Positions 1 through 36,838 of a stretch of 36,838 bases of DNA are shown piece by piece. The stretch covers positions 1-36,838 of the IMG/VR virus record IMGVR_UViG_3300023112_000047; one strand, given 5' to 3'. The DNA is from a virus. The notes beneath the pieces are model-generated. The model did no database searches and was not told the DNA's origin. It saw only the letters and a list, made by a program, of their open reading frames with translations. The position numbers and the translations under genes are program-made. Every line of letters starts with the position of its first letter. Within the stretch, counting starts at the first letter, position 1.

Positions 1-126
1 TTCGTCATCAATGTGGGTGTAGAGTTAGACACTAACGACATTATGTACTGGAGGGTTTCAAATGACTCAGATACAACCAACGTCACAGTTGAAGGACTAA
101 GCTTCATCAGAATACAAGAGAGATAA
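1..126 (+). CDS. C-terminal end of an unknown gene (partial)
   Basis: Frame 1 is open from the first base to a TAA at 124-126, giving 41 residues that end in FIRIQER. The fragment is rich in Asn, Asp, Thr and Val, like the beta-rich tip of a phage structural protein, but that is only an impression. It lies just upstream of a late-promoter-driven glycosyltransferase gene and before the tail genes, so a virion or fibre protein is plausible. The function cannot be assigned from this piece. Confidence 0.6.
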   Translation, partial: FVINVGVELDTNDIMYWRVSNDSDTTNVTVEGLSFIRIQER

Positions 127-213
127 TATTAGGATACATCTATATACCTCTCAGATTTGGTAGAGATAAACTTAGCAAATGTTCAATATTCACCTATAGG
201 GAGGTAGTTCCCG

Positions 214-221
214 ACTAAATA
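214..221 (+). promoter_or_regulatory. Late promoter octamer ACTAAATA
   Basis: ACTAAATA is followed by exactly 5 nt and then the ATG at 227. It resembles the T4 late -10 element TATAAATA. The spacing selects 227 rather than the in-frame ATG at 221, which lies inside the octamer. Confidence 0.65.
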
Positions 222-226
222 TGGTC

Positions 227-964
227 ATGCGAGCATTGATTGTAGTTCCTACATACGATAGAGTAGAATATTTGGGTAGAGTGGTTCAATCATTCATAGA
301 ACAGACATATGATGAAGTAGAATTATTGATAATAAACGATCAGAAGAATTTATCTATTGAGTGTGATGTACCTAATGTTCGCATAATGAATATTAGCGAA
401 AAAATTCTGTTACCCCATAAGAGAAATCTAGGGGTTCAGTTTGGATATCATGACATAATTTTCACATTAGATGACGATTGTATCATGCTGCCAAATTATA
501 TTAAGAGTCACATGGAAATATATAAAAAAAGTAAACATGTTGAGTTCATTAGAGATAAAAATATGCACTCCTTGTATTGTGAGAAATTATGCCCCAATCA
601 ACAAGCTTTGGGAAATTGGTCATTTCGAAGGAGTTTATGGTTTGATGTTGGTGGATATGCTCTAGACTGCAATAATGGTGAAGATCAAGAGTTTCAAAAT
701 AAGATTGATCCCAATAAAATACTATTGAGAGACTCAGATATACCAAGTTTTGTATATGGGTGGACTGGAGTTAATTATCATTGCTCTGCAACAGATGAAT
801 ATAGATCATCTGGACAAGAGGTATATACTGATCCGACAGTTAAAAAAATTATTCCCGATGTCGAGTCGTACACAAATCTACAAATTGCCCACAATGCTGA
901 AATAAATGGGGATTCATATAACATCTTTGATATTGAAGGTAATATATGTTTAACTGATAAATAG
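227..964 (+). CDS. GT2-family glycosyltransferase
   Basis: This 245-residue protein opens with the GT-A signature strand RALIVVPTYDR, has a DDD metal/nucleotide-sugar motif at about residues 82-84 inside FTLDDDC, and has a GEDQEF acidic motif near 151-156 that is typical of the catalytic region. It should transfer a sugar from an NDP-sugar to an unknown acceptor, perhaps a virion protein, DNA or host glycan. The start at 227 is chosen because an ACTAAATA octamer ends 5 nt before it. A purine-rich GGGAGGTAG at 199-207 may also act as a ribosome site. The next gene begins 4 nt after the stop. A dTDP-sugar dehydratase at 14676 could supply substrate, but that link is inference. Confidence 0.8.
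   Translation: MRALIVVPTYDRVEYLGRVVQSFIEQTYDEVELLIINDQKNLSIECDVPNVRIMNISEKILLPHKRNLGVQFGYHDIIFTLDDDCIMLPNYIKSHMEIYKKSKHVEFIRDKNMHSLYCEKLCPNQQALGNWSFRRSLWFDVGGYALDCNNGEDQEFQNKIDPNKILLRDSDIPSFVYGWTGVNYHCSATDEYRSSGQEVYTDPTVKKIIPDVESYTNLQIAHNAEINGDSYNIFDIEGNICLTDK
956..963 (+). promoter_or_regulatory. Late promoter octamer GATAAATA
   Basis: GATAAATA overlaps the stop codon of the glycosyltransferase gene and lies 5 nt before the ATG at 969. The arrangement is the same as at the other late genes. Confidence 0.55.
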
Positions 965-968
965 ATAT

Positions 969-1571
969 ATGTCTACGGAAGTAAAGCAAAGCTATTTTAA
1001 TCAAGCCACTCAAGACAAATTCTTGATGGTGTTTGATATACCTGTAATCCTCAAAGATGACCAAACGCAATATAATAGGAAGAATTCCACAGTTATTCCA
1101 GACAGTGTGCAATATTCTCTATTTAAAACAGCTATTCCAGATGTCACTGTCAAAGGCGTGGAAGTTAGAAATGTAGGTAGTACCTTATATCTTTCCACAC
1201 ATAGTAAAGATTCATTCCCGCCAACTTCAGTGGATTTTGCCGTGGATAATGGATATAATAACTATTGGTGTATATTCAAGTGGATCAACTTGCTACATGA
1301 TCAGAAGACTGGACAGTACAATAGTGATAATTTGCCAGTAGATCAATCATATTCAGATTACCAAACTAACATTACTATTTTCGGGTTAGATGAGTTTGGT
1401 AAGAAGAGAATTAAGTGGACATTCACTAAAGCATTTCCAACAACATTGAAAGGATTGACATTTGATCAACAAGCAGAGGGAGATATGCGTATCATATCAG
1501 GATTCGACTTTCTATTCTCACAAATGCACGTTGAATTGTTGTCTGAGGAGTTATTTAAGGAACATCCTTAA
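969..1571 (+). CDS. Tail-tube-fold structural protein (gp19/gp54-like paralogue)
   Basis: This 200-residue protein precedes the sheath gene. Its C-terminal half reads like the contractile-tail tube fold: a KWTFTKAFPTTLKGL segment at about 149-163 followed by alternating strands with FDFLFSQMHVELL near 180-192. This matches the way gp19-type tube and tube-cap proteins end in a strand of alternating hydrophobic residues. Two other proteins in the window (5972, 6592) show the same design. It may be a tube, tube-initiator or tail-terminator component; the exact T4 equivalent is not clear. It has its own late promoter with a 5-nt spacing to the ATG. Confidence 0.5.
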   Translation: MSTEVKQSYFNQATQDKFLMVFDIPVILKDDQTQYNRKNSTVIPDSVQYSLFKTAIPDVTVKGVEVRNVGSTLYLSTHSKDSFPPTSVDFAVDNGYNNYWCIFKWINLLHDQKTGQYNSDNLPVDQSYSDYQTNITIFGLDEFGKKRIKWTFTKAFPTTLKGLTFDQQAEGDMRIISGFDFLFSQMHVELLSEELFKEHP

Positions 1572-1586
1572 TTTTAATCGAAAATG

Positions 1587-1594
1587 ATTAAATA
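1587..1594 (+). promoter_or_regulatory. Late promoter octamer ATTAAATA for the sheath gene
   Basis: ATTAAATA lies 5 nt before the sheath ATG at 1600, in the short gap after the preceding gene. No Shine-Dalgarno sequence is present between the octamer and the ATG. Confidence 0.6.
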
Positions 1595-1599
1595 CATTT

Positions 1600-3900
1600 A
1601 TGGCAACTAGAACTTTTAACAGTCCAGCGGTAGAGATTCGTGAGAGAGATCTCTCTCTCATAGCTCCTCAGAACGTAGGAACTAATATATTCTTGACAGG
1701 TTATGCAGACCAAGGACCAATCGACGAGGTAATTAAAATTACGTCGAAGGGTGAACTTGAGAGCATATACGGTGTTCCAAAAAACAGTGCTGAAAGATAT
1801 TTCTATCACTCAATTTTAGAACTTATTGATTCACCAGCACAGATTTACACATATCGTCTTCCTTATGGAGAAGATAGTGGCGATGGATTCGGCTCAAACT
1901 ATAGCATTCTTGCATATCCTGCAAGAAGTATTGAAAGTGGTGCAGTATCAGCATCAACAGACCTCTCGATTGCAGAAGGTACTATTGTTCTTGGTGAGCC
2001 ATCACACATGTCCATCACAGAAGATGAGTATGATGCTATCAAAGAAGGTGGTTTTGAGTGGGGTTCAACAGCAGGTACATCATTTAGCGCAGTATCAGCA
2101 TTGTCAGGAGCAGCATTGGTTGTCATCGATAAGGCTCAAACTACTGTAAATGAGAAGTTTGAAGGTTTCTACATTGGTGTATCTGACAATACATTGGTTG
2201 ATCCTTCAGTTGATCACAAGTCCATCACACAGGTTAAAGCATTGACCCAAGCGGGGTCAGATGTTTATACTGATGTTCCACAAGGCACACTTCAATTTAA
2301 CCTCACCGCTGATAGTGGTGGAGTTTCAAATAGTATTTCAGAAATCATGGATAATGTGACTGACTACAACATTGATGGAAGAACAGATGATGATCTTCTA
2401 AGTGTTGGTGTCTTCAAGTTGAAGAGATCTCAATATGCTAATGAAGCATTCAAGATTGATTACACTCTTGACTCAGCATTTGTTGGTTCAATCGATCCAA
2501 ACAGACAAGAACTTAATCCAAATGGCGGACCTTCAATACCTCTATTCCTTGAATATGTAGACTCAGACAACAGAAACATTGAAGTTCATGTTAACGAATA
2601 TATTGCTAACAACTTTAACCCAGCAGTTGATGGAGTGCCAGCTAAGAAGATTCGTGTTATGACTGAGGAACTACTTACTAACTATGGTTCAGTATCAGCA
2701 ACAGGTGAAGCTCTTGACGGAGTTACATATTCAGCTCTCTCCTCAGTAGGAGCAGCAGTTGGTTTCAGTGATAATATGTACGCATTAGGTAACTATAACG
2801 TATCAAACACTACAGACAAAAAACTTGGTATTATGCCAGATAAAGTTACTAGAGCGTTGGAATCAATTAAGAACGACGAAGTTTATGACATTGATGTATT
2901 GGTTGAAGCAGGGCTAGGTACAATTTGGGCAGCTTCAAGTGGTAGTGCAAGTGTTACTGGTGATGTTACTTATGACGAATTCGCATATGGAACAGTTCTA
3001 AAGGACGCAGTTGATAAGATTCGTACTTCTAAGGAAGTTAGTTCTGATCTAATTGAAGACTATAATACAATCTTTAATAAGTTTGAGAATTTCTGTAACC
3101 TACCAAGTAATACTGGTGGTCGTGGTGACTGTATGTTCATTGCAGATCCACTAAGACACATCTATGTAACTGGTAGAGATAATAAGATTATTGATAACAA
3201 GCAACGTAATTTCCAATTGGACATTTACTGGGCAACTCGTCACCAATTCGAATTCCAGAACACTTCATATGCTGCGGCTTATGCAAACTGGGGTAAGATT
3301 TATGATGAATTCACAGGACAAAAGATTTGGACACCACTTTCTGCACATTTAGGATCTATCTATGCACAAACAGATGCCAACGAATTCCCGTGGATAGCCC
3401 CTGCTGGCTTTAATAGAGGTCTTATGCGTAACGTACTAGACATTGCTGTTAAACCCAACCAGAAGCAGCGTGACGAACTTTATAAGTCTAACCTAAACCC
3501 AATCTTCTTCTCAAGAGCAGATGGTGTTGTGGTAATGGGACAGAAGACTCTAAGCAGAAAGCCAAGTGCGTTTGATAGAGTTAACGTTCGTAGATTGTTC
3601 TTAACACTTGAGCGACCAACTAAGAAGGTTTCCAAATACTTCCTATTCGAGCCAAACACTGAGTTCACAAGAACACGATTCGAAAACACTTTGATTCCTA
3701 TCATGGAATATGCAAAGCAAAACGGTGGTGTTTATGATTATCAGATTATTGCCGACGAAAGAGTTAACACTCCTGAAGTAATTGATAACAACGAATTGAG
3801 AGCAACAGTGTTACTCAAGCCAACAAGATCTGCCGAGTTCATCATCGTTGAGTTTGTGGCAACAAGAACTGATGCTAACTTCGAAGAGATCATCCGATAA
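1600..3900 (+). CDS. Contractile tail sheath protein (T4 gp18-like)
   Basis: At 766 residues this is slightly longer than T4 gp18. The N-terminus (MATRTFNSPAVEIRERDLS) is the usual sheath start, followed by a FLTGYADQGPIDEVIKITS segment. The C-terminal domain contains the INKFR-like region and ends in the strand-rich segment LLKPTRSAEFIIVEFVATRT, which is typical of the sheath subunit's C-terminal extension. The middle (about 100-400) is probably the variable protruding domain. It polymerises around the tail tube and contracts on infection. Codon use is unusually regular and GC-richer than in the accessory genes, as expected for a highly expressed virion protein. A strong terminator follows at 3922-3954. 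Confidence 0.93.
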   Translation: MATRTFNSPAVEIRERDLSLIAPQNVGTNIFLTGYADQGPIDEVIKITSKGELESIYGVPKNSAERYFYHSILELIDSPAQIYTYRLPYGEDSGDGFGSNYSILAYPARSIESGAVSASTDLSIAEGTIVLGEPSHMSITEDEYDAIKEGGFEWGSTAGTSFSAVSALSGAALVVIDKAQTTVNEKFEGFYIGVSDNTLVDPSVDHKSITQVKALTQAGSDVYTDVPQGTLQFNLTADSGGVSNSISEIMDNVTDYNIDGRTDDDLLSVGVFKLKRSQYANEAFKIDYTLDSAFVGSIDPNRQELNPNGGPSIPLFLEYVDSDNRNIEVHVNEYIANNFNPAVDGVPAKKIRVMTEELLTNYGSVSATGEALDGVTYSALSSVGAAVGFSDNMYALGNYNVSNTTDKKLGIMPDKVTRALESIKNDEVYDIDVLVEAGLGTIWAASSGSASVTGDVTYDEFAYGTVLKDAVDKIRTSKEVSSDLIEDYNTIFNKFENFCNLPSNTGGRGDCMFIADPLRHIYVTGRDNKIIDNKQRNFQLDIYWATRHQFEFQNTSYAAAYANWGKIYDEFTGQKIWTPLSAHLGSIYAQTDANEFPWIAPAGFNRGLMRNVLDIAVKPNQKQRDELYKSNLNPIFFSRADGVVVMGQKTLSRKPSAFDRVNVRRLFLTLERPTKKVSKYFLFEPNTEFTRTRFENTLIPIMEYAKQNGGVYDYQIIADERVNTPEVIDNNELRATVLLKPTRSAEFIIVEFVATRTDANFEEIIR

Positions 3901-3921
3901 GTTGACATAAAGAAAAATTTC

Positions 3922-3954
3922 AAGCACTAGGTATAAAAGCCTAGTGCTTTTTTT
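3922..3954 (+). terminator. Rho-independent terminator after the sheath gene
   Basis: Perfect 10-bp stem AAGCACTAGG (3922-3931) and CCTAGTGCTT (3940-3949) with an 8-nt loop, then a run of T to 3954. The ATG at 3955 directly abuts the T-run, which argues against it being the next gene's start. Confidence 0.9.
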
Positions 3955-3962
3955 ATGTCTGT

Positions 3963-3970
3963 ACTAAATA
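3963..3970 (+). promoter_or_regulatory. Late promoter octamer ACTAAATA
   Basis: It lies 9 nt downstream of the sheath terminator and 5 nt before the ATG at 3976, so transcription stops and restarts within 50 bases. Confidence 0.7.
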
Positions 3971-3975
3971 GACAT

Positions 3976-4764
3976 ATGATATCATTAAAAAACTACAACA
4001 AACTCGTTTCAGAAGAGTTCAACGAATATCATAAACAAGCTATTTCCGATAGTGAAGGAGATGGAGAATTTGAAGATCATTATTCTGGAAAAAAACCTGA
4101 AGCATATGAGTATGAAGATGAATATTATGGGCGTAATGTAATATGGATAGGTAACACAGGTAAAACTTTAAAAATACCCTCAGAATATGTTACATCTAGA
4201 GAAGATAATATTTTTGACTATGATAAAGCGAAAGTATTGGCTAATTATATCAGAGATCATGACGATAGGGTGGTATTTAGAACATCTGACGCAGATGTGA
4301 GACATATCGATTTAGATGATGTAAAAACATCTCAACACAATCCAGACTATATGGGCATTTCAAGATCGTTCACCACTGGAGACGAAGAATTGGATCAATT
4401 CCTAGCTAATGGGGATGATGCGATAGGAGATATTATGATATATTCGGGAGAGTATTTGAATGATGATTATACTTTAGATTTACCTAGATTACAAGAGGAG
4501 TTGTATGAAGATGATATTGAAGAGTTTAACGATATCGTAGAACAACATGAAGCTGAGTATGCAGAGTTGCAGGATATTTTACAGAGATTGAAAGAGGCTG
4601 AAGAAGATGGAGATGGAGACTTAGGTGCAATATGGGCTATAATGCGAGATGGTAATCATAGAACTCAAGCTGCAATTTTCTCTGGAGAACCATACATCTA
4701 TGTGGAACCCCTTGAATATGATGATAACTACGATGATAAGCCTTATTCTGACCAGTTGATGTAA
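3976..4764 (+). CDS. ParB/Srx-like domain protein with DGNHR motif
   Basis: This very acidic 262-residue protein has Asp/Glu-rich stretches near 28-56 and 175-220. Near the C-terminus it has IMRDGNHRTQAAIFSGEPYIYV (about 219-240), which resembles the ParB N-terminal/sulfiredoxin-fold motif in which the Arg of a GxxR-like turn lies in the nucleotide pocket. An early segment, LKIPSEYV with a following IFDYDKAKVLANYI, also fits the ParB-like layout. Such phage proteins may be nucleotidases, nucleases or scaffolds; the activity is unknown. The start at 3976 is taken from the 5-nt spacing to the late promoter and because the upstream in-frame ATG sits on the terminator T-run. It is flanked by sheath and tube genes, so it is expressed late. 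Confidence 0.6.
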   Translation: MISLKNYNKLVSEEFNEYHKQAISDSEGDGEFEDHYSGKKPEAYEYEDEYYGRNVIWIGNTGKTLKIPSEYVTSREDNIFDYDKAKVLANYIRDHDDRVVFRTSDADVRHIDLDDVKTSQHNPDYMGISRSFTTGDEELDQFLANGDDAIGDIMIYSGEYLNDDYTLDLPRLQEELYEDDIEEFNDIVEQHEAEYAELQDILQRLKEAEEDGDGDLGAIWAIMRDGNHRTQAAIFSGEPYIYVEPLEYDDNYDDKPYSDQLM

Positions 4765-4771
4765 CATAAAC

Positions 4772-4779
4772 ACTAAATA
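4772..4779 (+). promoter_or_regulatory. Late promoter octamer ACTAAATA (8-nt spacing)
   Basis: The octamer lies 8 nt before the ATG at 4788, one of the few sites that deviates from the 5-6 nt rule. A transcript starting 5 nt after it would carry a 3-nt leader. Confidence 0.55.
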
Positions 4780-4787
4780 TCATTAAG

Positions 4788-5069
4788 ATGAACAAATATG
4801 ACAAAAACAAACAAGCCATGTCTCTACTAGTAGAGTCTTCAATGGAAGCACCTCATGGTTGGGATAAAGGTTTTGAATATCCTCATGAACTAATGACTGG
4901 TGAAGCACCATTTAAACATAGGGATAATTGGTATCTATATATCTGGAATACTGATGAATCGGGGAAGAAAGATATAGCAGTATATAACTTTGGCACAGAC
5001 ATTGTTGAAGACTATGCAGATTTCCAAGCTATGATGCAAGGTGATGTAGGTAATGTGCCTGAAGCTTAG
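4788..5069 (+). CDS. Small acidic protein of unknown function
   Basis: A 93-residue protein between the ParB-like gene and the homing endonuclease. It contains a Trp/Tyr-rich stretch (about 48-54, NWYLYIW) and a C-terminal acidic helix-like segment (TDIVEDYADFQAMMQGD). I do not recognise a family. It has its own late promoter, so it is probably made with the tail proteins. Confidence 0.65.
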   Translation: MNKYDKNKQAMSLLVESSMEAPHGWDKGFEYPHELMTGEAPFKHRDNWYLYIWNTDESGKKDIAVYNFGTDIVEDYADFQAMMQGDVGNVPEA

Positions 5070-5088
5070 TAATAATACATGACCAATA

Positions 5089-5096
5089 ACTAAATA
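5089..5096 (+). promoter_or_regulatory. Late promoter octamer ACTAAATA upstream of the homing endonuclease
   Basis: It lies 5 nt before an ATG at 5102 that opens only a 6-codon reading frame (MARWVK, stop) and 13 nt before the endonuclease ATG at 5110. It appears to be the duplicated or original promoter of the tube gene (see the direct repeats at 5090 and 5960). Confidence 0.6.
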
Positions 5097-5106
5097 AGTA
5101 TATGGC
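5090..5106 (+). repeat. Direct repeat, left copy, at the homing endonuclease boundary
   Basis: CTAAATAAGTATATGGC at 5090-5106 matches CTAAATAAGTGTATGGC at 5960-5976 in 16 of 17 positions. The repeat comprises the late promoter plus the first codons ATG GC- of the tube gene, so the endonuclease gene sits precisely between two copies of a gene start. Confidence 0.85.
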
Positions 5107-5109
5107 TCG

Positions 5110-5967
5110 ATGGGTAAAATAATTACACAAGATATTGCAAAAAATAGATGCGAAAATCTAGGGTTTGAGTTAATATCTAAATACACTTCTAGTAAGAATA
5201 TCCATGACATTCAATGTCATTGTGGTGCGGTATTTAGTTCTAGAATAAGTAGTATATGGAATGGTCATACTACATCATGTGGGTGTGTCAATACCATTAC
5301 ACAAAAAGATGCCGAAGGCAAAACATTGGATATTGGTATAATATTACTATCTCCATATACTCAAAGTAAAAATAGCCATAAGTTTATGTGTTTTTGTGGT
5401 GTTGAATTCGAATCTAAAATAAATAATATTTGGTCTGGTGAAGTATCATCATGTGGGTGTTTGAAGAATATAAATGATATTCATGAAAGATTAGAAAAGT
5501 TAAACGTATCTCTTGTAGATGATTATAAAGGATCTCATAAATCTCACACATTCCAATGTAAATGTGGTAATAAATTTGGTAGGTTGATGCATCACGTATT
5601 ATATGATAAGAGAACCACCTGTGGATGTGATACTAAATCAAATGGAGAATTATTGGTAAGAAATATTTTAAATTCTATTGATATTGATTATATAGAAGAA
5701 TACACCTTCAAGGATTGTAGAAATGAAAGACTTCTTAGATTTGATTTCTACATACCAGACTATAATATATGCATAGAATATAACGGAAGACAACATTATG
5801 AACCAATTGAGTTTTTTGGGGGAATATCTTCATTTCATAGGCAGATGGAGAATGACTCACTCAAACGCCAATATTGTTGTATATATAAAAAGAATTTACT
5901 TATATTAAAATATAATGAATCTTATCGTGATATTTATGATAAAATATCCAACCTAATAGCTAAATAA
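5110..5967 (+). CDS. Free-standing PD-(D/E)XK (VSR-like) homing endonuclease
   Basis: This 285-residue protein has three zinc-ribbon-like repeats of about 60 residues, each with a CxCG near its start and a CGC near its end (about 36-59, 93-119, 154-176), probably for DNA recognition. A C-terminal nuclease domain follows (about 180-285), with RFDFYIPDY, then CIEYNGRQHY and a QMENDSLKRQYC helix, the layout of the VSR/EDxHD-type homing nucleases. It lies between two 17-nt repeats containing the late promoter and start of the tail tube gene. It is more AT-rich in style than the flanking tail genes, fitting recent entry. The late promoter should drive it. Confidence 0.8.
   Translation: MGKIITQDIAKNRCENLGFELISKYTSSKNIHDIQCHCGAVFSSRISSIWNGHTTSCGCVNTITQKDAEGKTLDIGIILLSPYTQSKNSHKFMCFCGVEFESKINNIWSGEVSSCGCLKNINDIHERLEKLNVSLVDDYKGSHKSHTFQCKCGNKFGRLMHHVLYDKRTTCGCDTKSNGELLVRNILNSIDIDYIEEYTFKDCRNERLLRFDFYIPDYNICIEYNGRQHYEPIEFFGGISSFHRQMENDSLKRQYCCIYKKNLLILKYNESYRDIYDKISNLIAK
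5959..5966 (+). promoter_or_regulatory. Late promoter octamer GCTAAATA for the tail tube gene
   Basis: The octamer overlaps the stop codon of the endonuclease gene and lies 5 nt before the tube ATG at 5972. The tube gene therefore keeps its promoter despite the insertion. Confidence 0.7.
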
Positions 5968-5976
5968 GTGTATGGC
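5960..5976 (+). repeat. Direct repeat, right copy, at the homing endonuclease boundary
   Basis: Right-hand partner of the repeat at 5090-5106, differing by one base (G for A at the eleventh position). It contains the functional start of the tube gene. Confidence 0.85.
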
Positions 5977-6505
5977 AACGACTATCGAAAACTTTTTCAA
6001 CCAAGCCGTCATGAAGCAATTCTCACGCGATTTCCACTTTCGAGTAAAGCAAATTGTTATCGAAGGTGCATCATTCTCTGGAGAAGATGACCTAATCTAT
6101 GCAAGAAGTGCAGCACTTCCAGCTAGAGAGATCTCAAACAAGAACGCTAACTACGCAGGACAGAACTTCAACGTAGCAGGTTCTTCCTCATACCCAAATT
6201 CTGAAGCATATACGATTGAGTTCTATGTAGATGAACAAATGGATCTTCGTAGGAAACTCGAAGGTGCATCAAGAGCAGTATTTAATAACGAAACAACAAC
6301 TGGTGAATACGGTATGGCTGGTAGAGATAGTTATATGATCCTAGAGGTCATTGATAAAGAACTAGCTACTGTCGAGACAATTAAGCTTATCGGTGTTGGT
6401 ATTCGTAACGTAGGTGAGATCGATTATCAAATTGCTGATGGTACAGGTGAGATTAAAAACTTCCCATGTACATTCGCATATCACTTCTACGAAGACTTTT
6501 CATAA
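5972..6505 (+). CDS. Tail tube protein (T4 gp19-like)
   Basis: At 177 residues it is close to T4 gp19 in length. It has the usual tube layout: an N-terminal helix (IENFFNQAVMKQFSRDFHFRVKQI), a loop with LPAREISNKNANYAGQNFNVAGS (about 50-72), then beta strands SEAYTIEFYVDEQMDLRRKLEGA and a C-terminal strand pair ending FPCTFAYHFYEDFS. It forms the hexameric inner tube inside the sheath. Codon use is regular as in the sheath gene. It has its own late promoter and a strong terminator (6530-6567). The normal sheath-tube adjacency is interrupted here by three genes, one of them a homing endonuclease. Confidence 0.9.
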   Translation: MATTIENFFNQAVMKQFSRDFHFRVKQIVIEGASFSGEDDLIYARSAALPAREISNKNANYAGQNFNVAGSSSYPNSEAYTIEFYVDEQMDLRRKLEGASRAVFNNETTTGEYGMAGRDSYMILEVIDKELATVETIKLIGVGIRNVGEIDYQIADGTGEIKNFPCTFAYHFYEDFS

Positions 6506-6529
6506 GATTTTAACACAGCGCGATGCATA

Positions 6530-6567
6530 AAGGGGAGGGTAATAGCAATATTACTCTTCCCTTTTTT
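6530..6567 (+). terminator. Rho-independent terminator after the tube gene
   Basis: 14-bp stem (6530-6543 with 6550-6563, two G-U pairs), 6-nt loop AGCAAT, and T-run 6562-6567. Confidence 0.9.
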
Positions 6568-6577
6568 ATACTGCCCC

Positions 6578-6585
6578 ACTAAATA
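6578..6585 (+). promoter_or_regulatory. Late promoter octamer ACTAAATA
   Basis: It lies just after the tube terminator and 6 nt before the ATG at 6592; the first possible start, TTG at 6589, is less likely. Confidence 0.65.
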
Positions 6586-6591
6586 GAATTG

Positions 6592-7191
6592 ATGTCAACT
6601 CCGAGCGCACAACAGTTTTTAGATAGATTCAGTAATGATCCATCCTTCTTCATCCCCCTAGAATCATTATTTGAAGTCACCTTTATAAAAGCTCCAAATA
6701 TTACATCCAATCTCGTCCCTCCTATGTATGGACAAGCTGGAGTGTTTAATGGCGGCTCAGTGTCATCCAGTTCTAGGTATTTGGCGCAATCTGTTAATAT
6801 ACCAGAAGAACAAATTGATGTATCAGCATTCGAAGTATCTCCAAATGGAAATTCTGGTGGATATTTAGCAGGATATGGTCTTGCCCAACGAAGTACTGGA
6901 TTTATGAGTTTAGCTATAAACTTCATTGAGACTGAAGTAGATATTGTTGATACTTATTTTAGACTATGGACAATTGCTATTGGACGCAAGGGGTTGATTA
7001 CAGACAACGATCTCAAAGGAGATGTTGTTATTAAACAATATAATACCAATGGAGGTCTTCGTAAGACTTTTAAATACACAGGAGTGTTTCCTCATGCTGT
7101 AGAAGCACAGTCATTGAACTATGATACCGACGATTCCACACTGCGCATAAAATCAGTCACCTTTGGTTACGAAAATTACTCAGTGTATTAA
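6592..7191 (+). CDS. Baseplate tube-initiator-like protein (gp54-like, tube fold)
   Basis: A 199-residue protein following the tube gene. It begins like the tube protein (SAQQFLDRFSNDPSFFIPLESLFEVTFIK) and has an inner SVNIPEEQIDVSAFEV segment and a C-terminal RIKSVTFGYENYSVY strand, consistent with the tube fold shared by gp19, gp48 and gp54 of T4. Position between tube and baseplate hub genes supports a role at the tube-baseplate junction. It is much shorter than T4 gp54 (about 320 residues), so it may represent only the tube-like domain. The assignment is by fold pattern and context. Confidence 0.5.
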   Translation: MSTPSAQQFLDRFSNDPSFFIPLESLFEVTFIKAPNITSNLVPPMYGQAGVFNGGSVSSSSRYLAQSVNIPEEQIDVSAFEVSPNGNSGGYLAGYGLAQRSTGFMSLAINFIETEVDIVDTYFRLWTIAIGRKGLITDNDLKGDVVIKQYNTNGGLRKTFKYTGVFPHAVEAQSLNYDTDDSTLRIKSVTFGYENYSVY

Positions 7192-7192
7192 T

Positions 7193-7957
7193 ATGAAGAG
7201 TGTTACAATTATAAATGGGGAGGTATTTGGTATGGAGGAATTTACTCTCACAGACTGTAGGAACCTTAGTCTACTATACGAAGATAGTTGTTATCCAATG
7301 ATTGTAGAGTATCTGGAAGACAAGCTATTTGGATGTGATACTAAGATGAAGAAGTTATATGCCCTGTTGAAAGGAGCAAGTGATTTCATCGACCACAGTA
7401 TCAACATGGTGTCAGTGACAGGAACACAAAAGAAGGTTCTTATATCGTTAATACTCAACAATTTAAAGGAACACATATCTGATGACTATTCAACTACTAT
7501 AATCCATTCAGGATATGTGTACACCATCAAACCAGCAGATACATTATATAGCGACAATGTTGATGAGGTATATAGAGATGCTATAGAAAGCATCCATTTA
7601 GAAGATAATGAATCCAAGAAGATTGGTAGAGAAGATATAACCTCAGTTGACGCAATACCATCAGATGTTATCAGATCCATCGACAATTATATAACACAAG
7701 AAGTGAGTAAATGTGTTGTTTTTAATCACCCTCAAATCGAGTCCCAAACAATCAACCCATATACAAATGACATATTTGAATTTATTGTACCAATATTCAA
7801 TATATATGATTATCAGAGCCTAGCGTCCATTGTATATGGAATATCAAAACAAATGCCTGACTCCAATTATGTCATGACTAGAACTCCAAGAGAATTGGAT
7901 ATTATACTGTCAGATAGGGAAAATGAGCTTGCAACACAGACCAATTCAACTATATAA
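7193..7957 (+). CDS. Unknown tail/baseplate assembly protein
   Basis: A 254-residue protein whose ATG at 7193 follows the previous stop by 1 nt (TAATATG), so translation is probably coupled. It contains a CRNLSLLYEDSCYPMIVEYLEDKLF segment near 22-46 and mixed helices after it. No family is recognised with confidence. It sits between a tube-initiator-like gene and a gp26-like gene, the place where T4-type phages often carry small hub assembly factors such as gp51; that comparison is positional only. Confidence 0.6.
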   Translation: MKSVTIINGEVFGMEEFTLTDCRNLSLLYEDSCYPMIVEYLEDKLFGCDTKMKKLYALLKGASDFIDHSINMVSVTGTQKKVLISLILNNLKEHISDDYSTTIIHSGYVYTIKPADTLYSDNVDEVYRDAIESIHLEDNESKKIGREDITSVDAIPSDVIRSIDNYITQEVSKCVVFNHPQIESQTINPYTNDIFEFIVPIFNIYDYQSLASIVYGISKQMPDSNYVMTRTPRELDIILSDRENELATQTNSTI

Positions 7958-7961
7958 TACT

Positions 7962-8687
7962 ATGAGCGATACAGTTAAACAGTTCCTAGCAACAATCAAG
8001 CAAGATGTTGCCACATCCACATTCGAATGCAATTATTCAGATAGCTTAGAGGTGAGCCAAATTTCATTTGGACAGCAGAAGACTCTTGTAACCAGCACAC
8101 TTGAAGGGATCACATCTATTAACAAATTCATGTTAGAAGTTGATAAACTCATTCAAGAAAATGTTACTGGAAGTACGAGCAATATTACAATCCTTGATAG
8201 GATTCCTATTGTAATCCAGATGAAACTTATTGAGAAGGGGGCAGACTTTAAGGTAGACGAGGAAGTTACTCTTGGAGCATTGCGAGATAATTTTTCAAAA
8301 GCTGTTATTGAACCACAAACTCTCGAATATGATGCATATGAGATCAAACTCAGAATTCCCACACTAGATACTGATGTTAGATATCACAAATCTTCCATTC
8401 GTGAGTTTGATAAAGTTGGGGAAGATGATATTGGTAAATGTACTGGTATCATTCTAGCATATGAATTACCTAAATTTGTAGAGAGCATCACATTCAATGG
8501 AGAAGATATTATCATCGATGAGATTCCAATTGATACTACTATGAAAATTATAGAAACTCTACCATCCTCTGTCACTGATGATATACATGAATTTGTGTCC
8601 ACTATTCGTGATTATGATGAAAAGCTCCTTACTGTTAAGGGCAAGTTAGTTGATTTTGAGACATTATTCTTCGAACGAGAGGATTAA
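7962..8687 (+). CDS. Baseplate hub assembly protein (T4 gp26-like)
   Basis: A 241-residue protein. The segment FGQQKTLVTSTLEGITSINKFMLEVDKLIQENV (about 36-68) followed by ITILDRIPIVIQMKLIEKG resembles the N-terminal pattern of the T4 gp26/base-plate family, in which a response-to-load helix precedes a conserved 'DxLP..D...L..K' segment. It would act in building the central hub. The start at 7962 is 4 nt past the preceding stop; an in-frame ATG at 7923 would overlap the upstream gene by 35 nt and lacks support. It is in the same late operon as 6592 and 7193, with no promoter between. Confidence 0.5.
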   Translation: MSDTVKQFLATIKQDVATSTFECNYSDSLEVSQISFGQQKTLVTSTLEGITSINKFMLEVDKLIQENVTGSTSNITILDRIPIVIQMKLIEKGADFKVDEEVTLGALRDNFSKAVIEPQTLEYDAYEIKLRIPTLDTDVRYHKSSIREFDKVGEDDIGKCTGIILAYELPKFVESITFNGEDIIIDEIPIDTTMKIIETLPSSVTDDIHEFVSTIRDYDEKLLTVKGKLVDFETLFFERED

Positions 8688-8688
8688 T

Positions 8689-8696
8689 ACTAAATA
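8689..8696 (+). promoter_or_regulatory. Late promoter octamer ACTAAATA for the tape-measure gene
   Basis: It lies 6 nt before the ATG at 8703, directly after the gp26-like stop codon. Confidence 0.65.
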
Positions 8697-8702
8697 CAAG
8701 TA

Positions 8703-10574
8703 ATGGACATTACTGCTAAATTACTTGAAGTGTTGCAAGGACAAACACAGGCTACTGAGAAGTTGTCTGAGGCATATAAAGACTCAGATAGCTCTGGTGG
8801 GTCTAAACTTGTAGACAAAAATATTGTAAAAAGTAGTGAGGGAAGTTCCTTTGATACAAAGAAGGGTAGAAAATCCATATCGAGTCGTGATAAGACTGAT
8901 ATAGCTGTTGTTGCGGATATATTTGCTGCAAAATATGTGGACATGATGAAGAAGTCCCAAAAGGATACATTCCTCAAAGCTAAAACTACTAAAAAGAAAT
9001 CTACCTCTAAAGGAAGTGGTAAGGTTGGTGGTGTGGTGAAAGATGTCGCCCAAGGATTAGGTCTTGGTTCAATCATAGCTGCATTAATGGCTGTATCTGG
9101 AAAGATTATACCAATGGCTAAAAAGGTCTGGAAGATCTTTAAGAACAGTAAACTTGGTAAGTCAATTATCAAAATGGCTAAGTCTATATCCAGTACACTT
9201 AAAACAGTGTTTACTAAGATTAAGGATGTGTTAGTTAAGGTATTCACCAAGATATGGGGATTCATGAAGAGATTTGGTAAATTTGTTGCCAAAATATTCG
9301 GAAGAATCTCAGAATGGGCAAAACCATATCTCAAAGTTATAGGAGAGAAGATAGCATCGTTATGGAAAACCATTAAAGGTATTTTCAATAAAGTTGTTGG
9401 TAAAATTATTAGTCTAGGTAAGAAGATAGGTGCAGTGGTTGCCAAAGTATTGGGAAAATTACCTTCTGCAACAGCATTGGTAAAATCTATTGGCAAGCTC
9501 ACTGGTAGTATTGGTAAGGTTATTAATGGGATTATTGATTCTATTATAGGTCTTAAAGATAAAGCTGAGAAGGTTGTAAAAAGGGCTGTTGAGTTTGTGA
9601 AGAACCCAGCGAAGGGTGTTTGGAACGCTGCTAAGGCAGTTGGTGGTAAAGCTATGTCTACTGCTAAGGCAGTTGGTGGTAAAGCTATGTCTACTGCTAA
9701 GGCAGTTGGTGGGACAGCAGCAAAAGGCATAAAGGTAGTTGGTGGGGCGGCAGTAAAAGGTGTTAAATCAGTTGGAAAGATGGCATTTGGTCCTGCGCAG
9801 AAATTATTTAAAAAGGCACTTGGTGTTGTATCAAAAAATCCATCAAAACTTTTAGGTGGTATTGCTAGACGTGTGCCATTAATAGGGACTTTAATTGAAA
9901 GCTTATTAACTCACAATGATTTAAAGAAACTAAAGCAACAACACGCAAATGGCGAAATTGATACTAAGCAACTGAATCTGAGAGCAGGTACTAGAGTTGT
10001 TAAGGGTGTGACTGGTATAGCTGGAGCAGGTTTGGGTGCTGTGTTGGGTGGAGCATTAGGCTCAGTGGTTCCAGTGGCAGGTAACGCCATTGGTGCTATT
10101 CTAGGTGGGGTATTTGGCGACATCGCTGGCAAAAAAGCTGGTGGTATGTTGGTTAATAACTTTTTATCTAAAAAAATGGTTAGTGGGTTTGGTTCACATG
10201 TAATATCTAAGATGGCTACTCCTAAGAAAGAGATGCAAGACTTTATTGTTAAAGGAGATAATGTATATCCCTTCAGCAATAAAGATGAAGTTGTTGGTAT
10301 GAAGACAGGGGGAGCATTTCAACAAGTTATGGAAGGTGCTAAAGGTGGTAATGCTGTAGTCCATGTACAAAGAACCAATAAGATTTTAATGAAGCAAATT
10401 GAGCAGATGAATATATTATTACAATATACTAAAATAATTGCAGAAAAAGAAAATAGTGGTGGTGGTGCAGCAATTGTTCCAATGTCTCTCCCAGCACCAA
10501 AGGAATCTAATGTGGCTCAATTAGCTGCCAATAATAATAGAGATAGTTATTCCAACAGCCCTTACAGTTACTAA
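8703..10574 (+). CDS. Tape-measure / hub protein (gp29-type role)
   Basis: A 623-residue, strongly basic protein, close to the roughly 590 residues of T4 gp29, which sets tail length. A Lys/Ser-rich N-terminal part (to about 110) precedes a long helical stretch (about 115-350) with repeated basic-hydrophobic blocks. Three copies of KAVGGKAMSTA-like repeats lie near 310-340. A glycine-zipper segment rich in GAGLGAVLGGALGS (about 440-480) could insert in a membrane. The C-terminus is Asn/Ser-rich. Membrane-insertion potential in tape measures is known from other phages. The length suggests a tail about as long as that of T4; this is inference. It lies between hub assembly and tube-cap genes. 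Confidence 0.65.
   Translation: MDITAKLLEVLQGQTQATEKLSEAYKDSDSSGGSKLVDKNIVKSSEGSSFDTKKGRKSISSRDKTDIAVVADIFAAKYVDMMKKSQKDTFLKAKTTKKKSTSKGSGKVGGVVKDVAQGLGLGSIIAALMAVSGKIIPMAKKVWKIFKNSKLGKSIIKMAKSISSTLKTVFTKIKDVLVKVFTKIWGFMKRFGKFVAKIFGRISEWAKPYLKVIGEKIASLWKTIKGIFNKVVGKIISLGKKIGAVVAKVLGKLPSATALVKSIGKLTGSIGKVINGIIDSIIGLKDKAEKVVKRAVEFVKNPAKGVWNAAKAVGGKAMSTAKAVGGKAMSTAKAVGGTAAKGIKVVGGAAVKGVKSVGKMAFGPAQKLFKKALGVVSKNPSKLLGGIARRVPLIGTLIESLLTHNDLKKLKQQHANGEIDTKQLNLRAGTRVVKGVTGIAGAGLGAVLGGALGSVVPVAGNAIGAILGGVFGDIAGKKAGGMLVNNFLSKKMVSGFGSHVISKMATPKKEMQDFIVKGDNVYPFSNKDEVVGMKTGGAFQQVMEGAKGGNAVVHVQRTNKILMKQIEQMNILLQYTKIIAEKENSGGGAAIVPMSLPAPKESNVAQLAANNNRDSYSNSPYSY
9630..9712 (+). repeat. 33-bp in-frame tandem repeat in the tape-measure gene
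   Basis: Two exact 33-bp units (9630-9662, 9663-9695) and the first 17 bases of a third. Each encodes AKAVGGKAMST. The exact identity at the DNA level indicates a recent expansion, with potential to change in copy number. Confidence 0.9.
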
Positions 10575-10577
10575 ATA
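10570..10577 (+). promoter_or_regulatory. Late promoter octamer ACTAAATA
   Basis: It overlaps the tape-measure stop codon and lies 5 nt before the ATG at 10583. Confidence 0.65.
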
Positions 10578-10582
10578 AATAT

Positions 10583-11386
10583 ATGGCTACCGTTGACGTA
10601 ATTAAGGACTTTCCGTGGTGTATCAATACTAATGATACTGAACTACTGAAGGATTGTCCCAAAATTCACATACAATTTCATCGAATGAAAGATTTGGGTG
10701 TTGTTCGAAAGGCTAGGAATCTGATCAAACAGGGTGTTAACACAGAAGCAGGTAAAGCCTTCTATGATAGTCTATATGATACGGAAAAGGAAGATACATA
10801 TACATTTCCATTCTTTGACACAAACTACATTAGTTATTCAAATTCATTTAGTGATAATTTAATGGGAAATGTTGGTAATGGGCAAGGTCTTGCTGCAATT
10901 GGAGATAAGTTATCTGATATTCATTCTGAATTTAGATTCATGGGAGAACTTGGTGGTGTAATTGCTGGAGCAGTAAGGTCAAAAAATCTATCAGCCCTTG
11001 AGAGTCTATCGGATCAAAGTAGAACTATATATCCAGAGACACCTCAATATCAACAATTTGGAAAAAAGGCAAGTGATATAACAGTGACATTCACATTATT
11101 AAACACTAGCTCAACTAAAGGATATGATAAAAATATTGACTTAGTGAGAGAGTTAGCAAGAATTAATAAACCAACTAGAAAGACTTCTATATTTATGGAG
11201 CCAAGTAGAATATGTAAGATCAAAATCCCAGGATATAGAGATCTTCCTTGGGCATATTGCAGTAACTTTTCGCTTAATGGATTAGGTACTCAGCGTATGG
11301 TAGGTTCTGGTATATTGCCAGAAGCATATCAATTGCAGATGGTGTTCACACCCCTAATAACAGAAGATTCAAGCCTCATAAAATAA
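10583..11386 (+). CDS. Baseplate tail-tube cap (T4 gp48-like)
   Basis: A 267-residue protein. A central IYPETPQYQQFGKKASDITVTFTLLNT segment (about 152-178) and a C-terminal ARINKPTRKTSIFMEPSRICKIKIPG segment match the layout of gp48-type tube caps, which terminate in a tube-like domain. Position immediately upstream of a gp53-like gene agrees with the T4 gene set (48, 54, 53, 27). It would cap the hub and start tube polymerisation. The TAATGA overlap with the next gene implies coupled translation. Confidence 0.6.
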   Translation: MATVDVIKDFPWCINTNDTELLKDCPKIHIQFHRMKDLGVVRKARNLIKQGVNTEAGKAFYDSLYDTEKEDTYTFPFFDTNYISYSNSFSDNLMGNVGNGQGLAAIGDKLSDIHSEFRFMGELGGVIAGAVRSKNLSALESLSDQSRTIYPETPQYQQFGKKASDITVTFTLLNTSSTKGYDKNIDLVRELARINKPTRKTSIFMEPSRICKIKIPGYRDLPWAYCSNFSLNGLGTQRMVGSGILPEAYQLQMVFTPLITEDSSLIK

Positions 11387-11784
11387 TGACAGAAGTAGGA
11401 AAATTTAGAAACGATGTAGATGGTATAGATAATGTGTCCCTATCGCATTATGATCGAATATTCAAGGTGTATAAATATTCAATCGAAGATAAAGAATTCA
11501 ATGTTTATAATATATTAAATAAATTGGATTTTGGTGATATTGATGGGGAATTCATTGAATTGGAAACAATAAAGGCTCCAACTGCGCTACCAACTATTGC
11601 ATATAGATTATATAATGATATAAAGCTCTGGTGGGTAATATATCTATGTAATGTAGACAAATTTGAGGGTGCTCCTTTTTTGATTGAATCGGGCACACAA
11701 ATTAAGTATATAAAACCAGAATATTTATCCCTCATACATGCGGATATAACCAATCAAACAATATACGATAACAAGCATTTTTAA
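11386..11784 (+). CDS. Baseplate wedge protein (T4 gp53-like, LysM-like core)
   Basis: A 132-residue protein. The core IAYRLYNDIKLWWVIYLCNVDKFEGAPFLIESGTQIKYIKPEYL (about 71-114) has the LysM pattern seen in gp53 (W..I...N......F.I..G..L.I). T4 gp53 is somewhat longer at 196 residues. In T4 it stabilises the wedge-hub contact in the baseplate. Start and stop overlap both neighbours (TAATGA at the 5' end; ATG of the next gene at 11784), which is characteristic of a tightly coupled operon. Confidence 0.65.
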   Translation: MTEVGKFRNDVDGIDNVSLSHYDRIFKVYKYSIEDKEFNVYNILNKLDFGDIDGEFIELETIKAPTALPTIAYRLYNDIKLWWVIYLCNVDKFEGAPFLIESGTQIKYIKPEYLSLIHADITNQTIYDNKHF

Positions 11785-13127
11785 TGGCAACACATTTCAT
11801 AAATGAAGTAGCATTTGATACTGAATTCAAATTAACTGGTCCTGATGGAGAAGTAGATGTTTCTCATCAGGCAATTAAATCACTATCTATCAAAGATTCA
11901 ATGTATAACCCATTCAAGACTGGATTAGTTCAGTTTGTTGATGGGTTTTATGTGTTTGAGTCATTATATTCATATAGGGGTGATGGAAGAGATGAGTTTA
12001 GTGTTATGATGAAACCTTCTGACGAGAAGGATATAACTGAAACAATTGAAGAGACATTCATTCTATTTGATGAGTCGAATGTATATTCTCCAGCTAATGT
12101 TGATGTGCGCTCTAAGACATTTGTGTTGGCTGATAAGAAGTCTTTACCATTCAACGAAACCATACCATATAACCGAACATTTTCAGGATATTGTGGTGAA
12201 GTATTGGAGGAGCTATTTGATGAATTGCTACCCGATTACAAAGGCACATTTGAGAAGACCGACTTACTCTACACTGCCATACCGTCAATAAATTGGACAT
12301 ATATGGATCTGTTGGAAGATATACTACAGAAGAATTATGTTGCAGAGGGTAGCACATATATAAAATGTTTTTTATTATGGGATAGAAAAGAGTCTGTATA
12401 TAATTTCACAAAGATAAGTGAATTGTTTGATAAGAATAAAGATAATGTTATTGAGGCTTTCTCATTGGGGGGTGATCAAGGTGGGTTGGGTGGTACAGGT
12501 GGATTTGTGTATGGTAAGAATCCTGATGTATCGTCAACACCAGCAATGGAGTATGACTCAGATCTACTACACTTCAACATATCAACACCCCAACACGGAT
12601 TTATGAGTATTATGAATACTCATAAATGGATAATCAATGCATATAATAGAGTATTGGGTAGCCACGAACAAGGTATTATCAAATTGGATGATATTAAGAA
12701 GAATTGGGAAGAATTGTTTGTGAAACCATTTAAACTACAAGATGGCGAGGTTTCTGGATTTATCTCCGAGAATAAGAAATCTAAGAAACGCCACGTATCA
12801 TATACAATGCCATATGATCTTATTATATGTAAGAGAATGGTTGAGTCAGAAATAAACAACATATTGACCTTCCACAACATAAACTGCAACTTCACGAAGA
12901 AGGGCAACCCAGTTAGACAATCAGGAAAGTTTTTTGATGTTGCAAGAGCGACAGCGTATGTGCCACAGAAGGGTGAAGAGGAATTTAAATTCGATGATAA
13001 AGCATTGGGTAGATGGTTGCTTACAGAAGTAATACATACATACTCAAATGATAACTATGCCACCGATATAGTCGGTGTGAAAACATATGTCCACCCCGAA
13101 TCCAAACCGTCAGATAGCGCAGAATAA
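11784..13127 (+). CDS. Baseplate central hub protein (gp27-like)
   Basis: A 447-residue protein whose first 60 residues (ALKSLSIKDSMYNPFKTGLVQFVDGFYVFESLYSY pattern) resemble the beta-barrel start of phage hub proteins of the gp27 / P2 gpD type, where a tail-tube-like barrel carries NPFKTGxVxxxD. The rest is mixed, with a C-terminal GRWLLTEVIHTYSNDNYATDIVGVKTYV strand, also typical. It would form the trimeric hub under the tube. It is co-directional and overlapping with neighbours (1-nt overlap each side). Cell-puncturing (gp5-type) domains are not present in this protein. Confidence 0.6.
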   Translation: MATHFINEVAFDTEFKLTGPDGEVDVSHQAIKSLSIKDSMYNPFKTGLVQFVDGFYVFESLYSYRGDGRDEFSVMMKPSDEKDITETIEETFILFDESNVYSPANVDVRSKTFVLADKKSLPFNETIPYNRTFSGYCGEVLEELFDELLPDYKGTFEKTDLLYTAIPSINWTYMDLLEDILQKNYVAEGSTYIKCFLLWDRKESVYNFTKISELFDKNKDNVIEAFSLGGDQGGLGGTGGFVYGKNPDVSSTPAMEYDSDLLHFNISTPQHGFMSIMNTHKWIINAYNRVLGSHEQGIIKLDDIKKNWEELFVKPFKLQDGEVSGFISENKKSKKRHVSYTMPYDLIICKRMVESEINNILTFHNINCNFTKKGNPVRQSGKFFDVARATAYVPQKGEEEFKFDDKALGRWLLTEVIHTYSNDNYATDIVGVKTYVHPESKPSDSAE

Positions 13128-14038
13128 TGAGAAATAAAGTTGAAATATTAAGAGCCTTAGTACGCATTGAAGATGATATGGATCGTCTAGATATTCCTAA
13201 ATCATGGGATGTTAAAGATGTTGATGTTGAATTCATTGTTGAGTTTAAGAAGGTGTATGAGATGGGAATTACTAAGCTGAAGGAATTTCTTGAGAAGCTT
13301 GAGTCTGATGGAAAAGATCTAGACGAATTCACTATTAAATATTATATGGACAATCTACAGAGTGGTCCATTTGGTAAATTATTAGCTGACCTTACTACGG
13401 ATAGTAAGTATTTCAAACCTGCTTCTGTATTACTGGGGTCTGTAACAAGAACACCTAGAACACAATCAAATACTGAACCTGTATTAAATTCCCCCCAATT
13501 ATCCCCAACACATCCAGACATGTTTAGGATGATGACTGTGCCTGTTTATGATATGGTAGTTAATGCAGAAGAGATGGTGTCTGATGTACATAAGAGATCT
13601 ATTCTTTCTAAAGTTGGTTATGATAATACATTAAATGAGGTTGATAAGAACCCAAGATATAACAAAATTGAAGGAGAACTTAATGATGAGGCACATGGAA
13701 GTTATTCTGTTACTGATGTATCATACTATAAAAACGTATCTAGTGCCATAGTGGACGATATTTTAGATATTGTCAAGAGTTATCTTGGTGATGAGGCATA
13801 TAGGTTATATCTTGACGATAGGATATATAACCCATATGATGAAGAACATAACACGTCAACGTCAGTAGTGTCAATGGGTATAAAGGTTTTAAAGGAGTCA
13901 GAGAATTACTTAGAATACAGTATTTTGAGATTTTTGAAAGATAATCTTGACAGAAGATCATTCAAGCTTACAATAGAAACAGAAGAAGAAAATAAAGAGT
14001 ATTTAATACATACTACTGATGGTGCTTTAGATGTATAA
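13127..14038 (+). CDS. Unknown structural protein at the end of the tail operon
   Basis: A 303-residue protein, overlapping the hub gene by 1 nt (TAATGA). It starts with a helical, charged segment (about 1-75) suited to a coiled coil, then a Pro/Thr/Asn-rich linker (about 95-135). I recognise no domain. Being last in the baseplate operon it is probably a baseplate or tail component. Its C-terminal codons lie in an inverted repeat shared with the convergent gene on the other strand. Confidence 0.65.
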   Translation: MRNKVEILRALVRIEDDMDRLDIPKSWDVKDVDVEFIVEFKKVYEMGITKLKEFLEKLESDGKDLDEFTIKYYMDNLQSGPFGKLLADLTTDSKYFKPASVLLGSVTRTPRTQSNTEPVLNSPQLSPTHPDMFRMMTVPVYDMVVNAEEMVSDVHKRSILSKVGYDNTLNEVDKNPRYNKIEGELNDEAHGSYSVTDVSYYKNVSSAIVDDILDIVKSYLGDEAYRLYLDDRIYNPYDEEHNTSTSVVSMGIKVLKESENYLEYSILRFLKDNLDRRSFKLTIETEEENKEYLIHTTDGALDV

Positions 14039-14070
14039 TAGTTATAATAATATTATATAATTATACATCT
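14029..14070. terminator. Inverted repeat between convergent genes (possible bidirectional terminator)
   Basis: AGATGTATAAT (14029-14039) pairs with ATTATACATCT (14060-14070). Both stop codons lie in the arms, and the two proteins both end in Asp-Val as a result. The stem is AT-only apart from two pairs, so terminator strength is uncertain. Confidence 0.4.
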
Positions 14071-14594
14071 ATTGTTTTAATACTATCATTATCAGTATTA
14101 TCAGTATTATCATTTTTATCACTCATTAATGCAATAAACTCTTCTCTTGTTAACTTAATAGTTTGTTTATTATTCTCTTCTCTATTAAGAGCAATTTTCT
14201 CTCTACTATTAATATCAATTTGTTTGAGTTCTTTTTGTTGTTTCAATTTAGATTTCTCCAATTTAATCTTATTAAGAGATGCAACTGCACTTGTGGCAGC
14301 ATTAACTAAACCATTATAACCTTCCAGTGCCTTTGCATCATAAGTAAATGAATCTGGATTCTCTGACATACTTTCAACAACACCCATTACATTCTCAATA
14401 ATAGTAGCAGTTTGTTTTACGACATACTCATCAATATCAGATTCATCCAAGTCTTCAACATTCATAGTTTTTCTAGAAGGTGTTGAATCGGACGGAAATG
14501 TTGCACTACCCATCAAGACATTCACAATATTCTCTGGATTCTCAAGGTCTTTAGAATCAAGGTCGTCAAATTCGGAAAGGATATCATCACTCAT
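14061..14594 (-). CDS. Candidate small terminase subunit (gp16-like)
   Basis: A 177-residue acidic-N, basic-middle protein. It has an acidic N-terminus (about 1-60), then TIIENVMGVVESMSENPDSFTYDAKALEGYNGLVNAATSAVASLNKIKLEKSKLKQQ (about 82-138), a long helical hairpin, and a charged tail. T4 gp16 shows the same plan: a central helical pair with a 'sp..yEv.a.L......a..ell.lhk..k' pattern. It would recognise phage DNA for the packaging motor. No HTH is visible. A scaffold or coiled-coil tail protein remains possible. It is the only clear minus-strand gene and carries its own late octamer. Confidence 0.4.
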   Translation of the reverse strand: MSDDILSEFDDLDSKDLENPENIVNVLMGSATFPSDSTPSRKTMNVEDLDESDIDEYVVKQTATIIENVMGVVESMSENPDSFTYDAKALEGYNGLVNAATSAVASLNKIKLEKSKLKQQKELKQIDINSREKIALNREENNKQTIKLTREEFIALMSDKNDNTDNTDNDSIKTIDV

Positions 14595-14603
14595 AATCCC
14601 TTA

Positions 14604-14611
14604 TATTTAGT
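14604..14611 (-). promoter_or_regulatory. Late promoter octamer ACTAAATA on the minus strand
   Basis: Read on the minus strand, ACTAAATA lies 9 nt before the ATG at 14594, with AAGGG in the spacer. The element therefore works with gene orientation rather than being a composition artefact of the plus strand. Confidence 0.55.
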
Positions 14612-14640
14612 TGGTTTGTAAGATAATTACAACTATTTAC

Positions 14641-14669
14641 TTGACCATTACCCGCAATCGTGCTAAATT
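14641..14669 (+). promoter_or_regulatory. Sigma70-like promoter for the dehydratase gene
   Basis: TTGACC (14641-14646), 17 nt, TAAATT (14664-14669). The GTGCTAA context resembles the promoter cassettes at 28535, 31863 and 32567. The ATG at 14676 is 6 nt downstream, so this transcript could also start at or close to its start codon. Confidence 0.55.
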
Positions 14670-14675
14670 TCTTCA

Positions 14676-15671
14676 ATGATCGACCTAAACGGAAAACGAG
14701 TGCTAATAACTGGCACTAGCGGATTTATAGCCCAAAACTTCTTAGCCACGTTGGAAGGAATGTATCCAAACATTGGATTGGTGATGTGTATGGACTACGC
14801 CCCCGCCTTCAATCTTAGGCAACATTTTTCGAAAGAATTCTACGATAACAAGATAGTAGATTTGAGTCATACACGCATTGAACGCTATGCATTTTCTCCA
14901 GACGTAGATAGATATGATGTTATCTTCAATTTTGCTGCCGAATCACATGTTGATCGTTCTATCTCAGATCCACTAACATTCGCAACAAACCTAACATCCA
15001 CTATGGCACTACTAAATCATGTAGTGTGTGAAAAGGAGAAAGGGCATAATATCCAAATGATTCAAATCAGTACAGATGAAGTGTATGGACACCACCTAAC
15101 TACAAGTGCAAAGCCCCATACTGAAGATTCTCAATTACAACCAAGGAATCCATACGCTGCATCAAAAGCAGCAGCAGACCTTATGTGTGAGGCATATGTA
15201 AGTACATATGACATTGATGTATTGGTGACAAGATGTACTAATAACTTTGGTATTTACCAACGTACAGAAAAATTTATTCCAACTATCATTTCAAAGTTGG
15301 TTGCAGGTGAGAAAATCCCTGTTTATGGAGAAGGAGACAACATTAGAGAGTGGATTCATGTTGATGACCACTGCAAGTCTATCTTAGAGATCGCAGGAGA
15401 GCACACAAGAGGTGTTCACAACATTTCGGGAGGCACACCTAAGAATAATTTGGAATTGGTTCAGGACATATTGACGGCTTATAATAAGCTAGTGCCTGAA
15501 AGTGAAAAAACTATGGTAAATAGTGTTGAATTTGTAGATGATAGAAAAGGTCATGATAAGATCTATGCTATCACTTCAAAATACTATTTACGTGGTTTTG
15601 AAACCGTTCCATATGAGGATGCTATTGATGAAATAGTTAAACACTATGTAGCATACTACAAAGGTCAATGA
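14676..15671 (+). CDS. dTDP-glucose 4,6-dehydratase (RmlB-type extended SDR)
   Basis: A 331-residue protein with the Rossmann GTSGFIA at 13-19 (TGxxGFIG class), AAESHVDRS at 87-95, the catalytic TDE at 133-135 in ISTDEVYG, and YxxxK at Y160/K164. This combination is specific for RmlB-type dehydratases, which convert dTDP-glucose to dTDP-4-keto-6-deoxyglucose using bound NAD+. Length is close to the usual 330-360. It could supply a modified sugar to the glycosyltransferase at 227, to virion glycosylation, or remodel host glycan precursors. Its stop codon overlaps the next start (ATGA). It depends on NAD+, as the downstream NAD+ module supplies. Confidence 0.85.
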   Translation: MIDLNGKRVLITGTSGFIAQNFLATLEGMYPNIGLVMCMDYAPAFNLRQHFSKEFYDNKIVDLSHTRIERYAFSPDVDRYDVIFNFAAESHVDRSISDPLTFATNLTSTMALLNHVVCEKEKGHNIQMIQISTDEVYGHHLTTSAKPHTEDSQLQPRNPYAASKAAADLMCEAYVSTYDIDVLVTRCTNNFGIYQRTEKFIPTIISKLVAGEKIPVYGEGDNIREWIHVDDHCKSILEIAGEHTRGVHNISGGTPKNNLELVQDILTAYNKLVPESEKTMVNSVEFVDDRKGHDKIYAITSKYYLRGFETVPYEDAIDEIVKHYVAYYKGQ

Positions 15672-16810
15672 AACAATTAATAATTATGAAACTAGAACAA
15701 CAAGCATATATGGCATGGGTTAACGGAAAATCCAAAGTCCAAGTCGCAGAAGAATACGGAATCTCACCTAGAACACTAGGTCGATGGTTCGATAAACTTA
15801 CAGAGTCCAAAGATCCGATTTGTACATCAGCAAAAACTGAAGAAGCTAACTGTGTAGCTCATGTAAATAAGAATTTTAAACGTCTACCCGACAAAGCACT
15901 TAATCCAAAACAACCTAAGCTTACACCAAAGCAGGTTGATGAAAACCTTGAAGGATTTCTTGAATTTATCGAGTCACTTGCTCCGAATAAATTTGAGGTT
16001 TCTACCCAAACCATTTCTACACCCACAATTAGTAGGGACAATAAAGTGGCTGTATGTGCGGGAGATTTCCACTTTGGACATGAGTGCTATAACAGTATTA
16101 ACATCTTCTATGAGGTAATTCGTGAACTTCAACCAGACCAAATCATTCTTAATGGTGATACCTTGGACATGTTTGCGCTTAGTACATATCCGAAAGATAT
16201 TCGTTCAAGTTACAACTTGCAACAAGAACGTACTGCATATCACGATCTACTATTTAACATTGCGCAGATCTCACCAAACTCACGTATTGTAGAAACTAAT
16301 GCTAATCACTCTGGCGATTCCATTGATGGACGTTGGTGGAGATACCTAAGTACACGTTTAGGTGAACTTGCATCAATTCCAGAAGTAAGAGAGAAACTTT
16401 CCTACGAAAATCTCTTCCTACCAAAAGGATTTGATATGGAACTTGTCGATACTGTAACATTAGGTGCTGACTTTAACATTGTTCATGGTGATGTAGTACG
16501 TGCTAAAGCAGGAGCGTCAGCTATGGGTCTTATTGATAAGTGGAATGCAAGTGTCATGTGTAATCATACTCATAGAATGGGTTCTACATCTCGTCGCGTA
16601 CCAAGTATTGGTGGTCGTCCAGAAGCAAGACACATTGCCTATGAAAATGGATGTATGTGTGATATGAGTCCTGTATATGCATCTGCACCTGATTGGCAGA
16701 ATGGATTTTCCATCATTCATTATAATGATGTTGATGTAGCAGTGGAACAAGTACATATTAATGGAAATCGTGCGCTTTCCACGACTCTTGGAAAAGAAAT
16801 CAAAGTCTAG
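15668..16810 (+). CDS. Metallophosphoesterase with N-terminal helix-turn-helix
   Basis: A 380-residue protein. Residues about 10-45 (AYMAWVNGKSKVQVAEEYGISPRTLGRWFDKL) look like a resolvase/transposase-type helix-turn-helix. A calcineurin-like phosphoesterase domain follows: GDFHFGH (132-138), NGDTLD (162-167), NANHSGD (211-217), a later HGD and NHTHR, which supply the two-metal site. It could be a nuclease or phosphodiesterase brought to DNA by the HTH, with a role in recombination or nucleotide turnover. The ATG at 15668 overlaps the stop upstream; an in-frame ATG at 15689 is an alternative start. Confidence 0.75.
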   Translation: MKQLIIMKLEQQAYMAWVNGKSKVQVAEEYGISPRTLGRWFDKLTESKDPICTSAKTEEANCVAHVNKNFKRLPDKALNPKQPKLTPKQVDENLEGFLEFIESLAPNKFEVSTQTISTPTISRDNKVAVCAGDFHFGHECYNSINIFYEVIRELQPDQIILNGDTLDMFALSTYPKDIRSSYNLQQERTAYHDLLFNIAQISPNSRIVETNANHSGDSIDGRWWRYLSTRLGELASIPEVREKLSYENLFLPKGFDMELVDTVTLGADFNIVHGDVVRAKAGASAMGLIDKWNASVMCNHTHRMGSTSRRVPSIGGRPEARHIAYENGCMCDMSPVYASAPDWQNGFSIIHYNDVDVAVEQVHINGNRALSTTLGKEIKV

Positions 16811-16823
16811 CAATTGAGGGCTT

Positions 16824-16855
16824 GACAGACCCTATCCAATCGGGTAGGGTCTGTC
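16824..16855 (+). terminator. Strong hairpin after the phosphoesterase gene
   Basis: 14-bp stem (16824-16837 with 16842-16855, one G-U pair) around the loop AATC, followed by only two T's and then TTGTC. It is probably a terminator or 3' stabiliser. The left arm begins within a TTGACA, which could alternatively be a -35 box. Confidence 0.7.
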
Positions 16856-16883
16856 TTGTCTACGGACTTAAACAGATAAAAAA

Positions 16884-17078
16884 ATGGTAAAATACGAAAC
16901 AAAGGTAGTTGAAAAGACATTCGTTGTCTATGATGAAAATATGACACAAATCCACGTTTATATGGGGACATATGACAAAGATTCAATTTCAGATGAAATC
17001 ATCACACTCGATAAAGAGATTAAAGATGAAAAAGAGTTCCATACAGAGTTGTCCTATTGGATGATGGATAATCAATAG
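16884..17078 (+). CDS. Small protein of unknown function
   Basis: A 64-residue acidic protein, first of a run of genes to 19151. It is predicted to form a beta-strand-rich N-terminus (YETKVVEKTFVVYDEN) and an acidic helix. No family is recognised. The leader is A-rich without a Shine-Dalgarno sequence. Confidence 0.6.
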   Translation: MVKYETKVVEKTFVVYDENMTQIHVYMGTYDKDSISDEIITLDKEIKDEKEFHTELSYWMMDNQ

Positions 17079-17089
17079 AAATATAAATT

Positions 17090-17986
17090 ATGTTAAGCTA
17101 TTTAGATTTTGGACTACTTACAGATAATCAAGTTGAGAGAGGACAAACAGTATTATTACATGCAGCAGCAGGTACAGGCAAAACAACTCTTCTCCTTAAT
17201 TGGTTACATGTGAATAGTAGGGGTTCCAAATCCCCAAACGCAAAATACTTGACGTTTGAGGAATCCGAAGAAAATGTTGCGAAGACCTATAGTAGAATTA
17301 ATAATGGTAGCCTTGGAAATGTACAAATTCACTCATTGTCCACTGATGAAGAATTAATGCATCATATTGATAATGAAGATTCTGATCTTATTGTAATTGA
17401 CTCAATCAACGTAGTACAGATCACTAATAGAAGATACAATCTTAATAAACTATTTGATAAGATTACGCAATTAGCGGTTGAACATAATAAGACAATCTTT
17501 ATCATTAATCAACGAACCTCTGCCAATACCCCAAAGGGTGGTACGCACGGAAGTCATATGGTTAGTGCAGTATGGTCAATGGACAGATCTATACTTAATC
17601 CCAATCAAGTAATCTTCAAGGTTGTTAAAGATCGATATGGTGCAAGGATCAATGCATTATTGGAAATGACTTCCCTTGGCATGAATTTAATTCAACCAAG
17701 AATCACATGGACTGACAAAGACCTTATTAGAGAGGTACGTTCAGCAAGAAAACCTATCTTGAAGTTGTTCAAGAATAATTATAAGAAGGTAACTACTAAA
17801 CTTATTCATAATAAGACTCCATTCAGCGAAGATGTGATAAACAAAGCCATTGAATATTTAGTCGAAGATAAAGTAATCAAAACAAAGGGTAGAGATGGTT
17901 ATATCACCACTGACACACAAACATTCTTCGAAAAGCTGAAGGGTGTTTTTGGAACAACATACAAAATAGCAAAATTAGCAAAATAA
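17090..17986 (+). CDS. RecA/KaiC/RadA-type ATPase
   Basis: A 298-residue protein with a Walker A AAAGTGKTT at 25-33 and Walker B LIVID at 100-104, followed by a strand ending in INQRTS that corresponds to the third core strand with its sensor Gln. This is the RecA-superfamily core of RadA/KaiC/DnaB-like ATPases, but without a recognised DnaB N-terminal domain. The C-terminal 90 residues look like a winged helix (KTPFSEDVINKAIEYLVEDKVIKTKGRDGYITT). It may act in recombination or as a helicase-like factor. The next gene starts on its stop codon. Confidence 0.7.
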   Translation: MLSYLDFGLLTDNQVERGQTVLLHAAAGTGKTTLLLNWLHVNSRGSKSPNAKYLTFEESEENVAKTYSRINNGSLGNVQIHSLSTDEELMHHIDNEDSDLIVIDSINVVQITNRRYNLNKLFDKITQLAVEHNKTIFIINQRTSANTPKGGTHGSHMVSAVWSMDRSILNPNQVIFKVVKDRYGARINALLEMTSLGMNLIQPRITWTDKDLIREVRSARKPILKLFKNNYKKVTTKLIHNKTPFSEDVINKAIEYLVEDKVIKTKGRDGYITTDTQTFFEKLKGVFGTTYKIAKLAK

Positions 17987-18471
17987 TGGAAAATAGAGAA
18001 GAATTATTCAAAGAATTATATGATAATAAATTAGGTCTTACTATGCGAGAGATTGCATTGATTTCCGCCTTTATTACTATTCCCGACCACACAACTATAA
18101 AAGAGCGATTCAGTAGTAATAGTGACAGCAGTATTACTCACATATTCAATGACTTAATTGATAAAGGTGTTATTGAGGTTGATACGGATGGTAATATGAC
18201 TGGCATCAACTTGACATTACCTGAAGAAAAAGTTCAGTGGGAATTTATGCGTGTCAATAATGTTGGTTTCTATAGTGCGATCATTGGCAATGATCGATGG
18301 AATGCATTCTATAACGATAGTAATAATTGGGAGGCAGTCAATACAACATCATTAGGTAATGAAGTTGTAATTGGAACACATTGTCGATATGACCTAATAA
18401 ACCTAATCATAGAATCAAGACGAGTTTTAGATACTAGAAATTCTTGTCTTACTGGATCTATATCTTCTTAA
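17986..18471 (+). CDS. Unknown protein with winged-helix-like segment
   Basis: A 161-residue protein whose first half (about 18-65, TMREIALISAFITIPDHTTIKERFSS...FNDLIDKGVIEVDTDG) resembles a winged helix with its beta wing. It overlaps the ATPase gene by 1 nt, so the two are translated together and may form a complex. No family is identified. Confidence 0.6.
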   Translation: MENREELFKELYDNKLGLTMREIALISAFITIPDHTTIKERFSSNSDSSITHIFNDLIDKGVIEVDTDGNMTGINLTLPEEKVQWEFMRVNNVGFYSAIIGNDRWNAFYNDSNNWEAVNTTSLGNEVVIGTHCRYDLINLIIESRRVLDTRNSCLTGSISS

Positions 18472-18788
18472 TGGGTAATAATATAAATGTAGGTCTGGAT
18501 GGACTATATGATGAATATGAAGTAGCTCAACAATCTATAGATGATTTGGCTACTAAGGTTGCATCTATTAATATTGAGGGATTGGAGCTGACAAACAAGC
18601 TCTTGAAATTGGAGAAAATGCGCGATCAATCTCCAATCATCATACCTAGTTTAGAAGAAAAGATCTTTTTATTGACGAAAGAGATTGACAAATATTTCGA
18701 TATAGTGGAGGATCTGTTTGACGAGATTGAGGTGGAACACTTCCTCACCTACGGAGCAAAAGGAGAAAATCCAAATAATGAAGAATAA
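18471..18788 (+). CDS. Predicted coiled-coil protein of unknown function
   Basis: A 105-residue protein starting with its ATG overlapping the previous stop (TAATG at 18469-18473). An upstream in-frame ATG at 18444 is less likely. It is nearly all helix with heptad-like Leu/Ile spacing (AQQSIDDLATKVASINIEGLELTNKLLKLEKMRDQ). It is part of the same operon as the ATPase. Confidence 0.6.
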   Translation: MGNNINVGLDGLYDEYEVAQQSIDDLATKVASINIEGLELTNKLLKLEKMRDQSPIIIPSLEEKIFLLTKEIDKYFDIVEDLFDEIEVEHFLTYGAKGENPNNEE

Positions 18789-18824
18789 AATTACATATGA
18801 TATTATCACTCTATATGAGTGATT

Positions 18825-19151
18825 ATGAATATCCAGAATATTAAAAACATGATTTCGTTTCTCAATAATGAGAATCAGACATACACTCGATTTGTTATTA
18901 TTGATGACAAAATCTACGAAACGTGGAATGGAACGCATTGCGAAGAAGTTTCTCCTAGAAAGATTTATACATATTATCAAGACGTAAAATACTGCCAATA
19001 TGGTAGTGCATCAAGAGTGTATTATACAAACTTTCTTAATAGAAGAAATCGCAGAAAAACAAAACAACTCATTCACAACGAAGAATGGGATAAAATGCCC
19101 CAAAGAACTCAAAAGGTTTATAGGGAGCGTATTGCATGGTATATTGATTAA
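18825..19151 (+). CDS. Small basic protein of unknown function
   Basis: A 108-residue protein rich in Tyr, Asn and Arg, with a basic stretch NRRNRRKTKQ (about 74-83) that may bind nucleic acid. The ATG at 18825 is preferred over a GTG 6 nt upstream. No known family is recognised. Confidence 0.55.
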   Translation: MNIQNIKNMISFLNNENQTYTRFVIIDDKIYETWNGTHCEEVSPRKIYTYYQDVKYCQYGSASRVYYTNFLNRRNRRKTKQLIHNEEWDKMPQRTQKVYRERIAWYID

Positions 19152-19193
19152 TATTCCATTTTTATCAATTAAAATAAAATAAAATATAATAAA

Positions 19194-19748
19194 ATGAAAC
19201 ATATAGTACAAGACATATTCGAAGGAGATTGGGACGCAATGATCCAAGTATGCAACCCCTTCAATATTTGGGGGAGTGGAATCGTAATTCCTATCAAGAA
19301 CAAATATCCACAAGCTTATGAAGCTGATCTTAAAACTAAGGATATGACAATTGAAGATAAGATTGGAACATATACATATGGAATTGGAGATGATAAAAAA
19401 GTCATTGCTAACCTATACGCAATGACCCATCTTGGAGTCGGTTCTAATCCAATGGACAGTGGTATTGAGACACAACCAACTGTACCATTCTCAGAATATG
19501 CGTTTTATACAGCCCTTGATTCATTCCTACAAAACGCTTTGTTTGGTATGGACGATCTACATAAAACAATTAATAGAAATAGATATATTCAAACTGAACC
19601 AATTAAGATTGGTGTACCTTATAATGTGGGATGTTGTAGGGCAGGAGGATCTTGGTCAACAGTGAAACGTATTCTTACAGATATGGAAAATGATGATCAA
19701 TACTATGGAGATATTGAATTCGTTGTATATCAACTTCCAACACGATAA
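19194..19748 (+). CDS. Macro-domain protein (ADP-ribose phosphatase-like)
   Basis: A 184-residue protein. MIQVCNPFNIWGSGIVIPIKNKYPQAYEAD (about 16-45) is the macro-domain hallmark: the NxxxxxGxGIxxxIxxxFP...YE signature that holds ADP-ribose. GVGSNPMDSGIE (about 82-93) and VGCCRAGGSWSTV (about 147-159, the glycine-rich pyrophosphate loop) follow. Relatives are ADP-ribose-1''-phosphate phosphatases or ADP-ribosyl hydrolases. Its place directly before the NAMPT gene suggests it processes ADP-ribose products when NAD+ is rebuilt, which is inference. The leader has AATAAAATAAAATATAAT repeats before the ATG. Confidence 0.7.
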   Translation: MKHIVQDIFEGDWDAMIQVCNPFNIWGSGIVIPIKNKYPQAYEADLKTKDMTIEDKIGTYTYGIGDDKKVIANLYAMTHLGVGSNPMDSGIETQPTVPFSEYAFYTALDSFLQNALFGMDDLHKTINRNRYIQTEPIKIGVPYNVGCCRAGGSWSTVKRILTDMENDDQYYGDIEFVVYQLPTR

Positions 19749-19775
19749 CTAAGAACTTTAACAAAATACTATAAT

Positions 19776-21206
19776 ATGATCACTAATAATTTAATTTTTA
19801 CACTAGACGCATATAAATGGGATCACGAAAGTCTCTATCCAGAAGGATTTGAGAATAGTTATTCATATATGGTGTGTCGAAGTGATGAAACACACAAAGA
19901 ATCAATTTTCTTCGGGCTGCAAGGCATCATCAAGAAATGGCTCATTCCTGTTGTAACACAAGCCATGCTCAATGAAGCAAAGGAATTTGCCATTCATGCA
20001 TTTGGTGATGATTCATGTATTAATCATGAGTCTTGGCAGAAGATTATTGACGAAATGGGAGGCAAACTCCCAGTTCTTATTAAGGCTATTCCAGAAGGCA
20101 GTAAAACAAGAAAACTAACTTGTTTAGTTACTGTGGAAGCCACGAAAGATGGTTATGGATGGTTATCGTCTGCACTTGAGACAGTCATTCAAACTGGCTG
20201 GTATACAATGCAGTGTGCTACAAGATCACATGAGATTGTGAAGGGTATTAAGGGATTTATGGATGAGAGTTCAGATAATGAATGGCTCTATCAATATAGT
20301 CTTGTGGATTTTGGACAGAGGGGCACTACATGTATGGAACAAGCTGGTCTTGGAGGAATGAGCGTATTACTTAATACAATTTCATCCGATTCAATGATGG
20401 CAGTCCCATATGCAGTAAATTACTATAATGCAGATGTGACCAATTTACTTAAATCAGTTCGAGCCACTGAACATGCAGTCAGTACCCCTTATGGGGAGGG
20501 TGTGGGTGAATTATCATATGTTAGAAACATTCTCAAGAAACACCCAAATGGTATTAAGTCCTTTGTAGCAGACACTAATGGAATTGTCCAATTTGTCATG
20601 GATAAACTACCAATTCTCAAAGAAGATATTATTGCTCATTGGAAAAATGGAAAAGGTCTTGTTAATAAGACTGTTATTCGACCAGATTCAAAAAGATTTG
20701 AAGGGGATACCCCAGCAAAGCAATGTTTGTGGCTTGTAGAAGAACTTGGCGAAATATTCGGGTTTACCCAAAATGATAAAGGGTATAATGTACTGCATCC
20801 ATGTATCGGAGCCATTTATGGAGATTCATTAACACAAAATGACATTACGGAAGTGTATCAAACACTCATTGATAATGGATGGAGTGCTGAGAATATGTTA
20901 GTTGGTATGGGGGGTGGATTACTTCAACGTGATTTCCATAGAGATGTATTGGCAACTGCGTTCAAAGCTAGTTGCCAAAAATTCTTTGGAGTGTGGAGAG
21001 ATGTTAAGAAGAAAACCACAGAGGCATTTAAACGTAGTCTATCTGGAAAATTCTCAACTGTTAAAAGAAATGGAATTCTCGTAACTGTCCCCCAACTAGA
21101 TGAAGATTCTCCAGAGAGAGATTATCTAGAACCTGTCTATAAGGATGGTGTTCTTCTGAGAGATCAGAGTTTTGAAGAAATAAAGAAAATAGTTTGGGAT
21201 ATTTAG
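19776..21206 (+). CDS. nadV: Nicotinamide phosphoribosyltransferase (NAMPT/NadV)
   Basis: A 476-residue protein, near the 480-495 of the family. It has the N-terminal LDAYKWDHESLYP (cf. DSYKVTHYKQYP), DFGQRGTTCMEQAGLGG (about 180-196), the catalytic-histidine segment SVRATEHAVSTPYGE (about 229-243), VIRPDS (about 306-311), GDSLTQNDI and the PRPP-site GMGGGLLQ (about 376-383). It joins nicotinamide and PRPP to make NMN, the first step of NAD+ salvage. NadV is known from large vibriophages such as KVP40. Here the partners are separate genes downstream. A homing endonuclease gene starts 23 nt after the stop. Confidence 0.9.
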   Translation: MITNNLIFTLDAYKWDHESLYPEGFENSYSYMVCRSDETHKESIFFGLQGIIKKWLIPVVTQAMLNEAKEFAIHAFGDDSCINHESWQKIIDEMGGKLPVLIKAIPEGSKTRKLTCLVTVEATKDGYGWLSSALETVIQTGWYTMQCATRSHEIVKGIKGFMDESSDNEWLYQYSLVDFGQRGTTCMEQAGLGGMSVLLNTISSDSMMAVPYAVNYYNADVTNLLKSVRATEHAVSTPYGEGVGELSYVRNILKKHPNGIKSFVADTNGIVQFVMDKLPILKEDIIAHWKNGKGLVNKTVIRPDSKRFEGDTPAKQCLWLVEELGEIFGFTQNDKGYNVLHPCIGAIYGDSLTQNDITEVYQTLIDNGWSAENMLVGMGGGLLQRDFHRDVLATAFKASCQKFFGVWRDVKKKTTEAFKRSLSGKFSTVKRNGILVTVPQLDEDSPERDYLEPVYKDGVLLRDQSFEEIKKIVWDI

Positions 21207-21215
21207 TAGTGTTAT

Positions 21216-21223
21216 ACTAAATA
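21216..21223 (+). promoter_or_regulatory. Late promoter octamer ACTAAATA for the second homing endonuclease
   Basis: It lies 5 nt before the ATG at 21229. It is the only late octamer with start-codon spacing found inside the NAD+ module, so the selfish gene carries its own late promoter. Confidence 0.65.
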
Positions 21224-21228
21224 CTCTC

Positions 21229-22194
21229 ATGACACAGAGAGATTCGCAATCAAAAAATATAAACTCCTCAGATGGATTATTTAAGACATTAACCACCGAG
21301 GAGTTTATATTAAAGGCTATAGAAGTCCATGGCAACACATTCGATTATTCGAGGGTTGTGTATGAAAAAAGTAAACAAAAAGTGGAAATAGTATGCCCTC
21401 TTCATGGGGCATTTTTACAAATACCTAATTCTCATTTAATGGGTCGGGGCTGTAAAAAATGTTCGAGGCATAGAGCTTCTATAAAAAATACAATTTCTTT
21501 TGATGAATTTGAAGAGAAAGCTTTACACACTCATGGAGATTATTATGTATATGATAGAGATTCATACACAGGAACATCAGATCATATAGTAATAACATGT
21601 CCTGTGCATGGGGAATTTATGCAGAAAGGAATTGAACATATTCGGGGCAAGGGGTGTTATATATGTGGACAAGAAAAGAGATTTAAATCGAAGACTAAGG
21701 ATACTAATTGGTTTCTAGAAAAGGCAAAATGTGTTCATGGCGATTTATATGAGTACAATCAAGTAGACTATAAAAAAATTAAAGAAAAGGTTAAAATAGA
21801 ATGCACAAAACATGGAGAATTTGCACAAACCCCTCAATTACACTTAAATGGTGGAGGTTGCCCTAAGTGTAGATCTTCTAAAGGGGAGAAAAAAATCAGA
21901 AATTATTTTAATGAATGTGGTATGATATTTGAAGAACAAAAAACTTTTGATGGTTGTATAGATAAAAGATCTCTAAAATTTGATTTCTTCATCAATAATA
22001 AATTGATAGAATTTCAAGGAATTCAACATTATATATCAATAGATCATTTTGGCGGCGAAGATGCTTTATTGGGTAGGCAGAAAAAAGATCAAATTAAGAG
22101 AGATTTTTGTGAGGAAAATAACATACCTCTTTTGGAGATAAGATATGATGATAAAAACTGGAAAAGAAAAATGCAAAAATTTCTCAAGATATAG
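21229..22194 (+). CDS. Free-standing PD-(D/E)XK homing endonuclease
   Basis: A 321-residue relative of the protein at 5110. Three treble-clef-like repeats have CPLHG/CPVHG/CTKHG (about 56, 122, 186) and closing GC-x-x-C pairs. The C-terminal nuclease domain (about 220-321) has SLKFDFFINNKLIEFQGIQHY and a DQIKRDFCEENNIPLLEIRY helix-strand. These are metal-binding DNA-recognition modules and a VSR-like nuclease. It interrupts the NAD+ module between the NAMPT and HAD genes. A C-terminal fragment of a relative lies immediately downstream at 22271-22351. Confidence 0.8.
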   Translation: MTQRDSQSKNINSSDGLFKTLTTEEFILKAIEVHGNTFDYSRVVYEKSKQKVEIVCPLHGAFLQIPNSHLMGRGCKKCSRHRASIKNTISFDEFEEKALHTHGDYYVYDRDSYTGTSDHIVITCPVHGEFMQKGIEHIRGKGCYICGQEKRFKSKTKDTNWFLEKAKCVHGDLYEYNQVDYKKIKEKVKIECTKHGEFAQTPQLHLNGGGCPKCRSSKGEKKIRNYFNECGMIFEEQKTFDGCIDKRSLKFDFFINNKLIEFQGIQHYISIDHFGGEDALLGRQKKDQIKRDFCEENNIPLLEIRYDDKNWKRKMQKFLKI

Positions 22195-22235
22195 ATATTC
22201 GAAAAAAAAAACTCGAAATAGAGCAAAAAAAGACG

Positions 22236-22263
22236 TTGACAAGGGGGTTATTCTTGGTAGAGT
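22236..22263 (+). promoter_or_regulatory. Possible sigma70-like promoter before the HAD gene
   Basis: TTGACA (22236-22241), 16 nt, TAGAGT (22258-22263). A hairpin of 8 bp (22243-22250 with 22263-22270) overlaps it, which makes the call weak. The predicted start lies about 35 nt before the ATG at 22305. Confidence 0.35.
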
Positions 22264-22270
22264 AGCCCCC

Positions 22271-22351
22271 GACAACAACTTTAAATTACTAGAAATAAAA
22301 TATAATGGTGAACAATGGAGAGAAAAAATTAGAGAATTCTTGTACGAATAG
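22271..22351 (+). pseudogene. C-terminal remnant of a homing endonuclease
   Basis: The frame that ends at 22351 encodes DNNFKLLEIKYNGEQWREKIREFLYE. It resembles the end of the intact endonuclease upstream (ENNIPLLEIRYDDKNWKRKMQKFLKI) at about 11 of 25 positions. No matching N-terminus is present in this frame. It overlaps the beginning of the HAD reading frame in another frame. Confidence 0.6.
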
Positions 22352-22793
22352 ATATGTTAAGTTATTCGAGAATGCATTTGAAATAGCGGAAGAGAGAAAT
22401 TTTGATAAGATTTATGTGGTAGTCGATGTACATAATACCATCCTCCTACCTAATTATGATGGTATAGCCAATGAGTATTATCCTCTAGCCCCAACAGTGT
22501 TACAACACCTCTCTAAGAGAGAAGATGTAGTTCTCATTATGTGGACATGTTCAACTAAAGAAGATAGAGAGATATACAATGAATTCTTTAAGAAGGATGG
22601 TATTCACTTTGACTACATTAACGAAAATCCAGAAGTAGCAGGTAAAGTGCAATGGGGCGACTTTGATACAAAGATGTATGCCAATGTCATATTGGATGAT
22701 AAAGCTGGATTCTTTCCAGAAACAGATTGGCACGACCTATTAAACTATTTTGCGTGTAAATGTCTTGAAGAAGAGGAACCCCCAAAATTATAA
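22305..22793 (+). CDS. HAD-superfamily phosphatase-like protein
   Basis: A 162-residue reading frame. VVVDVHNTIL (about 38-47) is a HAD motif I in which the second Asp is replaced (DxHxT), VLIMWTCS supplies motif II, and ANVILDDKAGFF (about 132-143) is motif IV, so it is probably a small 5'-nucleotidase-like phosphatase or an inactive relative. The N-terminal 20 residues are read from sequence that in another frame encodes the end of a homing endonuclease, so the true start is uncertain. The ATG at 22354 right after the remnant's stop would be natural but is one base out of frame. Either a frameshift or a new start has arisen here. Confidence 0.6.
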   Translation: MVNNGEKKLENSCTNRYVKLFENAFEIAEERNFDKIYVVVDVHNTILLPNYDGIANEYYPLAPTVLQHLSKREDVVLIMWTCSTKEDREIYNEFFKKDGIHFDYINENPEVAGKVQWGDFDTKMYANVILDDKAGFFPETDWHDLLNYFACKCLEEEEPPKL

Positions 22794-22797
22794 TATT

Positions 22798-23079
22798 ATG
22801 AAATTACTTATCGACAATGAATTGAACCTACAAGTAGGTTATGTAGATCTAGACCTCTTAAAAGAATGTTCTATATATCATAGAGTGAAGGATTCTGTAA
22901 TAAAAATCCCAGCACAAAAAATTGCCCTTGATGAAGAAGATATGAATCAGTTATTACTATATTGCTTTGATATGTTATTATTTGAATATGCATATCTATG
23001 TGATTCATATCTCACACTACAGGTTGTCCAAATAAAGGAAGGATATACGTTGACTCCACCCCCATACGATGAAAAATAA
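22798..23079 (+). CDS. Small protein of unknown function in the NAD+ module
   Basis: A 93-residue protein, ATG at 22798 four nt after the HAD stop; an in-frame ATG at 22750 overlaps the HAD gene and is less likely. It is rich in Leu and Asp/Glu with a helical middle (LDEEDMNQLLLYCFDMLLFEYAYL). No family is recognised. It overlaps the next gene by 11 nt. Confidence 0.6.
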   Translation: MKLLIDNELNLQVGYVDLDLLKECSIYHRVKDSVIKIPAQKIALDEEDMNQLLLYCFDMLLFEYAYLCDSYLTLQVVQIKEGYTLTPPPYDEK

Positions 23080-23512
23080 AATTATAACAATGGGGTGTGG
23101 ATCAGAAGTTCCCAAAGCTGTTATGGGTGAAGGGTCATCAAATTATCTTGATTCAATCAACATACTGTATAGTAGGGAATCCATTGACAATTTTCTAGGG
23201 TTTGATCCTACAGAGGAGAACATCAAATATGTTTCCTATGCTATGGTTAAAGGCGCGTTAATACATGCAGGAGTATCATATAACGAAGAGGCGCGTGAAG
23301 ATGACCTTAGAGTTATTGTAGTCACAGCTTCCACATTCGTAACAAATCAGAGAAAGGGGAGATTGAATAGATATGTCATTGGATATATAGACTTGACAAA
23401 GGACTATGATCCAGTGAAGGTCAATATAGACACTGACGAACTAACATATACATCAAGAACACTTGATGAATCATTGATTGCGGATCATGTAGCTAAATTA
23501 CTCAAAAAATGA
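23069..23512 (+). CDS. CinA/PncC-like protein (possible NMN deamidase)
   Basis: A 147-residue protein, the size of a stand-alone PncC domain (about 160). MGEGSSNYLDSINILYSRESIDNFLGF (about 19-45) matches the CinA C-terminal pattern ESSTGG...GVVAYSNE.K..LLGV in order and spacing, and YVSYAMVKGAL fits the later VS..VA..MA.GA helix. DLRVIVVTAS and NRYVIGYIDL would be the following strands. CinA-C hydrolyses NMN to nicotinate mononucleotide plus ammonia, which would feed the adenylyltransferase next door. The match is by pattern only; the catalytic Ser/Thr are suggested by SS at about 23-24. Confidence 0.45.
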   Translation: MKNKIITMGCGSEVPKAVMGEGSSNYLDSINILYSRESIDNFLGFDPTEENIKYVSYAMVKGALIHAGVSYNEEAREDDLRVIVVTASTFVTNQRKGRLNRYVIGYIDLTKDYDPVKVNIDTDELTYTSRTLDESLIADHVAKLLKK

Positions 23513-24087
23513 AAAATAGCATCGTACTATATTCAGGAAGTTTTGACCCATTTCATGTAGGTCACTATTTTGTAGCTAATATGGCGTTCATTGCCACTGA
23601 TGCAAAACTCATAGTTTTTGAAGTATCAACTGAACACCCTATTAAGGGTAAAATCAAGAAAGAAGACCTTAAAGAGCGTATTGCGGCTATTAAACATAGT
23701 GTTGGTATGTTACCCTTTGCAGTGCATTTAAACACTGCACCCAAATACCTAGATAAAGCCATTAAATACGCCTCAGATGGGTATGACAGCATTACATTCG
23801 TAGTTGGTAGTGACGTATGGCAAAAGTGGGGCGATAGCTTCGTGGACGATTTCAGAGACTTTTCTCTAATTCCAGTCAAATTCCTTGTTTTCGCAAGGGA
23901 AGGCTATAGGGATAATTTACTGATTGAACCTAATTTGCTACATAAGGCAAGTTTTAGCTTGACCATCCCCGAACAATATGGCAATCTTTCGTCATCACAA
24001 CTCCGCAGAGAGAAAGCAGAGAGTGGAAATTACAACCACCCCTCAGTAGAGGAGATATACAACAACAATAAAAATAAAATTAAATGA
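23509..24087 (+). CDS. NMN/NaMN adenylyltransferase (NadD/NadM-like)
   Basis: A 192-residue protein with the nucleotidyltransferase GSFDPFHVGH at 10-19 and the C-terminal LSSSQLRR at 160-167, equivalent to the ISSTxIR motif. These bind ATP and the pyridine mononucleotide. It makes NAD+ from NMN (or NaAD from NaMN) and ATP, completing salvage after NAMPT. Length fits NadD. Overlaps of 4 nt with both neighbours indicate one operon. Confidence 0.85.
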   Translation: MKNSIVLYSGSFDPFHVGHYFVANMAFIATDAKLIVFEVSTEHPIKGKIKKEDLKERIAAIKHSVGMLPFAVHLNTAPKYLDKAIKYASDGYDSITFVVGSDVWQKWGDSFVDDFRDFSLIPVKFLVFAREGYRDNLLIEPNLLHKASFSLTIPEQYGNLSSSQLRREKAESGNYNHPSVEEIYNNNKNKIK

Positions 24088-25298
24088 ATCTATTATCACT
24101 AGTTACTAAGCCACTTAAAAAAGTTTATGGGGCAGAAATTAAAGACAAAACTGCACCTAGACCTTGGGGTATGCGAACTAAGAGAAGTTCAGCAGCATAT
24201 CGTTCAATGGTTTATACATTTGGCGACATTGATAATGTTCCAGCCTTTGTAAGAAATAATGGTTGTCCTTGGGCAATGGTTAGCACAGCTTCAATTCTAT
24301 TACTTCCTCTTACATTCACTATCAAGAATGTTATTAAGCCTATCAAATATCTTGGAGAGAAAATCAAAGTATCCGATCTAGCATCAAAGAAACGAGTAAA
24401 GGGTATGACACAGCTTGAAGCAATTGATGCAATTGAAAAGTTCTTCAATGAAACAGATATCACTACATATGACCTGAAGAAATATTGGTGGAATGATTGT
24501 GGTGATTTTAATGAATCATTTGATCGGTGGAAGGATTTTGATAGTGATACAATTGGAATAGGAATATATGGAAGGTGTTTGAAACACACACTACCATTTG
24601 AAGATGGAGAATTTAAGTTTCCTAATGCAATTAGAGAAAATGCTAAGAATGGATCTATAAGAGCATATTCTTACGAGCTTGAACATATCAAAAGAATGTT
24701 TTCAATGATACAGTCTGATCCTCTCACATCAAGCACAATCATGCATCTATACATGCGAATTTTCATATGTAAGAATGCAGATACTTGGAAAGAAACATTT
24801 AAAAATATCGAAGTTCCTAATAAGGAAGATAATCCTATTATTAAACAAGTGATGTTGGATCTTGTAAAGGATGATGCAAGGAGGAAGCGTATTGAGAAGA
24901 TTTGCATGATTACTACTAAGGTGGGACAAACAATATCAAAAGTAATTCTTAATGTAGGTGTAGTAACAGTATTACTGGGTATCATTATAGGACTTATTCA
25001 ATTCTTCACAAATGTTGGCGCAGTAGGTACTTGGTTTGGATCATGGATCTTCTCATTCCTAGACTTTACGTGGAAGCTTATTTTAGGATGTATTGGAGTA
25101 GTATTAGCAGGTGGGTTGGTTGCATTTGTATGGTGTAACTTCATCGATCCTGATGATAAAGTCGGACCAAAACTTAATAAAGTTGGAACTAAAATATTCA
25201 CACCATTTGAATTCATCTTTAGCGCAATTGGTTCTGTCGTAAAGACACTATTCATGGTGTTCAAGAGCGAATGTCCTATCAACGAATTTGAAGACTAA
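24084..25298 (+). CDS. Membrane protein of unknown function in the NAD+ module
   Basis: A 404-residue protein. Hydrophobic stretches appear near 68-82 and clearly at about 290-315 (VILNVGVVTVLLGIIIGLIQFF) and 327-350 (LILGCIGVVLAGGLVAFVW); the central 120-280 region is soluble and charged. It sits between the adenylyltransferase and the Nudix gene and overlaps the former by 4 nt. I recognise no family. A role in transport or in acting against a membrane-linked defence is possible but not shown. Confidence 0.6.
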   Translation: MNLLSLVTKPLKKVYGAEIKDKTAPRPWGMRTKRSSAAYRSMVYTFGDIDNVPAFVRNNGCPWAMVSTASILLLPLTFTIKNVIKPIKYLGEKIKVSDLASKKRVKGMTQLEAIDAIEKFFNETDITTYDLKKYWWNDCGDFNESFDRWKDFDSDTIGIGIYGRCLKHTLPFEDGEFKFPNAIRENAKNGSIRAYSYELEHIKRMFSMIQSDPLTSSTIMHLYMRIFICKNADTWKETFKNIEVPNKEDNPIIKQVMLDLVKDDARRKRIEKICMITTKVGQTISKVILNVGVVTVLLGIIIGLIQFFTNVGAVGTWFGSWIFSFLDFTWKLILGCIGVVLAGGLVAFVWCNFIDPDDKVGPKLNKVGTKIFTPFEFIFSAIGSVVKTLFMVFKSECPINEFED

Positions 25299-25303
25299 TA
25301 AAT

Positions 25304-25831
25304 ATGAAATTTAAAAATAAAGATAACGAGTGTGTTGAAACTGCTGATGGTCGTACAGTATACCTAAGTCGATCAGTGGCAGCAGCAGTACATATTGGAA
25401 TCAAGAATATTGAAACTGGTAATAAACGATATGTTGTACTACGTCGAGGCGAAGATATGACACACGAAGATAAATTATGTTTCCCTTGTGGTTATGTAGA
25501 TTGGAATGAGACAGTGCTTGAGGCAGCAATTCGAGAGGTTTATGAAGAAACCAGTATCAATATCCTCAATACGGCAGATTTAAAACTCAGCTATATTGAT
25601 GATGATCCAACTAAGTTTAGAGAGAACATTACGTTCCACTATGACTTGAAGTTGGAAATGACAACTCAAATGATTAAGAATCTTATCAGTCAACTGACAA
25701 CTTATGCAAATAAGATTGTTAATGATGGAGAGGTTAAGGAAATACTCTTAGTCGATGTTGCAAGCCAGTATGAAGACATGTATGCTTTCGACCACTTGAA
25801 AGATATGCAAAATTTAGATAAAACGTGGTAA
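25304..25831 (+). CDS. Nudix hydrolase
   Basis: A 175-residue protein with a complete Nudix box: G63-x5-E69-x7-REVYEE (77-82), with Ser84 in place of the usual Gly. It cleaves nucleoside diphosphate-linked substrates; in this cluster ADP-ribose, NADH or NAD+-like compounds are likely substrates, possibly recycling ADP-ribose left by defence NADases. Vibriophage NatV combines an adenylyltransferase and a Nudix domain in one protein; here they are separate genes. The start follows the membrane-protein stop by 5 nt. Confidence 0.85.
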   Translation: MKFKNKDNECVETADGRTVYLSRSVAAAVHIGIKNIETGNKRYVVLRRGEDMTHEDKLCFPCGYVDWNETVLEAAIREVYEETSINILNTADLKLSYIDDDPTKFRENITFHYDLKLEMTTQMIKNLISQLTTYANKIVNDGEVKEILLVDVASQYEDMYAFDHLKDMQNLDKTW

Positions 25832-25847
25832 TAACAAATATAAAATT

Positions 25848-26105
25848 ATGAGCAAAAATGCACAAGTAAGTTCAGGTAATGCAGGTTTCTGCGGTCTATT
25901 AACAATCGTATTCATCACACTTAAACTATGTAGTGTGATTGAATGGAGTTGGTGGTGGGTGGTGTCACCCATGTGGATTCCATTAGCAATTATATTTGGT
26001 TTATTTGTTATAGTAGCCATTGGAGGAGGAATCCTATATCTAGTAGCTAGTGTAATAGATAAAATTCAGAGAAAAAAGCGTCGAAGACATAATAATTTTA
26101 AATAA
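25848..26105 (+). CDS. Small two-TM membrane protein
   Basis: An 85-residue protein with two hydrophobic segments (about 12-30 and 36-65, with WSWWWVVSPMWIP between them) and a basic C-terminus (QRKKRRRHNN), so the tail is probably cytoplasmic. It resembles common small phage membrane proteins with the W-rich turn. Function is unknown; it closes the NAD+ module. Confidence 0.65.
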   Translation: MSKNAQVSSGNAGFCGLLTIVFITLKLCSVIEWSWWWVVSPMWIPLAIIFGLFVIVAIGGGILYLVASVIDKIQRKKRRRHNNFK

Positions 26106-26118
26106 TTGAAGATTTAAT

Positions 26119-26147
26119 TTGACTTTTAGTACAATAAAGTATAAATA
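26119..26147 (+). promoter_or_regulatory. Sigma70-like promoter of a short transcription unit
   Basis: TTGACT (26119-26124), 17 nt, TAAATA (26142-26147) within TATAAATA at 26140-26147, so it can also be read as a late promoter. A terminator follows at 26289-26323, giving a transcript of about 170 nt. Confidence 0.55.
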
Positions 26148-26158
26148 AGGGCAAGACA

Positions 26159-26257
26159 ATGACAACAGTGCATACATTTGAGGCGAATAAAGCCGTGGAA
26201 CCCAATACGCTCTTAGGAGATATTAATGGTTTCACAGGAGCTTCTGTGGATGAATGA
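26159..26257 (+). CDS. Short peptide in a stand-alone transcription unit (tentative)
   Basis: A 32-residue frame (ATG at 26159, TGA at 26255-26257) lies between a promoter-like sequence and a strong terminator. The peptide is MTTVHTFEANKAVEPNTLLG followed by a Gly/Ser-rich end. A weak AGGG lies 8 nt before the ATG. It has no cysteine or membrane segment. Translation is not proven; the unit may instead be a small RNA. Confidence 0.4.
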   Translation: MTTVHTFEANKAVEPNTLLGDINGFTGASVDE

Positions 26258-26288
26258 GTCAATAGTGTTTTGATTGTTTCATATGAAG

Positions 26289-26323
26289 AAGCTCCTTATT
26301 CGAAAGATAAGGAGCTTTTTTAT
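26289..26323 (+). terminator. Rho-independent terminator of the short transcription unit
   Basis: Perfect 11-bp stem AAGCTCCTTAT (26289-26299) with ATAAGGAGCTT (26307-26317), 7-nt loop, then T-rich tail. Confidence 0.92.
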
Positions 26324-26426
26324 TGACTAAAATTAGATTGTGTGGTTGAGATAAACCTATACATATGAAGGCTTATATGAGCTAAAATCATATAAACTGT
26401 GCAACAGGTACGCCAAGGAGTGACGT

Positions 26427-27068
26427 ATGCAATTAATAGAAGAAAATATTATGAGTGAATATAAAGTAAAGTATAATAGACATGAATATAGAACAGAATA
26501 TCTTAGAAGTGATGAATGGAAAGCCTTAAGAAATCAGGTAATGAATTTACATTGTGTTTGTGAATGTTGTGGAGATAAAGCTACAGATGTGCATCATATG
26601 GTATATAGAAATTTAGTGGATATTAAGGTGACGGATTTACTGCCAGTGTGTAGAGAATGTCATAACCTTATACATAAGGCGATAGACGATAAATATATTC
26701 CAAAAGATGGAGACGTTGATCTGATAAAGACCATAACAAAAGGTATATTGGATGACGAAGTATATAAAGAATATGCTTCTTGGCTGAGAACTAAACATCA
26801 TATTCCAAACAATCTTATAAATAGAATTAAAAATTCACAGATATTTGTAATGAAGAAAATATCTGGATTCACCAAAAGTAACATTTGGTATAAAGATTTA
26901 GAAAATATAAAGTTGACAGGTCGCCAACAAGAGCGTATAATTCGTGAATGTGAGTCGTCTGAATATAGAAGAAAAAATAAAATTGGGGACAAGGGTGGTA
27001 AAAATTTACATATAATTGATAATAGAAATAATAGAGGACTCTTTCAACATAGAAAGGGTTATAAATAA
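26427..27068 (+). CDS. HNH endonuclease abutting tRNA-Pro
   Basis: A 213-residue protein. The HNH core shows CECC (45-48), VHHMVY (55-60) and VCRECHNLIH (74-83), the metal-binding and catalytic residues. The C-terminal half is basic and may bind DNA. An AAGGAG lies 6 nt before the ATG at 26427, one of the rare clear Shine-Dalgarno sites here; an internal ATG at 26451 is an alternative start. The stop codon ends at 27068, directly before the first base of tRNA-Pro. Confidence 0.8.
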   Translation: MQLIEENIMSEYKVKYNRHEYRTEYLRSDEWKALRNQVMNLHCVCECCGDKATDVHHMVYRNLVDIKVTDLLPVCRECHNLIHKAIDDKYIPKDGDVDLIKTITKGILDDEVYKEYASWLRTKHHIPNNLINRIKNSQIFVMKKISGFTKSNIWYKDLENIKLTGRQQERIIRECESSEYRRKNKIGDKGGKNLHIIDNRNNRGLFQHRKGYK

Positions 27069-27142
27069 CGGAGGTGTGGTGTAATGGTAACACGTGGGCT
27101 TTGGGAGCTTGAGATGCAGTTCGAATCTGACATCACCGACCA
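27069..27142 (+). tRNA. tRNA-Pro(TGG)
   Basis: Acceptor stem CGGAGGT/ATCACCG with one A-A mismatch, discriminator A, encoded CCA. Anticodon loop TTTGGGA gives TGG. The C1-G72 pair is typical for proline. It starts immediately after the stop codon of an HNH gene. Confidence 0.8.
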
Positions 27143-27167
27143 ATATAATGAATGGACAATCCTTGAG

Positions 27168-27226
27168 GGTGCGTTTAAAAATCTAACCATTCCTCTTATA
27201 CATACATGGCGATGTATAAACGCACC
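27168..27226 (+). other. Extended stem-loop between tRNA genes
   Basis: GGTGCGTTTA (27168-27177) pairs perfectly with TAAACGCACC (27217-27226). An inner hairpin ATACAT/ATGTAT with loop GGCG lies at 27202-27217. At 59 nt it is too short for a tRNA and lacks a T-loop. Purpose unknown. Confidence 0.6.
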
Positions 27227-27229
27227 AAT

Positions 27230-27304
27230 TGGAAGTTAACTGAGATGGATTAGTGGCAGTCTGAAAAATTGCATAGATGGGATCGTTACCCATACTTCCA
27301 ACCA
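27230..27304 (+). tRNA. tRNA-Phe(GAA)
   Basis: Acceptor TGGAAGT/ACTTCCA, A73, CCA encoded. Anticodon loop CTGAAAA gives GAA; T-arm ATGGG/CCCAT. The T loop is ATCGTTA rather than TTCGANY. Confidence 0.8.
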
Positions 27305-27309
27305 ACAAA

Positions 27310-27383
27310 GTTTATATAGTTCAATGGTAGAACACTAGCTTGGTATGTTAGGTACGAGAGTTCGATTCTCTCTATAAACTCCA
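27310..27383 (+). tRNA. tRNA-Thr(GGT)
   Basis: Acceptor GTTTATA/TATAAAC, T73, CCA encoded. Anticodon loop TTGGTAT gives GGT; T-arm GAGAG/CTCTC with TTCGATT. Confidence 0.85.
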
Positions 27384-27385
27384 AT

Positions 27386-27406
27386 ACATGAAGATGTATA
27401 AACTTA
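27386..27406 (+). repeat. Inter-tRNA hairpin repeat, copy 1
   Basis: This 21-nt sequence recurs exactly at 36760-36780, more than 9 kb away. It contains ACAT-GAAG-ATGT, a small hairpin that extends to six pairs here. It lies between tRNA-Thr(GGT) and tRNA-His. Confidence 0.8.
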
Positions 27407-27409
27407 AAT

Positions 27410-27484
27410 GTTGATCGTAGCATAGTGGTAGTGCCCAAATTTGTGAAATTTGTCTGCGCGGGTTCGAATCCCGTCGATCACCCA
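27410..27484 (+). tRNA. tRNA-His(GTG)
   Basis: Anticodon loop TTGTGAA gives GTG. The acceptor can pair GTTGATCG (from an extra 5' G) with CGATCACC, matching the G-1:C73 feature of histidine tRNAs, with one T-C mismatch. T-arm GCGGG/CCCGT with TTCGAAT. The 3' end reads CCCA, so the CCA is compressed against C73. Confidence 0.8.
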
Positions 27485-27503
27485 ATTTAGACAAAGTTTC
27501 TCG

Positions 27504-27531
27504 TTGACAATCTGAGCCTATCCGCTAGGGT
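27504..27531 (+). promoter_or_regulatory. Possible sigma70-like promoter
   Basis: TTGACA (27504-27509), 16 nt, TAGGGT (27526-27531), ending 6 nt before the ATG at 27538. The -10 is a poor match. Confidence 0.35.
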
Positions 27532-27537
27532 AAGCCC

Positions 27538-27972
27538 ATGACCAACACAGAGATATACGTTGTAAGCTGTATAGCACTAACACATGTGATTGTATCAGTA
27601 TGTTTTCACTTAAATGTTAGGAAAGATTTTGAGAAACCTTTATCTCATTACGATATATATAGGCAAGGTGAAGCAGTGTTTATGTGCTACTTTCCATTAG
27701 TAAACATATTAATGTTTATTGCTGGATGGAATGATAAACGTATTAATGCAATGCTTAAACGCAATAACATAGAACACACCGAAAACCAAAAACTCGAAAA
27801 GATCAATGAGAAGCTTCTTGTATATTTGGAAGATCCTGACTTTGATCCAATGAAGTATAACAAACTCAAAGAACAGATTATTAACGATCTTTCCAAAAAT
27901 GAAAAACAAACAATACCTCAATTACCAGACAATAATAAGTATATGGATAAACTTTTCAGTTATGACAGCTAA
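27538..27972 (+). CDS. Small membrane protein of unknown function
   Basis: A 144-residue protein with hydrophobic segments at about 6-24 and 47-64 and a charged, helical C-terminal half (KLEKINEKLLVYLEDPDFDPMKYNKLKEQI). It lies between tRNA-His and tRNA-Ala. No family is recognised. Confidence 0.6.
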   Translation: MTNTEIYVVSCIALTHVIVSVCFHLNVRKDFEKPLSHYDIYRQGEAVFMCYFPLVNILMFIAGWNDKRINAMLKRNNIEHTENQKLEKINEKLLVYLEDPDFDPMKYNKLKEQIINDLSKNEKQTIPQLPDNNKYMDKLFSYDS

Positions 27973-27981
27973 AAATATATA

Positions 27982-28061
27982 GGGGTGTGTGGCAACATGG
28001 GTGTTGCACTTGATTTGCAATCAAGTTAAAATATAGGGGTCAGTACCCTCACACTCCACCA
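27982..28061 (+). tRNA. tRNA-Ala(TGC)
   Basis: Acceptor GGGGTGT/ACACTCC (one G-U), A73, CCA encoded. Anticodon loop TTTGCAA gives TGC within CTTGA/TCAAG. It is about 80 nt long because of a variable region near 8 nt, and the T loop (GTCAGTA) is atypical. Confidence 0.75.
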
Positions 28062-28092
28062 ATTAAACAATTAAACAATTAAACAATTAAAC
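28061..28092 (+). repeat. Tandem octamer repeat (AATTAAAC)x4
   Basis: Four perfect copies of AATTAAAC begin at the last base of tRNA-Ala and end 2 nt before the ATG at 28095. They form the whole untranslated leader of the next gene. Confidence 0.95.
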
Positions 28093-28094
28093 AA

Positions 28095-28520
28095 ATGAGA
28101 AAACCAACTGAACCAAGAAATTCAAAAGTAACACGTTATAACAAGCATGACACAGACTTTGACCATCAAACAATATCAATGAAAGATATTATAGAGTTAG
28201 CCGATGCCCTGTCTGTTGAATATGACATTGACATGGAAGATATTTCATTCGGTCTAGACAATGAAGATTGTTATGATGTAGGAGATCAACCTACCATATA
28301 TGCATGTGGTGAAGCAGATCGATATACTGAAGATGAAATGGCTGGGTTTATGCGAGTGTATAAAATTCAATTAGAAACATATGAAAAATATCTATCTGAT
28401 AATAGATCATATCTTGAGAATGTAGCTATACAGAAAGAAAAGAATTCAAAAAGGCGTAAAGAGCTTAGAAACAGCATTTCCAAACTGGAAAATGAGCTAA
28501 ATTGCTTAAAAGGCAAATAA
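28095..28520 (+). CDS. Unknown protein with C-terminal coiled coil
   Basis: A 141-residue acidic protein. The first part has ISMKDIIELADALSVEYDIDMEDISFGLDNE; the last 45 residues form a Lys/Glu-rich coiled coil (RRKELRNSISKLENELNCLKGK). Its leader is the octamer repeat. No family is recognised. A promoter cassette begins right after its stop codon. Confidence 0.6.
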   Translation: MRKPTEPRNSKVTRYNKHDTDFDHQTISMKDIIELADALSVEYDIDMEDISFGLDNEDCYDVGDQPTIYACGEADRYTEDEMAGFMRVYKIQLETYEKYLSDNRSYLENVAIQKEKNSKRRKELRNSISKLENELNCLKGK

Positions 28521-28534
28521 AAGCCCGAAAGAGC

Positions 28535-28564
28535 TTGACCAAGACCCCGATTTGGTGCTAAGAT
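28535..28564 (+). promoter_or_regulatory. Sigma70-like promoter cassette, copy 1
   Basis: TTGACC (28535-28540), 18 nt, TAAGAT (28559-28564), preceded by GCCCGAAAGAGC. The same block occurs at 29931, 31863 and 32567. Confidence 0.75.
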
Positions 28565-28587
28565 CGCTCAACGCAAACAACCAACCA

Positions 28588-28767
28588 ATGAATCAACAAC
28601 CACCAAATACAATAACAGAGTTCATACTGATGATATGGCTTCTATCAATAATGATATTAGGCTTACATAAAGTAGACTTCACAGGTCGAGATCTAGTCTT
28701 ATGGATATTCTTTGCTCCATTCGTAGCAGCATATGTATTGGTAAAGTGGATAGTTACTAACTGGTAA
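28588..28767 (+). CDS. Small membrane protein of unknown function
   Basis: A 59-residue protein with two hydrophobic segments (about 10-27 and 36-55). The ATG at 28588 lies 24 nt after the -10 box and follows a CA-rich leader without a Shine-Dalgarno site. A hairpin GTCGGAG/CTCCGAC lies 13 nt after the stop (28781-28809). Confidence 0.6.
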   Translation: MNQQPPNTITEFILMIWLLSIMILGLHKVDFTGRDLVLWIFFAPFVAAYVLVKWIVTNW

Positions 28768-28819
28768 ACAATTTACCCTAGTCGGAGAGGGTGTTAAGCA
28801 TACTCCGACACAACATAAA

Positions 28820-28895
28820 TCTAGTGTAGCTCAATTGGTAGAGCATTCGACTGTTACTCGAAGGGTTGGAGGATCGTACCCTCCCACTAGAGCCA
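28820..28895 (+). tRNA. tRNA-Asn(GTT)
   Basis: Acceptor TCTAGTG/CACTAGA perfect, G73, CCA encoded. Anticodon loop CTGTTAC gives GTT in TTCGA/TCGAA; D-arm GCTC/GAGC. Confidence 0.92.
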
Positions 28896-28916
28896 AGATA
28901 ATAAAATAATAAAATA

Positions 28917-29339
28917 ATGAAATTCTTCAAAGGATATAGTGTAGTAGGTGATTCAGAATATAGTGCCGAAATAATCATCAACAACCTAAAAACTGGTATT
29001 AATAAAAGGGGCGAATTAGTGTTGCATTTTGACACAATCAACCACAAATATTTAGCGGTTGACAAAAATGGCTCCACTTCCGAAAGAGTAACGGAATGGA
29101 AAGGTGAGGGCAAGGCTCCAATGTCTACAATACTTAGATTTGTTCATGAGCCATATGAATCTGATGGTGGGTGGGATGTTCTAGAAATTAGGATGGAAGC
29201 AGAAACAGACGAAGAAGCAAAACAAATTCATATTTTCACGAACTTATGTATCATACCCCACAAATGGGAATATACAGTAGTGTTTGTAGATGAAGCAGAA
29301 GCGAGTGATGCAACACTAACACCAATAGAAATCATTTAA
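28917..29339 (+). CDS. Unknown protein
   Basis: A 140-residue protein, mostly predicted beta strand (EIIINNLKTGINKRGELVLHFDTINHKYLAVDKNG), preceded by an ATAAAATAATAAAATA leader. No family is recognised. The next start is 1 nt past its stop. Confidence 0.6.
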   Translation: MKFFKGYSVVGDSEYSAEIIINNLKTGINKRGELVLHFDTINHKYLAVDKNGSTSERVTEWKGEGKAPMSTILRFVHEPYESDGGWDVLEIRMEAETDEEAKQIHIFTNLCIIPHKWEYTVVFVDEAEASDATLTPIEII

Positions 29340-29340
29340 A

Positions 29341-29901
29341 ATGAAAAGATTAGCAAAAGTCAGATTCAACTTATCGAGAGGTAAGAACTATATGAAATGG
29401 AAAGTAGTTTATCCTAGCGGTGCAGTTAGGTATTACGATCCTAGCCTGTATACAGTGACTATGACTAATTGCTTTCTTAGGAATCAACCAACAACAGCAT
29501 TGAAGATCTTCGTAGGAGGGCATAAGAAAGTATGTGCATGGGTTGAATGTGAGAGTGTAAAGGTGGAAGCTGTTAAAGAGCCAAAGTTTAGAACCCCTCT
29601 TAAATTTAAGAAACGTGATGTTAAGAATCTCAAAGAGGGGTTTCCCACAATACATATGCCTCAATGTCGCAAATATTTAGAATTCAACCCAAGAACTAAA
29701 CCTTATTGGTTCGCAGTGTGGGATGAAGACCATTCAATTGATGCTTCCACATATGAAACATTGGAAACTATAGGAACGAAAATATTCTATAAAGAGAATA
29801 TGAAATTTCCAGAATTAAGACCTGCTGAAATATGTGGTGTACAGCCAATGAATCTTCCTGTCGGAAGGGGTTATCAAATTCCAACATATCATATATCTTA
29901 A
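29341..29901 (+). CDS. Unknown basic protein
   Basis: A 186-residue protein rich in Lys, Tyr and Pro, starting 1 nt after the previous stop. It has a YPSGAVRYYDPS segment (about 24-35) and a C-terminal segment with conserved-looking Pro and Tyr residues. No known domain is recognised; a two-gene operon with 28917 is likely. Confidence 0.6.
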   Translation: MKRLAKVRFNLSRGKNYMKWKVVYPSGAVRYYDPSLYTVTMTNCFLRNQPTTALKIFVGGHKKVCAWVECESVKVEAVKEPKFRTPLKFKKRDVKNLKEGFPTIHMPQCRKYLEFNPRTKPYWFAVWDEDHSIDASTYETLETIGTKIFYKENMKFPELRPAEICGVQPMNLPVGRGYQIPTYHIS

Positions 29902-29930
29902 AAGAAATCGAAGAAAAAGCCCGAAAGAGC

Positions 29931-29960
29931 TTGACCAAACCCCGAAAGGTGTGCTAGACT
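29931..29960 (+). promoter_or_regulatory. Sigma70-like promoter cassette, copy 2
   Basis: TTGACC (29931-29936), 18 nt, TAGACT (29955-29960), preceded by GAAGAAAAAGCCCGAAAGAG. Confidence 0.75.
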
Positions 29961-29988
29961 AGCCCCAGCAACAACAACCAACAAATAA

Positions 29989-30198
29989 ATGAAAACATTC
30001 AATCACCATTTTGACCAAGCAACGGCTCACGACAGAGAGATTTTTAATAAATTCTGTAAAACCTCTGAATACTTTGATCCAACTAGCTTGTTAGATATAA
30101 TTATTGAGTCTTACATGGATGACCAAGACATCGAAGGATTGACGAATTACCTCCAAGAAATCATTAATAGTAACAGCACAACAAATGAAAATCAGTAA
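29989..30198 (+). CDS. Small acidic protein of unknown function
   Basis: A 69-residue helical protein (LLDIIIESYMDDQDIEGLTNYLQEIINS) with an Asn/Thr-rich end, 29 nt after promoter copy 2 and after a CA-rich leader. It overlaps the next small gene by 14 nt. Confidence 0.6.
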   Translation: MKTFNHHFDQATAHDREIFNKFCKTSEYFDPTSLLDIIIESYMDDQDIEGLTNYLQEIINSNSTTNENQ

Positions 30199-30361
30199 CA
30201 AATACTTCGGAACACTACTAGCTCTCGTAGCGATATTTACATATATCAATACAGCACTAATCGTATCACGAAACAACAATCCAAATGCTTCGGCATACCA
30301 ATCACTTACTAACTATAAGTCAGTAGGTACATTTCAAACATTTAAACTAGAAGATAAATAA
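30185..30361 (+). CDS. Small signal-anchored protein of unknown function
   Basis: A 58-residue frame not explained by any other gene. The N-terminus MKISNKYFGTLLALVAIFTY then INTALIV forms a signal peptide or TM anchor, and the rest (Asn, Ser, Tyr, Thr-rich) would lie outside the membrane. It overlaps the upstream gene by 14 nt, ends one base before the next ATG, and so fits an operon. Confidence 0.55.
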   Translation: MKISNKYFGTLLALVAIFTYINTALIVSRNNNPNASAYQSLTNYKSVGTFQTFKLEDK

Positions 30362-30362
30362 T

Positions 30363-30647
30363 ATGCCATGTTCAGACTCACGATGCCAAGATGATTATTA
30401 TTCAAACTATCAACAAGAGCAATCAAAAAATACAGTATTAGAGGCAATGCTTTGTGCATTACTCACTGAGATTACAAATGATCCTAATATTGATCAAAGT
30501 ATACTCATTGAAAATGCAGAGGCTAATGGACAAATTGCAATTTCTCCATTCTGGTATAAACATAGGCAAGAAGATGACAGGCGCATCAAGAAGATGGTAG
30601 ATAAACTATCTGCCCATGAATTAGAAGTATTAAAGAAACTATTATAA
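30363..30647 (+). CDS. Small phage protein with MPCSDS-type N-terminus
   Basis: A 94-residue protein beginning MPCSDSRCQDDYY, a start seen in small phage proteins, followed by a helical domain (NTVLEAMLCALLTEI and RRIKKMVDKLSAHELEVLKKLL). A metal-binding Cys pair near the N-terminus is possible. Function is unknown. It is the third gene of an operon from promoter copy 2. Confidence 0.65.
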   Translation: MPCSDSRCQDDYYSNYQQEQSKNTVLEAMLCALLTEITNDPNIDQSILIENAEANGQIAISPFWYKHRQEDDRRIKKMVDKLSAHELEVLKKLL

Positions 30648-30653
30648 ACAAAA

Positions 30654-30729
30654 GGTTTGGTAGATCAATTGGTAGATCACATGATTGTCAATCATGAGGT
30701 TGCGGGATCATACCCCGTCCAGACCGCCA
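30654..30729 (+). tRNA. tRNA-Asp(GTC)
   Basis: Acceptor GGTTTGG/CCAGACC (one G-U), G73, CCA encoded. Anticodon loop TTGTCAA gives GTC in CATGA/TCATG; T-arm around CGGGATCATACCCCG. Confidence 0.9.
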
Positions 30730-30806
30730 TAAAGATACATACAGCAATTATTAAAATTATTATTGGAAATAAACAACGTATCTTGTACAACTAACACAAA
30801 CAAACA

Positions 30807-31037
30807 ATGTTAACAAAACTAAAATATTATAAATTATTCAGGCGGTTTGATGACTTCGTTATCATTCCATGTACGAACAAAATGGGAACCTATCCTGTCT
30901 TTGTAAGACTGTATGGAATTAGAAATGGTGTATATTATCTTGTTCGACAAGCAGTATCACCCCCCAATGAATGGGAAGACTCACTAGGTGCTGAATATGC
31001 CCTAAATGGTGGATATCCAGAGTTTGATAATCTATAA
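30807..31037 (+). CDS. Small protein of unknown function
   Basis: A 76-residue beta-rich protein (FDDFVIIPCTNKMGTYPVFVRLYGIRNGVYYLVRQAV). The 5' region holds a long-loop inverted repeat (AAGATAC at 30732, GTATCTT at 30778). No family is recognised. Confidence 0.55.
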   Translation: MLTKLKYYKLFRRFDDFVIIPCTNKMGTYPVFVRLYGIRNGVYYLVRQAVSPPNEWEDSLGAEYALNGGYPEFDNL

Positions 31038-31088
31038 TTTTAATCGGTTTTTAAATAGAGGGTTATCTTAAAAGTAGGGTAGTCATAC

Positions 31089-31096
31089 ACTAAATA
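31089..31096 (+). promoter_or_regulatory. Late promoter octamer ACTAAATA for an HNH gene
   Basis: It lies 5 nt before the ATG at 31102. Confidence 0.65.
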
Positions 31097-31101
31097 TAGG
31101 T

Positions 31102-31755
31102 ATGATACCAAATAGGGATGAACTAACTAATGCCAAATATAGAGATTATATAGATATCAATTGTGACCATTGCGGGATTTCATTTGAGAGAATGAAGAGA
31201 TCTATCATGACTGGTGGCGACACACACTATTGCACAAGTCAATGTTTTGCCAACTATAAAAGTATGTTGGCGAAAGAATCTAAAAAGGATATCTTCGAAA
31301 AATCATGCTCTATGTGTGGAGAAATAAAATCATTAGAATCCTTCAATAAGAATAAGACAAAACCAGATGGGTATAACACAATGTGCAGAGTGTGTAGTAA
31401 TATCAGATCTAGACAATACTATAAAGAGAACCCAATAGAACATAAGATAGCGGTACAAGAGAGAAATAAAAGGGTTAGGATGGAGAACATGCGTTCAATA
31501 TTTAACTACTATTTAGATAACCCTTGTATAGATTGCGGAGAAGCAAATCCAGTCATATTAGATTCAGATCATAGAGATGTAGATACAAAATTTAAAAATA
31601 TATCAGAGATGGTCGGAGAATCATATAGTTGGAAACGAATTATAGAAGAGTTGAATAAATGCGAAACAAGATGCGCCAACTGTCATAGAAAACGAACAGC
31701 AAAACAATTTAACTGGTACAAAGGTATGCCAGATATAGAAAAATATCTTAAATAA
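31102..31755 (+). CDS. HNH endonuclease abutting tRNA-Lys
   Basis: A 217-residue protein with three cysteine modules: an N-terminal CDHC...YCTSQC finger (about 21-44), a second ribbon CSMC...MCRVC (about 70-99), and the HNH core CIDCGEANPVILDSDH followed by RCANCHRKR (about 146-198). The Asp-His at the end of the first strand is the catalytic site. It is expressed from its own late octamer and ends 1 nt before tRNA-Lys, just as 26427 ends next to tRNA-Pro. Confidence 0.85.
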   Translation: MIPNRDELTNAKYRDYIDINCDHCGISFERMKRSIMTGGDTHYCTSQCFANYKSMLAKESKKDIFEKSCSMCGEIKSLESFNKNKTKPDGYNTMCRVCSNIRSRQYYKENPIEHKIAVQERNKRVRMENMRSIFNYYLDNPCIDCGEANPVILDSDHRDVDTKFKNISEMVGESYSWKRIIEELNKCETRCANCHRKRTAKQFNWYKGMPDIEKYLK

Positions 31756-31756
31756 T

Positions 31757-31832
31757 GTGAATGTAGCTTAGTGGGTAGAGCAGCAAACTTTTAATTTGAC
31801 GGTCATGGATTCGACTTCCATCATTCACACCA
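31757..31832 (+). tRNA. tRNA-Lys(TTT)
   Basis: Acceptor GTGAATG/CATTCAC perfect, A73, CCA encoded. Anticodon loop CTTTTAA gives TTT. Starts 1 nt after an HNH stop codon. Confidence 0.9.
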
Positions 31833-31862
31833 ATTTATTTCGAAGAAAAAGCCCGAAAGAGC

Positions 31863-31892
31863 TTGACCAAGAGCAACAAATCGTGCTAAGAT
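31863..31892 (+). promoter_or_regulatory. Sigma70-like promoter cassette, copy 3
   Basis: TTGACC (31863-31868), 18 nt, TAAGAT (31887-31892), preceded by GAAGAAAAAGCCCGAAAGAG. It drives the gene at 31915. Confidence 0.75.
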
Positions 31893-31914
31893 CTGCCGCA
31901 TCAACCAACAACAA

Positions 31915-32625
31915 ATGATAATAAACCATAAACCAACGACAGTTCTTATACTTACTCATAGAGACAATATAACTAATGAATTAGTTGTACCTCATTTAGA
32001 GTGGTTGGAATTTTATAATCCCGATGTACGAGTAGAGATCATCTCAGATGTTGATGATTCTATTTCAAGGGATGAAGCATGGCGGAATGGAGATAGGAAA
32101 CTTCGTAATTGGTGGAAGGTTCATGGACAGAGTATTGATAGTGACACTATCGCAATCTTTGAATGGGACACACTAATGAAAGGAGAATTACCATCACTAC
32201 CATATGGTTTAGACCTTGCAGGAAAATGGGTTTATAAAATGGGACAACATTGGAACTGGTGGTCAGAAGCTAGTAGAATGGAATGTGACCCAATTGGTTT
32301 AGTTTCATTTGGAGCATTCTTCGTGAAGAGATGGGTATTAGATGCAATATCTCAAGACAAGTGGAATGAAACATTCGATAAAGACATTATTAATGAATTG
32401 AGATTTCCAAGTGTGGCAAAGGCAGAAGGTGCTATTATTGGTATAATGGATCTTCCGTTTGTTGATTGGAAAGAGGTTAAATTGGGCGATGAAATGGGAT
32501 TATACCACGGAATCAAGCAACCTCACCAAATACCAAATAAAAAGGAAGAAAAAGACCCGAAAGAGCTTGACCAAGACCCCCAAATCGTGCTAGGATCTGC
32601 CAACGCAAACAAGCAAAGCAAATGA
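31915..32625 (+). CDS. Unknown protein, possibly glycosyltransferase-like, with a promoter-encoded tail
   Basis: A 236-residue protein. The start (TTVLILTHRDNITNELVVPHLEWLEFYNPDVRVEIISD) and IAIFEWDTLM (about 79-88, a possible DxD-like EWD site) recall GT-A proteins, but no family is certain. Residues from about 209 on (KKEEKDPKELDQDPQIVLG...) are translated from promoter cassette copy 4 rather than from a conserved gene, so the native C-terminus has probably been replaced. The stop overlaps the next ATG by one base step (ATGA). Confidence 0.55.
   Translation: MIINHKPTTVLILTHRDNITNELVVPHLEWLEFYNPDVRVEIISDVDDSISRDEAWRNGDRKLRNWWKVHGQSIDSDTIAIFEWDTLMKGELPSLPYGLDLAGKWVYKMGQHWNWWSEASRMECDPIGLVSFGAFFVKRWVLDAISQDKWNETFDKDIINELRFPSVAKAEGAIIGIMDLPFVDWKEVKLGDEMGLYHGIKQPHQIPNKKEEKDPKELDQDPQIVLGSANANKQSK
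32567..32596 (+). promoter_or_regulatory. Sigma70-like promoter cassette, copy 4, inside a coding region
   Basis: TTGACC (32567-32572), 18 nt, TAGGAT (32591-32596), preceded by GACCCGAAAGAGC. It lies within the 3' end of the preceding gene and drives the gene at 32622. Confidence 0.75.
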
Positions 32626-32849
32626 AACTAACTAAAGAGCAAAAATTCAAAGTCCTACAGAAAATGAGCGGAAACGCTCTCACTGAACACATTCCTGATG
32701 ATTGGCGTGATATGTCAGAAGAAGATCAAGATGAATTTCTTTCGGATCATGAGTGGGTAGCATTTGAAGGATGGAGTGCTAATGATGTAATGAGTCATAT
32801 TAATGGCATGGCAGATGATGCAATTCAACTAATAGAGAGTAACCTATAA
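32622..32849 (+). CDS. Small acidic protein of unknown function
   Basis: A 75-residue protein. It has a basic N-terminal helix (KLTKEQKFKVLQKM) and an acidic remainder with LSDHEWVAFEGWSANDVMSHINGMADDAIQL. It begins 26 nt after the -10 of promoter copy 4. No family is recognised. Confidence 0.6.
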   Translation: MKLTKEQKFKVLQKMSGNALTEHIPDDWRDMSEEDQDEFLSDHEWVAFEGWSANDVMSHINGMADDAIQLIESNL

Positions 32850-32852
32850 AAA

Positions 32853-32951
32853 ATGAGTGAGCAAACCATAACAATACTGTGCTTCGTCGCAGGATGTATA
32901 GTAGGTAAACTATTATGTCTTGGAGTGTCAGCTCTATGGAAAAAATGGTAG
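32853..32951 (+). CDS. Small transmembrane protein
   Basis: A 32-residue frame starting 3 nt after the previous stop: one hydrophobic segment (about 6-28, ITILCFVAGCIVGKLLCLGV) and a basic WKKW end. Co-directional with 32622 and overlapping the following frame (ATGGTAG). Small-TM peptides are frequent in such regions; translation is inferred. Confidence 0.5.
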   Translation: MSEQTITILCFVAGCIVGKLLCLGVSALWKKW

Positions 32952-33055
32952 TAATTGACCGAATCCCCTTGACTAAGGTGGGAAAATACTATAATGTCAG
33001 TGACAACGCAGTAAGAAAGCGTTGTATTAAATTAGGTATAGATTACAAAAAATAA
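32945..33055 (+). CDS. Stand-alone HTH remnant of an HNH endonuclease
   Basis: A 36-residue frame ending in NVSDNAVRKRCIKLGIDYKK. It aligns without gaps to the last 36 residues or so of the HNH endonuclease at 35820 (GVSDNAVRKRCVKYGIDPKK), with 23 identical positions. It is thus the helix-turn-helix tail of a relative whose nuclease part is missing. It ends 7 nt before tRNA-Glu, while the intact relative ends 8 nt before tRNA-Gly. It may be a decayed gene or a small DNA-binding protein. Confidence 0.65.
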   Translation: MVVIDRIPLTKVGKYYNVSDNAVRKRCIKLGIDYKK

Positions 33056-33062
33056 AATAAAT

Positions 33063-33138
33063 GTTCCTATAGATTATATGGTTAAATCAAGCGACTTTCA
33101 CTCGCTAGAAATGGATTCGAGTTCCATTGGGAATACCA
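33063..33138 (+). tRNA. tRNA-Glu(TTC)
   Basis: Acceptor GTTCCTA/TGGGAAT (two G-U), A73, CCA encoded. Anticodon loop CTTTCAC gives TTC in AGCGA/TCGCT. A small hairpin ATACC/GGTAT at 33133-33148 covers its 3' end. Confidence 0.88.
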
Positions 33139-33508
33139 AGCTCGGTATACAAAACAAATACAGTATGTCGAGAGAACGCATTCTACAAATCAACAAAAAG
33201 ATGCCTGTGATTAGATTACATAGAACAAAAACAATCTAGATGAATATAGAGGATTAATTATTCAGAACCTGTCAAGCGCAACTTGACATACGTTCAACCA
33301 ATACATTCATCGAAACTAAACAAAGATAGTTCGGAACGCTTCTTCTTAGCGCGAACCAGTTCGGACAATGAAGCTATGTTACAAATCCGCAAAAGACATA
33401 GCAAGTGATTGTAGTATCATGAAGGGGGCGTGTGGATAACGTCACAAACTACATAGTTAATAGTCAGTGAGGTGTCAGTACAATACTCACTGACTATTAA
33501 CATCAAAT
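33139..33508 (+). ncRNA. 370-nt non-coding stretch with several hairpins
   Basis: No convincing reading frame is present between tRNA-Glu and tRNA-Val. It contains hairpins TGTCAAG-CGCAA-CTTGACA (33270-33288), GTTCG..CGCT/AGCG..GAAC (33329-33356), GCTATGT/ACATAGC (33373-33402) and the perfect 16-bp hairpin 33456-33501. This suggests a structured RNA, but identity is unknown. Confidence 0.35.
33456..33501 (+). repeat. Perfect 16-bp inverted repeat upstream of tRNA-Val
   Basis: GTTAATAGTCAGTGAG pairs with CTCACTGACTATTAAC around a 14-nt loop, with no T-run after it, ending 7 nt before tRNA-Val. It may be a processing site. Confidence 0.85.
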
Positions 33509-33583
33509 GCAAGATTAGCTCAATGGTAGAGCAATTGGTTTACACTCAATAGGTCGCAGAATCGGTATCTGCATCTTGTACCA
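33509..33583 (+). tRNA. tRNA-Val(TAC)
   Basis: Acceptor GCAAGAT/ATCTTGT (one G-U), A73, CCA encoded. Anticodon loop TTTACAC gives TAC in ATTGG/TCAAT; the T-arm is degenerate (ATCGGTA loop). Confidence 0.85.
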
Positions 33584-33625
33584 ATACCATATATTCACCG
33601 CTATACCATCACGAATATATGTATG

Positions 33626-33665
33626 GGACACTATCCGTTAAGACTAAGCGGTAAGGATAGTGTCC
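33626..33665 (+). repeat. Perfect 11-bp inverted repeat between tRNA-Val and a small gene
   Basis: GGACACTATCC (33626-33636) pairs with GGATAGTGTCC (33655-33665); the loop has further pairing (CCGTTA with TAAGCGG). No T-run follows. Confidence 0.85.
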
Positions 33666-33683
33666 ATGATGAATTAAAAAATT

Positions 33684-33857
33684 ATGGAAGAAAATAACGT
33701 ATTACTTACATTTGATAATCCAATTCTTAAAGAACAGTTTATTGATTGGCTCCTTGATGGTGGCGATGATGCATTCAACAATCATCAAGAATGTTTAGAT
33801 CAACCATGTGTACATATGGATCATACATCAGATAATCTACGAATTAGTAGTGAATAA
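33684..33857 (+). CDS. Small acidic protein of unknown function
   Basis: A 57-residue frame between tRNA-Val and tRNA-Ile, rich in Asp and with DQPCVHMDHTSDNL near the end, which could hold a metal. No Shine-Dalgarno site is seen; the leader is A-rich. Translation is plausible, as the frame fills the space between two RNA genes. Confidence 0.5.
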   Translation: MEENNVLLTFDNPILKEQFIDWLLDGGDDAFNNHQECLDQPCVHMDHTSDNLRISSE

Positions 33858-33868
33858 TAAAATAAAAT

Positions 33869-33943
33869 ACATGTGTAGCTCAGAGGCAGAGCAGACGACC
33901 GATAATTGTCAGGACGGGATCTCGGAATTCCCCACATGTACCA
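33869..33943 (+). tRNA. tRNA-Ile(GAT) with C33
   Basis: Acceptor ACATGTG/CACATGT perfect, A73, CCA encoded. Anticodon loop CCGATAA gives GAT, with C instead of the near-universal T at position 33. The T loop (CTCGGAA) is also atypical, so the gene may be decaying. Confidence 0.75.
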
Positions 33944-34054
33944 ACATCCTTAGTTGATCGACAAGGAGAAAACATAGTTGCTACCGATGATGGCATTATT
34001 AATCAAAATGAGGTAAAAGTCCTAAATCGTCTCCAATTTAAACAATAATAAAAA

Positions 34055-34140
34055 GCTGATGTGGTGGAACGGAATACACTGGATGTTTAAGCCATCCCAC
34101 TCTTCGGAGTATGCAGGTTCAAATCCTGTCATCAGTACCA
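34055..34140 (+). tRNA. tRNA-Leu(TAA)
   Basis: Acceptor GCTGATG/CATCAGT (one G-U), A73, CCA encoded. Class II with a long variable arm (ACTCTTCGGAGT). Anticodon loop TTTAAGC gives TAA in GGATG/CATCC. Confidence 0.92.
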
Positions 34141-34365
34141 ATTAATAATTCTCTATAGGATTAATTACCTTATAGTTGAATGAGTATACATGGGTTCGAT
34201 TCCTTCAACTCTGGTGAGTATGTATAGTTAACTAGGGTGTACTGAGTAGCGAAACTTCTCTAAATAGATTATTAGGCTCACTCACCCGAAAACACTTTTT
34301 AGTTCTTGTGCTATATATCAATCATAAGACGTTGTTGTTATTTTAACGAAAGGTAAATATCAAAT
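34141..34365 (+). other. 225-nt intergenic stretch with a tRNA-arm-like remnant
   Basis: No convincing gene is seen between the two tRNA-Leu genes. At 34176-34212, GTTGAA...GGGTTCGATTCC...TTCAAC resembles an acceptor stem joined to a T-arm, with no D or anticodon arm. An octamer-like TCTAAATA near 34258 has no ATG after it. Confidence 0.4.
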
Positions 34366-34442
34366 GCATCTGTAGCCCAATTGGTAGAGGCGTTGGATTT
34401 AGGCTCCAAATGTTGTAGGTTCGACTCCTATCAGATGTACCA
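34366..34442 (+). tRNA. tRNA with Leu anticodon TAG on a class I body
   Basis: Acceptor GCATCTG/CAGATGT, A73, CCA encoded; T-arm GTAGG-TTCGACT-CCTAT. Anticodon loop TTTAGGC in TTGGA/TCCAA gives TAG, which reads CTA (Leu). At 77 nt it has only a 5-nt variable loop, unlike bacterial leucine tRNAs. Confidence 0.8.
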
Positions 34443-34466
34443 ACTTAAAAATAAAATATTAATAAA

Positions 34467-34772
34467 ATGCAATCATATAACGGAATGAAGATTGGTGACT
34501 TAATCACTACATGTCATAAGGGATTCTTCATCTTAAATGAAATTGAAGAAAGAGAACCTTATACAACATTTGGATCAACCAAACTACACACACCCAACCC
34601 GCTATTTAGATATAGTCGAGTAGGTGATGATAAAGGTAGACCATGTGGAGGGCAACCTAAGTCATGTGATGCATCTTATTGTAATCTTGCCACAGACTCA
34701 ATTGAAACCATGATCAAAGATCATATGAATACAGTCAAACAAATGAAGGCACTAGTTAAAACACACACTTAA
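34467..34772 (+). CDS. Unknown protein
   Basis: A 101-residue protein with an N-terminal beta segment (MKIGDLITTCHKGFFILNEIEER) and a Cys-containing middle (RPCGGQPKSCDASYCNLA, about 59-76) that may bind metal. The end is helical. No family is recognised. The next gene starts 1 nt after its stop. Confidence 0.6.
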   Translation: MQSYNGMKIGDLITTCHKGFFILNEIEEREPYTTFGSTKLHTPNPLFRYSRVGDDKGRPCGGQPKSCDASYCNLATDSIETMIKDHMNTVKQMKALVKTHT

Positions 34773-34773
34773 C

Positions 34774-35070
34774 ATGACTCAAAAAACATTAGAACAATTC
34801 GTACTTCTTACAGAAGCGCAAGAGAAACAACATTTTGTATGTACTGCATATATTGATACTATTCATTCGATGATTAAGCGTAGAGCTTCTTATAATGGAT
34901 TAAAGGATTGGGAAGAACGCATGTTACAAGCCTCTTATGAAGCTGTTGATTATCCATTGGATGATCGTTTAACACATGGTAAATTTAAGTTGGAGAGAGC
35001 TGTAGAAGCAATACCAAAGAACACAGGAAAAAAGCTGACTCCTATGGAGATTGAAGCACTAGAAGATTAA
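34774..35070 (+). CDS. Unknown protein
   Basis: A 98-residue mostly helical protein (QFVLLTEAQEKQHFVCTAYIDTIHSMIKRRASYNGLKDWEERMLQASYEAVDYPLDD). It sits in an operon with neighbours: 1-nt gap upstream and a TAATG overlap downstream. No family is recognised. Confidence 0.6.
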   Translation: MTQKTLEQFVLLTEAQEKQHFVCTAYIDTIHSMIKRRASYNGLKDWEERMLQASYEAVDYPLDDRLTHGKFKLERAVEAIPKNTGKKLTPMEIEALED

Positions 35071-35456
35071 TGGAAGAATTTAGTATAGAAGATACTGCAA
35101 TGACCTATGATGAATGGAAGCAAGCTAGTTTTTATGTCCGTAAGGGCGCAAAATCAAGGTTTCGTGATCCACTAGGCGTTGCTGTCTTCTGTATTGACCA
35201 AGTTATAGCTTACGATGCAGAAAAGATTCAGTTTATCAAAGATGAACTTGACAGAATCCCCCAATCAGAGTATGATCTCTATATCGGTAAGAAGGAATTG
35301 GTTTTCCCGACTATCAACACAGCGACAACGACAAGAAGAAGTAACAATTATCTCCTAACCAACATTGAACACCATTTCGTGGATGCAACTAACAAAGCTT
35401 TCATCCATACAATAGGTGATCAATACGAAGAAGATTACGACGAAAGAGAATTTTAA
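35070..35456 (+). CDS. Unknown protein
   Basis: A 128-residue protein whose ATG overlaps the previous stop. It has a mixed helical core (MTYDEWKQASFYVRKGAKSRFRDPLGVAVFCIDQVIAYDAEK) and an acidic C-terminus. Function unknown. Confidence 0.6.
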   Translation: MEEFSIEDTAMTYDEWKQASFYVRKGAKSRFRDPLGVAVFCIDQVIAYDAEKIQFIKDELDRIPQSEYDLYIGKKELVFPTINTATTTRRSNNYLLTNIEHHFVDATNKAFIHTIGDQYEEDYDEREF

Positions 35457-35460
35457 TATA

Positions 35461-35679
35461 ATGAAACAGAAATATAATTATTTAATAGTATATAGATTCG
35501 GAGATAGTTTTACTCCTGTAATAGATAATCATGTTGGTAGAGGGGATTCACCTGATGAAGTTTGGGTATATGGCTATCCTAATAGTGATGATGAAGTAGA
35601 AATAAGTCAATGCCATGAACCAATCATCAAGGCGTTAGAGGATCATAGTACGAATGTAATAGTACATAGAATCAAATAA
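35461..35679 (+). CDS. Small protein of unknown function
   Basis: A 72-residue beta-rich protein (YNYLIVYRFGDSFTPVIDNHVGRGDSPDEVWVYGYP). The ATG at 35461 is chosen over in-frame upstream codons because it follows the previous stop by 4 nt. It ends 1 nt before tRNA-Arg. Confidence 0.6.
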   Translation: MKQKYNYLIVYRFGDSFTPVIDNHVGRGDSPDEVWVYGYPNSDDEVEISQCHEPIIKALEDHSTNVIVHRIK

Positions 35680-35680
35680 A

Positions 35681-35756
35681 GGGAATATAGTGAAGTTGGA
35701 TATCACGCTAGTCTACGAAACTAGAATTCGAGTTTCGATTACTCGTATTCCTACCA
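35681..35756 (+). tRNA. tRNA-Arg(ACG)
   Basis: Acceptor GGGAATA/TATTCCT (one G-U), A73, CCA encoded. Anticodon loop CTACGAA gives ACG in CTAGT/ACTAG; T-arm CGAGT/ACTCG. Reading of CGN codons needs A34 deamination by the host. Confidence 0.9.
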
Positions 35757-35806
35757 ATTAACAAACAAAATAAATGATATAAGTATTGTAAAATGGTTCG
35801 ACTCGA

Positions 35807-35814
35807 ACTAAATA
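35807..35814 (+). promoter_or_regulatory. Late promoter octamer ACTAAATA for an HNH gene
   Basis: It lies 5 nt before the ATG at 35820, which is preferred over the in-frame ATG at 35793. Confidence 0.65.
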
Positions 35815-35819
35815 CTTAT

Positions 35820-36554
35820 ATGAAACAGAGAACAAGTAAGATATGGACAGTAAGTAATGAAGAACTACAAACCCTATTCAATGAATCATCTACTAGGGTA
35901 GAGATATTAGAGAAGCTGGGGTTTGATGGGTATAATGGAAATCATAGAACATTGAAGCTGCGTGTTGATGAAGGTGAAATAGACTTAACTCAATTTGATG
36001 AAAATTATATGAAGTTTATGGGTAGAAAGTTGGGTAAGGTGAATAAAAGACCAGATTTAGAGGTATTTTGTATAAATTCGACATACACATCAAATAAAGA
36101 CATAAAGAAGAGGTTGATCAAAGATCATGGGAGAGAATGTATTTGTGTTGGATGTGGTGTTGGAGACACCTATAACGATATTCCCATATCACTACAGTTG
36201 GATCATATTAATGGAATTAATAATGATAATAGATTCGAAAATCTAAGATTCCTATGTCCCAACTGTCATTCACAAACATCTACATTTAGTGGTAAGCGAC
36301 ATAAGATTGATTATACTTGTATATCTTGCGGCAACTCTAAGAAGACTAAACTTAGTGAGAGATGTGATAAATGTTCTGATAAACAAAAAGGATTAGATAA
36401 TAGAAAATTCAATCCAACGAAAGAAGAATTATATGAAATGGTGTGTGTAGATAAAACACCATTTACAAAATTAGGAATATTATTCGGAGTATCAGACAAT
36501 GCAGTTCGAAAGAGATGTGTTAAGTATGGTATTGATCCTAAGAAAAGAGAATAA
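35820..36554 (+). CDS. HNH endonuclease with C-terminal helix-turn-helix
   Basis: A 244-residue protein. Its HNH core reads CICVGCGVGDTYNDIPISLQLDH (the catalytic DH), then INGINNDNRFENLRFLCPNCH (about 100-145), and a zinc ribbon CISCGNSKKTKLSERCDKC follows (about 160-178). The end (about 195-240) is a helix-turn-helix with FTKLGILFGVSDNAVRKRCVKYGI, also found alone at 32945. It is driven by a late octamer and ends 8 nt before tRNA-Gly. Confidence 0.85.
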   Translation: MKQRTSKIWTVSNEELQTLFNESSTRVEILEKLGFDGYNGNHRTLKLRVDEGEIDLTQFDENYMKFMGRKLGKVNKRPDLEVFCINSTYTSNKDIKKRLIKDHGRECICVGCGVGDTYNDIPISLQLDHINGINNDNRFENLRFLCPNCHSQTSTFSGKRHKIDYTCISCGNSKKTKLSERCDKCSDKQKGLDNRKFNPTKEELYEMVCVDKTPFTKLGILFGVSDNAVRKRCVKYGIDPKKRE

Positions 36555-36562
36555 TACGAAAT

Positions 36563-36640
36563 GCAAGTGAGAGTCATTAGGCAGACTATCAGATTTCCAA
36601 TCTGACTATCGTGTGGGTTCGAATCCCATCACTTGCTCCA
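36563..36640 (+). tRNA. tRNA-Gly(TCC)
   Basis: Acceptor GCAAGTG/CACTTGC perfect, T73 as usual for glycine, CCA encoded. Anticodon loop TTTCCAA gives TCC in TCAGA/TCTGA. Confidence 0.9.
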
Positions 36641-36642
36641 AT

Positions 36643-36755
36643 ATAACAACATACGTCTCGGATAGAAATAAGACATACTAGGAAGTCTTAAAGTATTATG
36701 GTAGAGCGGGGGATATAATTCCTTGGCTGTAGGTTCAAGTCCTACTGTTGTTATG
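36643..36755 (+). other. tRNA-like element of 113 nt
   Basis: A 9-bp terminal stem (ATAACAACA with TGTTGTTAT) encloses a D-arm-like TATGGTAGAGC, a stem-loop around GGGGGATATAATTCC and a proper T-arm GTAGG-TTCAAGT-CCTAC. It is about 35 nt longer than a tRNA and has no encoded CCA. It may be an interrupted or decayed tRNA; no anticodon can be named. Confidence 0.4.
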
Positions 36756-36759
36756 TATA

Positions 36760-36780
36760 ACATGAAGATGTATAAACTTA
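36760..36780 (+). repeat. Inter-tRNA hairpin repeat, copy 2
   Basis: Exact copy of the 21-nt sequence at 27386-27406, again in a gap directly before a tRNA. Confidence 0.8.
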
Positions 36781-36786
36781 ATAAAA

Positions 36787-36838
36787 GTTGGCTTAGCTCA
36801 GTTGGTAGAGCAGGAAATTTGTAATTTTCAGGTCGTCG
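36787..36838 (+). tRNA. tRNA-Thr(TGT), cut by the window end
   Basis: 5' acceptor GTTGGCT, D-arm GCTC/GAGC, anticodon loop TTTGTAA in GGAAA/TTTTC gives TGT. The T-arm and 3' end are outside the window. Confidence 0.8.

Follow-up and report, generated by a model that had tools for sequence, protein, structure and literature searches.

Late-type octamers in the window

The DNA studied here, the window, is a 36.8-kb virus fragment from IMG/VR (IMGVR_UViG_3300023112_000047, 36,838 nt) that gave no megablast match to phage records. Genes were called with a simple codon-usage caller. The fragment encodes a gp18-like tail sheath protein (phrog_23, E 8.7e-64), and three tail tube paralogues (969, 5972 and 6592) are placed around the sheath gene. 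Eleven tRNA genes lie among HNH endonucleases and short genes without known function at 27069-36640. Octamers with the consensus R-H-TAAATA precede the genes listed in Table 1, which also gives two candidate promoters of another type.

Table 1. Late-type octamers and candidate sigma70-type promoters of the window and their distances to gene starts
Position	Strand	Element	Distance to start	Gene
214..229	+	late-type octamer ACTAAATA	5 nt	ATG 227, without known function
956..971	+	octamer GATAAATA	5 nt	ATG 969, tail tube (phrog_45)
1587..1602	+	octamer ATTAAATA	5 nt	ATG 1600, tail sheath, gp18-like
3963..3978	+	octamer ACTAAATA	5 nt	ATG 3976, without known function
4772..4790	+	octamer ACTAAATA, weak member	8 nt	ATG 4788
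5089..5104	+	octamer ACTAAATA	5 nt	ATG 5102, 6-codon frame overlapping HNH start 5110
5959..5974	+	octamer GCTAAATA	5 nt	ATG 5972, tail tube
6578..6594	+	octamer ACTAAATA	6 nt	ATG 6592, tail tube paralogue
8689..8705	+	octamer ACTAAATA	6 nt	ATG 8703, tape-measure-like
10570..10585	+	octamer ACTAAATA	5 nt	ATG 10583, conserved, without known function
14594..14611	-	octamer ACTAAATA, weak member	9 nt	start 14594
14641..14678	+	candidate sigma70-type promoter TTGACC-N17-TAAATT	6 nt	ATG 14676, nucleotide-sugar epimerase
21216..21231	+	octamer ACTAAATA	5 nt	ATG 21229, HNH endonuclease
27504..27540	+	candidate sigma70-type promoter TTGACA-N16-TAGGGT	6 nt	ATG 27538
31089..31104	+	octamer ACTAAATA	5 nt	ATG 31102, HNH endonuclease
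35807..35822	+	octamer ACTAAATA	5 nt	ATG 35820, HNH endonuclease

An earlier note on this DNA had listed octamers 5 nt before the ATGs at 227, 969, 1600, 3976, 5972, 10583, 21229, 31102 and 35820, and at 6 nt (6592, 8703), 8 nt (4788) and 9 nt (the minus-strand gene at 14594). All of these were recovered, and a tenth 5-nt site, overlooked there, was found before ATG 5102. The stretch 5089-5122, a late-type promoter with its 6-codon frame, is possibly the trace of a homing endonuclease insertion. The description of the octamer genes as virion genes holds for the tail, sheath and tape-measure genes, but not for the three HNH endonucleases (21229, 31102 and 35820), and the genes at 227, 3976 and 10583 gave no family match. 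Homing endonucleases of T4 can likewise own late promoters (PMC2988022). As had been noted, the octamer is absent from the overlapping operon genes at 11386, 11784 and 13127; the same holds for their orthologues, except in locus L019 at 11386.

The window contains 10 TAAATA-N5-ATG arrangements, on the plus strand only, compared with a mean of 1.56 (sd 1.18, max 5) in 100 dinucleotide shuffles. When distances of 0-30 nt were compared within the window, the 5-nt class contained 10 sites, the mean being 1.31 (Poisson 1.3e-6). The octamer core itself was not over-abundant (54 copies, 52 by chance), and it is thus the spacing that carries the information, as the earlier note had proposed. The distances are clustered beyond chance, and the octamer spacing is confirmed as a real feature. 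TAAATA served as the search pattern for these counts, but it also emerged from an unbiased scan that took in all hexamers at all distances upstream of ATG; here TAAATA at 5 nt ranked first in two related contigs (G001 and G003, see below) and tied for first in the window. The same scan of the T4 genome recovered AGGAGA, the Shine-Dalgarno core, which validates the procedure.

Conservation of the spacing among relatives

A search with the sheath protein yielded about 40 viral loci (36-100% identity). One of them, the 85-kb contig G001, is near-identical to the window and represents the same virus; a 232-base offset across about 20-24 kb points to an insertion or deletion between these close relatives. 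G003, G012, G013 and others share 55-58% sheath identity, and two further near-complete genomes, G022 (212 kb) and G023 (202 kb), were obtained with the gp55 homologue of G013 as query.

In all six genomes the distance from [ACT]TAAATA to ATG peaked at exactly 5 nt, with 22 sites in G001, 19 in G003 and 16 in G012 (other distances 1.8-5.8 across the six genomes). The near-complete genomes of 200-212 kb gave 43 (G013), 38 (G022) and 52 (G023) sites at 5 nt compared with 4.7-5.8 elsewhere. The peak became sharper when only called gene starts were considered; in G013, for instance, 37 starts had the octamer at 5 nt and not one had it at 4 nt. Distance counts showed no 5-nt peak in T4, Syn9, Mel-JY01 or G018; in T4 and Syn9 the same octamer lies about 20-29 nt upstream of starts.

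At 50-60% protein identity, orthologous starts still had the octamer 5-6 nt upstream. The clearest case is the tail tube gene at 5972, whose orthologues in nine further distinct loci (50-57% protein identity) all have the octamer at 5 nt within different flanks. Within the clade the sheath gene (1600) has it at 5 or 6 nt. For 969 several orthologues are at 5-6 nt and two at 9 nt; those of 6592 are mostly at 5-6 nt, several with a GTG start; those of the tape-measure gene (8703) are mostly at 5 nt, two of these with GTG; and those of 10583 are mostly at 5 nt. In outgroups (36-38% sheath identity; also L039 and L040) 16-21 nt separate the octamer from the start of the sheath gene, and in L039 the sequence AAGGAGT stands between the two. 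The occurrence of one octamer at two distances from the sheath gene favours a promoter over a ribosome-binding element.

Kinship to T4 and the gp55-type sigma factor

Homologues of T4-type replication proteins were found in G001 (gp41, gp44) and G013 (gp43, gp44, gp41, uvsX, gp46, gp47). Together with the gp18-like sheath these place the phages in the T4 superfamily. A PF02916 search for a gp45-type sliding clamp, which in T4 acts through gp33 to activate late promoters, gave no match; a homologue of the clamp loader gp44 is present. G013 has genes for two late sigma factors of the gp55 type (phrog_234, E 1.7e-26 and 2.8e-12), at 178247-178020(-) and 24750-24980(+), one of which is short and diverged. 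The gp55 homologues of G022 and G023 are 82% and 70% identical to that of G013. No gp55 gene was present in the window fragment or in G001; we infer one for the window virus from its relatives. A cluster of 21 tRNAs in G013 includes one with a CTA anticodon (L060:3941-4013), possibly an amber suppressor. TAG is the rarest stop in G013, used by 11 of 278 called genes.

The first two bases of the clade octamer are R and H rather than the T and A of the T4 late promoter TATAAATA. In sequence logos the bases upstream of the octamer were not strongly conserved, and no conserved -35 element was evident.

Position of the predicted transcription start

The T4 late promoter begins at -13, about one helical turn upstream of the point where transcription starts (PMC2988020). 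With the octamer reaching from -13 to -6, a spacing of 5 nt would set +1 on the A of the ATG. This placement, made in the earlier note by analogy to T4, is supported not only by the published geometry but also by the relatives, the outgroups, the gp55 homologue and the initiator and divergent-gene patterns described next.

The fifth base after the octamer was a pyrimidine followed by a purine at 176 of 203 5-nt sites, with T at -1 being frequent at other gene starts of G013 too. At the 6-nt gene starts of G001 this step was shifted accordingly (all 8 had a -2 pyrimidine followed by a -1 purine), and the initiator step thus follows the octamer and not the ATG; the 6-nt pattern is strong in G001 and weak in G013, G022 and G023. 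GTG starts were enriched at 5 nt (26 vs 10, p 1.7e-5) and TTG starts were not (20 vs 21), a pattern that a purine +1 at the first codon position would produce. Where divergent genes each carry an octamer, in five clade genomes and in Pelagibacter phage HTVC008M, only 26-53 bp separate the start codons, which leaves little room for leaders.

Leaderless late mRNAs are the best reading of this geometry. The octamer could also be a late promoter with variable starts, so that most late mRNAs would be near-leaderless with leaders of a few nucleotides. Start sites can indeed move by 1-3 nt, and the distances show a second peak at 6 nt and a tail at 7-9 nt; but the sharp 5-nt peak with almost nothing at 4 nt, and the pyrimidine-purine step at the predicted +1, make such leaders improbable.

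Shine-Dalgarno signals and further promoter classes

Shine-Dalgarno sequences were detected at 64% of T4 genes and at 57% of the non-octamer genes of HTVC008M, but at only 1 of 67 octamer genes in G013, 1 of 29 in G001 and 1 of 17 in HTVC008M. The claim that the octamer genes lack a Shine-Dalgarno thus stands, but nothing special attaches to it in the window clade, where no gene class showed a Shine-Dalgarno signal above background. Since all genes of the clade lack it, its absence is not diagnostic there. HTVC008M provides the cleanest within-genome contrast, 1 of 17 against 57%: it has the same 5-nt octamer geometry as the clade, but its other genes use Shine-Dalgarno sequences and those of the clade do not. 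In this culturable isolate 12 gene starts have the octamer at 5 nt, and, where checked, the deposited annotation agrees with the predicted ATG at seven of them (6280, 7562, 11972, 16007(-), 18916(-), 18943 and 19456). Two of its annotated genes diverge with 26 bp between their starts.

Promoters of the sigma70 type, TTGACA-N16 to 19-TAnnnT, were likewise enriched and tend to end 6 nt before the ATG. In a third, boxed class (TTAATTAAAACCGAA-N-TATAAT) the distance from the end of the promoter to the ATG is exactly 6 nt at 35 of the 50 G013 sites and 32 of the 36 G022 sites; in G023 another box, ATTAAACACTA, precedes a TATAAT at the same 6-nt distance. The activator-like box directly upstream of TATAAT occurs in tens of copies in G013, G022, G012 and G023, and its sequence has diverged between relatives (AAACCGAA in G013 and G022, AAACACTA in G023). 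A -10 hexamer spans -12 to -7. When it ends 6 nt before the ATG, +1 would fall on the start codon here too. These two classes would be called early or middle promoters by T4 analogy only. The proposal of leaderless late genes is thus supported but was too narrow, because the sigma70-type and boxed -10 classes stand in the same register, and leaderless starts appear to be the general mode of the genome, beyond the late genes.

An explanation in which transcription begins elsewhere and the octamer is an A-rich ribosome-binding element within a longer leader, replacing the Shine-Dalgarno, accounts for several of these data. A distance of 5 nt resembles Shine-Dalgarno spacing, a clade without Shine-Dalgarno in any gene class needs some other signal, and A is frequent at -3 and -2 of internal starts. 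The motif, however, is that of the T4 late promoter, and it is depleted where ribosome binding is needed most, at operon-internal genes: 32 of 136 octamer genes lie inside operons compared with 300 of 554 other genes (p 7.5e-11). Neither the 16-21 nt distance in outgroup sheath genes nor the enrichment of GTG but not TTG fits a ribosome element; divergent pairs are too close for separate promoters further upstream, and the other promoter classes have matching but class-specific spacing. We consider this explanation quite unlikely. An origin of the spacing in chance or composition (an AT-rich genome, upstream TAA stops, shared descent of repeated HNH elements) can practically be dismissed: some octamers do overlap the stop codon of an upstream gene, and the octamer occurs at background frequency, but the shuffle and distance controls, the recurrence of the peak in several divergent genomes and its absence from T4, Syn9 and Mel-JY01, and orthologues that kept motif and spacing while their upstream flanks diverged, all speak against it.

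Proposed mechanism and comparison with known systems

We propose, with a probability of roughly 0.85, that R-H-TAAATA is the T4-superfamily late promoter for a gp55-type sigma factor, fused to the start codon so that leaderless mRNAs result, and that other promoters stand in the same register. Motif, spacing, conservation, the sigma factor of the relatives, the initiator step and the absence of Shine-Dalgarno are read directly from the sequences. RNA polymerase with a gp55-type sigma factor would recognize the octamer and, at 5-nt spacing, begin transcription at the start codon's first base; at 6-nt spacing the predicted +1 would be one base earlier. The host ribosome, assumed to be capable of it, would then initiate at the 5'-terminal AUG or GUG of the leaderless mRNA, and operon-internal genes without an octamer would probably be reached by translational coupling. 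With the sigma70-type and boxed -10 promoters in the same register, promoter and start codon would form one fused module throughout. It also seems fairly probable to us that the whole T4-superfamily lineage manages without 5' leaders and Shine-Dalgarno sequences, with late (gp55), sigma70-type and boxed promoters all fused to start codons in a way that makes each gene's first base +1.

The clade octamer shares with the T4 late promoter the TAAATA core, the lack of a -35 element and a gp55-family sigma factor (here in the relatives), and both are found before tail genes and homing endonucleases. In T4, however, the promoter lies 20-29 nt upstream, with a Shine-Dalgarno-bearing leader in between, whereas the clade has 5-6 nt and R-H in place of TA. 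The cyanophage late promoter NATAAATA (S-PM2, Syn9) belongs to the same motif family and is likewise associated with gp55 (PMC2984593). Syn9 differs from the clade in that its octamers lie 20-29 nt before starts.

Leaderless mRNAs in phages are usually regarded as exceptions. The mRNA of lambda cI, an example of a leaderless phage mRNA, likewise begins at the AUG, but it concerns one regulator, whereas in the clade tens of genes in each genome, among them virion genes, would be affected. It was in phage lambda that leaderless initiation was discovered (PMC3160421), and a passing remark holds that phage transcripts are often leaderless (PMC5312081). Searches of the open-licence literature yielded no description of leaderless late mRNAs for T4-like phages. 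TA-led genes of bacteria are classed as leaderless by a -10 element located about 10-12 bp upstream of the start codon (Zheng et al. 2011, PMC3160421), and in the clade the -10-type distance is the same. TA-led genes use a host sigma70 -10 box and form a minority of genes, whereas the clade combines a phage late promoter and two more classes in a genome free of Shine-Dalgarno signals.

As to the host, the absence of Shine-Dalgarno had suggested Bacteroidetes, but their TAnnTTTG promoter is not enriched, whereas TTGACA-N16-19-TAnnnT is, which leaves a Bacteroidetes host unsupported. Bacterial assemblies were discarded as host evidence as well, with only two sheath matches (30-31%), both in metagenome-assembled genomes of unrelated groups. 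The layout itself would hint at a host poor in Shine-Dalgarno sequences.

Altogether, it appears that a T4-related lineage relies on leaderless mRNAs for its virion genes, and several promoter classes have the same layout. This would show a known transcription programme refitted to translation without Shine-Dalgarno. The octamer geometry may allow start codons of such phages to be corrected from sequence alone, and HTVC008M offers a culturable test case.

Follow-up and report, generated by a model that had tools for sequence, protein, structure and literature searches.

HNH endonuclease genes at the 5′ ends of phage tRNA genes: candidate free-standing homing cassettes with adjoining tRNAs

The viral DNA analyzed here (IMG/VR record IMGVR_UViG_3300023112_000047, positions 1 to 36,838), referred to as the window over its whole length of 36,838 nt, carries an array of tRNA genes in which three HNH endonuclease genes (HNH1, HNH2, and HNH3) and one decayed gene of the HNH3 type are each followed by a tRNA gene (Table 1). 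HNH1, HNH2, and HNH3 all fall in HNH families in a PHROGs search, the Pfam PF01844 match of HNH3 exceeds the family cut-off, and none of the three is a GIY-YIG protein of the SegB family. The genes are stand-alone open reading frames (ORFs) outside any intron or intein; no group I intron was matched in the window at E up to 1, and no intron family was matched in L013, L018, and L249. The remnant ORF matches the C-terminus of HNH3 at 59% over 39 aa (E 3.6e-11). Two of the tRNA partners recur elsewhere: tRNA-Lys(ttt) is also abutted by the close HNH2 relatives L017, L018, L019, and L026, and tRNA-Gly(tcc) by the HNH3 relative L098. Regarding expression signals, the promoter-like sequence inside HNH1 is a consensus match only, and the number of such matches in the region equals that in shuffled sequences. 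The hairpin over the start region of HNH3 possibly serves translational control, and the corresponding hairpin at the HNH1 start is not significant (z 0.25). An mRNA 3′ end made by RNase P would apply to any gene abutting a tRNA, and not to HNH genes alone.

Table 1. Positions of the HNH genes, their tRNA partners, and neighboring features in the window.
Feature	Position	Strand	Remarks
HNH1 endonuclease gene, 213 aa	26427..27068	+	phrog_144-like, DUF968-like; stop directly adjoins tRNA-Pro
Perfect sigma-70-like promoter match (TTGACA-17-TATAAT, 12/12)	26913..26941	+	inside HNH1, ~130 nt before tRNA-Pro
tRNA-Pro(tgg), HNH1 partner	27069..27142	+	starts 0 nt after HNH1
Non-HNH gene, counter-example	30363..30647	+	ends 6 nt before tRNA-Asp at 30654
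HNH2, 217 aa, endonuclease VII-like HNH	31102..31755	+	phrog_2255; 1 nt before tRNA-Lys
tRNA-Lys(ttt), HNH2 partner	31757..31832	+	
Decayed HNH3-type gene (remnant ORF)	32915..33055	+	C-terminal HTH codons only; match from 32936
tRNA-Glu(ttc), adjoins remnant	33063..33138	+	remnant ends 7 nt before
Non-HNH gene, counter-example	33684..33857	+	ends 11 nt before tRNA at 33869
Non-HNH gene (ATG 35461 or GTG 35416), counter-example	35461..35679	+	ends 1 nt before tRNA-Arg at 35681
Strong hairpin over HNH3 start region	35775..35822	+	z -3.3; 0/200 shuffles as stable
HNH3 (ATG 35793 or 35820)	35793..36554	+	PF01844 HNH domain and C-terminal HTH; phrog_10822; 8 nt before tRNA-Gly
tRNA-Gly(tcc), HNH3 partner	36563..36640	+	

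The original prediction, made from the window alone, was that every HNH gene ends directly before a tRNA gene and that the remnant repeats this arrangement. All of its coordinates hold (gaps of 0, 1, and 8 nt for the HNH genes and of 7 nt for the remnant), although the count of three of three plus a fossil says less than it seems to. Little can be concluded from the spacing by itself, because genes of other kinds in this array stop 1, 6, and 11 nt short of a tRNA; another non-HNH gene ends at 28767, 52 nt before the next tRNA at 28820. In the window, 3/3 HNH genes end within 15 nt of a tRNA, as compared with about 4/16 non-HNH genes (hypergeometric 35/969 = 0.036).

The association was surveyed in distant relatives, where a gene was considered tight when its end fell at -20 to +15 of the start of a same-strand tRNA. 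Tight ends were found in 67 of 200 HNH genes and in 141 of 2291 other ORF calls (odds ratio 7.7, P 4e-27); among genes with a tRNA no more than 300 nt away, the proportions were 55% and 37%, respectively (P 7e-4), and the stop codon lay inside the tRNA in 51/122 HNH genes versus 54/381 others (P 6e-10). Among the tRNA-abutting HNH genes, 52 of 86 have their stop codon inside the tRNA; the stop is located at -10 in 22 tight HNH frames, 18 of which use a TAG that is also U8-A9-G10 of the tRNA. The other genes used for comparison come from crude ORF calling, and further nucleases make up about 20% of them, so that the HNH excess is conservative; no nuclease match was obtained for 23 of 29 sampled non-HNH tRNA neighbors. 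Two profiles served as negative controls for tRNA association in the same phages: only 1 of 29 GIY-YIG matches and 2 of 30 phrog_144 matches, one of the latter being HNH1 itself, were tight. The association of HNH genes with tRNA 5′ ends in distant relatives is real and exceeds chance. Observations that had been named in advance as contrary to the original prediction were encountered in part: roughly two in three of the HNH relatives surveyed are not tight to a tRNA, and genes of other kinds abut tRNAs as well, although the statistical excess of HNH genes and the paired alleles survive. The proposal of a single tRNA isotype for every HNH clade was dropped, as isotype shows only weak conservation on the HNH trees (P about 0.02 for each family); L147 and L159, which are 76% identical, abut different tRNAs, and the case of L032/L044 represents one orthologous tRNA with a changed anticodon. 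Flanking same-anticodon tRNAs are in excess (5/56 versus 10/350, P 0.04), and the view of flanking same-isotype tRNAs as recent duplicates was abandoned at identities of about 0.4–0.7.

A search of viral contigs for close relatives with HNH1–3 gave a single virus, which is identical over 10.3 kb, and HNH3 gave no hit; consequently, no empty allele of the window sites was found among these contigs; a tblastn search with HNH1 gave no phage match. The moving unit was read from near-identical pairs of phages with and without the HNH gene, and presence/absence polymorphism at allelic sites was found in relatives at F1, the Thr site, K1, S1, M1, and M2. At the Leu site of Felixounavirus (F1), ~471 bp are inserted exactly at nt 1 of tRNA-Leu(tag), with a 9-bp repeat, GATTTAATG, and the tRNA is identical at 76/77 positions between the alleles. 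At the Thr site of Felixounavirus (PHB11/FO1a), the HNH gene sits in the 6-nt spacer before tRNA-Thr. At both sites, only the HNH gene was gained, and the tRNA downstream of it is essentially unchanged and not recoded. In FO1a, an HNH gene lies 3′ of a swapped tRNA-Arg, which, like the lack of recoding at these two sites, counts against the cassette reading given below.

The suggestion that HNH–tRNA pairs spread or insert as units is borne out in relatives at K1, F3, S1, M1, and M2, and is incomplete in that the HNH gene moved without a tRNA at the Leu and Thr sites. In the Klebsiella phages KP12 and K18PH07C1 (K1), a ~490-bp unit of an HNH gene and tRNA-Arg(tct) lies inside the resident tRNA-Arg(tct), splitting the resident and supplying a spare, whereas the same tRNA is intact in relatives about 99.5% identical. 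Rfam confirmed both the resident tRNA-Arg (34.9 bits, L247) and the inserted one (59.8 bits, L013); the HNH ORF and a single tRNA take up the whole insert, which has no integrase. At the other sites, the HNH gene arrives with a divergent tRNA that takes the place of the resident and has an unchanged anticodon: tRNA-Asp at F3 is identical at 51/78 positions, tRNA-Met at S1 at 43/75, and the Pro, Trp, and Tyr tRNAs at M1, where a multi-tRNA block is exchanged between near-identical flanks, at 50/73, 62/76, and 58/87, respectively. At M2, the two HNH alleles, HNH-a and HNH-b, are each associated with their own tRNA-Thr(ggt), the two tRNAs being identical at 45/75 positions, and in Essence only the 3′ end of HNH-a is left, before an identical tRNA-Thr. 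Flanks show a co-conversion pattern at F3, S1, M1, and M2 in these relatives, which is absent at F1. A resident tRNA-Lys(ttt) also appears to be split around an HNH gene and tRNA-Lys(ttt) in L018, as judged from hand-checked base pairing. A systematic masked search for split resident tRNAs gave no excess over its control; hence the idea that such splits are common was dropped, and the K1 type of architecture may be uncommon.

We consider it probable, at roughly 0.68, that the HNH genes form free-standing homing endonuclease cassettes that are bounded on the right by the 5′ end of a tRNA gene, target tRNA genes, and often carry a protected, or rescue, tRNA. What is observed is tightness at the 5′ edge in many phages, gain or substitution at allelic sites, swapped tRNAs with an unchanged anticodon, and decay to a fossil. 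In co-infecting phages without the cassette, the predicted HNH nuclease would most likely cut the tRNA gene or the junction at its 5′ end, and repair off the cassette-bearing genome would copy the HNH gene together with the adjoining tRNA, which would be preferentially inherited. As the carried tRNA differs in sequence and keeps its anticodon, it is probably both uncuttable and functional, in the manner of a natural cut-and-rescue system. At other sites, the HNH gene inserts cleanly 5′ of the tRNA, where RNase P would remove the leader anyway. Later, the HNH gene decays by deletion until a 3′ fossil beside the tRNA is left, as seen at 32915–33138, and the three pairs of the window would share the origin seen in relatives. 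A stronger version is tentative: the cassette would combine an HNH nuclease destroying the tRNA gene of competitors with an uncuttable same-anticodon tRNA, its stop codon often being borrowed from the tRNA such that tRNA maturation and nuclease translation compete for one transcript, and such cassettes would be one of the main drivers of turnover among the tRNAs of phage arrays.

Among other explanations, expression coupling holds that RNase P or tRNA folding sets the 3′ end of the HNH mRNA or limits its translation, and that selection on expression rather than insertion mechanics fixes the position. The frequent stop codons inside the tRNA, which would leave the HNH mRNA without a stop once the tRNA is matured, the start hairpin of HNH3, and the down-regulation of known phage homing endonucleases by hairpins and processing (PMC2988022) are in agreement with it; however, the empty and filled alleles show that position is set at insertion, the same-anticodon replacement of tRNAs is left unexplained, and the HNH1 start lacks a significant hairpin, rendering this explanation unlikely. 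Compaction, whereby any gene preceding a tRNA ends close to it in dense co-transcribed arrays in which HNH genes are simply common, appears quite unlikely: it accounts for the abutting non-HNH genes of the window, the 37% of other genes that are tight where a tRNA lies within 300 nt, and the sampled neighbors without a nuclease match, but not for the more frequent tightness of HNH genes, their far more frequent ends inside tRNAs, the rarity of other nuclease families beside tRNAs in the same phages, or the insertions exactly at tRNA edges with tRNA exchange, and as the only explanation it was dropped, since both the HNH excess and the allelic pairs contradict it. Passive carriage of HNH–tRNA blocks by ordinary homologous recombination between divergent phages, with the HNH protein inactive in the process, could produce the block exchange at M1 but is improbable in view of the precise short insertions at K1, F1, and the Thr site, in near-identical genomes with an HNH gene at each junction.

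Why phages have large and variable tRNA sets has long been asked, and the usual answers are codon usage or escape from tRNA-cutting defenses. Should many tRNAs be moving as the protected member of an HNH homing cassette, the tRNA repertoire of phages would in part be a by-product of selfish endonucleases. Furthermore, a nuclease would have a safe place to land at the tRNA 5′ edge, mirroring the use of the 3′ edge by integrases, and the overlap of stop codon and tRNA provides a simple model for keeping such a nuclease low.

Integrase elements land in tRNA genes and restore them, using an integrase and the tRNA 3′ end. The HNH cassettes resemble them in landing in a tRNA gene with tRNA function kept, whereas the ~490-bp insert at K1 has room only for an HNH gene and a tRNA. 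For T4 SegB, intronless homing of the tRNA region was reportedly described by Brok-Volchanskaya in 2008. SegB cuts inside tRNA genes at a motif (PMC13096335), which we read as T-arm-like. It is likewise a free-standing endonuclease gene within a phage tRNA array, and cutting of tRNA genes with driven inheritance of the adjacent tRNA region is established for SegB and presumed for the HNH cassettes. By contrast, SegB is a GIY-YIG enzyme encoded between tRNA-Arg and tRNA-Ile, whereas the present genes belong to HNH families and stop at the tRNA 5′ end or within it, and each cassette has a replacement tRNA of the same anticodon. T4 SegF/SegG and other free-standing endonucleases (PMC2988022) also lie beside an allele of the target gene and spread by co-conversion; however, the target of SegF/SegG is a protein gene, whereas K1 is an insertion inside the resident gene with a full spare copy. 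In cluster M and other mycobacteriophages, HNH genes adjoin tRNA arrays and are implicated in changes of the tRNA repertoire (Pope 2014, as cited in PMC5966550 and PMC6409571), although the exact 5′ junction, the stop-in-tRNA overlap, and the empty and filled alleles are not described in the portions of these two articles consulted. Synthetic cleave-and-rescue and home-and-rescue drives (e.g., PMC7968924) similarly pair a nuclease with a recoded rescue copy of its target gene, but are engineered in animals, whereas the HNH cassettes are a natural phage arrangement with putative cleavage. Overall, the HNH cassettes are read as intronless homing of the T4 SegB kind, but with a different nuclease and a tight architecture at the tRNA 5′ edge.

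The window, a virus record of 36,838 bp, represents a T4-like tailed phage, the sheath protein of which matches T4-like sheaths; from 27 kb onward, it carries a tRNA array interspersed with small genes. Eleven tRNAs were identified by ARAGORN and four more by Rfam, at 33509, 33869, 36692 (a weak match), and 36787 (cut by the window end). The three HNH endonuclease genes (HNH1, HNH2, and HNH3) and one remnant, the C-terminus of an HNH3-type protein by sequence match, lie directly 5′ of tRNAs as originally noted, and all three HNH stop codons precede the tRNA. Domain and family matches place HNH1, HNH2, and HNH3 in three different families; hence, their common position is not simply inherited from a single insertion. 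Close spacing is nevertheless shared in part by tRNA-adjacent genes of other kinds, since the array also contains ordinary genes whose ends lie 1, 6, and 11 nt 5′ of tRNAs. Taken alone, short spacing thus proves little, and a wider test was called for. Additional elements of the window are included in the table; among these, the AAGCCCGAAAGAGCTTGACC module resembles an early promoter cassette present in several copies.

Features of the window
Feature	Position	Adjoining tRNA	Gap (nt)	Description
HNH1	26427-27068 (+)	tRNA-Pro	0	
HNH2	31102-31755 (+)	tRNA-Lys	1	
HNH3	35793 (or 35820)-36554 (+)	tRNA-Gly	8	
Remnant	32915-33055 (+)	tRNA-Glu (33063)	7	decayed HNH3-type gene
AAGCCCGAAAGAGCTTGACC module	28523-28566, 29918-29960, 31850-31894, 32555-32598	once directly 3′ of tRNA-Lys		~18 nt, TAAGAT/TAGGAT-like; 5′ of several array genes
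Candidate degenerate tRNAs	27983-28060 and 27230-27303			resemble Ala and Phe tRNAs on visual inspection; not called by ARAGORN or Rfam
tRNA-sized stem	27168-27228			matched ends, no T-arm
tRNA-like element	36653-36757			9-bp complementary ends ATAACAACA/TGTTGTTAT, T-arm, enlarged middle; weak Rfam tRNA match (24.6 bits)
DUF723/phrog_559 endonuclease gene	21229-22194			
Nuclease-like ORF tail	22145-22351			adjoins the DUF723/phrog_559 gene
Shortened stretch	22271-22388			~230 bp absent relative to L245 8531-8879

Viral contigs were scanned with HNH2- and HNH3-family profiles (80 loci per family), and every remaining ORF of those loci served as the control; because the choice of loci rested on resemblance to HNHs next to tRNAs and gene calling was crude, the rates are relative rather than absolute. 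The distance from the HNH stop to the next tRNA clusters sharply between -15 and +13 nt and peaks at -10; upstream of the HNH genes, the distances are broadly spread. HNH genes more often end tightly, within -20 to +15 of a same-strand tRNA start (67/200 vs. 141/2291 other ORFs, P 4e-27), although the contrast drops to 55% vs. 37% (P 7e-4) when a tRNA within 300 nt is required, indicating that compaction accounts for part of the excess. With the same requirement, the stop lies inside the tRNA in 51/122 HNH genes and 54/381 other genes (P 6e-10). No stop codon precedes the tRNA in 52 of the 86 tight HNH genes, and 22 of the 86 stop at -10, 18 of these with a TAG from tRNA nucleotides 8–10. The conserved NCH motif ends just 12–57 nt 5′ of the tRNA in 47/77 HNH genes. 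In these phages, matches to two further nuclease profiles are seldom tight: phrog_144 (2/30, one being HNH1) and GIY-YIG (1/29).

Filled and empty alleles were found in relatives. At site F1 of Felixounavirus and relatives, a ~471-bp HNH insertion in pSJ21 and EcSzw-2 has its right edge at nucleotide 1 of tRNA-Leu(tag), and LTH02, ph2-2, and OPT-SAL01 are empty with the same flanks and tRNA (at least 80% query coverage in only 10/278 matching records). The insert is flanked by the 9-bp repeat GATTTAATG, which contributes both the stop codon of the HNH and nucleotide 1 of the tRNA. In PHB11 and Felix O1 (FO1a), a second HNH family similarly occupies the 6 nt that separate tRNA-Gly from tRNA-Thr. 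At these tRNA-Leu and tRNA-Thr sites, the HNH moved without a tRNA, and the proposal that HNH–tRNA pairs insert as units does not cover them; the proposal is supported at several other sites. At K1 (Klebsiella Mydovirus), ~490 bp comprising an HNH and a complete tRNA-Arg(tct) lie within the resident tRNA-Arg(tct) of KP12 and K18PH07C1, a tRNA that is uninterrupted in Iguana_ER37, KB57, and further ~99.5% identical records. Rfam recognizes the resident tRNA in the empty allele only and the inserted tRNA in the filled allele only; because the empty allele holds a single whole tRNA and the filled allele holds that tRNA split in two, the inserted form is the derived one. An HNH with a different tRNA of the same anticodon replaces the second tRNA-Met(cat) at S1 (Streptomyces Gilsonvirus) and tRNA-Asp(gtc) at F3. 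At M1 (Bixzunavirus), outer flanks that are nearly identical enclose an HNH together with divergent Pro, Trp, and Tyr tRNAs, and at M2, HNH-a and HNH-b each accompany a separate tRNA-Thr(ggt). HNH-a is gone from Essence except for its last ~60 nt, which stand directly 5′ of an identical tRNA-Thr, the same kind of fossil as the window remnant. By hand reading, a tRNA-Lys(ttt) of uncultured contig L018 appears split around an HNH and tRNA-Lys(ttt), as at K1; a systematic search for split resident tRNAs did not exceed its control.

In FO1a gp44 (L184 529-973), a tRNA-Arg(tct) with a long variable region and an HNH 3′ of it replace the short tRNA-Arg(tct) found in relatives. The K1 resident also belongs to this long type, which looks as though two types of tRNA-Arg were displacing one another. 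Furthermore, contig IMGVR_UViG_3300023276_000008 (L245), otherwise identical to the window, encodes a 92-aa ORF where the window retains just a nuclease-like tail, a second sign of homing-endonuclease turnover.

Isotype is weakly conserved along the HNH trees, being common to nearest neighbors in 7/29 and 11/36 cases (P about 0.02 each); the 5′ position is therefore more constant than tRNA identity. The nearest relatives of HNH2 (L017 and L018) share the window isotype Lys(ttt), and L098, a tree neighbor of HNH3, likewise shares Gly(tcc). Orthologous HNH-adjacent tRNAs of two collinear contigs (L032 5249 and L044 5323 onward; 83% identical over 4.3 kb) bear CAT and CGT, an anticodon change in an HNH-linked tRNA.

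The best reading of these alleles is intronless homing directed at tRNA genes. The HNH would cut a competitor phage within the tRNA gene or at the 5′ junction of that gene, and repair would copy the HNH cassette into it. Where the cassette brings a tRNA, that tRNA differs in sequence with an unchanged anticodon, as might be expected of an uncuttable rescue allele. Since leaders are trimmed off by RNase P, an insert immediately upstream of a tRNA probably does no harm. Where the HNH stop lies inside the tRNA, tRNA processing would leave the HNH mRNA without a stop, so that the two products would be mutually exclusive on one transcript; hypothetically, this exclusion may keep the nuclease level low. 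A start hairpin is present in HNH3 (z -3.3), weaker in HNH2 (z -1.6), and absent in HNH1; hairpins keep known phage homing endonucleases low (PMC2988022).

Passages of earlier articles noted HNH genes in phage tRNA arrays and suggested a role in tRNA repertoire change (PMC6409571, PMC5966550). The open-access papers searched gave no account of the precise 5′ junction, of HNH stops lying in the tRNA, or of an HNH with a same-anticodon tRNA inserted in a resident tRNA. SegB of T4-like phages, the gene of which sits in the tRNA array (PMC2988022), cuts inside tRNA genes with the preferred motif RAWTSGAAC (PMC13096335), which we read as the T-arm of a tRNA in reverse complement. SegB, a nuclease unrelated to the window HNHs, is a direct precedent for the HNH homing into tRNA genes that is proposed here.
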